DNA from: Eutreptiella sp. 'Long Island Sound 2002'
Taxonomy: Eukaryota > Euglenozoa > Euglenophyceae > Eutreptiales > Eutreptiaceae
Direction: 5' to 3'
Assembly: GCA_964036045.1 (NCBI GenBank)
Contig: OZ038379.1
Location: forward strand, 114,789,604 to 114,853,603
Length of the DNA: 64,000 nt
Shown here: positions 1-64,000 of the stretch, one piece after another
Position numbering within the stretch: the stretch's first letter is position 1
How the letters are laid out: the number at the start of each line of letters is the position of its first letter
Made by a program: the position numbers and the translations under genes
Notes under the pieces: model-generated
Told to the model about the DNA's origin: nothing
The model's input: the letters and a program-made list of their open reading frames with translations, nothing else
The model's database searches: none

Positions 1-1034
1 AGGATGCATCAAAGGTGATTGTTGCTCTCATGCACGTGCAACGAAAAATCAACATTCGTGGGTACATTACAGCGCGCACCAAAGGCGGTGGATCTTTGTA
101 CACCCACACACATCCCTTCCGATTGACGATTGGGTCAACATATCACGGGGTGCAACATAGGTCAATGGAGAAATTAATAATGGTTTGTGGATGACAAGAG
201 CCTATCTGCATTGACATACAAAGCTTTCAACGTGGGTATTAGCCAGGTTCGCACAGCTGCGGGTCTTCCAGTCATTCGCTTGCTGGATGGGAAGAAACAA
301 TGGGAGATTGGCGAGCACAATTCAAGTCATCTGTTCCCAAAGTCATGGTTGTTCGATATATCTTGAAAATGAGCTAAGAGAATGCTAACAACTTGTTGAA
401 AGCCATGCACCGCAAATGGGATAGTGACTACGAAATGAGAGGCGAGGCCAAGAGAATACATCGCAAGGCATCCAGGAAAGCCCCTAAAAGGGAACGTTTC
501 CTTGCAACAAGCAATGTGGTCGGGTGTTTACCACTGCGCATCATCGTTGACTCGATGAAAAATGTATCAAACATTAGCCAAGCCATTCCGGCGCAGAGGA
601 GAACGCACAACACGCTTGTAGTGTGGAGTCTCACTAAGGTGGTAAGAGACCAACCGACACATCATCTCCGGCCAACAGCAAGAGGCAATGCACGGGTACA
701 CATGTAGACGACCATGAACCGCAGGATGTGCTATAGGCAATCATTGCCACGATGATGCAACCGTGCTTGGATGAAGACGACTGCATGGAAGGCCACTATA
801 AAAGCCGGAACGTTGCTTGATGAAAAGGAAAAACAAAGACTAGAACGGAAAGGGGAACAACGTGTCGGTAACAATGACACCACACCAACTTCACCTTCAC
901 GGCGTAGACACCGTCGATCCTCAACAACACGGTGACCAAGATACCATGCCACTTCACCTTCTAAAGCCTCCTCACAGTCACCACACTCTTCTTCACCAAG
1001 ATCGGTTTTAGCTCCGGCGCCCGTACCAAATCGC
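1..1034. other. Decayed unique sequence before the satellite array
   Basis: No intact gene is recognisable. A short plus-strand stretch (about 205-363) reads as protein-like sequence and ends at a stop. A basic 104-residue frame follows at 393-707. Neither shows a domain I recognise, and both are probably remnants of a mobile-element gene. From about 940 onward the sequence begins to resemble degenerate copies of the 94-bp satellite. Confidence 0.4.
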
Positions 1035-1832
1035 CCCTTGCCACACCCGTGAGACCTTTTCTTCATGGGCACGACCAAACCATGCCACTTGGGACTAGAA
1101 GAGATTATAACCTTCATGGCGCCGCTTCATTTTGTTGCACCCGTGAGACCTTTGCTTCATGGGTACACCGAAACCATGACACCTGCTTGTTGCGGAAGTG
1201 ACAACCTTCATGCCACCCGTGTAATTCCGGTGCACCCTTGAGACCCGTTCTCGATGGGTTTAACCAAACCATGCCACTTCCCAACTTACGAGGTTGCAAC
1301 CTTAATGCCACCGCTTAATTCTTTTCCACCCTTGACACCTTATCTTCATGGGCAGGACTGCATTGTGCCACTCACCACTTGAGCGGGTTGCAATCTTCAT
1401 GCCCCGTCCTCATTCTACCCCACCGTTGAGACCTTTTCTCCATGGGCTAGACCCAACCATGCTACTTGCTAGTTGACGAGGTTGTAACCTTCATGCCGCC
1501 CCTTCAGTTTGTTCCACCCTAGAGACCTTTTCTTCATGCGCAGGACATAACCAAGCCAATTGCCTCTTGAGGAGGTAACAAAACTTCATTTCTTTCCACT
1601 CTGGAGATCTTTTTCTCATGGGCGGGACCAAACCATACCACTTCCCACTTGCGGAGGTTGTAGTCGTCATGCCGCAGCTTCATAATGTGCCACCCTTGAG
1701 ACCTTTTTCCCATGGACCGGACCAAACCATGCCACTTGCCACTTGAGGAGGTTGTAACCTTCATGTAGCCGCTTCATGTTGTTCCACCCTTGAGACTTTT
1801 TCTTCATGGGCAAGACCAAACCATGCAACTTG
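1035..1832 (-). repeat. 94-bp satellite, reverse-oriented block
   Basis: About eight monomers carry the minus-strand form of the satellite. Landmarks are GGTTGTAACCTTCATGCCGC, TTCATTTTGTTCCACCCTTG and the ATGGGCAGGACCAAACCATG region. Spacing between equivalent landmarks is about 94 bp. The period is not a multiple of three, so the open frames seen here are not genes. Confidence 0.85.
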
Positions 1833-2388
1833 CGAATATACAACCCTTTTCACGCAGCAAGGGAGAGTTGCGAACTCTAGAGATGCCCTGCAGTAGGAAT
1901 TCTAACCCATTTTGCAGCAAAACGTGAGTCACCCTTCGGCCTTTGGCAAGAAACAGACAAATGACTGTATTGTAGCCGGCGCCCCTGGTTGCGAAGCCAT
2001 TGTCATTTCTTGATTCGGGTCATATGAGGCAAAGCACATTGTTAACCTTTTGAGTGGAATTTATATTTGTCCTTCAAGTGATTGTATGCCTTCAAAAGGG
2101 AGTGAAAGCAATCCATTGCCTAAGATTCTTCCGACTTATCAACATGAAGCTGCACACCGGGTTTCAAGTAATGTTTGCAAACATCTTGAGCACCAATGGC
2201 CCCTAATGGGTCAAAGCCAAGGTGACCTTATCCTTGGACTTGGGCAATAGTGATCCAACAACCACCCATCTCGATCCCGGCACGGCACAAATGTGATGTG
2301 GCTCCCAAGGTGTGGGCAGAACATTCATTGATGGGGAGCAAGAAGAGGACGATGATGTCCTACTCATGCAAAAAAGGTCTGCACGGTA
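1833..2388. other. Non-satellite spacer inside the array
   Basis: About 555 bases that do not match the 94-bp monomer and contain no recognisable gene or RNA. The spacer sits exactly where the array changes orientation, from reverse before it to forward after it. It may mark an old insertion or rearrangement junction. Confidence 0.5.
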
Positions 2389-2641
2389 GGACAGAATGAA
2401 GATGCGGCATGAACGCTACCATCTCCTCAAGTGGCAAGTGGCATGGTTTGGTCCTGCTAGTTGAGAAAAGGTCACAAGGGTGGAACAACATGAAGCAGCA
2501 GCAAGAGCATTATAAGCTCCTTAGGTGGCAAGTGGCATCATTGGGTCCTACCCATGAAGAAAAGGTCTCATGGGTGGAATACCATGAAGCGGCGGCATGA
2601 AGGTTACAGCCTCCTCAAGTGGCAATTCGCATGGTTTGGTC
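2389..2641 (+). repeat. 94-bp satellite, forward block
   Basis: About three monomers in forward orientation, recognised by CCTCAAGTGGCAAGTGGCAT followed by GGTTTGGTCC and by AAAGGTCTCA..GGGTGGAAC. The block ends abruptly at about 2,641, where the next monomer continues in the reverse orientation. Confidence 0.8.
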
Positions 2642-3288
2642 CCATGAGAACCTTTCTCCATGGGCAGGACCAAACCATGCCACTCCCCACTACAGATAAT
2701 TGTAACCTTCATGACGCCGCTTCATTCTGTTCCACCGGTGAGACCTTATCTTCTTGGGCAGGACGAACCCATGCCAATTGCCACTCGACGAGATTGTAAT
2801 CGTCAAGCCGTGTCTTCATTTCGTTACACCCGTGAGAGCTTTTCTCCATGGGCAAACTATGCCACTTCCCACTACAGGAGGGTGTAAGCTTCATGCTGCT
2901 CCTTCATTATGTTGCACCCTTGCGACCTTATCTTCTTGGAGAGGACTAAACCACGCCAATTACCACTCGAGGAGGTTGTAGTCGTCATGCCGCTGCTTCA
3001 CTTTTTTCCACCTGTGAGACTTTTTCCTCATGGGCACGGCCAAACCGTGCCACTTACCACCTGAGGAGATTGTAACCGTCGTGCAGTGGCTTCAGTTTGT
3101 TCCACCCAGAAGACCTTTTGTCCACGGGCAGGACGAAACCATGCCAATCGCCCCTTGAGGAGATTGTAACCGTCATGCGGATGCTTCATTGAGCTGACAT
3201 GAGACCTTTTATCCGTGCTCACGATCAGAGCATGCCAATTGCCACTTGGAGATTGCAACCTTCATGCTGCCGCTTCATTTTGGTTGAA
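2642..3288 (-). repeat. 94-bp satellite, reverse block
   Basis: About seven monomers in reverse orientation between two sharp head-to-head and tail-to-tail junctions at about 2,641 and 3,288. Monomers differ from each other by many substitutions, so this block is old compared with the 5.3-9.1 kb part. Confidence 0.8.
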
Positions 3289-6200
3289 ATCTCCTCAAGT
3301 GCAATTGGCATGGTTTGGTCGTGCCCATGAAGAAAAATTATCACCGGTTGAGCAAAATGAAGCAGCGGCAAGAAGGTCACAACTTCCTCAGGTGGCAATA
3401 GGCATCGTTTAGTCCTGCCCGAGAAGATAAGGTCTCAAGGGTGAAATAGAATGAAGCGGTGGCATGAAGGTTACAATGTCGTGAAATGGGAAGTGGCATG
3501 ATTTGGAGAAAAGGTCGCAACGGTGGAGCACAATAAAAATAGGTGATGAACTTTAGTCGTCCCCAAGTGGCAAGTGGTATGGTTTGGTCCTACCCATGGA
3601 GAAAGAGTCTCAAGGGTGGAACAAAATGAAGCGGAGGCATGAAGGTTGCCATTTCCTAAATAGGCAAGTAGCAAGTTTTGGTCTTGCGCATGAAGAAAAG
3701 GTCTCAAGGGTGGAACACAATGAAGCGGACGCATGAAGTGTACTACCTCCTCAAGTGGCAAGTGGCATGGTTTGGTCCTACACATGAACAAAAGGTCTCA
3801 CGGCTGGATTAGAATGAAGCAGCGGCATGAAGGTTACAACCTCCTCAAGTGGCAATTGGCATGGTTTGGGCCTACGCATGGATAAATGGTCCCAAAGGGG
3901 GAACACAATGTAGATGCGGCATGAACGTTACAACCTCATCAAGTGGCGAGTGGTATGGTTTAGTCCTGCCCGTTAAGACAAGGTCTCACGGGTGGAACTG
4001 AATAACACAGCGGCATGACGGTTATCGAACCTCCTCAAGTGGCAAAAGGCATGGATTGGTCCTGCCCGTGGAAAAAAGGTCTCAGTGGTGGAACAGACGA
4101 AAGCGGTGGCCTAGCGGTTACAACCTTCTCGAGTGGCAAGTGGCATGGTTTCGGACTATCCATGAAGGAGAGGTCACAGGGGTGAAACAAAATAAACCGG
4201 CACGACGAAGGTCTCATCTGTGGGACTAAATGAAGTGTCCGTATGACGCCTACAACATCCTCAAGTGGCAAATGGCATGGTTTGGTCCTCCGAATGGAGA
4301 AAACATCTGAATAGGGGAACAAAAAAAAACTTGCGGCATGAACCCTACAACCCCCTCAAATGGCAAGTGGCATGGTTTGGTCCGGCCCACCAAGCAAGGG
4401 CTCAATAGTGGAACAAGATGAAGCGGCGGCTTGAAGGTTACAACCTCCTGAAGTGGCAATTGGCATGGCTTAGCCTGTCCCATGGAGAAATGGTCCCGAC
4501 AGTGGCGCAGAATGAAGATGGGGCATGAACATTACAACCTCCTCCATGCAGTGGCAAGTGGCATGGTTCAGTCGTGCCGATTTAGAAAAGATCTTAGGGG
4601 TGGAAAAAATAAAGCGGTACCATGAAGGTTGTGACTTCCTCAATGGACAAGTGGCATATCTTGGTCTTGCCCAAGAGGAAAAGGCCTCAAGGGTAAAAAA
4701 AATGTAGCAGTGGCATGCGGTAAACCCCATCCTCAAGTGGCAAGTGGCATGGTTTGGTCCTCTCCGTGAAGAAATGGTCGCACGGGTGGAACAAAATGAA
4801 GCGGCGGCATGAACGTCACGACCTCGTCAAATGGCAATAGGCATGGTTTGGTCCGACCCATGAAGAAAACGTCCCAAGGATGGAAGAAATTGAAGCGGCG
4901 GCATGAAACTTGTTACCTCGTCAAGAGGCAAGTGGTATGGTTTGATCCTGCCCATGAAGAAAAGGTCTCACGGGTGGAATAGAATGAAGATGCTGCGCGA
5001 ACGTTCCAACCTCCTCAAGTGGCAAGTGGCATGGTTTGGTCCGGCCGAATAAGAAAAGGTCTCACCGGTGGAACTGAATGAAGATGCGGCAGGAACGCTA
5101 CAACCTCCTCAAGTGGCAAATGGCGTGGGTTCGTCCTACCCATGGAGAAAAGGTCTGACTAGTGGAACAAAATGAACATGCGGCTCAAGCGCTACAACAC
5201 CATCAAATGGCAAGTGGCATGGTTTGGTCCGGCCCATCAAGAAAAGGTCTCAAGGGTGGAACAAAATGAAGCGTCGGCATGAAGGTTACAAGCTCCTGAA
5301 GTGGCACGTGGCATGGTTTAGTGTTGTGCAAGAACATAAGGCCCCAAGGGTGCAACACAATGATACGGCAGCATGAAGGTTAAAACCTCTCGAAGTGGAA
5401 AGTGGCATGGTTTTGGTCCTGCCCATGAAGAAAGGGTCTCACGGGTGGACCGCAATGAAGATGGGGCATAGACATTCCAACCTCCTCAAGTGGCAAGTGG
5501 TATGGTTTGGTCTTGCCCATTAAGAAAAGGTTTCACCGGTGGAACTGAATGATGATGCGGCATGAAGGCTACAACCTACTCCAAAGGCAAATGGCATGGT
5601 TTGGTCCTGCGCATGGAGAAAAGGTCTGAATGCTAGAACAAAATGAACATGCGGCATAAACGCTACAACACCCTGAAATGGCAAGTGGCATGGTTTGGTC
5701 CGGCCCATCAAGAAAAGGTCTCAAGGGTGCAACAAAATGAAGCGGCGGCATGAAGGTTACAACCTCCTCAATTGGCAAGTGGCATGGCCCGGTCCTATCC
5801 AAGAAGATGAGGTCCGAGGGGTGGAACAGAATGATGCGGCGGCATGAGGGTTAAAACCTCATGAAGTGGGAAGCGGCATGGGTTGGTGCTGCCCAAGGAG
5901 AAAAGGTGTCAACGACGGAGCACAATGAAGATGAGGCAAGAACTTTACTTGTTCCGGAGTGGCAAATGGCATGGTCTGGTCCTGCGCACGGAGAAAGAGT
6001 CTCAAGTCTGGAACAAAGTGAAGCGGCGGCATAAAGGTTGTCATTTCCTCAACAAGGGAGTGGAATGTTGTGGTCCGCCGCATGAAGAAAAGGTCTCAAT
6101 GGTGGAACAAAAGAAAGGGGTAGCATGAACGTCAAAACCTCCTCAAGTGGCAATAGGCATGGTTTGGCCCGGCCCATGAAGGAAACGTCTTAAGGGTGGA

Positions 6201-9080
6201 AGAAAATGAAGCGGCGGCATGAAAGTTGTTACCTGGTCAAGAGGCAAGTGGCATGCTTTGGTCCTGCTCATGAAGAAAAAGTCTCACGGGTGGAACACAA
6301 CGAAGATGCGGCATGAATGTTACAACCTCCTCAAGTGGCAAGTGGTATGGTTTGGTCCAGCCCATTAAGAAAAGGTCTGACCGGTGGAACCGAACGATGA
6401 TGTGGCATGAACTCTACAACCTCCTCAAGTGGCAAGTGGCGTGGTTTGGTCCTGCCCATGGAGAAAAGTTCTGAATAGTGGAACAAAACGAACATGCGGC
6501 ACAAGCGCTACAACACCCTCAAATGGCAAGTGGCATGGTTTGGTTAAGCCAATCAAGAAAAGGTCTCCATGGTGGAACAAAATGAATCGTCGGCATGCAG
6601 GTTACAACCTCCTCAATTGGCACGTGGCATGGTTTAGTCTTGTGCAAGAAGATAAGGCCCCAAGGGTGCAACAGAATGATGCGGCGGCATGAAGGTTAAA
6701 ACCTCCTGCAGTGGAAAGTGGCATGGTTTTGGTCCTGCCCATGAAGAAAGGGTCTCACGGGTGGAACACAATGAAGATGGGGCATAGACGTTCCAACCTC
6801 CTCAAGTGGCAAGTGGTATGGTTTAGTCCTGCCCATTAAGAAAAGGTTTCACCGGTGGAACTGAATGATGATGCGGCATGAACACTACAACCTACTCAAG
6901 GGACAAATGGCATGGTTTGGTCCTGCGCATGGAGAAAAGGTCTGAATGCTAGGACAAAATGAACATGCGGCATAAACGCTACAACACCCTGAAATGGCAA
7001 GTGGCATGGTTGGGTCCGGCCCATCAAGAAAAGGTCTCAAGGGTGCAACAAAATGAAGCGGCGGCATGAAGGTTACAACCTCCTCAATTGGCAAGCGGCA
7101 TGGCCTGGTCCTATCCAAGAAGATGAGGTCCGGCGGGTGGAACAGAATGATGCGGCGGCATGAGGGTTAAAACCTCATGAAGTGGGAAGCGGCATGGGTT
7201 GGTGTTGCCCAAGGAGAAAAGGTGTCAACGACGGAGCACAATGAAGATGAGGCAAGAACTTTACTTGTTCCGGACTGGCAAACGGCATGGTCTGGTCCTG
7301 CGCACGGAGAAAGAGTCTCAACACTAGAACAAAGTGAAGCGGCGGCATAAAGGTTATCATTTCCTCAACAGGGGAGTGGAATGTTGTGGTCCGCCGCATG
7401 AAGAAAAGGTCTCAACGGTGGAACAAAGGAAAGGGGTAGCATGAACGTCAAAACCTCTTCAAGTGGCAATAGGCATGGTTTGGCCCGGCCCACGAAGAAA
7501 ACGTCTTAAGGGTGGAACAAAATGAAGCGGCGGCATGAAAGTTGTTACCTGGTCAAGAGGCAAGTGGCATGCTTTGGTCCTGCTCATGAAGAAAAAGTCT
7601 CACGGGTGGAACACAACGAAGATGCGGCATGAATGTTACATCCTCCTCAAGTGGCAAGTGGTATGGTTTGGTCCGGCCCATTAAGAAAAGGTCGAACCGC
7701 TGGAACCGAACGATGATGTGGCATGAACTCTACAACCTCCTCAAGTGGCAAATGGCGTGGTTTGGTCGTGCCCATGGAGAAAAGGTCTGAATAGTGGAAC
7801 AAAACGAACATGCGGCACAAGCGCTACAACACCCGCAAATGGCAAGTGGCATGGTTTGGTTGAGCCCATCAAGAAAAGGTCTCCATGGTGGAACAAAATG
7901 AATCGTCGGCATGCAGGTTACAACCGCCTCGATTGGCACGTGGCATGGTTTAGTCTTGTGCAAGAAGATAAGGCCCCAAGGGTGCAACAGAATGATGCGG
8001 CGGCATGAAGGTTAAAACCTCCTGCAGTGGAAAGTGGCATGGTTTGGTCCTGCCCATGAAGAAAAGGTCTCACGGCTGGAACACAATGAAGATGGGGGAT
8101 AGACGTTCCAACCTCCTCAAGTGGCAAGTGGTATGGTTTAGTCCTGCCCATTAAGAAAACGTTTCACCGGTGGAACTGAATGATGATGCGGCATGAACAC
8201 TACAACCTACTCAAGGGACAAATGGCATGGTTTGGTCCTGCGCATGGAGAAAAGGTCTGAATGCCAGAACAAAATGAACATGCGGCATAAACGCTACAAC
8301 ACCCTGAAATGGCAAGTGGCATGGTTTGGTCCGGCCCATCAAGAAAAGGTCTCAAGGGTGCAACAAAATGAAGCGGCAGCATGAAGGTTACAACCTCCTC
8401 AATTGGCAAGTGGCATGGCTTGGTCCTATCCAAGAAGATGAGGTCCGAGGGGTGGAACAGAACGATGCGGCGGCATGACGGTTAAAACCTCCTGAAGTGG
8501 GAAGCGGCATGGGTTGGTGCTGCCCAAGGAGAAAAGGTGTCAACGACGGAGCACAATGAAGATGAGGCAAGAACTTTACTTGTTCCGGAGTGGCAAATGG
8601 CATGGTCTGGTCCTGCGCACGGAGAAAGAGTCTCAAGTCTGGAACAAAGTGAAGCGGCGGCATAAAGGTTGTCATTTCCTCAACAGGGGAGTGGAATGTT
8701 GTGGTCCGCCGCATGAAGAAAAGGTCTCAACGGTGGAACAAAAGAAAAGGGGTAGCATGAACGTCAAAACCTCCTCAAGTGGCAATAGGCATGGTTTGGC
8801 CCGGCCCATGAAGAAAACGTCTTAAGGGTGGAAGAAAATGAAGCGGCGGCATGAAAGTTGTTACCTGGTCAAGAGGCAAGTGGCATGCTTTGGTCCTGCT
8901 CATGAAGAAAAAGTCTTACGGGTGGAACACAACGAAGATGCGGCATGAATGTTACAACCTCCTCAAGTGGCAAGTGGTATGGTTTGGTCCGGCCCATTAA
9001 GAAAAGGTCTGACCGGTTGAACCGAATGATGATGTGGCATGAACTCTACAACCTCCTCAAGTGGCAAATGGCGTGGTTTG
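3289..9080 (+). repeat. 94-bp satellite, main forward block
   Basis: About 61 consecutive forward monomers. Example spacings between equivalent GGTTTRGT landmarks are 5,221 to 5,315 and 6,537 to 6,631, both 94 bp. Because 94 is 3x31+1, the frame rotates with every monomer and open frames end after about two monomers. The many 60-100-residue open frames here, reading as variants of KWHGLV..MEKRSQGWNKM, are therefore by-products of the repeat and not proteins. Confidence 0.92.
5330..9080 (+). repeat. Higher-order repeat of 14 x 94 bp (1,316 bp)
   Basis: Specific monomer variants recur at fixed spacing. A GTGTCAACGACGGAGCAC variant occurs at 5,906, 7,222, 8,537 and 9,853, spacings of 1,316, 1,315 and 1,316. 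A GGTTTAGTSTTGTGC variant occurs at 5,315, 6,631 and 7,947, spacing 1,316. The units are far more alike than neighbouring monomers, which is the signature of recent amplification of a 14-monomer block. The third copy is cut by the inversion beginning at about 9,081, and a partial fourth copy resumes at 9,712. Confidence 0.9.
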
Positions 9081-9711
9081 GTTGTAACCTTCATGCCGCC
9101 GCTTCATTTTGTTCCACCCTTAAGACCTTTTCTTGATGGGCCGGACCAAACCATGCCACTTGCCATTTCAGGGTGTTGTAGCGTTTATGCCGCATGTTCA
9201 TTTTGTCCTAGCATTCAGACTTTTTCTCCATGCGCAGGACCAAACCCTGCCATTTGTCCCTTGAGTAGGTTGTAGCGTTCATGCCGCATCATCATTCAGT
9301 TCCAACGGTGAAACCTTTTCTAAATGGGCAGGACTAAACCATACCACTTGCCACTTGAGGAGGTTGGAACGTCTATGCCCCATCTTCATTGCTTTCCACC
9401 CGTGAGACCCTTTCTTCATGGGCAGGACCAAACCATGCTACTTTCCACTGCAGGAGGTTTTAACCTTCATGCCGCCGCATGATTCTGTTGCACCCTTGGG
9501 GCCTTATCTTCTTGCACAAGACTAAACCATGCCCCGTGCCAATCGAGGAGGTTGTAACCTGCATGCCGACGATTCATTTTGTTCCACCATGGAGACCTTT
9601 TCTTGATGGGCTCAACCAAACCATGCCACTTGCCATTTGCGGGTGTTGTAGAGCTTGTGCCGCATGTTCATTTTGTTCCACTATTCAGAACTTTTCTCCA
9701 TGGGCACGACC
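9081..9711 (-). repeat. Inverted 630-bp segment inside the satellite array
   Basis: Seven monomers run in reverse orientation between two forward blocks. Both junctions are abrupt: GTGGTTTGG joins TTGTAACCTTCATG at about 9,081, and CCATGGGCACGAC joins CTCCTCAATTGGC at about 9,711. The inverted monomers carry variants typical of the higher-order repeat, so the event post-dates its amplification. Confidence 0.88.
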
Positions 9712-11965
9712 TCCTCAATTGGCAAGCGGCATGGCCTGGTCCTATCCAAGAAGATGAGGTCCGGCGGGTGGAACAGAATGATGCGGCGGCATGAGGGTTA
9801 AAACCTCCTGAAGTGGGAAGCGGCATGGGTTGGTGCTGCCCAAGGAGAAAAGGTGTCAACGACGGAGCACGATGAAGATGAGGCAAGAACTTTACTCGTC
9901 CGCGAGTGCCAAATGGCATGGTCTGGTCCTGCCCATGGAGAAAGAGTCTCAACACTGGAACAAAGTGACGCGGCGGCACAAAGGTTGTAATTTCCTCAAC
10001 AGGGGAGTGGAATGTTGTGGTCCGCCCCATGAAGAAAAGATCTCAACGGTGGAACGAAAGAAAGGGGCAGCATGAACGTCACGACCTCCTCAAATGGCAA
10101 TGGGCATGCTTTGGCCCGGCCCATGAAGAAAACGTCTCAAGGGTGGAAGAAAATGAAGCGGCGGCATGAAACTTGTTACCTCGTCAAGAGGCAAGTGGCA
10201 TGGTTTGGTCCTGCCCATGAAGAAAAGGTCTCACAGGTGGAACACAACGGAGATGCGGCATGAACGTTACAACCTCCTCAAGTGGCAAGTGGTCCTGCCC
10301 ATTCAGATTAGGTCTCACCGGTGGAACTGAATGAAGATGTAGCATGAACGCTACAACCTCCTCAAATGGCAAATGGCGTGGTTTCGTCCTGCCCATGGAG
10401 AAAAGGTCTGAATAGTGGAACAAAATGAACATGCGGCATAAACGCTACAACACCCTCAAATGACAAGTGGCATGGTTTGGTCCGGCCCATCAAGAAAAGG
10501 TCTCAAGGGTCGAACAAAATGTAGCAGCGGCATGAAGGTTGGAACCTCCTCAATTGGCAAGTGGCATGGTTTAGTCTTGTCAAAGAAGATAAGGCCCCAA
10601 GGGTGCAACAGAATGATGCGGCGGCATGAAGGTTAAAACCTCTTGCAGTGGATAGTGGCATGGTTTGGTCCTGCCCATGGAGAAAAGGTCTCAACGATGG
10701 GGCACGATGAAGATGAGGCAAGAACTTTAGTCGTCCCCAAGTGGCAAATGGCATGGTTTGGTCTTGCCCATGGAGAAAGAGTCTCAAGGCTGGAACACAG
10801 TGAAGCGGCGGCATGAAGGTCGTCAGTTCCTCAATAGGGGAGTGGCATGTTCCGGTCCTACCCATGAAGAAAAGGTCTCAAAGTGGCACAAAAGAATGGG
10901 GCAGCATGAACGTCACAAGCCGCTCAAGTGACAGCAGGCATGGTTTGTCCGGCCCATGAAGAAAACGTGTCAAGGGTGGAAGAAAATAGAGAGGCGGCAT
11001 GAAACTTGTTACCTCGACAAGAGGCAAGTGGGATGGTTTGATCCTGCCTATGAAGAAACGGTCTCACGGGTGGAACGGAATGAAGATGCGGCATGAATGT
11101 TACAACCTCCTCAAGTGGCAAGTGGTATGGTATGGTCATGCCCACTAAGAAAAGGTCTCACTGTTGGAACTAAATGAAGTATCGGCATGACGAATACAAC
11201 CTCCTCAAGTGGCAAATGCCATGGTTTGGTCCTGCACATGGAGGAAAGGTTCGAATAGTGGAACATAATGAACTTCCAGCAAGAACGCTACAACCCCCTG
11301 AAGTTAAAAGTGGCCTGGTTTGTTCCGGCCCATCAAGAAAAGGTCTCAAGGGTGGAACAAAATGAAGAGGCCGCATGAAGGTTACAACCTCCTCAACTGG
11401 CGAGTGGCATGGCTTAGTGCGACCCATGGAGAAATGGTCTTGACGGTGGAGCACAACGAAGATGCCGCATGAAAGCTACAACCTCCTCCATGCAGTGGCA
11501 AGCGGCATGGTTCAGTTGTGTGGTATGGTTTTGGCATGCCCGTTAAGAAAACGTCTCAACGGTGGAACTGAATGAAGTATCGGCATGACGCTTAAAACCT
11601 CCTCGAGGGACAAATGGCATGGTTTGGTCGTGCCCATGGAGAAAAGGTCTGAATAGTGGAACAAAATGGACATGCGGCATGAACGCTACAACAACACTCA
11701 AATGGCAAGTGGCATCGTTTGGTTCGGCCCATCAAGAAAAGGTCTCAAGGGTGAAACAAAATGAAGCGGCGGCATGAAGGTTACAACCTCCTCGATTGGC
11801 AAGTGGCATGGTTTAGTCCTGTCGAAGAAGATAAGGTCGCAAGGGTGGAACAGAATGATGCGGCGGCATGAAAGTCCTGCAGTGGAAAGTGGCATGGTGT
11901 GGTCCTGCCCATGGAGAAAGAGTCACAACGATGGAGCACGATGAAGATGAGGCAACAACTTTACT
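9712..11965 (+). repeat. 94-bp satellite, distal forward block
   Basis: About 24 forward monomers. The first few match the higher-order repeat and later ones are more diverged. The array ends within a monomer at about 11,965, where a different, AT-richer satellite begins. Confidence 0.85.
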
Positions 11966-11969
11966 CGTC

Positions 11970-13195
11970 CACTCGTTTTCAAATCAAAATGCGCCATGAT
12001 GTACACCTTATTTGAAATCCAATTGCAATGATTTGATAGTCCAATTCCTATGGAAGAAGCCATGCCCTCATTAAAAATGCCGATGTGGCACACCGGAGAT
12101 CGTCTTAGAAGCGGACAATTGTGACAATGGTTTGGAAAGTGACTTAAAATTGGCCATCTTTCGCGCCAAATGGCAACGGAAAGCCCACATTCTATCGGAA
12201 CATGCAATCTTGTTATTATTCGTGTATGCATTTGACCATTCAGTGGAGATTTGCATTTTCACGTATTTGCCCCCCTTTGAACAAAAGAACAAAGGTCCTC
12301 ATTGGATAGGCTATTTGAAGGAAGTAAAGAAGCAAACATAGAACGGGCTAGGCTGCTCAAAATGCAACAAATCGCAGCTCTGGTAATGATCATTCGCTCT
12401 CTTGTCGTTTAGGCCGACATAGATGCCGGTCCTAGGCCACTACGACCTTTTCACGGCACCCTGCCGCATGCTGCGGCCGTTGGATTTTTTAGGTGCTTGC
12501 GGCTGCAACGTGGCTTACAAAAGCGCACTTTTGAAGCTCAAAATGGGCCACTGCACGGCGCCATGGCAGGGAAGACCCCTCATTGAGCACCCAACTGCAA
12601 CCATTTGATAGTTTAGTCGCTATGGAAGAGGAAGAGCGCGCATAGTAGACGCCTACTAAACACATCGGCGATCGGTTGGAGTTTTTGGGACGATCGTCCT
12701 GACAACAACCCCAAAAACGGCCACTTTCACCTCAAAATGAACCACCGCACGGCCCCATGGCATGGAAGATACAACATTGAACACCCATTTGCAATCATTT
12801 TGTCACTTCAATCGCTATGGAAGAGGATTGGCGCTCATACGAGACACACTCAAAACACATCGGTGGTCGTCCTTAGTTTTCAGGACGATCGTCCTAAAGC
12901 AGCCCAAAAACGTCCATTTTCACCTCAAAATGCACCACCGCACGGCACCTCGGCATAGAAGGCACCTCATTGAACACCCATTTGCAATCACTTGATAGTT
13001 TAATTGCTTTGGAAGAGCATCCACGCTCATAGGAGACGCCCACCGGACACGTCGGCGATCGTCTTGAGTTTTCACAACGATCGTTTTGAAAACAACCCAG
13101 AAACGGGCATTTTTTGGACACTAAATGGGCCATAGAGCGCGCTACACGACTCCAAATGCAGCGCAATTTGTTTGTGGCGATGCACATGTCCTTTG
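11970..13195 (+). repeat. Degenerate ~194-bp satellite
   Basis: The landmark AAAATG..CCACCGCACGGC recurs at about 12,540, 12,733, 12,927 and 13,119, a spacing of about 193-194 bp. Each unit also holds a GCGATCGTCYT-type motif and a CACCCATTTGCAATCA..TTTGATAG block. A more diverged unit covers about 11,990-12,180. No coding signal is seen; open frames here are short and unrelated to each other. Confidence 0.75.
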
Positions 13196-13490
13196 TGGTA
13201 ATTTTGACTCACTTGGAGTTTGGTTTTCAGCCACTATGTCCCCGCAATGATTTTTTCACTTCCCGCTGCTTGCTGCTGCTTGCTTGATGGTGATTGTTGT
13301 TGCTGCTTGCGGCTTGTGAAAATGTGTTGTTCACCCTTGGAACCTAAGAAGGGGTGTAAAACGTCAACAGGGTAAACCGAGCTCGGTAATCGAGATTTAC
13401 GACAAGGGCCCACTTTTCCTTAACGCGGTGGAACTCACTGTGGAAGAAAAATCGCTTGCTTTGATGAGGTGTCTCCACGGTCAAGGCGAT
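13196..13490. other. Spacer with GCTGCTTGC microsatellite
   Basis: About 295 bases between satellite blocks. It contains a CTGCTTGC-rich stretch at about 13,263-13,318, whose complement, GCAGCAAGC, recurs at 14,600-14,640 and 14,990-15,030. No gene is seen. Confidence 0.5.
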
Positions 13491-13740
13491 CATCCTAGAA
13501 AACGGCTAAAAAAAGGCTCGTTTTCACCTTACAATTGGCCACCGCATGCCACGACGGCATCGCGCACGCATTGTTGAACACCTCGTTGCGTTCTTTTGAT
13601 AGCCTAATGGCCGCTGGCAAAGAATGGCCCTCATTGAAAACTCCGAGTTGACACACGTGCAGTAGCCCTAAATTTTCACGACGATCATCCTCAAAATGGC
13701 ACAAAAACGGCCCTTCTTTGGACACTGAATTTGTTGTACA
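13491..13740 (+). repeat. Single diverged ~194-bp satellite unit
   Basis: Repeats the landmark order of the upstream satellite: TTTTCACCTTACAATTGGCC, CATTGTTGAACACC, TTTTGATAGCCTAATGG and a GACGATCATCCTCAAAA motif. It abuts a reverse-oriented 94-bp block at about 13,741, so the two satellite families are interleaved. Confidence 0.65.
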
Positions 13741-14415
13741 ACGCTGCCAATTGCCACTTCGGGGGTTGTAACGTTCATGCCGCATCTTTATTATGTTCCG
13801 CCGTTGAGACCTTTTCTCCTTTGGCACGACCAAACCGTGCCACTTCCCACTTGAGGAGGTTGTAACCGTCATGCCGCATCTTCATTGTGTTCCACCGTTG
13901 AAACCTTTTCTCCATGGGTGGGACCAAACCATGCCAATTGCCACTTGATGAGGTTGTAACTTTCATGCTGTCGCTTCATTTGGTTTCACCCAAGAGACCA
14001 TTTCTCCATGGGCAGGACCAAACCATGCCAATTGCCACTTGTCGAGGTTGTAACTTTCATGCTGTCGCTTCATTCGGTTTCACCCAAGAGACCATTTCTC
14101 CATGAACACGACAAATCAATGCCAATGGCCACCTGAGGAGGTTATAAACGTCATGCCGCAACTTTGATTTGTTCCACCGAAGGGACCATTTCTTCATGGG
14201 CAAGACCAAACCATGCAACAGGCCCCCTGAGGAGGTTGTAGTCTTCATGACGTCGCTTCATTTTGTTAGACCCTTGAGACCTTTTGTTCATGGGTAGCAC
14301 CATAACATGCCCCTTTTGAAGAATTGACAACCTTCATGCCGCTGCTTCACTTTGTCCCGGACTTCAGACCCTTTCTCCATGGGCAAATCCAACATGGCAC
14401 TTGCCACTTGGCGTT
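13741..14415 (-). repeat. 94-bp satellite, outlying reverse block
   Basis: About seven reverse-oriented monomers, separated from the main array by about 1.8 kb of 194-bp satellite. Two adjacent monomers at about 13,945-14,100 are nearly identical (CTTTCATGCTGTCGCTTCAT twice), which shows local duplication. Confidence 0.85.
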
Positions 14416-17000
14416 CTAATTGTGACACCAAATCTCCAAAGCAACCGGTCTTTCTTCCACCGTGATTTCCGATGCGCTAAGCAAGACTAGGACCCGGCTC
14501 AATCCTAGTGGTGAGTCTTGCTTACCGAGCTAGGTCCACCCTGTCGAGGGTTTACAACCCTTTTTAGGGTCCAAGGGTGAGCAAGGCATTTTAGCAAGCT
14601 ACAACGACTAGCAGCAAGCAACAGCAAGCAGCAAGCGATCCAAAATTCCTTGCGACGACATAGTGGCGCAAAACCGGCATCCAAATAGGTTACAACTTTA
14701 AAAGGGCAAATGTGCATCACGACAGACAGGTTTTGTGCCTTTTTAGGCCGTCTAGCGCGTCTTGGTGGCCGTTTTTGTGTCCAAAAATGGCCAGTTTTTG
14801 ACTATTTTTTGAGACGTTAAAACTTCAAGGGGTAAACAAGCCGTTTTTGAGCCATTTTTCAGGGCGATCGTCTTGATCTTGGAGGAACATCTCCAAAGTA
14901 ATCGATCTTCCGTCCTGGGTGATTTTCAATGCATTAAGCAACACTAGTACGCAGCTGAGTCCCGGTAGAAATCTTGATAGGAAGCAAAACCAACAGCAAG
15001 CAGCAACAAGCAGCAACAAGCAGACGCAAGAAAATTTTTTCTGTGTGCAAAGCAAATGCACATCACAACAAACAAATTTGGTTGCAAATCAAGCCGCTTG
15101 GCGTGCTCTAGGCCCAATTTAGTGTCCAAGGTTAGCCGTTTTGGAGCTATTTTCACGAAGATCAGGCTGAAAACTCAGGGTGATTGCCAGGTGTCTTGTA
15201 GGCGCCACCAATGAGTGACGATTCCACTTTCAAATAATTGCCAATGATTGTTCCACAAGGAGTGTGCCACACTGTGGTCTCTGCCATTGTTCGTTTTGAG
15301 GTGAAAATGAGGTTATTTTATCTGCTTTTAAAGCTTTTGAGCTAGAAGCAACGTGCGCGATATGTGGCCACCATGCATTAAAACGGTCTTCGCAGTAGCA
15401 CAAAGTCACCGCGAACGGATGAGCTACAGGGTTTGTGCCATTTAGTGCCGACTATTCTAGCTCGCGGCCGATGTACGTTCCCAAAAAGGCCGTTTTAGGG
15501 TTGTTTCAAGAACAACCGTGCCAAAACTTCAGAATTAGGGCCGGTGTGGCTTGTAGGTGTCACCGATGAGTGCCGTTCTTCTCTCACACCAATTGCCCCA
15601 TCGAATAACTGCAAATGGGTGTTCAGAAGGCGTGTCCCACACCGTGGAACCATGCCGCGGTTTGTCTTGACATGAAAATCAGCATTTTCTGACCACTTTC
15701 GCCAGTTTTGAACTAGCAGCAACGAACGCCAAAAAAGGCTTTATGCGGACAACATGCATCAAAACGGTCATCAAAGTCGCACATTACTACCGCGGAACAA
15801 ATGTGCATCATCCGCAACAAGGTTTGTGCCACTTCGAGCCATGTAGTGTATTTTACAGCCGATTTTGTATCCCAAAAAGGCTGTTTTTGGGTTGTTCTCA
15901 AGACGATTTTCCCGAAAGAGCAAGACATGGGCCCGTGTGTCTCATAAGGGTCAGCAATGAGTGCCATTATTCTAATCATACTGATTGGACTACTTGCCAC
16001 ATACAAGGGATAGGCCACACATGCAACCCATTCTCCACATGGCATCTAGACGTGGCTAACGCAAAGCACACTTGCCACACACATAATGCAAGGAGCCATG
16101 GTTGCAAGGAATGCTTGACATAGCATCAAAAAGTAGCAACGGTAAAGCACACTTGCCACATACAATACCCCCTTTGCAAACACTTTATATCAAATGATTG
16201 CAACTGGGTGTTTACCAAGGTGTGTGCCACACCATGGAACCATACCGTGGTTCGTTTGGAGGTGGAAATGGGCCTATTTTGGGCCGGTTTTCAAATTTTT
16301 GAGCGAAAAGCAACCATCGCCAAAAAAATCCTTAATGCGGACACCATGCATCAAACCTGTCACCAAAAATTAATGAACAAAAATGACGTGGAACAAATGT
16401 TCATCATCTACACCACTGTGGTGCCATTTTGAGCCGTCTAGTGCGGTTTACGACCAATTTAATTTCCAAAAAAGGCCGTTTTGGGTTGTTTCCGGGACAA
16501 TCGTCCTGAAAGTTCAGGACCATCGCCGGTGTGTCAAGTGGGTATCTCTGAGCAAGATTGCCAAGCTTGATTACTGTTGTGTTTTACCTAAACCACTTTG
16601 GGATGTGATGTCAAAAATTTATTGCAAGCATGTCTGACTGCTTTGTGCATGGCAAGTCTGCTTTACCTTTGCCACGTCCTAGTGTGATGCCTCAGCTTGG
16701 TTTGCATGGCTGGCCTATCCTTTTGCACATGGCGATTGTGCTTTGGCTAAGCCACTTTCTAACGTGATGTTGGGAAATCGTTGCAACCATGGCTCATTGC
16801 ATTGTGTGTGGCAAGTGTGCTTTACTTTAGCCGGGTACCAATGCAATGTTCAAAATTGGTTACCTTAGTCATAATTGTAGGGGTTGGTCGTTCTATTTTA
16901 AAAGGATGTTGTAAGCTGTTCTTGTGCGCTGATTTCCAGAAACTTAGATGCTCTTTTTATTGCTCACTGTTGGGGCATTGTGCTTCTTGAGACACAACTA
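14416..17000 (-). repeat. Degenerate ~390-bp repeat region
   Basis: Diffuse repeat, largely in inverted relation to the 194-bp satellite. A GTTTTAGGGTTGTTTC-type landmark occurs at about 15,492, 15,884 and 16,476, and each unit carries CATGCATCAAAACGGTC and a block resembling CCATTTTGAGCCGTCTAGTG. GCAGCAAGC tracts occur near 14,600 and 14,990. The region at 15,990-16,190 contains CCACATAC / GCACACTTGCCACAC subrepeats. No open frame has family resemblance. Confidence 0.55.
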
Positions 17001-17489
17001 TCAAGTTATGTCTATGCCCACGCTTCCTCAACAAGATTGCCATGATGCAACTCATTGTTGGGTGTGGGAATGGGTAAATCAAGACAATCAAGAAATGCGG
17101 GCTAAGGCCTTGTGCGACTTGCGGAGCGACTAAGGATGTAACATTTGCTAATATGAAAACATTTGGTCTAGGGAGCGTAATTGTTCACCCATTCGGCAAG
17201 CAAAATGATCTGAGTATGAAGCAAAAACGAAGGATTCCGCAAGAGCCAAGGATGGTTGCCCCACAAGTAGCGGTTTTGAGTGCAAACAACTGGCAATAGA
17301 ATATGCATGTCATTGGATGTGTGTGGCTGTGGACGATGTTGTGCAGACGGATCAATATCATGTGAGATGCAGCAGGGTAATGCGATGGCAGTGCTTGGTT
17401 GTACGACCTATTTTGGTTGTTCGTATAGCATGCTGAAGAGTGGAGGACTTGTTTGTCGCATCTGTCAAGCACCAAAATGGAGGGAACAC
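17001..17489. other. No recognisable feature
   Basis: About 490 bases with short open frames on both strands only. I see no domain, RNA fold or clear repeat in it. Confidence 0.4.
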
Positions 17490-17850
17490 AAGCAACGGGC
17501 GGGGCAAGCGAGTGGTATGGTGGCATCCACATGGGACAAGCGGCGGGCTACGCAAGTAGGCTCCAAGCAAGATAAGCACGCGCGGGGCAAGTCGGTGGTG
17601 TTGTGGCATTCACCCGGGACAAGGAGCAGGCTGAACAAGCGGGCTCCAAGGGGCCAATCAATGGGCCGGGCATGTGCGCTCCAAGGAGGACAAGTAGCAA
17701 CCTGAGCAAGCGGGGGCCAAGGAGGACAAGCGGCGGGCGGGGCACGCTAGCCACAAACAGGATAAGCAGCGTGCATGGCAAGTGGGTGGTGAAGCGGGCT
17801 CCATTGGGGACAAGCAACGGGCAGGGCAAGATGGGGCCGTTTGTCGTACT
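17490..17850. repeat. Degenerate GGGACAAG / GGGGCAAG minisatellite
   Basis: Variants of GGGACAAGCRRCGGGC, GGGGCAAG and GCGGGCTCCA recur about every 60 bp. The long overlapping frames on both strands follow from the repeat and lack domain resemblance. Confidence 0.6.
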
Positions 17851-17855
17851 TCCGA

Positions 17856-19146
17856 TTATGCCCGCGAAACCTTGGCAAGCCAATCAACGCGCGCCATTGA
17901 GCACATGTAGGTGAGGGGCGATAAGGTACCACTTGCAGCATCCCTTGTAGATGAAGAAGAGGAAGCCATGGTGCAATCCCTTGTGGGCTTATTACCCGAT
18001 GGGCTTACTGGGTCACGTTGGAACATCCCTAGTTTGAACAAGCTACCATCCGTCAACATAAGGGCATTGAACATAACCCCGTCACAAGGCACGTCATCTG
18101 TTCTTTCACCAGCAATATCTGCTCCATACTGTTTATCAACAGCGGTAACATAAAGATGATCACCAAGTGACATGTTACCACACACCCGATTTGAGAACTC
18201 GAGAACCTAACGTTGTGTGGTCTCCACAATCTCAATGTGTGTACAGTCCGCTTTAATGACTTTCAAAACATGAAGCCATTGCACTCGGCGATCCCAACGT
18301 GGAATGACGATTCCCTCTCCTTGTTCGCTGCATTGTGCATCTTGTCGCATTGCTTTTGCATCGGTGCGTGGTCCCATAAAGGTGACCTTTGTACTCACAA
18401 GAGCTTCTGCATCCAGTAGGTGTGCTACCATGACTTCACATCTATCATGGGGTATGGAAATAGTGTGGTCTTGCACATCCCACTACCATGTTGCCCCATT
18501 CTTGTCACCAACAAGCCTCACGGTGTGTACTATTGTCCACACTCGTCCCAACATACGCTCCTCTAAGCCCGTTAACTCTGGTAGATCGCGTCGCTTACCT
18601 TAGTGCTTGCCACTAGCAATGGCATTTGATGGGACTTGACCCTTCTTCGGATTGAACAAACTTCGATGGCAAGCATTACACAATCGCACATGACCTTTAC
18701 ATACAAGGTCATGGTGCAACCAATATAGCTGTGTGTCCTGTTCATCGACCGCAACATACTTGTGATACTCAAACAGAATTCCAAGGTACGATCCACATCG
18801 TCCGTTGTCAAATTTCAAAAGATCCACCTTTAAGACCTCCACTTCCTTAATTTGCCAAAACTCATGCAGTGCACGACACCCACAACGATCAATGTCCTCA
18901 CACGCTACCAATTTTTTGATGCCACTCTTTCCCTGAAGCCACGATATCCGCAGCTTGCACCGTCTCATCAATGATCGCTCGCACTAAGCCCTCCAAAGAC
19001 TCACAACTGTCCAAAGTACCTCTGGGTTGAACTGGAAATCCATCCATCCGGGTTCGCTCCCAAAACCCTCTCAGAGTGGCGATGTATGCATCAACGGCGG
19101 CCTTGAATGCCTCACCCGTGGTTTGGGTGCAAGTGGCGCTGTTCAC
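17856..19146 (-). pseudogene. Helitron-associated N-terminal protein relic (DUF6570-like)
   Basis: Reading leftward, one frame runs from 18,971 to 17,856 with three internal stops: near 18,600, a TAG at 18,483-18,485, and near 18,207. The first about 80 codons (from 19,146) are in another frame. The peptide holds LCNACHRSL, then KKGQVPSNAIASGKH and LPELTGLEERMLGRV. This matches the C-x2-C, basic, 'P..A..n', 'L..LE..lI.rv' order typical of the DUF6570-like segment at the start of Helitron polyproteins. Known Helitron proteins continue into a Rep domain, and a Rep-like relic lies just upstream on this strand, but in the wrong order for one intact gene. I read this as a decayed Helitron copy. 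The family call is by eye. Confidence 0.6.
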
Positions 19147-19460
19147 ATCTTGGATGGCATTGTTGAACTGCCGCCGTGCTAGGGGGCATCATAGCGTCCA
19201 TGTGGCCAAGTAATGGACCATCCGCTCATCCTTGAGGCTAGAAGCCCCAGTCAAGTCCCGCGGTGCCTTAGACATGAGGGAAGTATCCTTCCCGGTTGAG
19301 GAGGGAGCAAGGGGGGAAGTGGTGTGTCTTTCATTGCAAAGAAATGGGAAATATCTAAGCGTGATAGAAGGGACCATGGCACAATGCCCTATGGGCAATA
19401 GCAAGCATGCACGTCGGAACAGTGAAGGAAATGGCACTTCTCGGTGGACATTGCATCGTT
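19147..19460. other. Spacer with a shared module and short frames
   Basis: The left end (19,075-19,175 with the preceding relic) is the reverse complement of 22,430-22,530: CACGGCGGCAGTTCAACAAT and the bases after it. The rest contains overlapping 80-95-residue frames on both strands with no recognised domain. Confidence 0.45.
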
Positions 19461-19545
19461 CTAGTATTGATCTCATCTAGGCTAGAACATCTAGACTAGA
19501 ACTTCTAGGCTAGAGAGAAATTGGGTCTTCTAGCGTTTACCAAGA
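19461..19545 (-). other. Intron-like element end with GTTCTAG/CTAGAAC motifs
   Basis: On the minus strand, exon-like Helitron sequence ends at a GTAAACGCTAGAAG donor-like site followed by ACCCAATTTC and repeated TTCTAG / CTAGAAC motifs. The reverse complement of nearly the same edge, GATTGGGTCTTTTAGCG, sits immediately before another Helitron exon at about 29,950 on the plus strand. This looks like one half of a split intron. Confidence 0.55.
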
Positions 19546-20469
19546 GTTGGCGGATGCCGCTCAAAACATTTGCAATCTTCACCGCATTCTTGCTGCAATA
19601 ACCAACAACATACTTGGCCGCGGCAACTAGCATACCCTCACCTCCAAGGAGCTGGACATTTTTGTTGTTAGCATACACGTAGGCTAATCATTTGTTGGTT
19701 TCAACCACAAGTCCATCACAAGGGTGTGGCCGCCGCAACTCCCATATGACAAGAACACAACTCACACTCTCATCATTAGGGTTGAACTCAGATTCATAAT
19801 CATACATTTCAATGTTGTGGTCTGCCAGTTTGGTATGATAGGCTAAGAAGAAATGTGGACGTGTTTCTTTGCACCCTTCTCCATCGGCACGAGGCAATCC
19901 AAAAGGACACACATTCTTCTCTCCCGGTGGTGTTCCACATCTAGCATTGAGGCATCGGTGCATTTGAGTGTGCCCAAAGACCTCCGAGCCAAAGCTTGCT
20001 ATTTCTTGGACGCCTTCATGTGGATCGTTTGGCAACAGAGGCAAAAATTGCTTCTCCTCTAGCATGCGTGGGGTTTCCACCTTCTGCTCCATCCTTTCCT
20101 CATCCCAATGGTGAACGTGAGCATCCATGGCCGCACATATCTATTGATCCAAACGTGCAGCTACGGCTTACACAAGCTCCTTGTTTCCACAATCATGTCC
20201 AACAACCATGTAGGAATGCCACCCCAAGAGAGCCCATGGAAATGTATAGATCCTTGACCTTGACACCCATAACATGTGCCATGGTCCATGCAGGTGTCAA
20301 GCAGATTTTTCTTTTGATAGCATACAGCACGGTCCTTCTTTGTTTGCTTGTAACCGGGAAAACCGAACAAAACCTCAAAGAAAGCCCATACTTGTCGTTC
20401 AAAAATTAGAGTAGTCGCGGAATGACAATTGTTTTGCTGAAGCCTGGGACTTTTGGCGTTTTTAATCAA
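19546..20469 (-). pseudogene. Helitron Rep-domain relic
   Basis: Reading leftward from 20,469, one frame contains GSIHFHGLSWGGIPTWLL, which fits the Helitron Rep HxH motif. The next segment (20,128-19,688, shifted frame) contains HTQMHRCLNARC and VCPFGLPRADGEGC, the H..H..C ... C.fg.P segment that follows in Helitron proteins. It then runs through LVVETNK and KYVVGYCSKNAVKIANVLSG, equivalent to the 'LVVEtNp..l' and 'Y..gY.sK' motifs. One stop (TAA, near 19,686) and at least one frameshift interrupt it. Family and motif order are well supported by eye. The copy cannot encode an intact replicase as read. Confidence 0.7.
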
Positions 20470-21059
20470 ATGTTCCGTCCCAAAGCATTACACAACGTTA
20501 GCTGAGCTGCATTTGCAAATGCCAATGGAATGCAAGCATTCCAGACCGCCATCAACATGCCGCATCTCGAGGAGTATTTGAGAAAGGCGGGGGGGACCCC
20601 AAAGGAAACTACGCTCAACATCTTGTGCACACATTCATACCCTTATTGCGTATTTGCCATGCAACCGTATTTTTCAATATAATTCTAACTCGTATGCAGT
20701 GATGGGAAAAATGAAAGGTACGATTTTATTCTTTAGGCCACCAATACGTTGTGCAAGGTGGCACCCAGTGACATAGATAATGAGTTGTCTTTTATCTTTG
20801 TCCATGGGTGATCATAAAGCAGGCATTTCCTTGCCAGTTGCAACAACAAGCCTTGCATCTGCTTCTGAGACCACACATGGCCGCCGGATACCTATACCAA
20901 ACATTCACAACGAGGGAAAGGACAACATCAATAATCCGTCGTTGGCCTCAACCTCATTAATGCCCATTTCCCCTCATTGAATTTTATTGTTCCGGCGGTT
21001 GGCCAGAATTTCCTTGATAGATGGGACGACTTTTGGCACATTATTCCCATTGCAATTGC
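20470..21059. other. No recognisable gene
   Basis: About 590 bases between the Helitron relic and the duplicated transposon-like gene. Only short frames are present. Confidence 0.4.
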
Positions 21060-22428
21060 CTCCCTACTACCCCCCACCATCATGTGTGAACTTGTGCTCA
21101 ACATGAGGGCCCCAATGTCCTCGTTCGAGGACCCTCTCGTAACTCTACACGCTCCGTAAGTTGGAGTACCACCGGACCGTCCCCGTTGGCCCCTACTCCC
21201 GTCCAATTTGCAACGAGCGGGACTTCCAAGCACGTTGGAAGGAGTTGGTCGCCTCCGTGGAATTGGATGCCCCTATTGCCACGGTGTTGCCCAAGGCCAC
21301 CAGGATCTCATGGCGCTTCACCTCACGGGTCAAGTGCATCCTCTCCCGGCCGGGCTTGGTGCGGTTCATCAACCGCTCCTTCCCGTTGACATTCATCGTC
21401 CGGGGGGGTGCCTACCCCGTGGCCGGGGGCAACTGGACCCAACTCACCATCTCCTTGGCCGACTTCGACCGCTGGGCCCGCTCCCCCGCGGGCCTTGGGG
21501 TGTTGAGAATAGCCGATTGCGATGACCAGGCCATGCACACCCTGGGGACGTTGTGGAAGAGGAAATGGGGGGTACACCTCTCACCTAGTGCCTTTCACGT
21601 GCTCTAGTTTTGTTCTAGTTAGCCTCGGACACCGCTCGCTAGAGGCTAGGCTACACTAGACTAGAACGAACCCCTATGTCTTGTGTTTAGGTGATTCAAG
21701 AGATCATCGACCAATGGGGGGCCTCCAAGGAGGAGGCAAAGGTGATCCTCGGGGGGGATCAAGCGTGGACACGGAGGGTGACCACGGTGTCCACATGCCC
21801 CCAAGTGGGCTCCATGTTCAACGAGGGGTTTTGGAATGCCCAAACGATGACTTGGGCTATCCGGCGGACGATCGAGGGTGATGAGGCGCACTACACAGCC
21901 TTCCTCTTTGGGGCGCCTTTTTTGCAAGCCGCTGGTACCAGTATGCGGCAGATTTTGAAATTGCCACGTGCCTGGGTCGTCTTGGGCATTTTGCACTTGA
22001 CGATGGCCATGGGTCGCTTGTTGGGAGAGTTTGTCGACGGGGACACTAGGGGGGGGGGGGGGTCACCCTTTCGCTCCGTCAAAACCTGCAAGTTTCCCTG
22101 TTGGAGAGGCGTGCAGGTTGGAGCGTTTATGCGGCAGCTTCCCTTGACGAGGAAGAAACGGCCAACCATTTTGAGGTACGGCCGGATATTGCAGGGTGCC
22201 TTGGCATCGGGCCGAGCAAGGCCAGAGGCAAGGCCACCGCGAGCCTAAGGGACGTGCCGCACGCCTTGTATTGTACATATCATGGCACATACCCGTGTGC
22301 CGCAGTGGCAAAAGATTTCCGCCGTCATTGTATTTTTGGTACGGCATCATGGCATCTAATGAGCCAGGAGAATTATGTACCTGCCATATTGCAGAACATT
22401 TGGCCATTTGGGTTGGCCATGTTCTCCG
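21060..22428 (+). pseudogene. Truncated upstream copy of transposon-like gene (copy A)
   Basis: Copy A of a 1.37-kb tandem duplication, matched to 22,530-23,908 at an offset of 1,469 bp. It contains an exon 1 segment (about 21,161-21,598), a 92-bp intron and exon 2 (from 21,691), but stops about 1.8 kb short of the rest of the gene. The 14-G run at 22,049-22,062 puts the downstream sequence out of frame; 15 Gs would keep it open. The protein has no family I recognise: a basic WRFTSRVK region, ILHLTMAMGRLLGEFV, then AGWSVYAAASLDEEE. It is probably a partial duplication of the downstream gene. Confidence 0.6.
21599..21690 (+). other. Predicted 92-bp spliceosomal intron, copy A
   Basis: Starts GTGCTCTAG after codon CAC and ends TTGTGTTTAG before GTG ATT CAA. 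Both flanking exons are phase 0 and the joined frame is open. It contains one GTTCTAG and one CTAGAAC, able to pair. The stop codon read through from exon 1 lies inside the intron. Confidence 0.7.
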
Positions 22429-22432
22429 GCAC

Positions 22433-25400
22433 GGCGGCAGTTCAACAATGCCATCCAAGATGTGAACAGCGCCACTTGCACCCAATCCACGGGTGAGGCA
22501 TGCAAGGCCGCCGTTGATGCATACACCGGCTCCCTACTACCACCCACCATCATGTGTGAACGTGTGCTCAACATGAGGGCCCCGATGTCCTCGTGGAGGA
22601 CCCTCTCGGAGCTCTGCACGCTCCGTAAGTTGGAGTACCACCGCACCGTCCCCGTTGGCCCCTACTCCCGTCCAATTTGCAACGAGCGGGACATCCAAGC
22701 ACGTTGGAAGGAGTTGGTCGCCTCCGTGGAATTGGATGCCCCTATTGCCACGGTGTTGCCCAAGGCCACCAGGATCTCATGGCGCTTCACCTCACGGGTC
22801 AAGTACATCCTCTCCCGGCCGGGCTTGGTGCGGTTCATCAACCGCTCCTTCCCGTTGACATTCATCGTCCGGGGGGGTGCCTACCCCGTGGCCGGGGGCA
22901 ACTGGACCCAACTCACCATCTCCTTGGCCGACTTCGACCGCTGGGCCCGCTCCCCCGCGGGCCTTGGGGTGTTGAGAATAGCCGATTGCGATGACCAGGC
23001 CATGCACACCCTGGGGACGTTGTGGAAGAGGAAATGGGGGGTACACCTCTTACCTAGTGCCTTTCACGTGCTCTAGTTTTGTTCTAGTTAGCCTCGGACA
23101 CCGCTCGCTAGAGGCTAGGCTACACTAGACTAGAACAAACCCCTATGCCTTGTGTTTAGGTGATTCAAGAGATCATCGACCAATGGGGGGCCTCCAAGGA
23201 GGAGGCAAAGGTGATCCTCGGGGGGGATCAAGCGTGGACACGGAGGGTGATCACGGTGTCCACATGCCCCCAAGTGGGCTCCATGTTCAACGAGGGGTTT
23301 TGGAATGCCCAAACGATGACTTGGGAGGGTAGCGCTATCCGGCGAACGATCGAGGGTGATGAGGCGCACTACACAGCCTTCCTCTTTGGGGCGCCTTTTT
23401 TGCAAGCCGCTGGTACCAGTATGCGGCAGATTTTGAAATTGCCACGTGCCTGGGTCGTCTTGGGCATTTTGCACTTGACGATGGCCATGGGTCGCTTGTT
23501 GGGAGAGTTTGTCGACGGGGACACTAGGGGGGGGGGGGGGGGTCACCCTTTCGCTCCGTCAAAACCTGCAAGTTTCCCTGTTGGAGAGGCGTGCAGGTTG
23601 GAGCGTTTATGCGGCAGCTTCCCTTGACGAGGAAGAAACGGCCAACCATTTTGAGGTACGGCCAGATATTGCAGGGTGCCTTGGCATCGGGCCGAGCAAG
23701 GCCAGGGGCAAGGCCACCGCGAGCCTAAGGGACCTGCTGCACGCCTTGTATTGTACATATCATGGCACATACCCGTGTGCCGCAGTGGCAAAAGATTTCT
23801 GCCGTCATTGTATTTTTGGTACGGCATCATGGCATCTAATGAGCCAGGAGAATTATGTACCTGCCATATTGCAGAACATTTGGCCATTTGGGTTGGCCAT
23901 GTTCTCCGATAACATTTTAGAAAGCATCAACCGCTTTCAAAAACATGGCCATAACAAGCAGAGCAATGGGGGGGGGTTGTCAAGTGGAGGGGGTGGATGA
24001 GGTGTTAGGGCGTAAATGGTGGGCCATGCACAAGGATGTCGGTGTGCAAGCACAATGTATGACATGGCGGTTTGCATACTTCGACGTGTTGTGCATTGTG
24101 CACGGGGGGCCTCGCTCGCAAGTTCCATGCTCGTGCAGGGATGCCATGGACGCGGGAGGGGCCAAGGCCACATGCAGGCTTCCCTTGGACAGACTCTTTA
24201 GCATCATGTACACGGACCCAAATCAAGAATTGCCGGAGCATATCATGGAACAGGTATTTTGTCGTGCATGATAGCGATCATCTGCGGAATCGTTCTATTG
24301 TTGATCTAGGCGGCATCATCGGTCGCTAGAACATTCCTAGAGCGCCGCTAGAACACTTGCCTTTACCGTCGCTAGAACGCTGCTGCGATTTTTTGTTCGC
24401 AACGCCAAACCGCTGAGCTGGGGACCGACCTGGTGCGCCGGCGCCAACCGAAGCCCGAGCCCAAGCACAAACCCCAGCCCAAGCCCAAGCCCCAAGCCCA
24501 ATTCCAACTTCCTCCTCCTCCATTGCCACCCCCTCACCCCCTCGCCGCCAAAAAATCGCTGAAGGTGGTCAAGCCAGAGGCGGGGGTGGAGGAGGCGGAG
24601 GAGGGGGACAAGCACCAACTCAAGAGCATGCGTGGGGAGCTGCAAAGGAGGAGTTGCGGGCCGGGGGGGAGGGGGAGCGTGAGGGTTGGGCCGCCGCCTG
24701 GAGAACCTCAAGAACGGCGAAGCAGAAGGTGCACGAGAAGGGAAACAATATTCGGCACCTGGAGAGGAGCGTTAAGCGGTTTGAGGAATGGGTGGCTCGG
24801 GAGGCGAACGTGAAGGAGCAGGTGGTCGATGAGGTGGTGGTGGTGGAGGTGGTGGACATGGTGGAGGAAAAGGTGAAGGAGAGGGTGGAGGAGAAGGTGG
24901 TGGAGCGGAAGCTAACGGGGGCGGGGCAATGGCTGAGGGGTTTTTTGGGCGATTGGACGGCGAAGGCCATCATGGAGCTGCCATGGGACCCGGCCGTCCT
25001 GGCTGGCCCCCAGCCCCCAAACCTCGACCACCCCCTCTTGGTCGCCCCGGAGCCCCATCCCCCCAACCCCCGAGACGCCTTCGCCAAGGCCCTGCGGGCA
25101 ATCTTCCCCGCCCTGGACATGGAAGGCACGGTATGTTACGTGCGTTCTAGCGTTGATCTAGGGAAGCGTTCTAGCGTTGATCGAGCCAAACCGCCGCTAT
25201 TGTGGCGAGAAGGTCGCTAGAACGACGCTAGAACAGTTGCCGAGAACGCCACTAGAATACACCCGCCTCTTGTTTCTCTTCTCAGATTGTGAGCCTGCGG
25301 TCGTGTGAAGCCCACCGCTGCAGGGTGCGGGGGGAGTGGCGTGATGGGGGAGCGGGGGGGGGGGGGGCACCTCTTGGGGGCCACCGAGTTGGGCCGGATG

Positions 25401-26240
25401 TTGGGGAATGACCCCAACTTGGCGTGGGGGAATGACCCCCTCGGTGCCGTACGGGTCCGGTAGGTGGGGGGCGGGAAGGGGCGGGGGGGGGGGGGTTGAC
25501 CCGCAGCGCAGGGGTTGGGTAAAGGTGGGGGAGAAGGGAGGGGGGAGCAGCAGCAGCAGGCGGAGCAACAGCAACAGCAGCAACAACGGGGCGGGGACAC
25601 CCCTCCCAAGGCCCCCAAGCACCCCCCGCGAAGGCCCCCAAGAAACCCAATAAGCCCCGCCACTTCCAGACTAGCGAGCAAGACACCCCCCCGGCACCCC
25701 ACCCCAAGCCCAAGGCCAAGGCCAAGGCCAAGCCCAAAGCCAAGCCCTACCCCCCCCCCCCCCCCGACCCCCTGCCCCCCCCTTGGAGAAGAGGGGCCAG
25801 GACCCCTATGGGAATGTGCCGGTTGTAGGGAACACCCCCTATGTCCCTTGGGCGGAGGGGGGCAATTGGGGGACCGTCACCCACGTGACGGCGTTGGGGG
25901 ATTGGGATGTGGAGATGGACCCCGGAGGAAAAGTGAGTGGTGTCGTATGCGTCCCCCAGAGAGGGGGGGGAGAAGCAGAAGAAGGGGAAGAACAGGAAGC
26001 GGGAGAAAGAGGGGGGAACCTTCCGGGTGCCGCGGGAGCTCCTCTTGCGCACACGGGAGTGGGCGGAGGCCCGCCTCCAGGGCCTTGAAGGAGGGGGACG
26101 GCGGGGATGACGGGGATGATAAGGGGGACCAAGGTGACGACAACGGGGAGGGGGGTGATAAGGGGGGTGAGGAGGGGGATGACACGTCGGGTGAGAAGGA
26201 AGGGGACACAAAGGGTGAGAAGGCGGGTGCCAGGACCTAG
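22433..26240 (+). CDS. Multi-exon transposon-like gene, function unknown (copy B, full length)
   Basis: The predicted structure is exon 1 about 22,433-23,067, exon 2 23,160-24,253, exon 3 24,418-25,130 and exon 4 from 25,286. All three introns are phase 0 with GT and AG ends. Exon 2 holds ILHLTMAMGRLLGEFV, AGWSVYAAASLDEEE and FSDNILESINRFQKHGHN, which have a transposase-like feel but no family I can name. Exon 3 starts with a Lys/Pro repeat (KPEPKHKPQPKPK) followed by a charged segment with a likely coiled coil. Exon 4 is Gly/Pro/Lys-rich and ends in an acidic GDD-type tail. Frameshifts occur at G/C runs: 16 Gs at 23,527-23,542, G7 near 23,970, and others in exons 3-4. The start codon is uncertain. 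Continuity of structure supports a gene; its function is unknown. Confidence 0.55.
23068..23159 (+). other. Predicted intron 1 (92 bp), copy B
   Basis: GTGCTCTAG to TTGTGTTTAG, phase 0, nearly identical to the intron in copy A. It carries a GTTCTAG upstream and a CTAGAAC downstream. Confidence 0.7.
24254..24417 (+). other. Predicted intron 2 (164 bp)
   Basis: CAG then GTATTTTG at the donor and CCGCTGAG at the acceptor. The exons join in phase 0 (...HIMEQ then LGTDLVRRR). Inside are a GTTCTA and three CGCTAGAAC-type motifs that can pair with it. Confidence 0.65.
25131..25285 (+). other. Predicted intron 3 (155 bp)
   Basis: The donor is GTATGTTACG, and the acceptor CTTGTTTCTCTTCTCAG has a good polypyrimidine tract. 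Phase 0 on both sides. It holds two GTTCTAGCG motifs followed by two CGCTAGAAC motifs, forming a strong potential hairpin. Confidence 0.72.
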
Positions 26241-26424
26241 GATGTGCCCCGGCAAGCGCCCACCACGCAGGAGGGGTAGCCTCGTGTGGCGACTCGCGAA
26301 AAGCACATGGTGCTGGAACGCACAGCATTGAAGGTAAAAAATGGCAGGAAAAAGATGAGCATATTGCTCAGGATATTTGGGGATGCTCAGTATTTATGCT
26401 CAACAAATGGGACTCATATTGCGA

Positions 26425-26600
26425 GGTTGATTTGGGAAGTCCCAGCCGCAATTTCTTCCGAGCTCCACCGGCACGGTCGGCTGGGAAGTCCATGGAACAT
26501 TCCTACCGATATCGGTTGCGTTTTGGGACCCAATCTGGCTGCCAAAACTTCTCAGCATCTTTCCCGGGGATTTCAAAAACTTCCAGGCGTTTTTCCATTG
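26425..26600 (-). repeat. Interspersed repeat, copy 1
   Basis: Shares GGTCGGCTGGGAAGTCCATG, GAACATTCCTACCGATATCG and GGCTGCCAAAACTTC with 29,117-29,290 in the same orientation. The minus-strand peptide NATDIGRNVPWTSQPTV is conserved between copies, but no long frame supports a gene. Confidence 0.8.
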
Positions 26601-26754
26601 GTTTTTTGTACAATGAACTACACCGTTCTTGGTTCCCAAATCCCAAACCTCAGCAAAGAAACACACAAAAAGACAAGCATGACTGTTCACTTAAGCTTGA
26701 AATGTGAATGTTCATTGGGCAAGACCCTGTAAACCTGAAAGCCCGGTTCCTCAG

Positions 26755-27310
26755 CAGGGTTGGGAGAGGGTTGGGGGAGGGTAGGAGAGGGTTGGGAGAG
26801 GGTGGGAGAGGGTTGGGAGAGGGTTGGGGGAGGGTGGGAGAGGGTTGGGAGAGGGTGGGAGAGGGTTGGGAGAGGGTTGGGAGAGGGTGGGAGAGGGTTG
26901 GGAGAGGGTGGGAGAAGGTTGGAAGAGGGTTGGGAGAGGGTGGGAGAGGGTTGGGAGAGGGTGGGAGAGAGTTGGGAGAGGGTTGGGAGAGGGTGGGAGA
27001 AGGTTGGGAGAGGGTGGTAGAGGGTTGGGAAAGGGTGGGAGAGGGTGCAAGAGGGTTGGAAGAGGGTGGGAGAGGGTTGGGAGAGGGTGGGAGAGGGTTG
27101 GAGGAGGGTTGGGGGAGGGTTGGGAGAGGGTGGGAGAGGGTTGGGGGAGGGCTGGGAGAGGGTTGGCAGAGGGTGGGAGAGGGTTGGCAGAGGATGGGAG
27201 AAGGTTGGGAGAGGGTTGGGGGAGGGTGGGAGAGGGTTGGGAGAGGGTGGGAGAGGGTTGGGAGAGGGTGGGAGAGGGTTGGGAGACGTTTGGGAGAGGG
27301 TGGGAGAGGT
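26755..27310 (+). repeat. G-rich minisatellite (GGGTTGGGAGAGGGTGGGAGA)
   Basis: About 26 units of a 21-bp motif built from TTGGGAGAGGG and TGGGAGAGGG. It reads open in all three plus-strand frames (for example GLGEGGRGLGEG and WERVGEGWERVG), which is expected from composition and not evidence of a protein. Runs of three or more Gs every 4-6 bases give strong G-quadruplex potential. Confidence 0.9.
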
Positions 27311-27374
27311 CGGCCCGCGGGTTTACTCCTTTTTACCTCTCAACAACCAAAATCAAATAATGACGGACCCCAGC

Positions 27375-27575
27375 TGCACACAACTAGCCCCATTATCTGC
27401 TTTGGGGCACAGCAACATCAAAATGCAAGTATCCAGGTTTGCGAGAACTAGCCCCTTTATCTGCTTTGGGGCACACCAATATCCGAATTCAAATAACGAT
27501 GGACCCTAGCTGGACAGAACTAGCCCCATTATCTGCTTTGGGGCACAGCAACATCAAAATGCAAGCATCGGGTGG
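27375..27575 (+). repeat. Three copies of a ~65-70-bp repeat with a GCCCC/GGGGC hairpin
   Basis: AACTAGCCCC.TTATCTGC followed by TTTGGGGCAC occurs at about 27,380, 27,447 and 27,518, followed in the first and third copies by AGCAACATCAAAATGCAAG. GCCCC pairs with GGGGC around a short loop in each copy. Confidence 0.8.
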
Positions 27576-28861
27576 GGCAATAAGCAGTGGGGCAAACACA
27601 GCATCCGTCCCGCAATTGTGGTATTTCTGCAAAGGGGGGCAGGGCCAAAATAAATTTGCGAATTTTTTGAACCCATTTTTGCGAAGGGCACAAAGCCAAA
27701 AATTAATATTTTTTTCCCTTTTTTTGCGGCAAAACAACACGTTGGACCGGGAATTAATTATTACCGCAAATAATCAGGATTGGCACGACAATTACACCAC
27801 AAACTGCCAACGGGAGGACGGGCCCACAGCCCTGGTAGTAACTACTTACCCAATTTACTTAATTCCACACAAGGACGGGCTCCTAGCCCTGGTTGCCCTT
27901 GGCCCTGGCCCTGCCCTAGAGGGAGGTGCAAGGCCTTTGACAGCCCCAGGATCCCACAAACGGCCGGGCGCAGGGCCCTTGATTCGCGAAAGGCGGGCGG
28001 ATGGCCCCACCGCGTGGCCCTTGTTGCCGACACATACCACACATACCTGCAGAGGCAGGTGCTGGGGCAGGGGCAGGGGCATGGGTATGGGCAAGAGCAG
28101 GGGCGGGAGCAGGGGCCTGGGCAGGAGCAGGGTCTGCCTGTTACCCTAAACCTCCCTTCACGAGACCGTGGGGGTTCACTATGGGCTGTGGGTGCCCGGT
28201 TTCCCTCATGGGTTCCGCCCCCCCTGTCTGATGTAGGGGGCGGAGCACAAGTCTGAGTTGGGGGGGGGGGGGGCAAAATCCATGCACATGTCCAAAAGGT
28301 TCCCACCCACCTCCCATCACACCATTATGCCTGGAACTCATCATTTCAGATCGGGACAACGACATAGCCACCCTAGAGTGCACAACATCACGTCTCAGCG
28401 TCCTGAACCTGTTTCTTTCACCCCACGGGATGTGTTTAGACTGGATTACCTCCTAGGGGTAGTTAAGCCAGCGCAACGCTGAGACCAGTCTGCTACAACA
28501 TACCTGGTACAAATGTGGCTGGCTGCAGATCTTGATATAGCGAATGAATTCACCTCTGACCTATGCCACTCGGATGTGCCTGGGCACATTGAAATCCCAG
28601 GGGATGTACTGAAACGCATGTGTGTCCTTCCAGTGCACATATGTGATTAGAGAGTTGACTGACATGAGTTGAGATCCACAGAGTGTGCATTTGACAGTGG
28701 ACACAGGACACAGGACACAGGTGACAAAAAGTGTTCTGGGCACAAGAAGGGAATACAATAGTGAGTCTACTCAAAGCAGCCAAGGTGAAAAAGCAACACA
28801 CATGCAAAAAGAAAACCACAAAAGCAGGCACAAAGCTTCATAAGGCACAAAGGGCAAACAG
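27576..28861. other. Mixed low-complexity region, no gene
   Basis: Includes an AT-rich island (27,640-27,775), a GGGCAGGGGCA-type purine-rich tract (28,055-28,135) and a 12-G run near 28,260. Open frames are compositional. I see no recognised family. Confidence 0.5.
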
Positions 28862-29108
28862 TCATAAGCTTGAGTACAGTGTTCTCCGTGCAAGTTTGTA
28901 GGCAAAGCGGGCACCAAGGATCAAACTGGCATTGCACATGTCAAAACTAAAAGTGCAAATTCACAAAGGAGCTCAAAGGGGAAGCAATCATAAGTTTGAG
29001 CACAGTGTTCTCCATGCAATTTTGTAGGCAAATCAGACAAAGGGTAGACAAACATTAGCTTCAACGTACTGTTCTCCGTGGCATCTTACAGGCAAGGTAG
29101 GCACCAAG
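28862..29108 (+). repeat. Three-copy degenerate repeat (TGTTCTCCRTGCAA)
   Basis: A block containing GTGTTCTCCGTGCAAG, TTTGTAGGCAAAGC and GGGCACCAAG recurs near 28,880, 29,006 and 29,070 with substitutions. It is non-coding as far as I can see. Confidence 0.65.
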
Positions 29109-29116
29109 CATCCAAC

Positions 29117-29290
29117 CAAAGTTCCACTGGGTTCGGGCTAAAAAATTTCTTCTGAGCTCCCCTAGCACGGTCGGCTGGGAAGTCCATGGAACATTCCTAC
29201 CGATATCGGTTGCGTTTTGGGGGGCCGATTTGGCTGCCAAAACTTCCGAGCATCTTTCCAAGGGGTTTCGAAAACTTCCAAGCGGCGGAC
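29117..29290 (-). repeat. Interspersed repeat, copy 2
   Basis: Partner of 26,425-26,600 in the same orientation, sharing GGTCGGCTGGGAAGTCCATG and the following 100 or so bases. Similarity ends near GGTTTCGAAAACTTCC. The copies are not adjacent, so this is an interspersed family. Confidence 0.8.
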
Positions 29291-29667
29291 CGAAGCATAT
29301 CGCATGCACGTCGGTACAGAGTTCCTAAAATTGCCACCGGCAACGGGACAATATTGGTCTCTCTTCCAATGTTCTATGCTGGGCACCGGTGGTACATGTG
29401 GGGGCTTGGGGGGCAAGGGGCTAACCTGGCGAATCGGAATAACCTACCACGTGACAAGTACCAAGTGACCCGGTGCCGGCCCGCCAAGTGACCTTCCAAG
29501 TGACCTATGGGGTGGGGAGGGGGCTAACCGGGCTAACCGGGTAGTGGGGGTAGGGAAACCCGGCGGCCCGTGAGTCGGGTCGAGCATTGGACACTGTGAT
29601 TGGCCATGGCTCGCCATAGTAGCCGGGGCAGCTTCTCTTTGAGGAGTGGCGGAGCATTTATATATAT

Positions 29668-29745
29668 CGTTCTAGCGACTTTCTAGTGACGTTCTAGCGA
29701 CGTCATAGCGGCGCTCGCTAGAACATCGCCAGAACGTTGCTACGA
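29668..29745. other. GTTCTAG / CTAGAAC cluster, possible intron remnant
   Basis: Two GTTCTAGCGA motifs are followed by GCTCGCTAGAAC and CCAGAACG, the arrangement seen in the predicted introns at 25.1 kb and 24.3 kb. No flanking exon is recognised on either side. Confidence 0.45.
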
Positions 29746-29894
29746 CGAAAAAAACTTGGACTCCAACTTCTAGTTAAAGCAGTGAAAGTGTGAAAAACAC
29801 ATGGGCCCCCGAGTAAAGATAGGGGGGTCGAGGTTACAATCCTCAAAGTACCCACCACATACCACCAGGGGGGGGGGGTAACCACCAATGTTTT

Positions 29895-29951
29895 CCGTTC
29901 TAGCCTTCTAGCGACATGTAGGCTAGAACGAGATTGGGTCTTTTAGCGTGT
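29895..29951 (+). other. 3' half of a split intron next to a Helitron exon
   Basis: Contains CCGTTCTAGCC, GGCTAGAACG and ends GATTGGGTCTTTTAG just before Helitron-like coding sequence. Its edge is the inverted counterpart of the edge at about 19,520-19,545. Confidence 0.55.
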
Positions 29952-31188
29952 ACAAAGGGACGCCACAAGTGACGTTGACAAAATGGAAGCTACAAAATTT
30001 GCACAACTTGGGGACAAGGAATCCATTCTCCTCAAGCGCATTATCAACTCCTTGGACAAGAAGGTGGAGTTTAGTGCGCAAATGGCAGCACTTTCCTTCT
30101 AGGGTTATCCATCATGGCACTGCTCTCACAACTTTGCTGTTGTGCATCTTTGGAGCACAACAACTAGTGTTCCTAGTTTATTCACTAGAATGCTAGGAGA
30201 CGAAGACTGAGAGAACGAGAGCAATGGTAGCACCGATGCACAATACGCCCCGTCATCATCGTCGCATGTGGTGGACGAAGAGCCCTTTGCTGAATCAGGG
30301 GCTGGTTTAGGGGCATCTTAAGCGGCAACGCATGAGCCCGCGAGTAAAAATGAGAAGGAACCTTCGGCTGATGACGGGCATGCGAAGGAGGTTTTGACAC
30401 AACACCGTAACTACCTAACCATAAATGTGGCCTAGTTAGATGCTGATGCCACGTGGTGTACATAACTTCACACAGTGGGTGAAGGATTGCAAGCAAGGCA
30501 AATACCTCCCATACATTGTGCTTGTCGTAGAAAGAGGCTCACCGGCCTTTGTGCTTTACAATACTACCGTCTCACTAAAGTAGAGTGGCGCCGCGAAACA
30601 AACCTTGTTGAGGTTACCGTGGGATTTAGTGATGGACGCCACCCCAAGAATGCGGTTTTTGACTTCCATCGTTGTCGCGTTCTTGAAGAAAGCGAATATG
30701 TCCAACACCTCTTGTCACAATCTAGGTGCCGTATTTTGGCGGGGAAACACATGCCGGTTTGGCCGGGTGTGGATGGTAGTGACTGCACACACGAGCCATG
30801 GGCCAAACTTATCATGTGTAACTTCGTTCCTTGGGACATGGAAAAACCACCAAGCTTCACTGGGCATATCCATTGCAAATATGATGGGGCAAATTACTTA
30901 AAACGAAGTCGCTTTTCCAGGGTTGGTTGCTTGAAAAAGATTGCGCGTTATGACTGTGTACAAAAGACGTTGGCAAATGACATTCGGAAGCGCCCCCGGA
31001 AAATTTGGGGTGCGAGGCACCCTTTGGATGTGAACTACAATGCGAACAAAGAGATGGAAGAAATGAAGGAAACAAGAGCGGAGCTAAGGATAGCACGTTT
31101 ACCGATGCAAGACAAGGGATGCAAGAAGCTATACAAATTGCTCAAACCGCAAGTCGGAGAGGACACTTGGTCTCAAGTGAAGAATTGA
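29952..31188 (+). pseudogene. Helitron polyprotein relic, segment after the Rep domain
   Basis: One frame with several internal stops (for example in LSF-stop-GYPSWHCSHNF near 30,100) leads into an uninterrupted 237-codon stretch at 30,475-31,188. Motifs include SILLKRIINSLDKKVEFSAQ and MAALSF..GYPSWHCSHNF, equivalent to the 'E.sa..aa..LLG' and 'Sh.f' segment. Further on are RCRILAGKHMPVWPGVDG and IMCNFVPWDMEKPP, equivalent to 'vPv..G' and 'l.lF.PW'. These are the blocks that follow the Rep 'Y..K' motif in Helitron proteins and precede the PIF1 helicase. The helicase itself is not seen downstream. The copy is decayed. Confidence 0.68.
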
Positions 31189-33010
31189 ATAATCTAAAGA
31201 GGCTTTGAATATACAATTGGGAACGGCAACAATTTGTATTTGCTGATGCTTTGTTTCGTAATGTTGCCGTATTTGTATGGGACGGTCGTATTGCTGCTGT
31301 AGCATTGTTGTCCCTTTACCCTTCCGCTTGCTTGTGCCTTTTCCCGCCTTGCAATGATTGGCATATAGCTGCGTGCGGATGTCCTTGTGCTCTCAAGAGT
31401 TCGTCATGTTGGCTGTGTCAAGTGGCGGTATTGGGTGGTTGGTATTGGGTGTCCTGGTATTGCATCCCGTTTCGTGTTCGGGATTGATAGGGCGGTTGTA
31501 GTGGTGGATGTCGTGGGACACGTTGAGGTTGCCGTGGCACTTCAAGCAGTGGGTATTGTTGTGGAGGTACATGCAAGTGATCTTGGGGGTATGGCGATTG
31601 ACATGAAGGCGTCATTGGTGGTGGGTTTACATCGTATTCTTGAAAAGGATGTTGCTGTGGATACTGCCATTAGGCCATCTTGGTGTGCGAGGTGTAATTG
31701 GGTGTATTGCATATTGAAGAGTGCTAGCTCGTCCAACATGAATGACTCTTGCATTGCAACTTACTTCAAATTCATAGCACAACGTAAATTTCCACGACTT
31801 ATTGTGTAGGAGAGCTTATCGAGATTGCCTCAAGCACAACTCCACACAATTCAAAGATATGATAGACGTGTTTTTTGATAGACGTGTTATCGAGGTTGCC
31901 ACCTGCGTAGTGGGTACAATGTGAGTTTCCGTGGGAATATTTATCAAGAATACCTCCACTAGAACTCGTTACGTTGACTAATGTATATGTGGTTCTTGAC
32001 AGAGGCCTTCTTAAGATTGGTGCGTACTTTGGTGCCCAAGCTCAGATTGCGTAGGAGGGCTTGTCAAGAATACCTCCAGAACCGGTTCAACACACCAAGT
32101 GGTTCACACTCTATCATGGCCAATTGCAATCAGCACGCAAGACTGTAGCAGCTCAATGCCTTCCAAGAAATGATGATCATTCTAGTTCATACGGGCAAAA
32201 ACGGTGAAAAACTTGTGGCGCTGTGGAGGATTCCGAATGGATGAGTGGTGTCACCGGCCGACGTTTCGCAAGGGGGTGGGGGTGGGGGGTTGGGGGCTTA
32301 GTGTTGCCCTACGCCAAGGCGGTGGCTACAAAGTGCACGGAAATTGCGCTAAAAAACGGCAAGCACCAAAGGAACCACAAAGATGGACGATGCGGATTCC
32401 TTCGAGAGACAGGGGCCACAATGTGCCTCGGCAACAATGCCCCCCGCACAAAGAGTGTGCAGCATACACTAACAAAGTGCGGCAGTGTTGCAGCTTGTTC
32501 GAGATGACCGATTGCCGCTGGAGTTGGTGCCTTTATAGTGTGGAGACACCTTGGAACTGTTCCTAGTCATCATCATTCGGCATCAAAGTGGTGCCCAAAC
32601 CAATACATGCAAGTCAAGCATAGTGAAAGAAAGTGCAAATTGAAAAAGCATGCCCAAAAACTGTTTTTTAAAGCTAAGTATGTGGTACTTTGACCCCGCA
32701 AAGATGTCGTTGGGCCCCCTAGTTGTGTGCAAAAGGCTCCACGGAGTGCCCCCGGGTGTTTGTTCATCATCTAGATTACTGCGAATCATGGACACCCACC
32801 TGCCCCAAAAATGGCATCGTTTGCACATTTTTGATAGGTTTTGAAGGCTGGGTAAACCAAAGGTTGGCAGCCTATTGATCCCAGCGACACAACAGGCTTC
32901 TCCCTCACTCAAAAAAAAGTGTTTTGCCGCATGAAATTTCGTACGTGATTTGCACGTGGCTAAGGGCCAACAAACTTGAAAAGACCACCAACCACCAAAC
33001 TAGAACGTTC
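31189..33010. other. No recognisable gene; weak repeats
   Basis: A 140-codon plus-strand frame at 31,387-31,809 overlaps a Gln/Pro-rich minus-strand frame; neither shows a domain. From 31,806 to 32,110 a degenerate motif (GTAGGAGRGCTTRTC then AAGAATACCTCC) recurs about every 60-110 bp. A frame at 32,204-32,566 has no recognised family. Confidence 0.4.
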
Positions 33011-33208
33011 GTGTCCCTTTGTGAAGGGTCGATAATGTCCCTTTTGAATGAGGCCATTCACAATGTGAATTGTGCAGTTTGGGCCCAATTCGTACAGAGT
33101 TGTACGAATTGGCCCCAAATTGGTACATCTTTGTGTGAATTGGGCCCAATTAAACAATTCACACGGCGAATGCCTCATTTCAAAAGGATCATTCACAAAG
33201 GACACATG
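33011..33208. mobile_element. ~200-bp foldback (MITE-like) element
   Basis: Imperfect inverted repeat over nearly its full length. The left arm GTGTCCCTTTGTGAA...CCTTTTGAATGAGGCC...GTGAATTG...TTGGGCCCAATT is matched by the reverse complement of the right arm, which ends TTCACAAAGGACAC. The centre holds TTCGTACAGAGTTGTACGAA, itself palindromic, and GGGCCCAATT occurs in both arms. It has no coding capacity. Clear target duplications were not found. Confidence 0.7.
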
Positions 33209-34010
33209 GCCTCTCGTCCTCGATGCACGGCCCAAACACCCGGGCACCCTATTACAGCCCTCCAGGCCCACCCATCAAGGTATGCACATACCAAGCACAA
33301 CAAATGGGGTCGGCGCAACTAGACACCCACCCTCACCAACCCTGTAGGGCCCGGTATTATCCTACACCTTGTTTGGCTGTACTGAACTAGGTAGTTTCTT
33401 TTGTAAAACACGAAACGGAGTGATGAGCAGAAGATGGTGGGGGTTGTTATGGGCGCTACAAACACAGGCTCGTATAGCTCAACTCTGGCAGGTATAGGCA
33501 CGGTGTAAGGGGCAGCCACACATCTCCTGATGACCTACAAGACAAGACATTTCTACAAAGGCCACATGAAGGTGGTTCATGAGGCCTTGCAGTTACTTGG
33601 TTGCCACTGCCAGCAGCCAACGGCCTACCGTCAACCACAGTTCAATGACCCTTCAACCCCACCATGTAGCACCTTCCATCCTTCTTTCAGCTTGCCCATC
33701 ATACTAGGCCGCCACAACTTCTGCTAGCATATGACGCACTGCTCCAAGCCAAAAATAGATCCTCAAACCCGAAGCGTCTCTTCCATTCATTTATGTGAAT
33801 TTCCTAGGGGGAATTTGCGGTGTTTGTCTTTCTTTTTTTTGGGTTGGCTAGAGCAACTCCAAGGGTGGGTGGAAAGTAAAAACATATGCAAGCACAACAA
33901 GCAGCAATTGCCTTCAAACAAGCGAGAGATAAAGTAGGGAAGGTGCTATAAATGTAGCTGGAGGAAGGCTGGACATTGGGCTGGGAGGGAAAAGAGGAAA
34001 TGGGCAAGAA
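33209..34010. other. No recognisable feature
   Basis: About 800 bases. Short frames only, no repeat of note. Confidence 0.4.
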
Positions 34011-35075
34011 CTAGGGGGACAGCATGATCCACAGTGAGAGCTTGGCGCATGATGCATAGATAGGGCCCGAGGAGTTGATGCATTTAGAGTGGTGAATATT
34101 TTGTGTGCTTCTGATAAATGGGAACACACTGGGTAATTCATTTTCACCAATGAGGTGTGCTGCAAAATCCCCTCCCTCCTTGAATGTTGCATGTTGCGCT
34201 ATTTTACTACATTTGACTGGTCTAAAACAAGCGGAGAGAGGCTTAATGGACCTGTAAAGTAGGGGGAAACAATGAATTGCCAAATGGTTGTAAATTCTCT
34301 TGCAGGGGCATAATCCTTTACACGGAAAATCATCCCATGTGGCATCAGCAACTTGTTGGCTTGTTACACCATCTAATGGATGCACATATGATGAGTTGTA
34401 GCAGTGTGCATTGCCAATGAGTGGGAGGGAAATAGTAGAGGAAACACCAAACTTGGCTTCATCATGCATGTATCTTGGTGTTGGTGTCATTCAAGTTCCT
34501 CGGTCGTATGCAACACCAATTAAGCTGCAACCGTCTCTCCTCTCCAATATGGATGGTGGAAATATCACAATCTCTCTTCAAAGTCACCCATGACGCCTAC
34601 ACAAAACAAGGGTACAATTTTGAGTATTACTTATGGACCAAGTATGTGAACCCTTGTGAGCACATCTCAATATTTTGCCTTGGGATCCTCAACGGCAAAA
34701 GGGGAAGATGATTGGCCAACACTCTGCTGTTCTAGTTGGAAGCCCATTAGCGAGGTCAAATGCAAACTTTAGAGGGCCATAAAACATTGAATGGTAAACA
34801 TCAGCACAGCACACGGGACACGCATAGGTCCTCCCCAAATCCCCATCCCTCCGCATGGCAGCCCAAAAGGCATTGGGGGCGTTGACGTGTGAGGCCGCAC
34901 CCCCGCCTCCTATGGACCCCCAAACCCACACCTCATGACTCGGCGCCAGTCTAAAACACCGCAAGATGGTAGCTAGCGTGACGGTTCCCGTATGCACTGC
35001 AAGCGCAAGAGGACGAGGGTGAGGGCAGCGAAAATGGAGCCCACCTCGTCCCGCGAAGCCAACAACATAGTACAT
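34011..35075 (-). other. Possible decayed protein-coding segment, unknown
   Basis: Two minus-strand frames (35,075-34,689 and 34,490-34,011) read as plausible protein with cysteine pairs (CPVCCADVYH; CKGLCPCKR) but match no family I can name. They are separated by about 200 bases with stops. They may be exons of one gene, a mobile-element relic or chance. Confidence 0.25.
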
Positions 35076-35214
35076 TGATGCCTAGAGCGTAGAACATCCT
35101 CGGTGACGCGAATCGCAGCATGGGACAATTCCCAAGGCTGGCAATCGCTTGGGGGAGAGGTAGCGCCGGGGGCCAAAAACTTTAAACAGGGCGCGAGATC
35201 CGGCGGACGGACAA

Positions 35215-35405
35215 TCCAAGTCAAAAACCTTGGAGCCTAGGCACAACGCCGGCGCTGCCACACGAGGGTAGACTCGCGGAACCAGAGCGCGCGGCCTGCC
35301 GCCAGCACTGCAACAAGATGGCGGACAGGACGTGGCCAGCCGCCGTGCAGAGTCAAAAACCCTGGTGCCTCGGCGGATAGCCGGCACTGCGACACGAGGG
35401 TAGAC
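35215..35405 (+). repeat. 132-bp repeat, two copies at the satellite edge
   Basis: AGTCAAAAACCYTGGWGCCT with CACACGAGGGTAGACTCG or CGACACGAGGGTAGACTCG recurs at 35,219 and 35,351, an offset of 132 bp. The pair lies at the left edge of the GC-rich 164-bp satellite. Confidence 0.75.
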
Positions 35406-35439
35406 TCGAAGAGAAGGGGAGAATGGCCAACCGCTAGAA

Positions 35440-36764
35440 GCGCGATGAGCACGCACACGGGACGAAAGCAGAGACAGTGGGGCCACATGAGCAGCCAGGC
35501 ACGGGGCAATGCAACAGCCAAGAAACACAACACACAACGCAGGGAAGCAATCACGATCGGCAGAGCGGTAAGCAAAGGTGCGCCCGTGAGCAGCCGCACA
35601 AGGGGCGCAGGAGCGCCTTCGAGTCCAGGCATAGGCGTCAGCGAAGCCTCACAAGCGGCAGAGCAGGAGGCTGCACGGCCACCCGAAAAAAAAGCGGAGG
35701 CGGCGAAGCGCCCACGAGCACACACACAAAGGGCAGAGGAGCGCCCACGAGACCAAGCATAGGGGATGGCGGAGCGGCCAAGAGCGGCACAGCGATAGGC
35801 AGCGATGCCCCCACGAGCCGTCGGAGAAGGGGCCGAGGAGCCCCGCGGAGCCTAGCCACAAGGGACGGCGGAGCCCGGCGAGCAGCAACTCAGGGGGGCG
35901 TACACCGGCCAAGAAAGGCCAAGAAAGACATCACAAGGAGAAGAGGAGCCATCAAGAGCAGCAACGTGATAGGTAGCAAAGTGCCCACGAGCACTCGCAC
36001 CAACGGAATAGAAGCGCTCACGACCCTAGGCATAAGCAATGGCGGAGCACCACAAGCAGCAAAGCAGAGCAGGAGGCAGCACAACGACCAAGGCAGACAA
36101 TGCACGGAGCAGTGGCGACCAAGAGCGGCACGGCGCTAGGCAACGATGCGCCCACGAGCCGTCCCGCAAGGGGCGGAGGAGCACCCACGAGTCAAGGCGT
36201 AAGCGATAGAGGGGCCCCGGGGGCAGCAGAGCACGACACAACACAACAACCAAGAAGGACAACGCACGGAGTGGGGGAGCCAACGAGAGCAGCAGAGCGG
36301 TAGGCAGCGAAGCGCCCACGAGCAATCGCACAACGGGCGGGGGAATGCCCACGAGCCTAGGCATAAGCAACGGCGGAGCCCCGGCAGCAGCAGAGCAGGA
36401 GGCAGGACAGCAACCAAGACAGTCATGGCACGGGGCAGGGGAGCGGCCAAGAGCGGCAGTGCGATAGTCAGCAGAGGGGCAGGAGGGCGCGCACAAGCAT
36501 AGGCGCAAGAGGCAGAGGAGCCCCACGAGAAGCGGAGAAGGAGGCAGCGCCTCCAAAGACAATTCACGAAGCCGACGAGCGGTCGGCGACGGCACAACGA
36601 AGAGCAGATAGGCGCCCATGAGCAGTCGCACCAGGGGATGGAGAGCGCCCACGAGCCCAGGCATCAACCACAACGGAGCCATGCAAGCCGCGGAGCAAGT
36701 GGCAACACAACGAACAAGAAAGATGGCGCAAGGAGTGGGAGAACGACAGGCAGCGGCAACGGAA
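35440..36764 (+). repeat. 164-bp GC-rich satellite, block 1
   Basis: Degenerate units share GCGCCCACGAGCAGTCGCAC, AAGGGCGGAGGAGCGCCCAC, GAGCCCAGGCATAAGC and GCAGAGCAGGAGGCAGCAC. Long open frames on both strands arise from GC richness and few stop triplets. The block is cut at 36,764 by the 3.5-kb hAT and resumes at 40,264, sharing the 8-bp duplication. Confidence 0.88.
36757..36764 (+). repeat. Left target-site duplication of hAT-2 (CAACGGAA)
   Basis: CAACGGAA immediately precedes the CAGGGATCGCATAA terminus. The same 8 bases immediately follow the other terminus at 40,264-40,271. Eight-base duplications are characteristic of hAT transposition. Confidence 0.9.
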
Positions 36765-36778
36765 CAGGGATCGCATAA
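36765..36778 (+). repeat. hAT-2 left terminal inverted repeat
   Basis: CAGGGATCGCATAA. It begins with CAGGG, as many hAT termini do. Confidence 0.88.
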
Positions 36779-37842
36779 ACTCCCGTCAACAAGGGTGTTG
36801 ACGGGCTGACGGGCACATCAACGAAACGCGTGTTTTTTTTGTGTTTTTTTTGGTTGTCTCTGTTTTTTCCCTTACTTTTTGGTTTCATTTTGCACATACC
36901 AATGGCAAAAGCCATTTGGGGTTGTTTGATAGAAAAAGTGCGGTCCACTTTGGACGTTTTGTACATACTATTGCATGCTTTCTACTGTTTGCTACTTACT
37001 TTATTGCAAAACCTTGTTTATGGCTCCATGATAATTCTTCATGCACTCTGCATGGTTGCTAGTATTTCCTGATGGGCTATGGTTGCAGTGGGGGAAAATT
37101 GCCTTGCGCCCACGGGGGGTCACGGATGTCCATTTCCCAAACCGCCCCCCCTTCTGGCCCGCCGTGACGGGGCTATGACAACCGGTATACACAGCCCCCC
37201 AATGCCCCCCATACCCCCAACGGTGGTGGTAGTTATGTCCGGTCTATTCCGGTTGCATCCCATAGCACGGGGGATAGAACCTGTTTAACCCAGAAAGGAT
37301 GGTATGGTTCGCCAAAAAAGAAAAAATAAAATTTGCAAAGTGGTGCTGTCAGTGGCCCCCTGTGATTAACTGACTTTTGTTTGTTTCCTTGTCAGGGGCT
37401 GGTTGCTTCGGGGCAGGGGTCGAGAGCGGGGGGGAGGGGTTTGAGGGGTATGTGTGCCTGTGACTGACTAAAAGGGTCCCCCCCGATGGGGGGATCTGTA
37501 GAAAACTGTCTTGGGGGGGGCATGCACATGCAAACATGCAAACATGAAGACATAAAAAAAACCAAAAAAGTGAAGGGAAAAAATTACATGCAGGTGGGTT
37601 TGAACCCAGGAACTCTGGAAATGGAGCCTAGGCCTACTACCAACTAAGCTAAGTCAGGATCTGCCTATATTCAAAAAATCAGAGAGTGGATAGCATAGTA
37701 AAAAAAAAGGCTGACAATGAGGACCATACATGGGTCCTGTCACAGGTGAGCATTTCCCAAACCCCCCCCCACCCCTCCTTCAGGCGACAGCCGTGACCCC
37801 CCCCCCCCCCGGCGCAAGCCAATTTTCTCCATCCCTTGGTTG

Positions 37843-38222
37843 TTGTTTATTCCTGATGGGCTCTGGATGGTTGCTGTTATTTCCTGATGGGCTTTGGATG
37901 GTTGCTGTTTATTCCTGGTGGGTTGTGGATGGTTGTTGTTTATTCCTGATGGGCTCTGGATGGTTGCTGTTATTTCCTGATGGGCTATGGTTGGTTGTTG
38001 TTTATTCCTGATGGGCTCTGAATGGTTGCTGTAATTTCCTGATGGGCTCTGGATGGTTGCTATTTATTCCCGGTGTGCTCTGGATGGTTCTTGTTTATTC
38101 CTGATGGGCTATGGATGGTTGCTATTATTTCCTGTTGGGGTCCGGATGGATGGTGTCATTTCTTGATGGGCTCTGGATGGTTGCTGTTAATTCTTGGCGT
38201 GCTCTGGGTGGTTGCTGTTACT
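37843..38222 (+). repeat. ~32-bp minisatellite inside hAT-2
   Basis: About twelve copies of TTTCCTGATGGGCTCTGGAT followed by GGTTGCTGTTAT, with substitutions. A single related copy lies at about 37,040-37,085. It reads open as MGSGWLLLFPDGLWMV, which reflects the repeat only. Confidence 0.88.
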
Positions 38223-39507
38223 GCACATCAGAGTTTGCATGGACACTGAGTGACGTGGGGCACTGCCAAGGCCACAAAAAAAAATCCAAAAAGCGGGTTG
38301 CTCGTGCAACGGGGTGCGTTGGATCGAACCGGGAACGGAGGGCCTCTTGACACTTCATCGCAAAGTCACGTGCCTGCGCACGTAGCATTCCCCCCCCATC
38401 TACATTATGGAGGGGAACATCCAAATAGCGTTTACGACCATCCCGCTCAGTAGTCTGCTCAACAAATTTCTTCCATGACGGGCCGTCAAGGTCCTTCACT
38501 GAATCCAGTGCCCGAACTGCGGCATGCACCCCTCTATCTTGTAGCGCTCCACAGTGATCGGGCAGCTGAAAATGGAGGGAGAGCAATGCGGAGGCCTGAA
38601 ATGCAAAGGAAAGAGTGATAGCACATCCCTATGACAGCCCACAACCCCTGCACCCAGCCGCTACCCTGATCCCAAATTTTGATGCCTCAACCCTGTGACA
38701 GCCCACAAACCCTGCACCCAGCCCCCACCCTGATCCCAAATTCTGATGCCTCAACCCTGTGACAGCCCACAACCCTTGCACCCAGCCCCCACCTTGATCC
38801 CAAATTCTGATGCCTCAACCCTGTTGTGCATTGCCCGTTAGCCAAGTTTGCTGCACACCGGGTTGCGGGTACTCCTTGCAAGGAACGCATGACATTACAC
38901 CGTTTCCGTACTGGAGCCATGGGCGGCCGATCTGCCATTTGGTGTTGAAATACCGCCTAACCTTCTTTTTGGCTGGTTCGGAGGCCACTTCGGGCCGGGG
39001 CGTGCACGTCTTGCAGACCACCTCCACACGATAAGCCACGTGCACTGCACATTTGGTAGGCACACGGTGCATACATGTCTTGCATGCCCGCATGTCCCCA
39101 CTAGGAGGTTCATTGCACACACGGCAGACGCATTTAAAACAGTGGCCACCTTGTGTGCAGAAGGCGTGCACCTTGTGCTTTCAAATGGTGCAGGTGGTGA
39201 CGTCCCCGTGCAAATTGTTGCCACAACAAGCACACGCGGGTAGCGCAGACGTTGGGCAGAAGAAGGACGACATGGATGTAGGTAAACTGCGGGGGGCGGA
39301 GGCCGCGGATGTCGGACGGGGATCGGACTGGGGCTCCTCAAAGGAGAACTCCCAGCCCTTGGCCGTGTGACCTTTGCTAGCGGCCCGGGTGACCTGGGTG
39401 TGGAAGATGTCTGTGTTGTGGGTCTTCAAGTGAGTGACTGCATCATCGACGGAGTTCAGGTGCACCCACTCGCCCCCATCTACGCGCCGTACCCAAAGTG
39501 GACACAT
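38218..39507 (-). pseudogene. hAT-2 transposase remnant (zinc finger, TTF-like segment, helical domain)
   Basis: ATG at 39,507. The first exon reads to about 38,822 with a single in-frame TGA at 39,181-39,183. It is Cys-rich (ACACCGNNLHGDVTTC; CFKCVCRVCN; ACKTCMHRV; VVCKTC) and then has KKVRRYFNTKWQIGRPWL..GVMSCVPCKEY, which resembles the TTF-type zinc-finger segment at the start of ZMYM/KIAA1586-like hAT transposases. A GT..AG intron with an acceptor TTTCCTTTGCATTTCAG near 38,597 leads to a second exon. That exon resembles the helical insertion domain: GVHAAVRALDSVKDLDG then KKFVEQTT, and KCQEALRSRF. The DDE residues and dimerisation region are missing. Confidence 0.55.
38637..38825 (-). repeat. 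Three-copy 63-bp minisatellite within the predicted hAT-2 intron
   Basis: TGACAGCCCACAACCCCTGC followed by ACCCAGCC..ACCCTGATCCC and AAATTCTGATGCCTCAACCC occurs at 38,637, 38,700 and 38,763. Spacing is 63 bp. The block lies between the predicted donor and acceptor of the remnant gene. Confidence 0.85.
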
Positions 39508-40249
39508 AAGAAGAGGCTAGAATGAGAGAGAGAGAGAGATAGAGAGGACATATTGGCACTACTCATCCGACAAGCACCACCTCTTGACAACTTTTCCTCT
39601 AGGCCATGGAACCCACAACCCTGCGCAAGAAGCGTTCCAAAGTCCCCGTTCCCCTTTGGCTAGCGAAAACCACAACCTCAAGCCCTTGAGCCCATGAAGA
39701 ACCATGCCACAACCTTGCCCCAAAAGTCTTGCCCCACAGGATTGCCATAACCCCAGACCTGTCTTGATGCACTCTAAATAACCATGTGCACAACCTTGTT
39801 GAAGATTGAAGCCAGGCGACCCCAGACCCTTGACCATGCAGTTGATAGACGTGCTCGATGGATTTCCGTATTTGTTCGCTCTTGGGTGCTATTCTCTTGG
39901 TTGCACCTTATTGCTATATTTATATTGCTCGTTTTTTATAGCTTATATGTGGACACCGGTTCCATTGTTTCTAATTTGTATGCCATGATGCTTGCAACGC
40001 AGGGAGACCCTTCTGCTCAAAATGTGGTGGAGACAAGGCAAAACATACACTTTTGGTGAAAAAAAAAAGGATGCAATGATGGGCAACAACAAATGGAAAA
40101 TGTATATTCCTCTAGAAAACACCCAAAAAACACAAAAAAAACACAAAAAAACATTGAAAAACAGCCCAAACGGGGCCAAAACGGCAAAATAAACAAAATA
40201 AATGAATCAACGCGTTTCTTTTCATTTGACGGGCAGGCGGGGCGGGCTA

Positions 40250-40263
40250 TTATGCAATCCCTG
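40250..40263 (-). repeat. hAT-2 right terminal inverted repeat
   Basis: TTATGCAATCCCTG, the inverse of the left terminus except one base (position 8 from the end). Confidence 0.88.
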
Positions 40264-40271
40264 CAACGGAA
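40264..40271 (+). repeat. Right target-site duplication of hAT-2 (CAACGGAA)
   Basis: Exact copy of the eight bases at 36,757-36,764, next to the right terminus. Satellite sequence resumes after it (TAGGCAGCAAAGCGCCC). Confidence 0.9.
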
Positions 40272-43200
40272 TAGGCAGCAAAGCGCCCTCGGGCGGTCAT
40301 GCAAAGAGCAGAAGAGCGCCCATGAGCCCGCGTGCGGGCGAAAGCGGATCCTAACAAGCAGCAAAGCAAGAGACAACACAACAACGTAGATGAAGAGCGC
40401 GAATAGCACGAGAGCGAGGAGGAGAGGCGGAGCGAAAGGCAGCAAAACACCCGCGGGACGTCGCACAAGGGGCACACGAGTGCGCAAGCCCAGGAGTTAG
40501 CAACTAGGGAGTCCCAAGTTAAAGAGAGCAAGAGGTAGCACACGACCTCGCAACATACTGCACGGAACACAGGAGCAAACCAAAGCGGCACAGGCTCAGG
40601 CAGCGGAGCGCCCACAAGCAGACGCACGAAGGGCGAAGGGGCGCCCACAAGCCCAGGCAAAAGCCACAATGGCAGCGAAGCGACAACGAACCGGCGCCCA
40701 AGAGACGGAGGAGCACCCACAAGCCCAGGGGTAAGTGATAGTGGAGCCTCACGCACGGCATAGCAGGAGGCACCACAGCAACATCGAGAGACAGCACACA
40801 AAGCAGAGTAGCGACGACGAGCGGTGGAGCTACAGGCAGCAAAGCGCCCACGAGCAGTCGCGTAAAGGGCGGGAGAGTGCGCACGGGCCCTGGCATGGGC
40901 GACATCACAGCCCCGAGAGCAGCAGGAGCAAGAGGCCGCACGGCGACCAGGAAATAAAACACGCGGAACATTGGAGTTACCGGGAGCGGTATAGCGACAA
41001 GCAGCAAAGCGCCCACGAGCAGCCGCACAAGGAACGCCAGTGCGCCCAGGTGCCGAGGCCTACGGGACGTCAGAGCCCCGCGGGCATTAGAGCAGGAGGC
41101 ACCACAGGAAACTCGGAAGACGGCACGCGGAGCGGGGTAGCGACCAAGAGCGGGGGAGCAACATCCAGCAAAGCACCCACAAGGAGCCGCACAAGGAACG
41201 GAGGGGCGCCCACGGGCCAAGGCCTACGCAACGTCAAAGCCCCGCGCACATCACAGCAGGAGGCAACACATGAAACTCGGAAGAAGGCACCCGGAGCGGG
41301 GTAGCGACCAAGAGCGGCGGAGCAACAAGCAACAAAGCGCCCACGAGCCGTCACACTCAGGGCGGAAGAGCACCTGCGGGCTCAAGCATGGGCGACAGAA
41401 GAGCCTCGGGAGCAATAAGGCAAAAGGCGGCATAGTAACATCGAAAAATAACGCACAGAGCACATGAGCGATCGAGAGCAGAGGGGCACAAGGCAGAGAT
41501 GCGCGCACGAACAGTCGCACAAAGGGCGAAGGAGCGCCCACGAGCCCAAGCATACGCGTCGGGGGAGCCCAAGAGCACCCGAGCAGAGCGCAGCGCGGCA
41601 ACCAAGAAGGACGGCGCACGTAGCTGAGGAGTGGCAAAGCACAAGGCAGCGCAGCGCCCAGGAGCCGGCGCACAAGAGGCGGAGGAGCACCCACAAGCCC
41701 AGTGCTAAGCGATAACGGAGCGTCAAGCGCGAGGTACCACACCGATGTACCAAGACAGCACACGGAGCAGAGGAGCTACCAATAGCGGCGGAGCTACAGG
41801 CAGCAAGGCGCCCACGAGCAGACGCACAAAGGGCAGAGGAGCGCCCACGGGGCTACGCATAGGCGACTGCGGAGCCCCACGGGCAACAGAAGCAAGAGGC
41901 AGCACGGCGACCAAGGAAGAGGAAACACGAAGCAAGAAAAAGAGCGACAGGGGGCGGCACACTAATAGGCAGCGAAGTGCCCAAGAGCAATCGCACAACA
42001 GCCGGAGGGGCGCCCAAGGGCCAAGGCGTACGCGACGTCCGAGCCACACGGGCACCAAAGCAGGAGGCAGCACAAGACACTCGGAAGACCGCACCGGGAG
42101 CGGGCTAGCGACCAAGAGCGGTGGAGCAACAAGCAGCAAAGCGCCCACGAGCTGTCGCACTAAGGGCGGGGGAGCCCCCGCGAGCTCAGGCATAGGCGGT
42201 AGCAGAGCCTCGGAAGCAATAGAGCTGGAGGCGGCACAGTAACATCGAAAGACAGCACACACTGCAGAGGAGCGACTAAGAGCAGAGGGGCAGAAGCGGC
42301 AAAGTGCGCACGCGAAGTAGCACAAAGGGCGGAGGAGCCCCCACGGGCCCAGGCAAGGGCCGCAGCGGAGCCCCACCAGCGGAGGAGTAGAAGGCGGCAA
42401 GGCAACCTCGAAACACAATGTACAAAGGAGAGAAGCTAGGGAGCAATCAAGTACGGTGGAGCACAGGGCAACGAAGCGCCCACGAGCGGTCGCACAAAGG
42501 GCGGAGGAGCGCCAAGAAGGCATAAGCCCAAGCAGAAGCGACAACTGACCCTCACAAGCGGAGGAGCAGGAGGCGGCAAAGCAACCGCACAAGATAGCAC
42601 ACGGAGCAGGGCAGTGGCCGGGAACGGCACAGCAAACGGCGATGCATTGTCCAAGAGCAGCCTCACGAAGGGCGGACAGGCGCCAACAGGCCCAAGCATA
42701 GGCTACAACAAAGCCCCACAAGCAACAGCGCAAACATCAGCATAACAGCCCAGGAACACGGCGCACGGAGCAAGAGAGCGAGCGTGCACAGCAGAGCGAT
42801 AGGCGGCAAAGTGTCCACGAGCAGTGTCATAAAGGGCAAAGGAGCACCCACGAGTTGAGGCGTAAGAGACAGCGGAGCCCGAGGAGCAGCACCACAGGAG
42901 GCAACACAGCAATCTAGACAGACAGCGCGCATGGCACGAGAGCAAGAATGAGCGGCGGAGTGATAAGCAACAAGAAAGCCACGAGACGTCGCACAAGGGG
43001 CACACGAGCGCCCACAAGCCCAAGAGTAAGCAACTAGGGAGCCCGAAGACGAACGGAACAAGAGGTAGCACAGCAACCTGGCAACAGGGCGCACGGAGCG
43101 CGGCAGCAAAAAAAGCGGCTCGGCGACAGGCAGCGAAGCGCCCACAAGTAGTAGCACGAGCACTCGCACGAGGGGCGGAAAGGCACCCACGGGCCCAGGC

Positions 43201-43456
43201 AAAAGCCACAACGGAGCCCCACAAGCGTCGGAGCAAGAGGCAACAAGGCCACCAAGAGAGACATCGCACGGAGCAGCGGATCAACCGGGAGCGGCGCCGG
43301 AACAGACGGTGAAGCGCCCACGGGCAGCGGAGCACTCACGAGCCCGAGCATAAGCAAAAAGGGAGCTCCACGGGCGGCAGAGCAGGAGGCAGCGAAGCCA
43401 CCGAGGAAAGGACCGCACGGAGCAATGGGGCGACCGGCAAGGAGGAGCAATAGGCG
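40272..43456 (+). repeat. 164-bp GC-rich satellite, block 2
   Basis: About 20 units with the landmarks of block 1. Example spacings between GCAGTCGCAC-type landmarks are 41,347 to 41,511 (164 bp), with shorter and longer units between. The longest frame here (minus strand, 41,723-42,733, 336 codons) is not a gene: its peptide simply repeats the satellite, and similar frames exist in other reading directions. Confidence 0.88.
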
Positions 43457-43464
43457 GCGAGGTG
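43457..43464 (+). repeat. Left target-site duplication of hAT-1 (GCGAGGTG)
   Basis: GCGAGGTG sits directly before the CAGGATTGTGTATA terminus and is repeated exactly at 61,869-61,876 after the opposite terminus. Confidence 0.92.
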
Positions 43465-43478
43465 CAGGATTGTGTATA
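43465..43478 (+). repeat. hAT-1 left terminal inverted repeat
   Basis: CAGGATTGTGTATA, a perfect inverse of 61,855-61,868. Confidence 0.93.
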
Positions 43479-43502
43479 AAGTCTGATGTCTGATGTCTGA
43501 TA
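43479..43502 (+). repeat. hAT-1 left subterminal TCTGATG repeat
   Basis: AAG(TCTGATG)2TCTGATA, 24 bases adjoining the terminus and identical in sequence and orientation to 61,817-61,840. Short subterminal repeats in hAT elements commonly bind transposase; that role here is inferred. Confidence 0.8.
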
Positions 43503-43609
43503 AGGGGTGTTGTGTGTGCGGTCTGTCCAAGAAGATGTCTCATATTCTTGTCTATTGGAGGTGGGTCTAGGGGTCTAATGTCTAGAGGAAATTGGGAAAA
43601 ACTATCCCT

Positions 43610-43820
43610 AAATCACCCCCCCCCTTGCCGTTGTCCACACCAAATTCTTCACAGGAACACCCCCCCCTTGACCCACCCATCCCCCCCCCCACTATCAGGT
43701 GCCTTCCATCCCCCCCCCAAGGGAAAAAGGCGCCACAAAAAACAGAAAACACAAACCCCCCCCGTTTGGAAAACAATTGCACACCTGTTGTTGACAATAG
43801 ACAGCACCTGTGACAATCAG
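43610..43820 (+). repeat. hAT-1 left subterminal long inverted repeat
   Basis: Contains TTGTCCACACCAAATTCTTC, CACTATCAGGTGC, CGTTTGGAAAACAATTGCAC and ACCTGTTGTTGACAAT between C-runs. The reverse complement of 61,558-61,760 matches it block by block. C-run lengths differ between arms. Confidence 0.88.
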
Positions 43821-43920
43821 AAACATGGCAACACAAAAATAAAAACCACTTTGAGCACCACAACGGGGCAATGGGGAAAATGGGTGAGCAGCAAAAGTGG
43901 CCAAGGAAAAATACACTTTG

Positions 43921-43975
43921 GGAAAGGGAAAGGGGAAAGGGGAAAGGGGAAAGGGGAAAGGGGAAAGGGGAAAAT
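43921..43975 (+). repeat. GGGGAAA heptamer microsatellite
   Basis: About seven tandem GGGGAAA units between the hAT-1 left end and the transposase stop. No coding role is apparent. Confidence 0.85.
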
Positions 43976-44248
43976 GTGGGAGCAGGAAAAGTGGGAAAAT
44001 TGAACGACCGCCACAGAAAAAGGCCATACATAGCACTGAAAACCAAATGGGAAACGTGGGGGAAATGTGCCAAACAGGGAAAGGGGCAGAAATCTCAACG
44101 GATAGCATCCTGACCATGGCAATTGGCATCAGTTAAATTCGGATCCACACACCATAGAACACCAAATGTTGCAACACGGAAAATGGGAAAAATCTTCAAA
44201 GAGAGCGCACAACAACAAACAAGCACATGCAAATACGTGGGCATCCTC

Positions 44249-47200
44249 TCATTCATCGATGAGTCCATCCATGTCATCCACTGGCTGCGAGCAACTGGGC
44301 TGGGAGCTGCTTGGTGGTGCCGCAGAACGCGTGACACGGTCCGTGTCTGGCACAAACGCATCCCATTCTTCCAACAATGGCAATGCGTGCTGCGTAGCAA
44401 GGTCTCGCAATTCCCGCCGAGTGTTGCTACTTGCCAGCTTTATACCAAGCACATCAAGACAATGCACCAACGCCACCCTCGTCCAATCACGCACCCTGCC
44501 ATTCTGCACTGCCATTACCAACTTCTCCTGCATCCTAGCCACCATGCGCCCCTTATTTGGCTTGCGCGTTGTGGCCAATTCGTCTGCACTATTGTTCTCC
44601 CCCTCATCACAGACATCACCTACGACATTCACCACCACGTCCCCACAAGGAAGCGGGCTTGCGCAAAAGCATGCATGACACACTAGACATGTATTGCACC
44701 AGATGCGAACCTCCTTCTTGCATGTGGCACACTCCATACCTCTGCGAAAAGTGATGAAGTAGCGGTTGCCAGCATGCGAGTCAGGGGTCCCATGTGGTGC
44801 CACAGTGCGTACCACATCAGCCTGGTGCCGTTCTGTGACCTTTCCTGAGGGGGCCGTGGATGCTACTGGTGTACCCGGCTCTCCAAAGAAGGGCAGGTTG
44901 TCACCATCATCAGCCACTGCTTCATTACCTTGTAGACACTGCAGCATCGCAGCTTCCAGAGATTGTCTTTCACTTACCTTCCTTGAAACCCTCTGTCTTG
45001 GGTGCAGATCGAAGCGTGCACGGGCAGCCAAGTGGCGTGCCACTGCAACACCTTGTCCCTTTGCCCATTGCTGTAAAGGGGGCAAGTTGGAATGCAATGC
45101 CATGCACATGCTGAGGACATGTGTCTCCACTATGTCATGCATATTGCTGCAGAACCTCCCACGCAAAGAGATGGCACACTCTACTGCAGCTTCAGCGGGG
45201 CAATACGTTCGCAATAATGCGAGAACGCGCCACACGTTGACCCACTGTGCATGTGCCCTTTCGGGTGCCAATGCCTCCCACATCTTGGACATTTGCACAG
45301 TTGCAAAGTGCTGCACCATGTGCTCCTTAAGGTCTGCCCACTCTACCAAGGCACGGTCACAGTTCACATGTGCCGTGCAAAACTCTTCTTGGTGTGCAGC
45401 CATAAACTGACGCAACTGCTCTACCTCATATGCAGCACGCTCATTGACCGGGAGGCCAAGGAAACATCCATGGTCCAACAATGCTGCGCACTCCAACACC
45501 CCCCTGGGGTCAATGGTTGCCTGCCCCTCCTTGATGCCTGCAAGCAACGCATCAGTTACTGCACGCGCCTGAACGCCAGGAAAAGGAGGGGTTGTTACAC
45601 ACTTCTGCCCACCTGAACCAAACTGCACCAACTGCACACCATGCCATGCACCGGTCGCAGTTTGCTCCTTGAACTGCAACCACCCTCGACCCTCCTCGCA
45701 AGCCACCTTCTGCAACCGGGCTTGTAGCATACCTGTGGCAGTGGCTAAGTGTGCACCTGTGGGCGCGCGCAGTTGTGCCACACTGTTAAAACACCGCATG
45801 CCATGCAAGATGTCCCCATAAACCACCCCCCATGCAAGCAAACTGGCATCATGGCAGTCCTCCCACACATCCTCCTCCTTGGTAGAGTGCTGCACCTTGG
45901 AATCCAAGTGTCGTGCCACCAAGGGGACATTGGCCAAAAAAGCAGTGTTGCGCCGTGCATGCGCCTGTGACCACCTGATGCGATGACTTGTGGGGATCAG
46001 TTGCAAGCCACTACGGTTATCCTGCACATGCTTCGGCACACACTTTTGCAACTCCTTCCACTGCCGTGCCCCACTGTACAAGCCTCGCTGCCGATTGACG
46101 GCCGCCATGTAATCAACATGGGTCGCGCCGGCAGCCTCTAGCGCAAGACCCAACTTGCGCTGCAACACATGGCACGGCTCACCCAAGGGTGTCATCAACA
46201 CCAACCACTTCCCAATCAAGGCAAACACATTGCTCTCAATGACAGAGACATCAATAACCTGCCGCGCACTGGCACCCCGCACACCAAGGTTGGAAGCCCC
46301 GTCCACTGCAAAGGTCACTACCCTCTTTGCCCACCAATTGAGGTCAGGAATCCAGGACAGCAGAACGCATTCCAGCTGTGTTGCAATCTCATGCGCATCA
46401 CCACAGGCCACATCCACCAGCCCAAGGAACACCTCACACATGCCCCCAGGGCCAGTCCCCGGGAAAATAAGCAGAATGCCGTACTCATTGACGCGATGCC
46501 TCTGCCTATCCGAGCCGTCAAGCAACACTGCAATGAACGTTGCCAGGAATAAGGTGTGCGTCACCTCATCCTGCATGGCATCATGCATTGCTGCAATAGC
46601 CTTCTCAACTATCCACCGCCGTGATGCATGGTGCCCAGGGGCAGATGTTAGAGAACAGTGCAGAAGAATGCGCTCACTTATAGCACGGACGGAAGTGCAC
46701 ATGCGTAACCCAATATACACGTCAACCAACCGTGACAGAATGGCTGCCTCAGCATCCAACATAGCCACACCAATGTCCATGGCTTCCACCCTGACGAACA
46801 CAACGGTCGCTCCCACCACCACAGCTGTGGCAGCAGCAGTGGGGCACAATGCGCGATATCACTCTGCACAATGCACCTTGAAACTGTCCTCGGCCAATCG
46901 GTGGTGGTGCCCTTGCCTATGCAGATTCTTTCGGTTTGATGTTGTGCCACGTGACAACCCCAAGTGGCTTTCCAACACCTCCTTCCGCCAGGTTTTTGGG
47001 CCAAAGGTCTTCATGCGCATCCCTACAGCATATGTTCCCAATACCAAGGCTTCACTTTTCTTAGGGGGACGCGCCACCCCAGGAATGCCACACACATTTG
47101 CCCACGCACAACACACACACTCAACACCCCCACTTGTCGTGAACTGATACTGCCAATGGGCGGCTACAAACATTTGTAGTGTCTTTGGACCACTGTCCAA

Positions 47201-47830
47201 TTGCATGGGAGTGGCATGCATCAACACACACAATGCGTCCTTCCCCGATGCGGCCAATGCAACAGACCTCAACCTGTCTTGCTCGACTGATTGTGCCACT
47301 GAGGATTGTGACATGCCATGCTCTGCATGCCGCGCATCCCACTCTTTTGCATGCCGTGCTCTCAGTTGCATCTGGTGTGCTTCAACACGCACTCTCAGAT
47401 GCCTTGCCACTCGCACCTTGCGCTTCTGCAGCAACTGTGCCACTGCCTCAACAAATTCTGAGGACGTCTGTAGCGGCGCCGAGGCACCCACACACATCTC
47501 ATTAGGCATGCTCTGGGCATGCGTACTCATGCCCCCTACCCTTGAAGCACTCTGTGTTGCAGTTGGGGAAGGGGGGGGTGCGCCTTGTACCAGCGCCGTG
47601 GCTGGCACAGAGGCGTCCATAGGCACGCTCTGGGCATGCATAGGCCTGTTCCTGATGTACCCAACCCTTGATGCACCCTGTGTTGAAGGAGGGGTGGGGG
47701 GGGGACGCACCTGGTGCCAGCGCCATGGCTGGCACCGAGGTGTCAGTAGGTACGCTCCGGGCATCCCGTGTCTGACCAGGGGCCGGCGGTCTTGTCCGTC
47801 GGGAGGCACGCTGCGACATGTCTGGTACAA
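44249..47830 (-). CDS. hAT transposase (DDE) with N-terminal zinc-finger and C-terminal Cys cluster
   Basis: Two in-frame segments, 47,830-46,862 and 46,858-44,249, are separated only by a TGA at 46,859-46,861. The first has a possible BED-like zinc finger: CVCCAWANVCG, then RKEVLESHLG and a downstream His. Positions in the 866-codon second segment: LLDGSD supplies the first Asp (about D111), FAVDGASNLG the second (D183), and PCHVLQRKLGLALE (C226, H227) matches the hAT CxxH-like motif. SHRIRWSQA fits the 'RW' motif. AAVECAISLRGRF supplies the Glu (E557) in the dimerisation region. A Cys cluster follows (C707, C710, C718, C721, C724, C727), with a weak SAP-like helix pair near the end. The element's termini and 8-bp duplication support the call. 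No credible ATG was found, because the frame may be fused to the USP gene upstream. Confidence 0.82.
47500..47790 (-). repeat. Three-copy coding linker repeat between USP and transposase
   Basis: Peptide units of about 39-42 residues carry QSVPMDASVPATAL / RSVPTDTSVPAMAL, followed by a Pro-rich stretch and ASRVG. The DNA landmark GCACGCTCYGGGCATGC recurs near 47,507, 47,624 and 47,750. The 9-G run at 47,696-47,704 is where the reading frame changes between the USP side and the transposase side. Confidence 0.75.
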
Positions 47831-49464
47831 CCAAATCTGTCTGTTTCCGCTTGTATAGCAGAAACGTCGCCTTTCGCGGGTCGGGGGGGGGATTCATGGC
47901 CTTCACCGTGGTGTCGTTACACAACCACCACCTGTCGTGGACAACGACATGCACCACAAAGTGACCCTCCTCCCTCGTCGCTCCAATGTGCAACACCATG
48001 GCATGCAAGGACCATTGCCACCCCAGGCAATCGAGAAACTCATGGTCCACAACCAACTTGTACTCCTGCTGGTTGTGGACATGTAACCCCACGACCTCGT
48101 TGTACACCACCGATGTATACATTGGTGCCTCCCTCAGGTCACCCCCACACGGACACGGGGGGGGGGGGGTTGTCAGGTAACCCAACCGGTCTCCCCTTCA
48201 TTCCCTCCTTCACACGCTGTCGCACACTCTGCCCCTGGTTCGTCACATGCAATATCTGCGCTGGCATGGCTATCTCCCCGCCCTCCCGCAAACCTTCACC
48301 CCACAGGCACCACAATATTGCCAGAACTGCTCGTACAACAGACAACATGACCGAGCAACCACCCGAGCGGCCGTGAGCTTGGGCACCATGTACTTCCAAC
48401 ACTCGGGCATCTCCGCCTGCCGCATCCATTGGAATTTTGGTGCAGGGGCTTTGCACTTGCATCGCCCGATGCATCGGCACACCGTCTCACACATGGCATC
48501 CTCCATTGCCAGCCTCTCAGCAATGTCCTGTGGATTGTATGCACCACCTCCTCCATGTGCCACAACACCCTGCCACAATGGTCCCCAAACACCCTCCTCG
48601 TCCAGGCATCCTGCGTGCTGTCCTTCATGTCCACCCGACGCCACCAACAGAAACTGCAGCGTGGTACCCAACCAACACCAGTTGTACCCATGTGGATTCT
48701 CCAGTCCCCATGGTCGCCGCGGTGCTCCACCAAGTGGCGCACTATGCACCTGCATGTAAGCGGAATGCGGTCTCATTGAGGAATGCACGGTCCCGCGGCG
48801 GGAGTGTCCACCAGTCACCACGGGAGTACAACACCACCAACCTCCTCTCCCCGTGCCAAGAACAAGTGCCATGCCATGCACCCGTACGTACGAGAACCGG
48901 TTGCTGGCATACATCGTACGTGGCGCCAACCCGTGTAACACCATCCAAGCATTCCATACTACACCTCCGTCCGGCCCGACCATTACATACACCACCTCCC
49001 TCCACCCATATGTGTCCCCGTGTGTGCTGGCCGGTGGAAAACACTGCCGACCAAGGGGACGCGTCATGCACATGCTTATGCGGTTTTGTGAGCACATTGC
49101 AAGACAATTGCATGGTGGTCCATGTGAACCAATCAGGCAACATCTGCCTTGCCATCTTGTTCACCAGGGTCACCGATGGCTTGTAGTTGCGTGTCCGTTG
49201 CACTAGACGAGTGCGGCGGCAATCTGTTGCATTGGTCTGGCCCTTCATACCACCAACCCCTAGTTGCAAATGCCACGCTCTAAGCCCCCCAACCGGCCCA
49301 CGCATGTATGCCAAGATGCCCATCACCCCGTGCAACGTGCAAAAGGGGGCTACCTGCAGCGAATGGTCAAAGACTGCACCCCGGAAATGACCACCTCCTT
49401 TGACACCATCTCGTTCCGCCTCGGCAATAACCACCACCGTCGCCCGGTGGCACTGCTCCTCCAT
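47502..49464 (-). CDS. USP-type (C19) deubiquitinase-like protein
   Basis: The ATG at 49,464 overlaps the OTU stop codon (TGATG). The frame shifts several times before the catalytic core, so the protein is read piecewise. A Cys box GYNWCWLGTTLQFLL lies near 48,675 (Cys codon 48,675-48,677). CxxC-type residues (CRCIGRCKC; YCGACG) follow, then MPAQILHVTNQG, as expected between the USP boxes. A His box AMVLHIGATREEGHFVVHV (His codon 47,961-47,963) is followed by DRWWLCNDTTV and KATFLLYKRK, the final USP strands. Cys, His and Asn/Asp are all present. Frame changes occur at a 13-G run (48,157-48,169) and near 48,280. USPs remove ubiquitin. Here the target is unknown, and activity depends on whether the frameshifts are real. 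Confidence 0.68.
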
Positions 49465-51793
49465 CAGTCCATATCCCCACAGTCACGGTAGTGCAGCGGA
49501 TGCTCCCGTCCAGTCACCCAAACAGTAGCGGATGTCAACGCGCTGTCGATCCCAAACCCTGACGTCACAATGATGTACCTGTCTGATCGCAACAACACCA
49601 CACTACCGTCCACATGCTTCGCCAAGGCAGCAAAGTGGTCAGCCAGTCCCCCTTGGGGCCGGCCACGCCATGTGTCCTTCTCAAGATCCCGGTTCACAGA
49701 TAGTGTAGACTCTTGAATTGAAAGCCCACACACGTCGCGAAACACGGCGATGGCCCTTGCCCAGAGCGATGCGCCGTCGCACGGGGTGTTGCTGGTGATA
49801 GCATGCAGGCTTTGGGCCACGGCATAGTAGAAACATGCCCCGGCAACGTATTGGTCGGGAAGAATGCGAAGCTTCAAAGACCTCGCCGTTGGTAGGACTC
49901 TGCCAACCTCGGCCTTGCGGGGGTTTTTGTCCACGTCGTCCAATGCCATAGCATCTGGATCTATCGGCGCTGTCTTTGTGCCTTGCTCTTTCTTGCCACG
50001 TTTCACGGCAGCCCCATTACTTGGTGGGGGAACCCCTGGGCGCTTCTTGCTCCGTGGGCTCTGTCCCACAGAACTGGGGTGTGCAACCGGGGTGGTCGCT
50101 GACTCTGCACCGGACTGACTGCAAGCCCTCGTTGTCACCAATGAACTAGGGTGTTCAACCGGGGTGTACCCTGAATCCGCACTAGACTGACTGCAGGCCT
50201 TCACCGTCGCCACGGTGCCTGTGCTAGAAGGACTGCAGTCCACAGCAGCTGGCTCCTTGGGTTTCTGTGCAAGTGGTACAGGAGACTCCTCCAAGGAACT
50301 CGCCACCCCTCCATCACTAGCCGCCGGTGTCAGACACACAGGGTGGGGGGCCGGGGAGTGTGACTCATCGGCGGGGCAGACCTGGGACCTGGGGTCCGGT
50401 GTTCCACGTCCAACACATGCCGCGGAGTCGTTCACACCACCCGGGGGGGGGGCAGGTGGACTTAACACCTCACCAGGGCTATCCACCCTATGTGCACCTG
50501 CCGGGGGACCACGCCCTTGTGCCAGGGAGGACGAAGTGGGAGTCACAGACTCATCGCCTGAGGGGTCTCTTGCCATGAGCACCGCCGCTCCACCCTCCTA
50601 CGCTACGGCAGAGGACGTGGAGTCACTTGGGTCACCGCGGGGGTGCCCTTCTTGACTTAAAGGTTGGGTGCATGGTCGCTGTACACCGGTCGCCTCCATC
50701 TCCTCCATGCGCACCGCCGCTCCAACCCCCTGTGCTACGGCAGAGGACGTGGAGTCACTTGGGTCACCTCGGGGGTGCCCTCCTGGACTTGATCGTTGAG
50801 TGTATGCTGGCTGTACACCGGCCGCCTCCATCTCCGCCACTAGTACCTGCAGCATCTCAAGACCTCCATCATCCCTCCATGCGTTGGCCATAACCCGTAC
50901 GGCCGCATGCAGACGACCGGGATGACTGTCTGGCACCTCTGGGCTAAAGGGGCTGCAACGCAGCAAGAGCTCGTTGCAGTCTTGCATAGGCACCCGCATG
51001 CTGCCACCAGGTTGTCCTCAGTCAATGGTTCTCGGCGCTGCTCTTGCAGCCCTTGGCATGCAATCGTGAGGCAGCGGGCTGCCCCATGGGCGGCTTGCAG
51101 CAACGCTTGGTCAAAGCGCTCTTGCCGTGTCTGGGTGACAGTGACACACGCATGTGGAACCGCAGCCTCAGGCAGCAACGAGTTGCGCCGACCGCTAGCG
51201 CGCGCCTTGGGGCTTGGCAACACGTCGCTCACCAGTGGTTTGGGCCCACTTGTCGCTTGGGGCCACAGATATGGGCCAGGCGTCACATGGCGAATAGCCT
51301 TGTCATAGAAGTAACCCATGGTAGGGGTGGGATACGCCACGTCCCCAGTCCAGAACGGCCACTCGTCGAACAGAGGTAGGGCACGCACCAGTTCACACCA
51401 AACGTCCCTTTGCTCTGCTGTCTTCACACTTGACGGCCACCCGGAAATAGCACCGGCCTTACGACTGCCTGGCCGGCCACGGTTCCGTTTTGCAAGTCGT
51501 TCCCACAGGTCTGTGGCAACATCCCGGTAGTGCACGAGGCTCCCCCCATCATGCATGGTGGGCTTGGCAAACCCATGCTCGGTGTACATGAACCGGCACA
51601 ATGCCCTGCAACCATGCAGATTCACCACGTCAAGGTCACACGAGGCCATGCGGTCCCTCAACCGTCGCCATAGGCGCCCGGCCACCTCCGGTGTGGCCTC
51701 CTACCCCAATTGTCCTGTGGCCAGCATTAGGCCATACTTCATTCTTGCTGGCTCCAGCAAGTGCTCCGGTGGCCATTCAGCAGGCTGGTCCAT
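49464..51793 (-). CDS. OTU-type cysteine protease with large unknown N-terminal region
   Basis: C-terminal OTU domain: VAGACFYYAVAQSLHAI carries the nucleophile (Cys about residue 250 of the last open segment), GGLADHFAALAKHVDGSVVLL matches the 'Wgg..el.alA..l...i.v' block, and HPLHYRD carries the catalytic His (about 364). A basic RSKKRPGV and KRGKKEQ region before it may be a nuclear signal. A Pro/Ser/Thr-rich linker contains two near-identical segments (ACSQSSADSGYTPVEHPSS and its copy) and two GHPRGDPSDSTSSAVA repeats. Further upstream, WPFWTGDVAYPTPTMGYFYD belongs to a domain I do not recognise. The frame is broken by TAGs at 50,598-50,600 and 51,701-51,703 and a shift near 50,990. More protein-like sequence in another frame extends to about 52,043. 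OTU proteases are known passengers in some Helitrons and other DNA transposons. Confidence 0.7.
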
Positions 51794-52064
51794 TGCTTGG
51801 CTCGTGCACCACGACTGTTAGTGGTTTGGGTGACCTTCGAGGCTTGCAGGGTCCACAACCGTGACCACTATTGGGCTCCCACAACTCGGGGGGGCAATCA
51901 AGGGCAGGTCCTTGGTACTCAAACTGCCAGCCGGGCTGGTCCTCAGGCTCACCGGCTGGTCCAGGAGACGCTGTTGCTGGTGGGTTTGTTGTCGAGAGCG
52001 CTAGGACTATGACAACAAACGAAGTGCTGCTGCTCAGAGGCACGCAGTGGCTACGTCAAGGCTT

Positions 52065-52290
52065 AGTCGCGAAGCGCAATGGCTTGGACTGAAACCGAAA
52101 GCTGAGGCTCAAAGGCGCACAATAGACAACCAGAGTTCAGTCGCGGAGCGCAGTGGCGCAAACTGAAACCGAAAGCTGTGGCTCAAAAACGAAGAATAGG
52201 CGATCAAGGTTCAGTCGCGAAGCGCAATGGCTCGGACCAAGCCAGGTAGCTGTGGCTCAAAGGCGCACAGTAGGCGAACTGGCAGAACGC
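52065..52290 (+). repeat. Three-copy 73-bp repeat
   Basis: GCGAAGCGCAATGGCT, AAACCGAAAGCTG and GGCTCAAAGGCGCACA recur at offsets of 73 bp (about 52,070, 52,143 and 52,216). It lies at the upstream edge of the OTU gene and the downstream edge of the palindromic satellite. Confidence 0.85.
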
Positions 52291-52379
52291 GAACTCGCAC
52301 AGGGAAAGGTGTAATGAGGCAAAAACAAACTACAAGGAGAAAAAGTACAGATGAGACCACAGAACCTGGACGCGGCATA

Positions 52380-53830
52380 CCCCCGAAATGTTTTGGAGGT
52401 GAGATATTGGACCCGTTCCGTGAAATATTTTGGGGCTGTACACCCACCAAATATTTGACGGAACCCCATCCGTCAAATGTTTGGGGGGTCTACAGCCCCG
52501 AAATATTTGACGGAACCCCTTCCGTGAAATGTTTTGGGGCTGTAGACCCACAAAATATTTGACGGAACCCCATCCGTCAAATATTTGGGGGGTCTACAGC
52601 CCCCAAATATTTGACGGAGCCCCTTCCGTGAACTATTTTGGGGCTGTAGACCCCCCAAAGATTTGACGGAGCTCCATCCGTCAAATATTTGGGGGGTGTA
52701 CAGCCCCCAAATATTTGACGGAACCCCTTCCGTCAAATATTTGGGGGCTGTACACCCCCCAAATATTTGAGGAAACCCCTTCCGTGAACTATTTTGGGGC
52801 TGTAGACCCCCCCAATATTTGATGGAGCCCCATCCGTCAAAGATTTGGGGGCTGTAGACCCCCCAAATATTTGACGGAACCCCATCCGTCAAATATTTTG
52901 GGGCTGTACACCCCCCAAATATTTGACGGAACTCCTTCCGTGAAATATTTGGGGGCTGTACACCCACCAAATACTTGACGGAAGGGGTTCTGTCAAATAT
53001 TTGGGGGCTCTACATCCCCCAAAAAGTTCACGGAAGGGGTTCCGTCAAATATTTGGGGGCTCTACACCCCCCAAATATTTGACGGAACCCCTTCCGTGAA
53101 ATATTTTGGGGCTGTAGACCCACCAAATATTTGACGGAACCCCATCCGTCAAATATTTGGGGGGTCTACAGCCCCCGAATATTTGACGGAGCCCTATCCG
53201 TTAAATATTTGGGGGCTGTAGACCCCCCCAAATATTTGACGGAGCCCCTTCCGTGAACTATTTTGGGGCTGTAGACGCCCCAAAGATTTGACGGAACCCC
53301 ATCCGTCAAATATTTGGGGGGTGTACAGCCCCCAAATATTTGACGGAACCCCTTCCGTCAAGTATTTGGGGCATGTACACCCCCCAAATATTTGACGGAA
53401 CCCGTTCCGTGAACTATTTTGGGGCTGTAGACCCCCCAAATATTTGACGGAGCCCGATCCGTCAAATATTTGGGGGCTGTAGACCCCCCAAATATTTGAC
53501 GGAACCCCATCCGTCAAATATTTTGGGGCTGTACACCCAGCTAATATTTGACGGAACCCCTTCCGTGAAATATTTGGGGGCTGTACACCCACCAAATATT
53601 TGACGGAACCCCATCCGTCAAATATTTGGGGGCTGTACACCCACCAAATATTTGACGGAACCCCTTCCGTGAACTATTTGGGGGCTGTAGACCCCCCACA
53701 TATTTGACGGAACTCCTTCCGTGAAATATTTAGGGGGGTCTACAGCCCCCAAATATTTGACGGAACCCCTTCCGTGAAATATGTTGGGGGTTTAGACCCC
53801 CCAAATATTTGACGGAACCCCATCCGCACT
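52380..53830. repeat. 52-bp palindromic satellite inside hAT-1 (~28 units)
   Basis: Each unit contains CCCCAAATATTTGACGGA, a short AACCCC(A/T) loop, then TCCGTCAAATATTTGGGG: a stem of about 17 bp. It is followed by a second small palindrome, GGGGGCTGTAGACCCCC. TTTGACGG landmarks at 52,506, 52,558 and 52,610 give a 52-bp period. Variation clusters in loops and at stem positions that often change symmetrically. It separates the helicase and OTU genes. Frames across it are repeat artefacts. Confidence 0.93.
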
Positions 53831-54143
53831 GTCATTGTCATGTATCATTGTTGAACGGCAATTATCGTTGGCGTGTCTTCAACCTCCTTTTTGGGCATCC
53901 CCACTCTGAAGACCTTGGAGACCTCCTTCAATCTTGGGCAGTCAGGCATGGGCACATTCGTACCATTGCGGACAAACATAATGAACGCACATTGCAGCAA
54001 ACCTGGTGGTGATGACATGTGTGTACTCTTTCACGCTGGTGCTGTGGCTGGTACTGTTGTGATGTGGCAGCGATGGTCAGAGGCCATGGGTCAATGCATG
54101 TTCTTCTACATTCAGGGTTAGTTGCGGCCCAAAATGTAATCTT
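53831..54143. other. Spacer between satellite and helicase gene
   Basis: About 310 bases downstream of the helicase stop. No domain is recognised; it is likely 3' untranslated or spacer sequence. Confidence 0.4.
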
Positions 54144-56652
54144 TCACCCCGTGGGGCAGCTTGCGCCAACCACATTGGGGGCTTCCTCCTCGTGCACCGG
54201 AATTGGTGCACACACCCCAAGGTCCCCAGAGCAAGGGTGCACACCATGGAGCAGGGACGCCACATACACACCAATAGGGGTGCGGAATTCCGCACACAAG
54301 AACGGCAAGAAATCCAAGCAGGCGTACGTGTCCTGCCACAAGGGCAGGTGGATCGTGCGGTACGCCCCTACTGTCTCCTTGTTGCTGTACTTTTGCTTGT
54401 AGAAGAGGGGCCTTCCAACCAGGTGCTGGACGAGTCGCTGCTCCCACACGTCAAGCTTGGATGTGTGGGTTACCCTCACCAGCCCCCCCCAGTCCCCCTC
54501 TCCCCTGTCCCCTTGTCCATCGTCCTCAACCAAGACGTACGGGAGCGCCAATTCGGTGAAGTCAGGCAGGATGCCCCCCAGAAGGCGGGGTTTCACAATG
54601 TTCCCCCGTGCATCCCTCAGAGAAACGGACGCATCATCCTTCCGGTTGTTGGCCATGATGCGCTCAAAGTCAAGCAACTGATCCGCACTGCCTGGTGAAT
54701 ACCCCCATGGGTCCCGTGCCCTCTTGTGCCTCCTCCATGGCTTCCACAGCCAGTGCCCCACCACCCCCCCCGCCAACCGGCAGATTGTGCCATGCACAAT
54801 CTTCTCCACAGTTGCGGCCTCCCTCAGAACCCCTGCCAGCTCAAGAGTGTCGCTCACAGTCCCAGAGGCTGCTTCCCACTGCATCGCGTGCAGTGCGTCG
54901 AGCCATACACCAGGGGTGGGGTGGGTGGTCCACTGTGCAAACTGCCCGAAGAGGTGCAGCTCCGACTGCGCCCTGCTGGTCAGGGTGTTTGACCGCCAGA
55001 TGTCGTGCATGATCCCTGGTGTCGTGGACACCAGGGAGGCAAGGATCATTGGGGCTTGCAGCCCCTGGAACCTATCGAGGGTCGCAACCGTTCTGAGGAG
55101 GTTTACATGATGGGCTTGCCACTTGCGGCCAACAAACGCCACACAGTGTTTCAGCCACACCATCTGTGCGTAGTGAGTCGTCACTACCGCTACCGACTGT
55201 GCTGGGTAGGTCCCTTTCCTGGCAGCATACTCCAAAAAATGGCACACCAGCAGACCCTCCTCCATGCTCAGGTCCCCCTTGTTCAGCAACACCGGATCCA
55301 TTCGCACGGTGGCCCATGCTTCCTGTACGTCGTGCCACATTCTACCTAGGTCCTGTGCCCCCAAAGTCTGCTCCAACTCCCCCCACCAGGTGGACCCAGC
55401 GAGGTCCACAATGCGGATGGGGTTGTTCAGGATGGGGTCGGGGAGGGGGTGCTCAGATGAGTGGTAGTGGCCAACTGCCCCCCCCGTAAACAAGGCACGC
55501 ATGACCGTGGCCAGCGGCTGGGTCATCCGGTACTGTTGTACCAGGATACTGGCCCGGCAGCGCGTGCGGTACAAAAAGAATTGCAAGGTGCTCGTGGTGC
55601 AAAACCGATGTGAATCATGCCAATGCACTTCCGGGCCAGGACCGTCCCTTACAACCCCGTTGTACTTGAAGGTGTCCTCCCGTGGCCATGCCACTATGTG
55701 GGGGACTATCTCAAAGCTTCTCAGCCTCAGACCAACTTGCCAAAAGCTGGACTTGGCTGTAGGGCCGCAACTGCCCTGGGTCACCACACAGCAGACATTG
55801 GCTGCCCATGGCGGCCAAGTCCAAGCCTACAGGGATGCTCTGCCTCGACGCCTCATCCACGAAGCTGAACGCGAACCTGGTTTTTTCCTGCCCTTTCCCA
55901 AGCAGCATCTTGTGCCGGTTAGCAACCATCCCAGCCGTGGCAAACAGCACACGGCAGGAGTTGAGGGCACATTTGAGGGTAGGCTTGCAACCTGGGGTCT
56001 TGCCCAAGGTCTTCTGCACCTCCTCCTGGTCGAAGGGTGCCAGGCCTGTTGGGGCAGTAGCCCGTTGGGCTTGGAGGCGCAACCAGGGGGCTGGGTGGTC
56101 GCCAAGCACCTTCTCACGAAACACACTGTCCTTGTAACACTCCTCGTGAACGCGTGCCAACAACATGTCGACTTGTGCGTTCGTCGGTGCAGTCACCAAC
56201 ACGCATGCGCGGGGTAGGGTATCTGTCTCAGGTCCCCCCACCTTCCTGCCCATGTTCCACGTACTCCGGTCAGCAGGTTCAGGGTTCTGGGCGACCAGGA
56301 GGCCTTGCTGCCATAGCACGGCCTTGATGCATGCCACCAAAGTCTCCGACTTCCCTGTGCCAGCACCACCAGTCAATGCTGTGATGCATGACTCATCCAA
56401 CACCTGCCGCACAGCCAACGCCTGTGAGGGATTCAGCCCGTGCTGTTTGACAAGGTGTTTCAGGATGTCCTGGTCCTCGGTCGACAGGGGAGGCATGTCC
56501 CTCGGTTCGGCCCGCATGTTTGCCAGCAGTTTGGGCCACGCTTCTCCGTTCTGAATCTCCCTACGCAAGGTCTGAAAGGCACCTGTGTCGGGGACAACCT
56601 TACACCAATAGGTGTCAGTGAGATTGGTGCGTGGCTTATTGGCACAGCTGAT
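54144..56652 (-). CDS. UPF1-like superfamily 1 helicase
   Basis: Two overlapping frames join by a single-base shift near 55,745-55,765, at a TTTT run. The first (56,652-55,711) has GLNPSQALAV (Q motif), ALTGGAGTGKSETL (Walker A), VTAPTNAQVD (Ia), FSFVDEAS (Walker B) and LCGDPGQLRP (III). The second (55,787-54,144) has VQQYRMTQPLATVM (IV), TVATLDRFQGLQAPMILASL (V) and NTLTSRAQSELHLFG (VI). The order and spacing fit the UPF1/SETX-like SF1B group, ATP-driven 5'-to-3' unwinding enzymes. The frame is continuous with the repeat-rich upstream protein, interrupted only by TGA at 56,653-56,655. It is not the PIF1 type carried by Helitrons. Confidence 0.85.
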
Positions 56653-58029
56653 TCAAACACGCTGTGCTGAGATGCCATCTCCATGCACCCTCGCCTCGAA
56701 GTCCGGCTTGTTTTTATCCCAGTTGTGGTTGCCGGAGATACAGCCACGCACCATGTCACCATCGGACAGCTCATAGCTGCCCCAGATCTCCATTTGGGAG
56801 GCCCATTGTGGCGGTGGGGGAGCATTCCCATCCCCATCGCCATCACCGTGGGGCCACCATCGCTCAAAGGCCAGGTTCCGCTTGGTGCCGTTCTTGTCTG
56901 CCCACACCTCAGCGGCCGCCATCTCATGGACGGTGTACACCTCTGATGCTTTGGTCACAAACTTGTCGCGGTCAAGCCACCGTTGCGTAAACCCTTCGAC
57001 AAGGTTGTCATCGGGCCCGTAGTCCATGTTGTTCAACGTGGCCGTAGTGGGCAACGGTGTTGGCTGCTGTGGCTCAGGAGCACATGGTGGTTGTGAAGAG
57101 GGTTGAGCTCCTTGTGGCGCACCCGAGTCGACCGGCGCCATGGCCGGGACAGGGGCGGATTGCTGCGGCTCTTGGGCACGCATTTGCGGGGCAGAGGGTT
57201 GGGTACCGTGTGGCGCGCCCGAGTCAGCCGGCGCCATGGCCGGGACAGGGGCGGATTGCTGCGGCTCGGGGGCACGCATTGCTGGTGCAGAGGGTTGGGT
57301 ACCCTGTGGCGCGCCCGAGGCAGCCGGCGCCATGGCTGGGACAGGGGCGGATTGCTGCGGCTCGGGGGCACGCATTGCTGGTGCAGAGGGTTGGGCACCC
57401 TGTGGCGCGCCCGAGTCCACCGGCGCCATGGCCGGGACAGGGGCGGATTGCTGCGGCTCTGGGGCGCGCAATGATGGTGGTTGTGCCGAGGGTTGCGGTG
57501 GGATCATGACGAAATCCACAGCCCCGGGTGGTGGCTGGGGCGGTGCCGGCGGGGGGGCAGAGGGTCGCGCGCCCCTGTCAGCCGGCGCCAGGGCCGGGAC
57601 AGGGGCGGAGTGCAGCGCCTCTGGGGCGCGCGGTTGAGGTGCCTTTGCCTTTGGGGGGGCAGAGTGCGGCGCGCCCCTGTCAGCCGGCGCCAGGGCCGGG
57701 ACAGGGGCGGACTGCGGCGCCTCTGGGGCGCGCGGTTGAGTTGCCGGTGCCTTTTTGGGGGCAGAGTGCGGCGCGCCCCTGTCAGCCGGCGCCTGGGCCG
57801 GGACAGGGGCAGACTGTGGCGCCTCTAGGGCGCCCGGTTGAGTTGCCGGTGCCTTTTCGGGGGCACAGTGCGGCGCGCCCCTGTCAGCCAGCGCCGGGGC
57901 CGGGACAGGGGCGGAGGCGCGCGCCTGTGGGGCGTGCGATGGTGATGGTGATGGTGATGGTGGTGGTGCCGTTGCCTTCGGCTTCGGCTTTGCACCATAC
58001 TTGGTCTTGGCGAGCCTTTTTAGAGCCAT
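56653..58029 (-). CDS. Ala/Pro-rich repeat protein, N-terminal to helicase
   Basis: ATG at 58,029 (MALKRLAKTKYGAKPK), 13 nt after the stop of the preceding gene. 458 codons. A basic start is followed by about eight tandem repeats: four of 34 residues (SAPVPAxAPADRGAPHSAP) and four of 32 residues (SAPVPAMAPADSGAPQGTQP). A non-repetitive 115-residue tail follows, with LVEGFTQRWLDRDKFVTKA, WADKNGTKRNLAFERWW and SGNHNWDKNKPDFEARVHGD. The stop (TGA, 56,653-56,655) is in frame with the helicase. If read through, or if it is an error, this is one protein of over 1,200 residues. The tail has no family I recognise. Confidence 0.65.
   Translation of the reverse strand: MALKRLAKTKYGAKPKPKATAPPPSPSPSPSHAPQARASAPVPAPALADRGAPHCAPEKAPATQPGALEAPQSAPVPAQAPADRGAPHSAPKKAPATQPRAPEAPQSAPVPALAPADRGAPHSAPPKAKAPQPRAPEALHSAPVPALAPADRGARPSAPPPAPPQPPPGAVDFVMIPPQPSAQPPSLRAPEPQQSAPVPAMAPVDSGAPQGAQPSAPAMRAPEPQQSAPVPAMAPAASGAPQGTQPSAPAMRAPEPQQSAPVPAMAPADSGAPHGTQPSAPQMRAQEPQQSAPVPAMAPVDSGAPQGAQPSSQPPCAPEPQQPTPLPTTATLNNMDYGPDDNLVEGFTQRWLDRDKFVTKASEVYTVHEMAAAEVWADKNGTKRNLAFERWWPHGDGDGDGNAPPPPQWASQMEIWGSYELSDGDMVRGCISGNHNWDKNKPDFEARVHGDGISAQRV
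57060..57930 (-). repeat. Coding minisatellite (96-bp x4 and 102-bp x4)
   Basis: GGCGCCATGGCCGGGACAGG recurs at 57,133, 57,229, 57,325 (variant) and 57,421 (96-bp period). GGCGCCAGGGCCGGGACAGG-type units recur at 57,583, 57,685, 57,787 and 57,889 (102-bp period). Both periods are multiples of three, so the reading frame is preserved, unlike the 94-bp satellite. Confidence 0.9.
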
Positions 58030-58042
58030 TTGGAAGAGTGCC

Positions 58043-59038
58043 CTACGAGTAAGAGACGCTCGGCGCACACTGCCCGAAGAGCTGGAAATTCGAACGTCTC
58101 GCCGAAGTGTGGGGTCGCTGCAGGGGGGCTTGCGCAGGGAGCAATGACCCAAATTGCGGGGGGGCGCATTGAGACGCACGCCGCTGGAGCAATGAACCGT
58201 ACTGCGGGGTGGGGCATGGCCGCTTTGGGGCGGGAGCCAGTGGGAGGAGTGAGGTACGGCGGTGCCTGCTATACTGGGTCAGCGTCACCTGATCACTTGG
58301 TGGAGGGGGCAGCGGCCGACGCGGCACAGGTGGCGGGGCTGGCTTGGGGATACGGGGGGGTTTTGGGGTGGCACACAGGATTTCAAGTACCACTGCTGCA
58401 TGCTCCTCGTCCTTGCTGAGGAAATGCGAACGACTAATTCGCATGCCCTCCTGCCAAACCCGCAGGGGGTTTTTCTTGGGCTGCTGCACAGCAAACCGGT
58501 ACATCGCTCGGCGGTTCAGCACCCCGACTACGAAGTACTGGACCCCACCCCCGTTATTCTCCCGGATGAGCTGCAGTGTTTTGGCACTGTAGGGCCCGTG
58601 TACAGTGGGCTTTGGGGGGGTGGCCGGGTCTTTGGGTACGTACTTGGGGGGTTGCGGGGGGGATGGCGGTGGCACGGCAGTGCACATCAGGGCCTCCTCC
58701 ACGGCTTCCAGGGCTACCAGGTATGGGGTTGGGTTAATGTGGGGTCTGCGTGGAGGACTTACGGGCGTTGGAGAGGTTGTTGGTGCACGGCGGGGTGAAG
58801 GGGGAGAGGGAGGCGGTGTTAGCAATGGAGACTGGGGGGAGGCCAATTCGCTGAGACACTTCTCAGCATCAGAGTCCCAGGGTGGCGATGGGGGTTGGTC
58901 TCCGAACCGCAAGAGCTCCGGCAGATCCCCCCAACAGCATTCCGGGAACGAAGGGCTGGAGGGGGCGGAAGAGGCCACGCTAAGGGGGCTAGACGACATG
59001 GCGAATTGCAGCCCGCAGTGGGTGGGGGATGAACGCAT
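58043..59038 (-). CDS. Proline-rich protein, function unknown (first ORF of hAT-1)
   Basis: ATG at 59,038, 331 codons, uninterrupted. Ser/Pro-rich N-terminal half (SPLLTPPPSPPSPRRAP), then a compact segment (about residues 148-210) with QLIRENNGGGVQYFVVGVLN, RRAMYRFAVQQPKKNPLRVW and SRSHFLSKDEEHAAVVLEIL, then another Pro-rich tail (PPVPRRPLPPPPS). It is the first gene downstream of the right terminus. Its stop lies 13 nt before the next ATG. The central segment may be a small globular fold; I cannot assign it. Confidence 0.6.
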   Translation of the reverse strand: MRSSPTHCGLQFAMSSSPLSVASSAPSSPSFPECCWGDLPELLRFGDQPPSPPWDSDAEKCLSELASPQSPLLTPPPSPPSPRRAPTTSPTPVSPPRRPHINPTPYLVALEAVEEALMCTAVPPPSPPQPPKYVPKDPATPPKPTVHGPYSAKTLQLIRENNGGGVQYFVVGVLNRRAMYRFAVQQPKKNPLRVWQEGMRISRSHFLSKDEEHAAVVLEILCATPKPPRIPKPAPPPVPRRPLPPPPSDQVTLTQYSRHRRTSLLPLAPAPKRPCPTPQYGSLLQRRASQCAPPQFGSLLPAQAPLQRPHTSARRSNFQLFGQCAPSVSYS

Positions 59039-59275
59039 GGGTGCTGGGGCAGGCCCAACTCAAATGTCTGGGGCAGAGCCGCAACGGTCTAGACCCTAGA
59101 CGCGCTTCCTCGCCTCAAGGGTCCAGGGTCGATAACAAAACAGTGCCCTATGTGTAGAAGAGGCTCAGCGCACACTTGTCTCCTAGGCAATACACGCATT
59201 TCCCTTTGTGTCGAGAGAGGTATGCACAACAAGGAACAGATAAGCGTTGAAGGGACATAGGTACCAGGAGAATGT

Positions 59276-59372
59276 GACATGGGACCCCTTCTCAGTAGTG
59301 GGCAGCATGTTCATCATTGAAGGGGTCTATGGTCATAGGCGCCATGGCCTAGACCACGGACGTACTAAACAC
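59276..59372 (+). repeat. ~105-bp hairpin repeat R1
   Basis: ACCCCTTCTCAGT...TCATTGAAGGGGTC, then GGTCATAGGCGCCATGGCCT and AGACC. Two hairpins per copy. Related to 60,497-60,600 and 61,406-61,510. Confidence 0.85.
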
Positions 59373-60044
59373 CTCAAGGGTGTTGTGCATGATCCGCCAA
59401 ATAAAATAAAATCAAGTGCGATAAAACCAAAACATACCATGAAATCACAACCACATTAAATCAATGGACCACCAGTACCGACATAGCAGAGCCCCTTCTC
59501 AGTTTTTTTTTTGGCTGACAGTGGGAATTCTGCATCACCCAACTCAAATGCAGTCCGCCACATTGGACAGTATTGCGCCCAGCAAGGCAGAATGAAAAAG
59601 AAACCTTGGGGCCGGAATCTGCGCAATGACCCAGACAAGCTGTCAAGGTAGGGGCTGGCGTATGTTGTGCAGCACAAGGGTGCAGTAGGGCTGATTGCAG
59701 TGGTCTTTGGCAAGTTTGGCAAACATGCAGATCCGTTGGAGTATGGGGAGATGCCTGGCTCCATCCAACAAAATAGGGCCTATAACAGTAGGCCCTGGAC
59801 AGATTGTTCCCACATGGCTGACACATCATCGAAGGGGATGCATACCTACATGGCACAATGCATGCTCCATCTAATAAAATAAAATCCATCAAATCCATCA
59901 AATCAAACAGAACCAAGACACAAAAGTATTAGCAACGCACACCTCTGTGAATGGTAACCAGAACAGCCAAAGCAGAGCCCCTTCTCATAACATTGTTTTC
60001 GGTGGAAGCGTCAGCCTCCGGGCGCCATACGACTATGGGGATGT

Positions 60045-60185
60045 TTGAAAAATGTCTTGGGGCACGCAGTTGCAGGGCAGAGGGTTGGGCGCCCTGTCGC
60101 GCGCATGGTGGTGATGGTGGTGGTGCCATTGCCTTTGGCTTTGGCTTTGAACCATACTTGGCCGGGACAGGGGCTGCGCCTCGAG
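60045..60185 (-). pseudogene. Displaced fragment of the Ala/Pro-rich ORF
   Basis: The minus-strand peptide contains KYGSKPKAKAMAPPPSPP and QGAQPSALQLRAP, which correspond to the start (KYGAKPKPKATAPPPSP) and repeat region of the gene at 56,653-58,029. GCCGGGACAGGGGC adjoins it. It is a rearranged partial duplicate within the same element. Confidence 0.8.
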
Positions 60186-60496
60186 GGCTCTTTGGAGATG
60201 CTGCTGGTGCGAAGCCGGATCCCTCCCCCCCCGGATGTGGAGTTGGATGGTAATGATTTTCCCATGCTTAGGAAAATGCTGTTTCATGCCCCACTTTCTC
60301 AACAGCTTTGCCGACCCAAACAGGGCCTAAGAAAAAAGGTCCCTGCGGGGGTCTGTGCCTCTGCTGTGGGGGAAGCACAGACCCGATGTCGGCAAAGCAT
60401 CCCCCTGCGTTTGCGCCCTTAGAAACAAAAAATCATCGAAGGGGATGCGTAACCTCGTTTGTCAAATAGCAAACATGGAAGCAAATACCAGGAAAT

Positions 60497-60600
60497 CAGA
60501 ACCCCTTCTCAGTTGTCGTCAGCACATTCCTCATCGAAGGGGTCTGTGGTCGTAGGCGCCAGGGCCTAGACCATGGACATACCAAACACCTCGATGGGTG
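60497..60600 (+). repeat. ~105-bp hairpin repeat R2
   Basis: ACCCCTTCTCAGTTGTCGTC ... CATCGAAGGGGTCTGTGGTC ... GGGCCTAGACCATGG. Same layout as R1. Confidence 0.85.
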
Positions 60601-61405
60601 CTTTTCAGGAACAAACAGCACACGTTCAAATACAACTTCAAAAGAAATGCAATGCGACACGTGGCACCAAAGTTGCAAATGTTCACGACTTACACCATAA
60701 CCCACCTCTGAGAATTGTAGTCTGTGGGTAATCTGTAGTCTGTGATTTTTTCCATGTTTTTCCACTACACACAGAACCAACAGAACATCGAACATCACAG
60801 ACACACACCATGTGATGCTGACACTGAAAGAGGCAAGGCAGGCTTTTCCACACCATTGCGCATGGGGTTGCGTAGGGGGTGTTTTCCCTACACTATGGAT
60901 TTCTCTGCATGGTTTTCCAAACTTCCTCAAGAAACACCACGGCAAGACGGAGGACGATAACACAGAGCACAGGGGTTTTAATGGTCGTCACCAGATCCTG
61001 CAATGAACAACAAAGCGTGAGCAGGGCATGGTGCAGCACATTGCAATGAGCCTTCGGGGCTGGGACAGAGGGGCGGTTTAAAACAAGGAAGTCAAATTCG
61101 AAATCACTGCAAAGCCCCTTCTCAGATGTATGTTGCTTGGTTTTCAAAATGGTTGCTGGCCATTGGAGGACATGGTGCACATTCTGGTGGACATGGTACA
61201 CTGACTGCTGGGGGCAGTCCCATTCCTCGGCCCCAAATCCGCAAAGCTCCGTCCGCACAAAACAGGTCCTAAGAAACAGGTCCCTGCGGGGGTCGACACT
61301 GAAGACCCACGCGTGACGGAGCAGCACATGTAAATTGTCATGCATCGTCATTGAAGGGGCTCACAGTCAGCAAATTGTAATTGGTTGCAGGAGCAAACGT
61401 GCCAG

Positions 61406-61510
61406 AACCCCTTCTCAGTTGTGATCAACGCGTTCATCATGGAAGGGGTCTCTGGTCTAAGGCGCAAAGGCCTAGACCACAAACAATCAAAAACACCTCA
61501 AGGGCGTTGT
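61406..61510 (+). repeat. ~105-bp hairpin repeat R3
   Basis: ACCCCTTCTCAGTTGTGATC ... CATGGAAGGGGTCTCTGGTC ... AGGCCTAGACCACAAAC. Same layout as R1 and R2. Partial copies of the first half occur at about 59,484, 59,969 and 61,109. Confidence 0.85.
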
Positions 61511-61557
61511 ACACAAACAAATTGTCTGCTCAAACAACCAAAATCAGAATCAAATTG

Positions 61558-61760
61558 AAGTTGTCACATACATTGTCAACAACAGGTGTGCAATTGGTTT
61601 CCAAACGGGGGGGTTTGTTTTTTCCGTGGCACCTTTTTTCCTTTGGGGGGGGGGGGGGTTGAAAGCACCCGATAGTGGGGGGGGGTGGGGGGGTCACGGG
61701 GGGGGGTTTCCTGCGAAGAGTTTGGTGTGGACAAGGGCGGGGGGGGGGGGTTGATGTAGT
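61558..61760 (-). repeat. hAT-1 right subterminal long inverted repeat
   Basis: Reverse-complement partner of 43,610-43,820: ATTGTCAACAACAGGTGTGC, AATTGGTTTCCAAACG, GCACCCGATAGTG and GAAGAGTTTGGTGTGGACAA between long G-runs. Confidence 0.88.
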
Positions 61761-61816
61761 GCATAATCATGGGGTTGGGGGAGGGGGGTTCATGGTCTGG
61801 TAATGATGGTCCATAA

Positions 61817-61840
61817 AAGTCTGATGTCTGATGTCTGATA
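61817..61840 (+). repeat. hAT-1 right subterminal TCTGATG repeat
   Basis: Same 24 bases and same orientation as 43,479-43,502. It lies 14 bp from the right terminus. Confidence 0.8.
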
Positions 61841-61854
61841 GCCGACTAGGTCGC

Positions 61855-61868
61855 TATACACAATCCTG
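61855..61868 (-). repeat. hAT-1 right terminal inverted repeat
   Basis: TATACACAATCCTG, perfect inverse of the left terminus. Confidence 0.93.
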
Positions 61869-61876
61869 GCGAGGTG
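61869..61876 (+). repeat. Right target-site duplication of hAT-1 (GCGAGGTG)
   Basis: Exact copy of 43,457-43,464. Satellite sequence resumes after it (CTCGTGAGCAGCCGCAC). Confidence 0.92.
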
Positions 61877-64000
61877 CTCGTGAGCAGCCGCACAAAGGGT
61901 GGAGGAGCGCGCTAGAGCCCAAGCATACGCGTTGGGGGAGCCCAACGAGCAGCCGAGCAGGGGGCAGCGCGGCAACCAAGAAGGACGGCGCACCGAGCCA
62001 AGGAGCGACCGGGAGCGGCAAAGCACAAGGCAGCGTGGCGCCCACGAGCTCGCGCACAAGAGGCGGAGGAGCACCCACAAGCCCAGGGATAAGCGACAGC
62101 GGAGCCTCAAGCGCGGCAGAGCAGGAGGTACCACACCGACGTTGCAAGACAGCACACGAAGCACAGGAGCGACCAATAGCGGCGGAGCTACAGGCGCAAA
62201 GAGCCGACGAGCAGTCGCACAAAGGGCGGAGAAGCGCCCATGGGCCTAGGCATAGGCGACAGCAAAGCCCCACGAGTGGCAGGAGCAAAAGGCAGCACAG
62301 CGACCAAGAAAGAGGAAACAAGGAGCAAGAAAGCGACCGGGAGCGGCGAAGTGGTAGGCAGCAAAGCCCACGAGAGCAGTAGCACAAGGGACGGAGGGGC
62401 GCCCAAGGGCCAAGGCCTACGTGACGTAAGAGCCCCACGGGCACCAGAGCAGGAGGCAACACACGAAAGTCGGAAGAAGGCACGCGGAGCGGGGTAGCAG
62501 TCAGGTGCGGCGGAGCAACAAGCAGCAAAGCGCCCTCGAGCCGTCGCACTAAGGGCGGGGGAACACCCGCGAGCTCAAGCATGGGCGACAACGGAGCCTC
62601 GGGAGCAATAGAACCGGAGGCGGCAAAGGCACATCGACAAACAACGCATAGAGCAGAGGAGCGAGCGAGAGCAGAGGGGCACAAGGCTGAGATTTGCGCA
62701 CGCGTAGTCGCACAAAGGCCGGAGGAGCGCCCACAGGGCCCATGCAAGGGCGACAGCGGAGCCCCATGAGGGGAGGAGCACAGGGCTGCATAGCAACCTC
62801 GAAACACGGCGCACAGAGGAGGGGAGCAAGGGAGCAAACAAGAACGGTAGAGCACAACGCAGCGAAGCGTCCACGAGCGGCCGCACTAAGGGCGGAGGAG
62901 CGCCCACGAACCCAGGCCTAAGCGACAACAGACCCCTACGACCGGAGGAGCAGGAGGCGGCACAACAACTGCACAAGATAGCGCACCCACCATGTCAGCG
63001 ACCGGGAGCAGCGGAGTAAACGGCGGTGCAACATCCCAGAGCAGCCGTACGAAGGGCGAAGGGGGGCTCACCGGCCCAGGCATAGGCAACCAAAAAGCCC
63101 CACGAGCCGCACAGCAAACGGCGGCACAATAGCCCAGAAAAACGGGGCACGGAGCAGGTGAGCGAGCGGGCGCAGCAGAGCGATAGGCGGCAAAGCATCC
63201 ACGAGCAGTCGCACAACAAGCGGAAGAGGGCCCACGAGCCGAGGCGTAAGCGACGGCGGAGCCCCACCAGCAGCAAGGCGAGGAGCGGCGCAGCAACCTG
63301 GACAGACGATGCACGGGGCAGGGCAGAGGTCAAGAGCGGTAGAAAGATAGGCGGTGAAGCGCCCAAGAGCAGTCGCACGAGTGGCAGGGGATCACCAACG
63401 AGCCAAGTCGTAAGCGACGTCGGAACACCACAAGCGGTAGAGCCAGGGGCAGCATACCAACCCCGCAAGGCGGCGTGCGGGGCAAAAGAGCGATCAAGAG
63501 CAACATAGCAATAGGCATCGAAGCACCCAGGAGGAGTCGCGCTAAGGGCGGAGGAGCGCCCACGAGCCTAGGCACACCCGAAGGCGGAGCCCCAAAAAGG
63601 GCAGAGTAGGACGCAACAAAGCGACCTAGATAGACAGCGCACTGACCAAGGGAGCGACCGAGAGCGGCAGATCACTAAGTAGCCAAGCGCCCACGAGCAG
63701 TCGCACAAGCGACGGAGGGGCGCCCACGAGCCAAGGCGTACGGGGCGAAGGAGCTTCGCGGGCAGTAGAGCAGGAGACCGCACAGCTACCAGGGGAGACA
63801 ACGCACAGAGCAGGGTAGCGATAAGAAGCGGCAGAGCGATCGGCAGCGAAGCGCCAGCGAGCCGTCACACACAGGGCGGGGGAGCGCGCACGGGCTCAGG
63901 CATGGGTGGACGGGACAGCGGGCCGACACGAGCAGCAGCGTACGAGCCATCACAACAACATCGAAAGACAACGCACAACGCGGGGGAGCCATCAAGAGCG
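61877..64000 (+). repeat. 164-bp GC-rich satellite, block 3
   Basis: About 13 units continuing the array interrupted by hAT-1. Landmark spacings at 63,040, 63,205, 63,370, 63,534 and 63,698 are 164-165 bp. It runs to the window edge. Long frames on both strands reflect composition and the repeat. Confidence 0.9.

Follow-up and report, generated by a model that had tools for sequence, protein, structure and literature searches.

A probable giant hAT transposon with a USP-transposase fusion and accessory genes in Eutreptiella

Introduction

Transposons of the hAT superfamily are usually 2.5–5 kb in size, and their terminal inverted repeats are short and typically CAG/TAG-tipped. In a 64-kb stretch of DNA from Eutreptiella sp. 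'Long Island Sound 2002' (the window, to which all coordinates refer), a sequence-only reading had picked out an 18.4-kb segment with hAT-like ends, a hAT-type transposase, and several other genes between them. Is this one giant transposon, and do the additional genes have anything to do with its transposition? The answer that we favor, with a probability of roughly 0.8, is that the segment is one giant hAT-superfamily DNA transposon, with a USP-transposase fusion and OTU-like and helicase genes, whose protease domains most likely protect the transposition complex. The structure of the element is well supported, and its function we infer.

Results

Ends and target site

The element proper runs from 43465 to 61868 (18,404 bp). 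The earlier extent of 43457–61876 had the size right and the bounds too wide, as it took in the duplications. The features are:

43457–43464, no strand: left copy of the 8-bp target-site duplication, GCGAGGTG (direct reading)
43465–43478, + strand: left 14-bp terminal inverted repeat, perfect, CAGGATTGTGTATA (direct reading)
43482–43502, + strand: left 21-bp subterminal direct repeat, TCTGATGTCTGATGTCTGATA (end comparison among copies)
43608–43798, + strand: left subterminal inverted-repeat arm, 82% to 61572–61759 (window self-comparison)
44252–47530, − strand: hAT-type transposase, in-frame stop at 46859–46861 (open frames and profile comparison)
47505–49160, − strand: USP-type (UCH, PF00443) protease region, split over frames in the window copy (Pfam and motif)
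48745–51700, − strand: OTU-like protein, split over frames in the window copy (motifs)
52411–53826, no strand: internal tandem array of 52-bp units, separating the OTU and helicase genes (repeat analysis)
54147–58278, − strand: SF1 helicase, UPF1/SEN1-like (AAA_11, AAA_12), split over frames in the window copy (Pfam)
58046–59059, − strand: proline-rich open frame, 338 aa
61572–61759, + strand: right subterminal inverted-repeat arm, pairing with 43608–43798 (window self-comparison)
61820–61840, + strand: right 21-bp subterminal direct repeat, TCTGATGTCTGATGTCTGATA, in the same orientation as the left one
61855–61868, − strand: right 14-bp terminal inverted repeat, a perfect match to CAGGATTGTGTATA (direct reading)
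61869–61876, no strand: right copy of the 8-bp target-site duplication, GCGAGGTG (direct reading)
61877–64000, no strand: degenerate 164-bp satellite, the target (repeat analysis, self-comparison)

The perfect 14-bp repeats and exact 8-bp duplication that had been reported can be read directly at 43457–43478 and 61855–61876. The window by itself would equally well allow 13-bp repeats and a duplication of 10 bp; we ruled this out and set the length at 8 bp because other copies duplicate 8 bp. The same 164-bp satellite lies to the left of the element (about 40.7–43.46 kb) and again at 35.5–36.8 kb. Removing the element and one copy of the duplication in silico restores the satellite register: the joined flanks match the satellite best with one duplication copy (373 bits), versus 179 bits with two and 184 with none.

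The matching subterminal repeats at both ends, also noted from the start, consist of the inverted arms and the 21-bp direct repeat. In 10 fetched copies of subfamily A (picked by a left-end search), the left terminal inverted repeat is identical and TCTGATGTCTGATGTCTGATA is present at the left end in all 10. It is exact in five of seven fetched subfamily-A right ends, with one substitution in the other two; subfamily-B left ends have it intact in 7/8 and with one substitution in 1/8. We consider this repeat to be a putative transposase-binding site.

Copies across the genome

Searching the 2.28-Gb genome with at most one mismatch gave 255 left-end and 256 right-end matches, and reversed-pattern controls gave none. 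Of 94 exact left ends, 48 were followed within 45 kb by a correctly oriented exact right end (0.2 expected), and 4 pairs in the same test had other arrangements. Arrays of chlorophyll-binding domains point to a euglenid or dinoflagellate as the host. Paired ends are mostly 10–25 kb apart, and the complete copies that we measured are 18.4–20.7 kb long. Among 11 copies with both ends, the 8-bp duplication is exact in 8 (one of these, c6, sits within a run of G), has one mismatch in 2, and has four mismatches in 1. The copies are colinear in alignment, with most long segments at 93–98% identity, and the seven right ends found in this alignment share an identical last base.

Among the matches listed, 27 of 42 transposase matches have OTU in the expected order and on the expected strand (26 of them spaced 5.18–5.22 kb), 16 of 42 have the helicase so placed (versus 0.03 expected by chance), and 47 of 109 OTU matches have the helicase so placed. 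Other arrangements among these matches number 1, 0, and 2, respectively, and 37 of the 109 OTU matches have no partner among them. (The 40 left ends listed have no partner among the transposases listed; the two lists sample different subfamilies.) Since the order and strand of the interior genes are preserved from copy to copy, the element is one mobile unit. The view of a single giant element thus gains from the colinear copies, from gene order and spacing, and from the paired ends with their duplications. The window copy itself is damaged: its frames are interrupted, and it is probably non-autonomous.

Transposase

The transposase frame of the window copy has a single in-frame stop, and intact copies occur elsewhere in the genome. 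Neither the window transposase nor 40 relatives have a Pfam hAT match, and NCBIfam has no match for it either. A profile of 80 hAT proteins matched residues 226–560 with a score of 37.9 (P = 2.7e-4, hhalign probability 41%), which was reached by none of 250 shuffles (maximum 29.1); the reversed sequence scored 16.5. The DGS and DGASN motifs align to the hAT catalytic region. Residues 701–870 gave a tentative match to the hAT C-terminal dimerisation region (hATC) with a score of 22.8, which 1 of 250 shuffles reached; this match spans 35 columns at the expected place (hhalign probability 2%), and VERAISLRGR aligns on the hAT C-terminal signature. The two regions fall in the right order along the protein. 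The whole-length alignment, which includes an RW motif, has an hhalign probability of 17%. Shuffled and reversed sequences served as the controls for these comparisons with hAT.

Structures of hAT transposases have an all-alpha insertion domain. Two AlphaFold2 models were of unusably low quality (mean pLDDT 43 and 32), and a fold search yielded 0 matches at an E-value of 0.001. Using an alignment of relatives as the query, we recovered 78 proteins with 53–100% identity to P0001 across the aligned region; the 8,000 candidates scored, those sharing most words, contained no outside relative. Taken together, the 8-bp duplications, the CAG tips (CAGGATTGTGTATA in subfamily A, CAGCTATGTGTATA in subfamily B), and the profile matches support membership in the hAT superfamily, in agreement with the original label of the transposase.

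Protease regions and other genes

In intact copies, the USP region lies N-terminal to the transposase in the same frame of 1,578 aa, and the transposase forms the C-terminal two thirds. The "at least four further genes" first proposed thus comes close: OTU-like, helicase, and proline-rich frames are there, as is a USP region, which in intact copies is joined to the transposase. The Pfam UCH match is at 1.7e-6 in the intact frame and 6.7e-7 in the window region, and it is above the cut-off in L003, P0082, and P0090. It is restricted to the C-terminal His-box part (positions 196–254 of 254, or about the last 58). The Cys-box-like motif NWCWLGTTLQCLL, putatively catalytic, is kept in the fetched copies and, altered, in P0082; it lies outside the Pfam match. 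Solved USP12 chains match the USP region at E 0.4 only. The link of USP or OTU to the transposase recurs in relatives whose transposases are ~65% identical (P0016, P0020, P0025, P0082), so this link is old.

The OTU-like protein has a Cys-box-like motif in 49467–50597 and a His-box-like motif in 48745–49482. Neither Pfam nor NCBIfam nor the PDB sequences contain a match to it, and because the motifs alone are present we limit the label to "OTU-like." Its frame is 880 aa in one fetched copy and up to 1,076 aa elsewhere in the genome search. The helicase, whose N-terminal part is repeat-rich, is a single 1,289-aa frame in a fetched copy. The proline-rich frame has no Pfam domain.

Two subfamilies with a common block

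Subfamilies A and B are distinguished by their left 3.3 kb and by three bases near both tips. The 2 kb that follow are about 98% alike, and the pieces of helicase and OTU that we compared are similar. The transposase-plus-ends module changes while the accessory block stays common to A and B, and both end tips change jointly with the transposase. The median dN/dS of the transposase between the subfamilies is 0.20, and it is under purifying selection there.

Discussion

We propose that an RNase-H-like transposase would recognise the CAG-tipped inverted repeats, and probably also subterminal TCTGATG repeats, and would move the element by cut-and-paste, giving 8-bp duplications. The protease domains most likely deubiquitinate the transposase or the proteins that work with it, perhaps sparing the transposition complex from degradation, and the helicase may aid in repair or replication of so long an element. 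This chemistry, the enzyme activities, and their purpose would have to hold for the functional half of our reading.

The extra genes could instead be passive cargo that has no role in transposition and was kept because the element is recent, which is compatible with the structural part of our explanation. Among copies, the median dN/dS is 0.88 for OTU (15 pairs, 0.37–2.56) and 0.79 for the helicase (46 pairs, 0.38–2.77), and some of the pairs are fetches that overlap within one copy; across subfamilies the ranges are 0.24–1.67 and 0.53–1.26. As these values are near neutral, they demonstrate no selection on either gene, and this is what passive cargo would give. Also, internally deleted copies with both ends exist, so the accessory genes are dispensable in cis. 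Yet long frames persist: helicase frames of at least 1,100 aa with no stop within the match account for 15 of 82 rows of the genome search (two contig pairs look duplicate), and OTU frames of at least 1,000 aa for 10 of 110. The Cys and His motifs of OTU are conserved in P0022 and survive in the divergent P0025, and the USP region is fused to the transposase. On balance, we think it unlikely that the genes are mere passengers.

A second possibility is that the transposase comes from a different superfamily that has an RNase-H fold and makes 8-bp duplications (such as KDZ/Zisupton, P, or a new one) and is merely hAT-like. The absent Pfam hAT match, the low hhalign probabilities, and the length of the subterminal inverted repeats would suit this, and KDZ elements may carry an extra enzyme gene, according to PMC12730594. 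It is improbable given two correctly ordered hAT profile matches, with DGS and DGASN in the catalytic region and VERAISLRGR on the C-terminal signature, and given the RW motif of the whole-length alignment. Pfam contains a KDZ model, and it matched none of the 40 relatives, although Pfam's hAT models miss the protein too.

Third, the locus could be a composite, in which an ordinary 4–5 kb hAT (left end, transposase, right end) by accident captured a separate helicase/OTU element, or was itself invaded by one, and the whole was later amplified as a unit. The mosaic of A and B, with a common accessory block beside two diverged transposase-plus-ends modules, might be read in this way, as might a 4.2-kb derivative (c2) that keeps both ends and the inversions in place inside some copies. 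However, USP shares one frame with the transposase, the OTU and USP links recur in the ~65% identical family and hence are old, and many copies keep gene order and strand. The sequence-only reading had named a second transposon boundary as the mark of a composite; within the element, self-comparison of the window turns up no further pair of long inverted repeats, though it would overlook short ends. It had also named the gene block standing apart from these ends, and some of the 37 OTU matches with no listed partner may be such cases. We judge a composite origin to be quite improbable.

Finally, Helitrons/Helentrons (Rep/HUH nuclease, no inverted repeats, no duplication) and Starships (tyrosine-recombinase captain) can be dismissed: inverted repeats and 8-bp duplications are present, the 10 window and 5 intact frames that we scanned have no Rep domain, and Pfam found no captain among the window and intact frames scanned.

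Returning to the single giant hAT, it has 8-bp duplications, CAG-tipped inverted repeats, subterminal repeats, and two profile matches (the C-terminal one tentative) in common with the superfamily (Ac, hobo, Hermes, Tol2, and the ZMYM/DUF4371 type). It departs from the usual hAT in its 18.4-kb length, its USP-transposase fusion, its OTU-like and helicase genes, and a sequence below Pfam detection. The earlier suggestion of an undescribed class applies to this gene set and not to large hATs with extra genes in general, as ToxhAT and the TET-carrying hAT7 are known. ToxhAT, a fungal element of 14.3 kb, likewise encloses a hAT-like transposase and several further genes between inverted repeats; PMC6737239 calls it a composite of at least two transposons, with no duplications found and with coding regions that are widespread in other fungi. 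In contrast, our family has hundreds of ends, 8-bp duplications, and conserved gene order. Fungal hAT7 and KDZ elements carry TET/JBP genes and so are also DNA transposons with an extra enzyme gene, but that enzyme is a dioxygenase and hAT7 duplications are 7 bp (PMC12730594), whereas here we have 8 bp and USP/OTU-like proteases. The main text of that paper never uses the words protease, OTU, or ubiquitin.

Helitrons/Helentrons encode VTD and OTU deubiquitinase domains beside a helicase, and the authors of PMC9741609 suggest that these domains might prevent proteasomal degradation of transposition proteins. Those elements differ in being rolling-circle, with a Rep nuclease, VTD/OTU domains instead of USP, and no classical transposase. 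Teratorn and Polintons/Mavericks (reviewed in PMC6431247, where the word hAT occurs 0 times) and Starships are likewise long units with extra genes and differ by other recombinases or viral genes. In the open-licence literature (titles, abstracts, and term counts, and the top entries of longer listings), we found no hAT with USP, OTU, and helicase genes.

It is about an even bet, in our view, that the family is an undescribed lineage of self-protecting giant hATs, with a deubiquitinase-transposase fusion, a second deubiquitinase-like gene, and a helicase, whose subfamilies swap a specificity cassette (catalytic domain and both end tips) on a common accessory block. Although hAT elements are regarded as small and single-gene, one can span 18 kb and carry multiple genes, with hundreds of its family's ends in one genome. 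The joint change of end tips and transposase is a natural experiment on the evolution of end recognition, and copies with intact frames make the idea of self-protection testable. The deubiquitinase domains reported in Helitrons (PMC9741609) and the USP-type region here suggest that ubiquitin-mediated turnover is a host control that transposons have repeatedly evaded. If true, self-protecting giant hATs would be the cut-and-paste counterpart of deubiquitinase-carrying Helitrons.

The element and its target site

Features of the window:
43465-61868: the element, 18,404 bp, all of its recognised genes on the minus strand
43608-43798 and 61572-61759: imperfect inverted match of about 190 bp (82%), internal to the ends
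46859-46861, minus strand: in-frame stop in the transposase
about 35.5-36.8 kb, 40.7-43.46 kb and 61877-64000: degenerate 164-bp satellite, the target
4208-11954: large degenerate tandem array, units of about 94/188 bp
26756-27309: G-rich minisatellite with nested periods of 21/32/53 bp
30466-31188: 240-aa open frame, outside the element

The sequence-only reading had described a giant transposon with perfect 14-bp inverted repeats, an 8-bp duplication and matching subterminal repeats. Read directly, the one such element in the window is indeed bounded by perfect 14-bp inverted repeats (CAGGATTGTGTATA) and has GCGAGGTG on either side. The subterminal repeats are also present: besides the inverted match, a TCTGATG-based direct repeat of 21 bp lies inside both ends in identical orientation.

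Both flanks consist of the degenerate satellite. When the element and one copy of the duplication are removed, 25 satellite alignments span the junction (best 373 bits), versus 18 (best 179 bits) if both copies are kept and 19 (best 184 bits) if neither is. As the satellite runs through the junction best with a single copy, the whole 18.4 kb occupies what was a single target site.

Genes of the element

In fetched copy L003, a USP-type region and the transposase form a single frame of 1,578 aa. The Pfam match of the USP region (UCH, PF00443, 1.7e-6, positions 197-254 of 254) is limited to the His-box part. Upstream of it, the fetched copies share a motif resembling a Cys box, which has a changed form in the predicted protein P0082. 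The USP-transposase frame is followed by an OTU-like one (880 aa in L028, up to 1,076 aa among the matches listed), then a 52-bp tandem array, and then a helicase (1,289 aa in L015; AAA_11, 1.3e-15; AAA_12, 1.9e-11), whose nearest solved structures are a 5'-3' RNA helicase-like protein (6.6e-13) and SEN1 (3.9e-5). A proline-rich frame of 338 aa lies beyond the helicase. The USP, OTU-like, helicase and proline-rich genes nearly account for the four or more further genes that had been proposed, except that USP is not separate from the transposase in L003.

Matches without a stop reach at least 1,500 aa for USP-transposase in 5 of 42 rows, at least 1,000 aa for OTU in 10 of 110, and at least 1,100 aa for the helicase in 15 of 82 (two pairs of contigs appear to be duplicates). 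In the window copy, each of USP, OTU and helicase is split over frames. Given these splits and the stop within the transposase, the window copy is probably not autonomous.

Copies across the genome

We surveyed the assembly (2.28 Gb, 2,205 contigs) for further copies, as the sequence-only reading had proposed. With at most one mismatch, the left-end pattern (38 bases) occurs 255 times and the right-end pattern (36 bases) 256 times, while the reversed control patterns occur 0 times each. Among the matches listed, on contigs common to both end listings, there are 94 exact left ends; for 48 of them, an exact, correctly oriented right end follows no more than 45 kb downstream (expected, 0.2), and 4 pairs have another arrangement. 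The 48 pairs are spaced 4.1-41 kb apart (median 14.6 kb; 29 at 10-25 kb).

The best ten copies of the left-end search (c1-c10, subfamily A) were fetched at 20 kb each. Their shared first base is partly by construction; the right ends are free of such selection, and in the 7 of 10 copies whose right end lies within the fetched stretch, the last base is identical. An eighth was completed separately, so that the both-ended A copies are the ten less c3 and c10. The eight completed copies span 4.2 to 20.4 kb: c6 is colinear with the entire element (96-97%), and c2 is a 4.2-kb derivative with an internal deletion and both ends kept. Two subfamily-B copies read at both ends are 18.6 and 20.7 kb. Counting the window copy, the eight A copies and the two B copies, 8 of 11 both-ended elements have an exact 8-bp duplication (in c6, within a stretch of G); the mismatch is one base in c2 and in c7 and four in c9.

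Otherwise colinear copies contain in-place inversions, in c4 (L020/L021) at element positions 4508-4807 and in c8 (L028/L029) at 11551-11876 and 13729-15184. These may be relics of transposition that failed or of gap repair.

The same genome has chlorophyll a/b-binding domains in tandem in single frames of up to 6,122 aa (for example, G000:C9:43682069-43694992 and C23:19070551-19075362), which are probable antenna polyproteins. Such tandem domains in very long frames occur in euglenids and dinoflagellates.

One element or a composite

Among the matches listed (42 transposase, 40 left-end, 78 helicase and 109 OTU rows), an OTU gene lies within 40 kb in the right order and strand for 27 of 42 transposases (at a distance of 5.18-5.22 kb in 26 cases), and a helicase does so for 16 of 42 (chance expectation, 0.03). 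For left ends, the counts in the right order and strand are 23 of 40 with OTU and 18 of 40 with helicase. Other arrangements number 1 for transposase-OTU and 0 for transposase-helicase, left end-OTU and left end-helicase. OTU and helicase are in order for 47 of 109 listed OTU matches, with 2 pairs arranged otherwise, and 37 of 109 have no partner among the matches listed. Left ends pair with a listed transposase in 0 of 40 cases, since the left ends listed come from subfamily A and the transposases listed from B; among the A copies fetched, the transposase adjoins the left end.

The recurring order, strand and spacing agree with the single-element reading, and the comparison of gene content between copies reveals a conserved block. 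We read the window element as most likely one element and not a composite. In a second family (P0003), whose transposase is about 65% identical, the predicted proteins P0016, P0020, P0025 and P0082 join USP or OTU to the transposase. As the joining is found in both families, this association of USP or OTU with the transposase is older than their split. The second family is likewise numerous (44 scored of 1,946 candidates).

Probable exchange between subfamilies

We compared the first 5.5 kb of six A copies with that of six of the eight B copies (P0001-type transposase), in steps of 250 bases. A and B are 78-95% alike as far as 3.25 kb, where copies of one group are 97.7-100% alike; beyond that point, the similarity between the groups rises to 97.6-98.8%, which is the within-group level. 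The helicase and OTU pieces of B copies fall inside the A range (dS about 0.01-0.07). The right ends are 94.8-96.5% alike as far as the last six bases, which are ATCCTG in A and TAGCTG in B. The left tip is CAGGAT in 10 of 10 fetched A copies (chosen by left end) and CAGCTA in 8 of 8 B copies (chosen by transposase). For the two B copies whose right end was read, the tips match and the duplications are exact (CGGGGCAT and GCGCTCAC); A copy c9, also without a clean duplication, has a deviating right tip. In L001-L008, L044 and L045, the end tips change in step between A and B, and the compared accessory stretches are common.

Bases 4-6 of the left and right tips thus co-vary with the catalytic region of the transposase, on an accessory block common to A and B. 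The transposase is constrained between A and B (median dN/dS 0.20). Among copies, the median dN/dS is 0.88 for OTU and 0.79 for the helicase (in some pairs, both members are overlapping pieces of a single copy), and a second set of A/B comparisons gave 0.24-1.67. With copies this similar and ratios near neutral, no selection is demonstrable on either gene.

Probable assignment to hAT

No Pfam match to a transposase domain was found in the window frames, four full relatives or 40 aligned relatives, and structure models were no help. We compared a profile of 35 relatives (28 retained by the program; Neff 1.5) with a profile of 80 of 120 listed hAT proteins, every one with PF14291 and PF05699; the superfamily profile set was hAT only. 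The whole-length match takes in the first D, DGASN and the RW motif (P 0.0015, probability 17%). Residues 226-560 score 37.9 (P 2.7e-4, probability 41%), a value reached by 0 of 250 shuffles (mean 17.0, maximum 29.1), and the reversed control scores 16.5. The C-terminal region falls independently on the hATC signature (VERAISLRGR versus VERSFSTLRR), with a score of 22.8 and a probability of 2% (1 of 250 shuffles is as high). Such low probabilities fit a query profile of low diversity. The hAT-type transposase of the sequence-only reading has no Pfam match but is favored by the profile matches, the 8-bp duplications and the CAG tips, and we put the probability that the element is a hAT at roughly 0.8.

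Relation to known elements and proposed working

The element had been thought to belong to a class not known to be described. Large gene-carrying hATs are known, however. ToxhAT, 14.3 kb long, is a hAT-like composite of several genes for which duplications were not found (PMC6737239), and in fungi TET/JBP genes are carried by hAT7 and KDZ elements (PMC12730594); the word hAT is absent from a review of giant eukaryotic transposons (PMC6431247). Among the matches listed from the open-licence literature, we found no hAT with USP, OTU and helicase genes.

We propose that the element moves by cut-and-paste, by the hAT mechanism. The USP domain would deubiquitinate the transposase to which it is joined, the OTU-like protein would likewise strip ubiquitin from partners, and the helicase may aid the repair or replication of so long an element. 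Helitrons offer a published parallel for the proposed deubiquitinase role: VTD domains encoded by Helitrons have deubiquitinase activity, OTU domains are present as well in some Helitrons, and the authors suggest that these enzymes might prevent proteasomal degradation of transposition proteins (PMC9741609).
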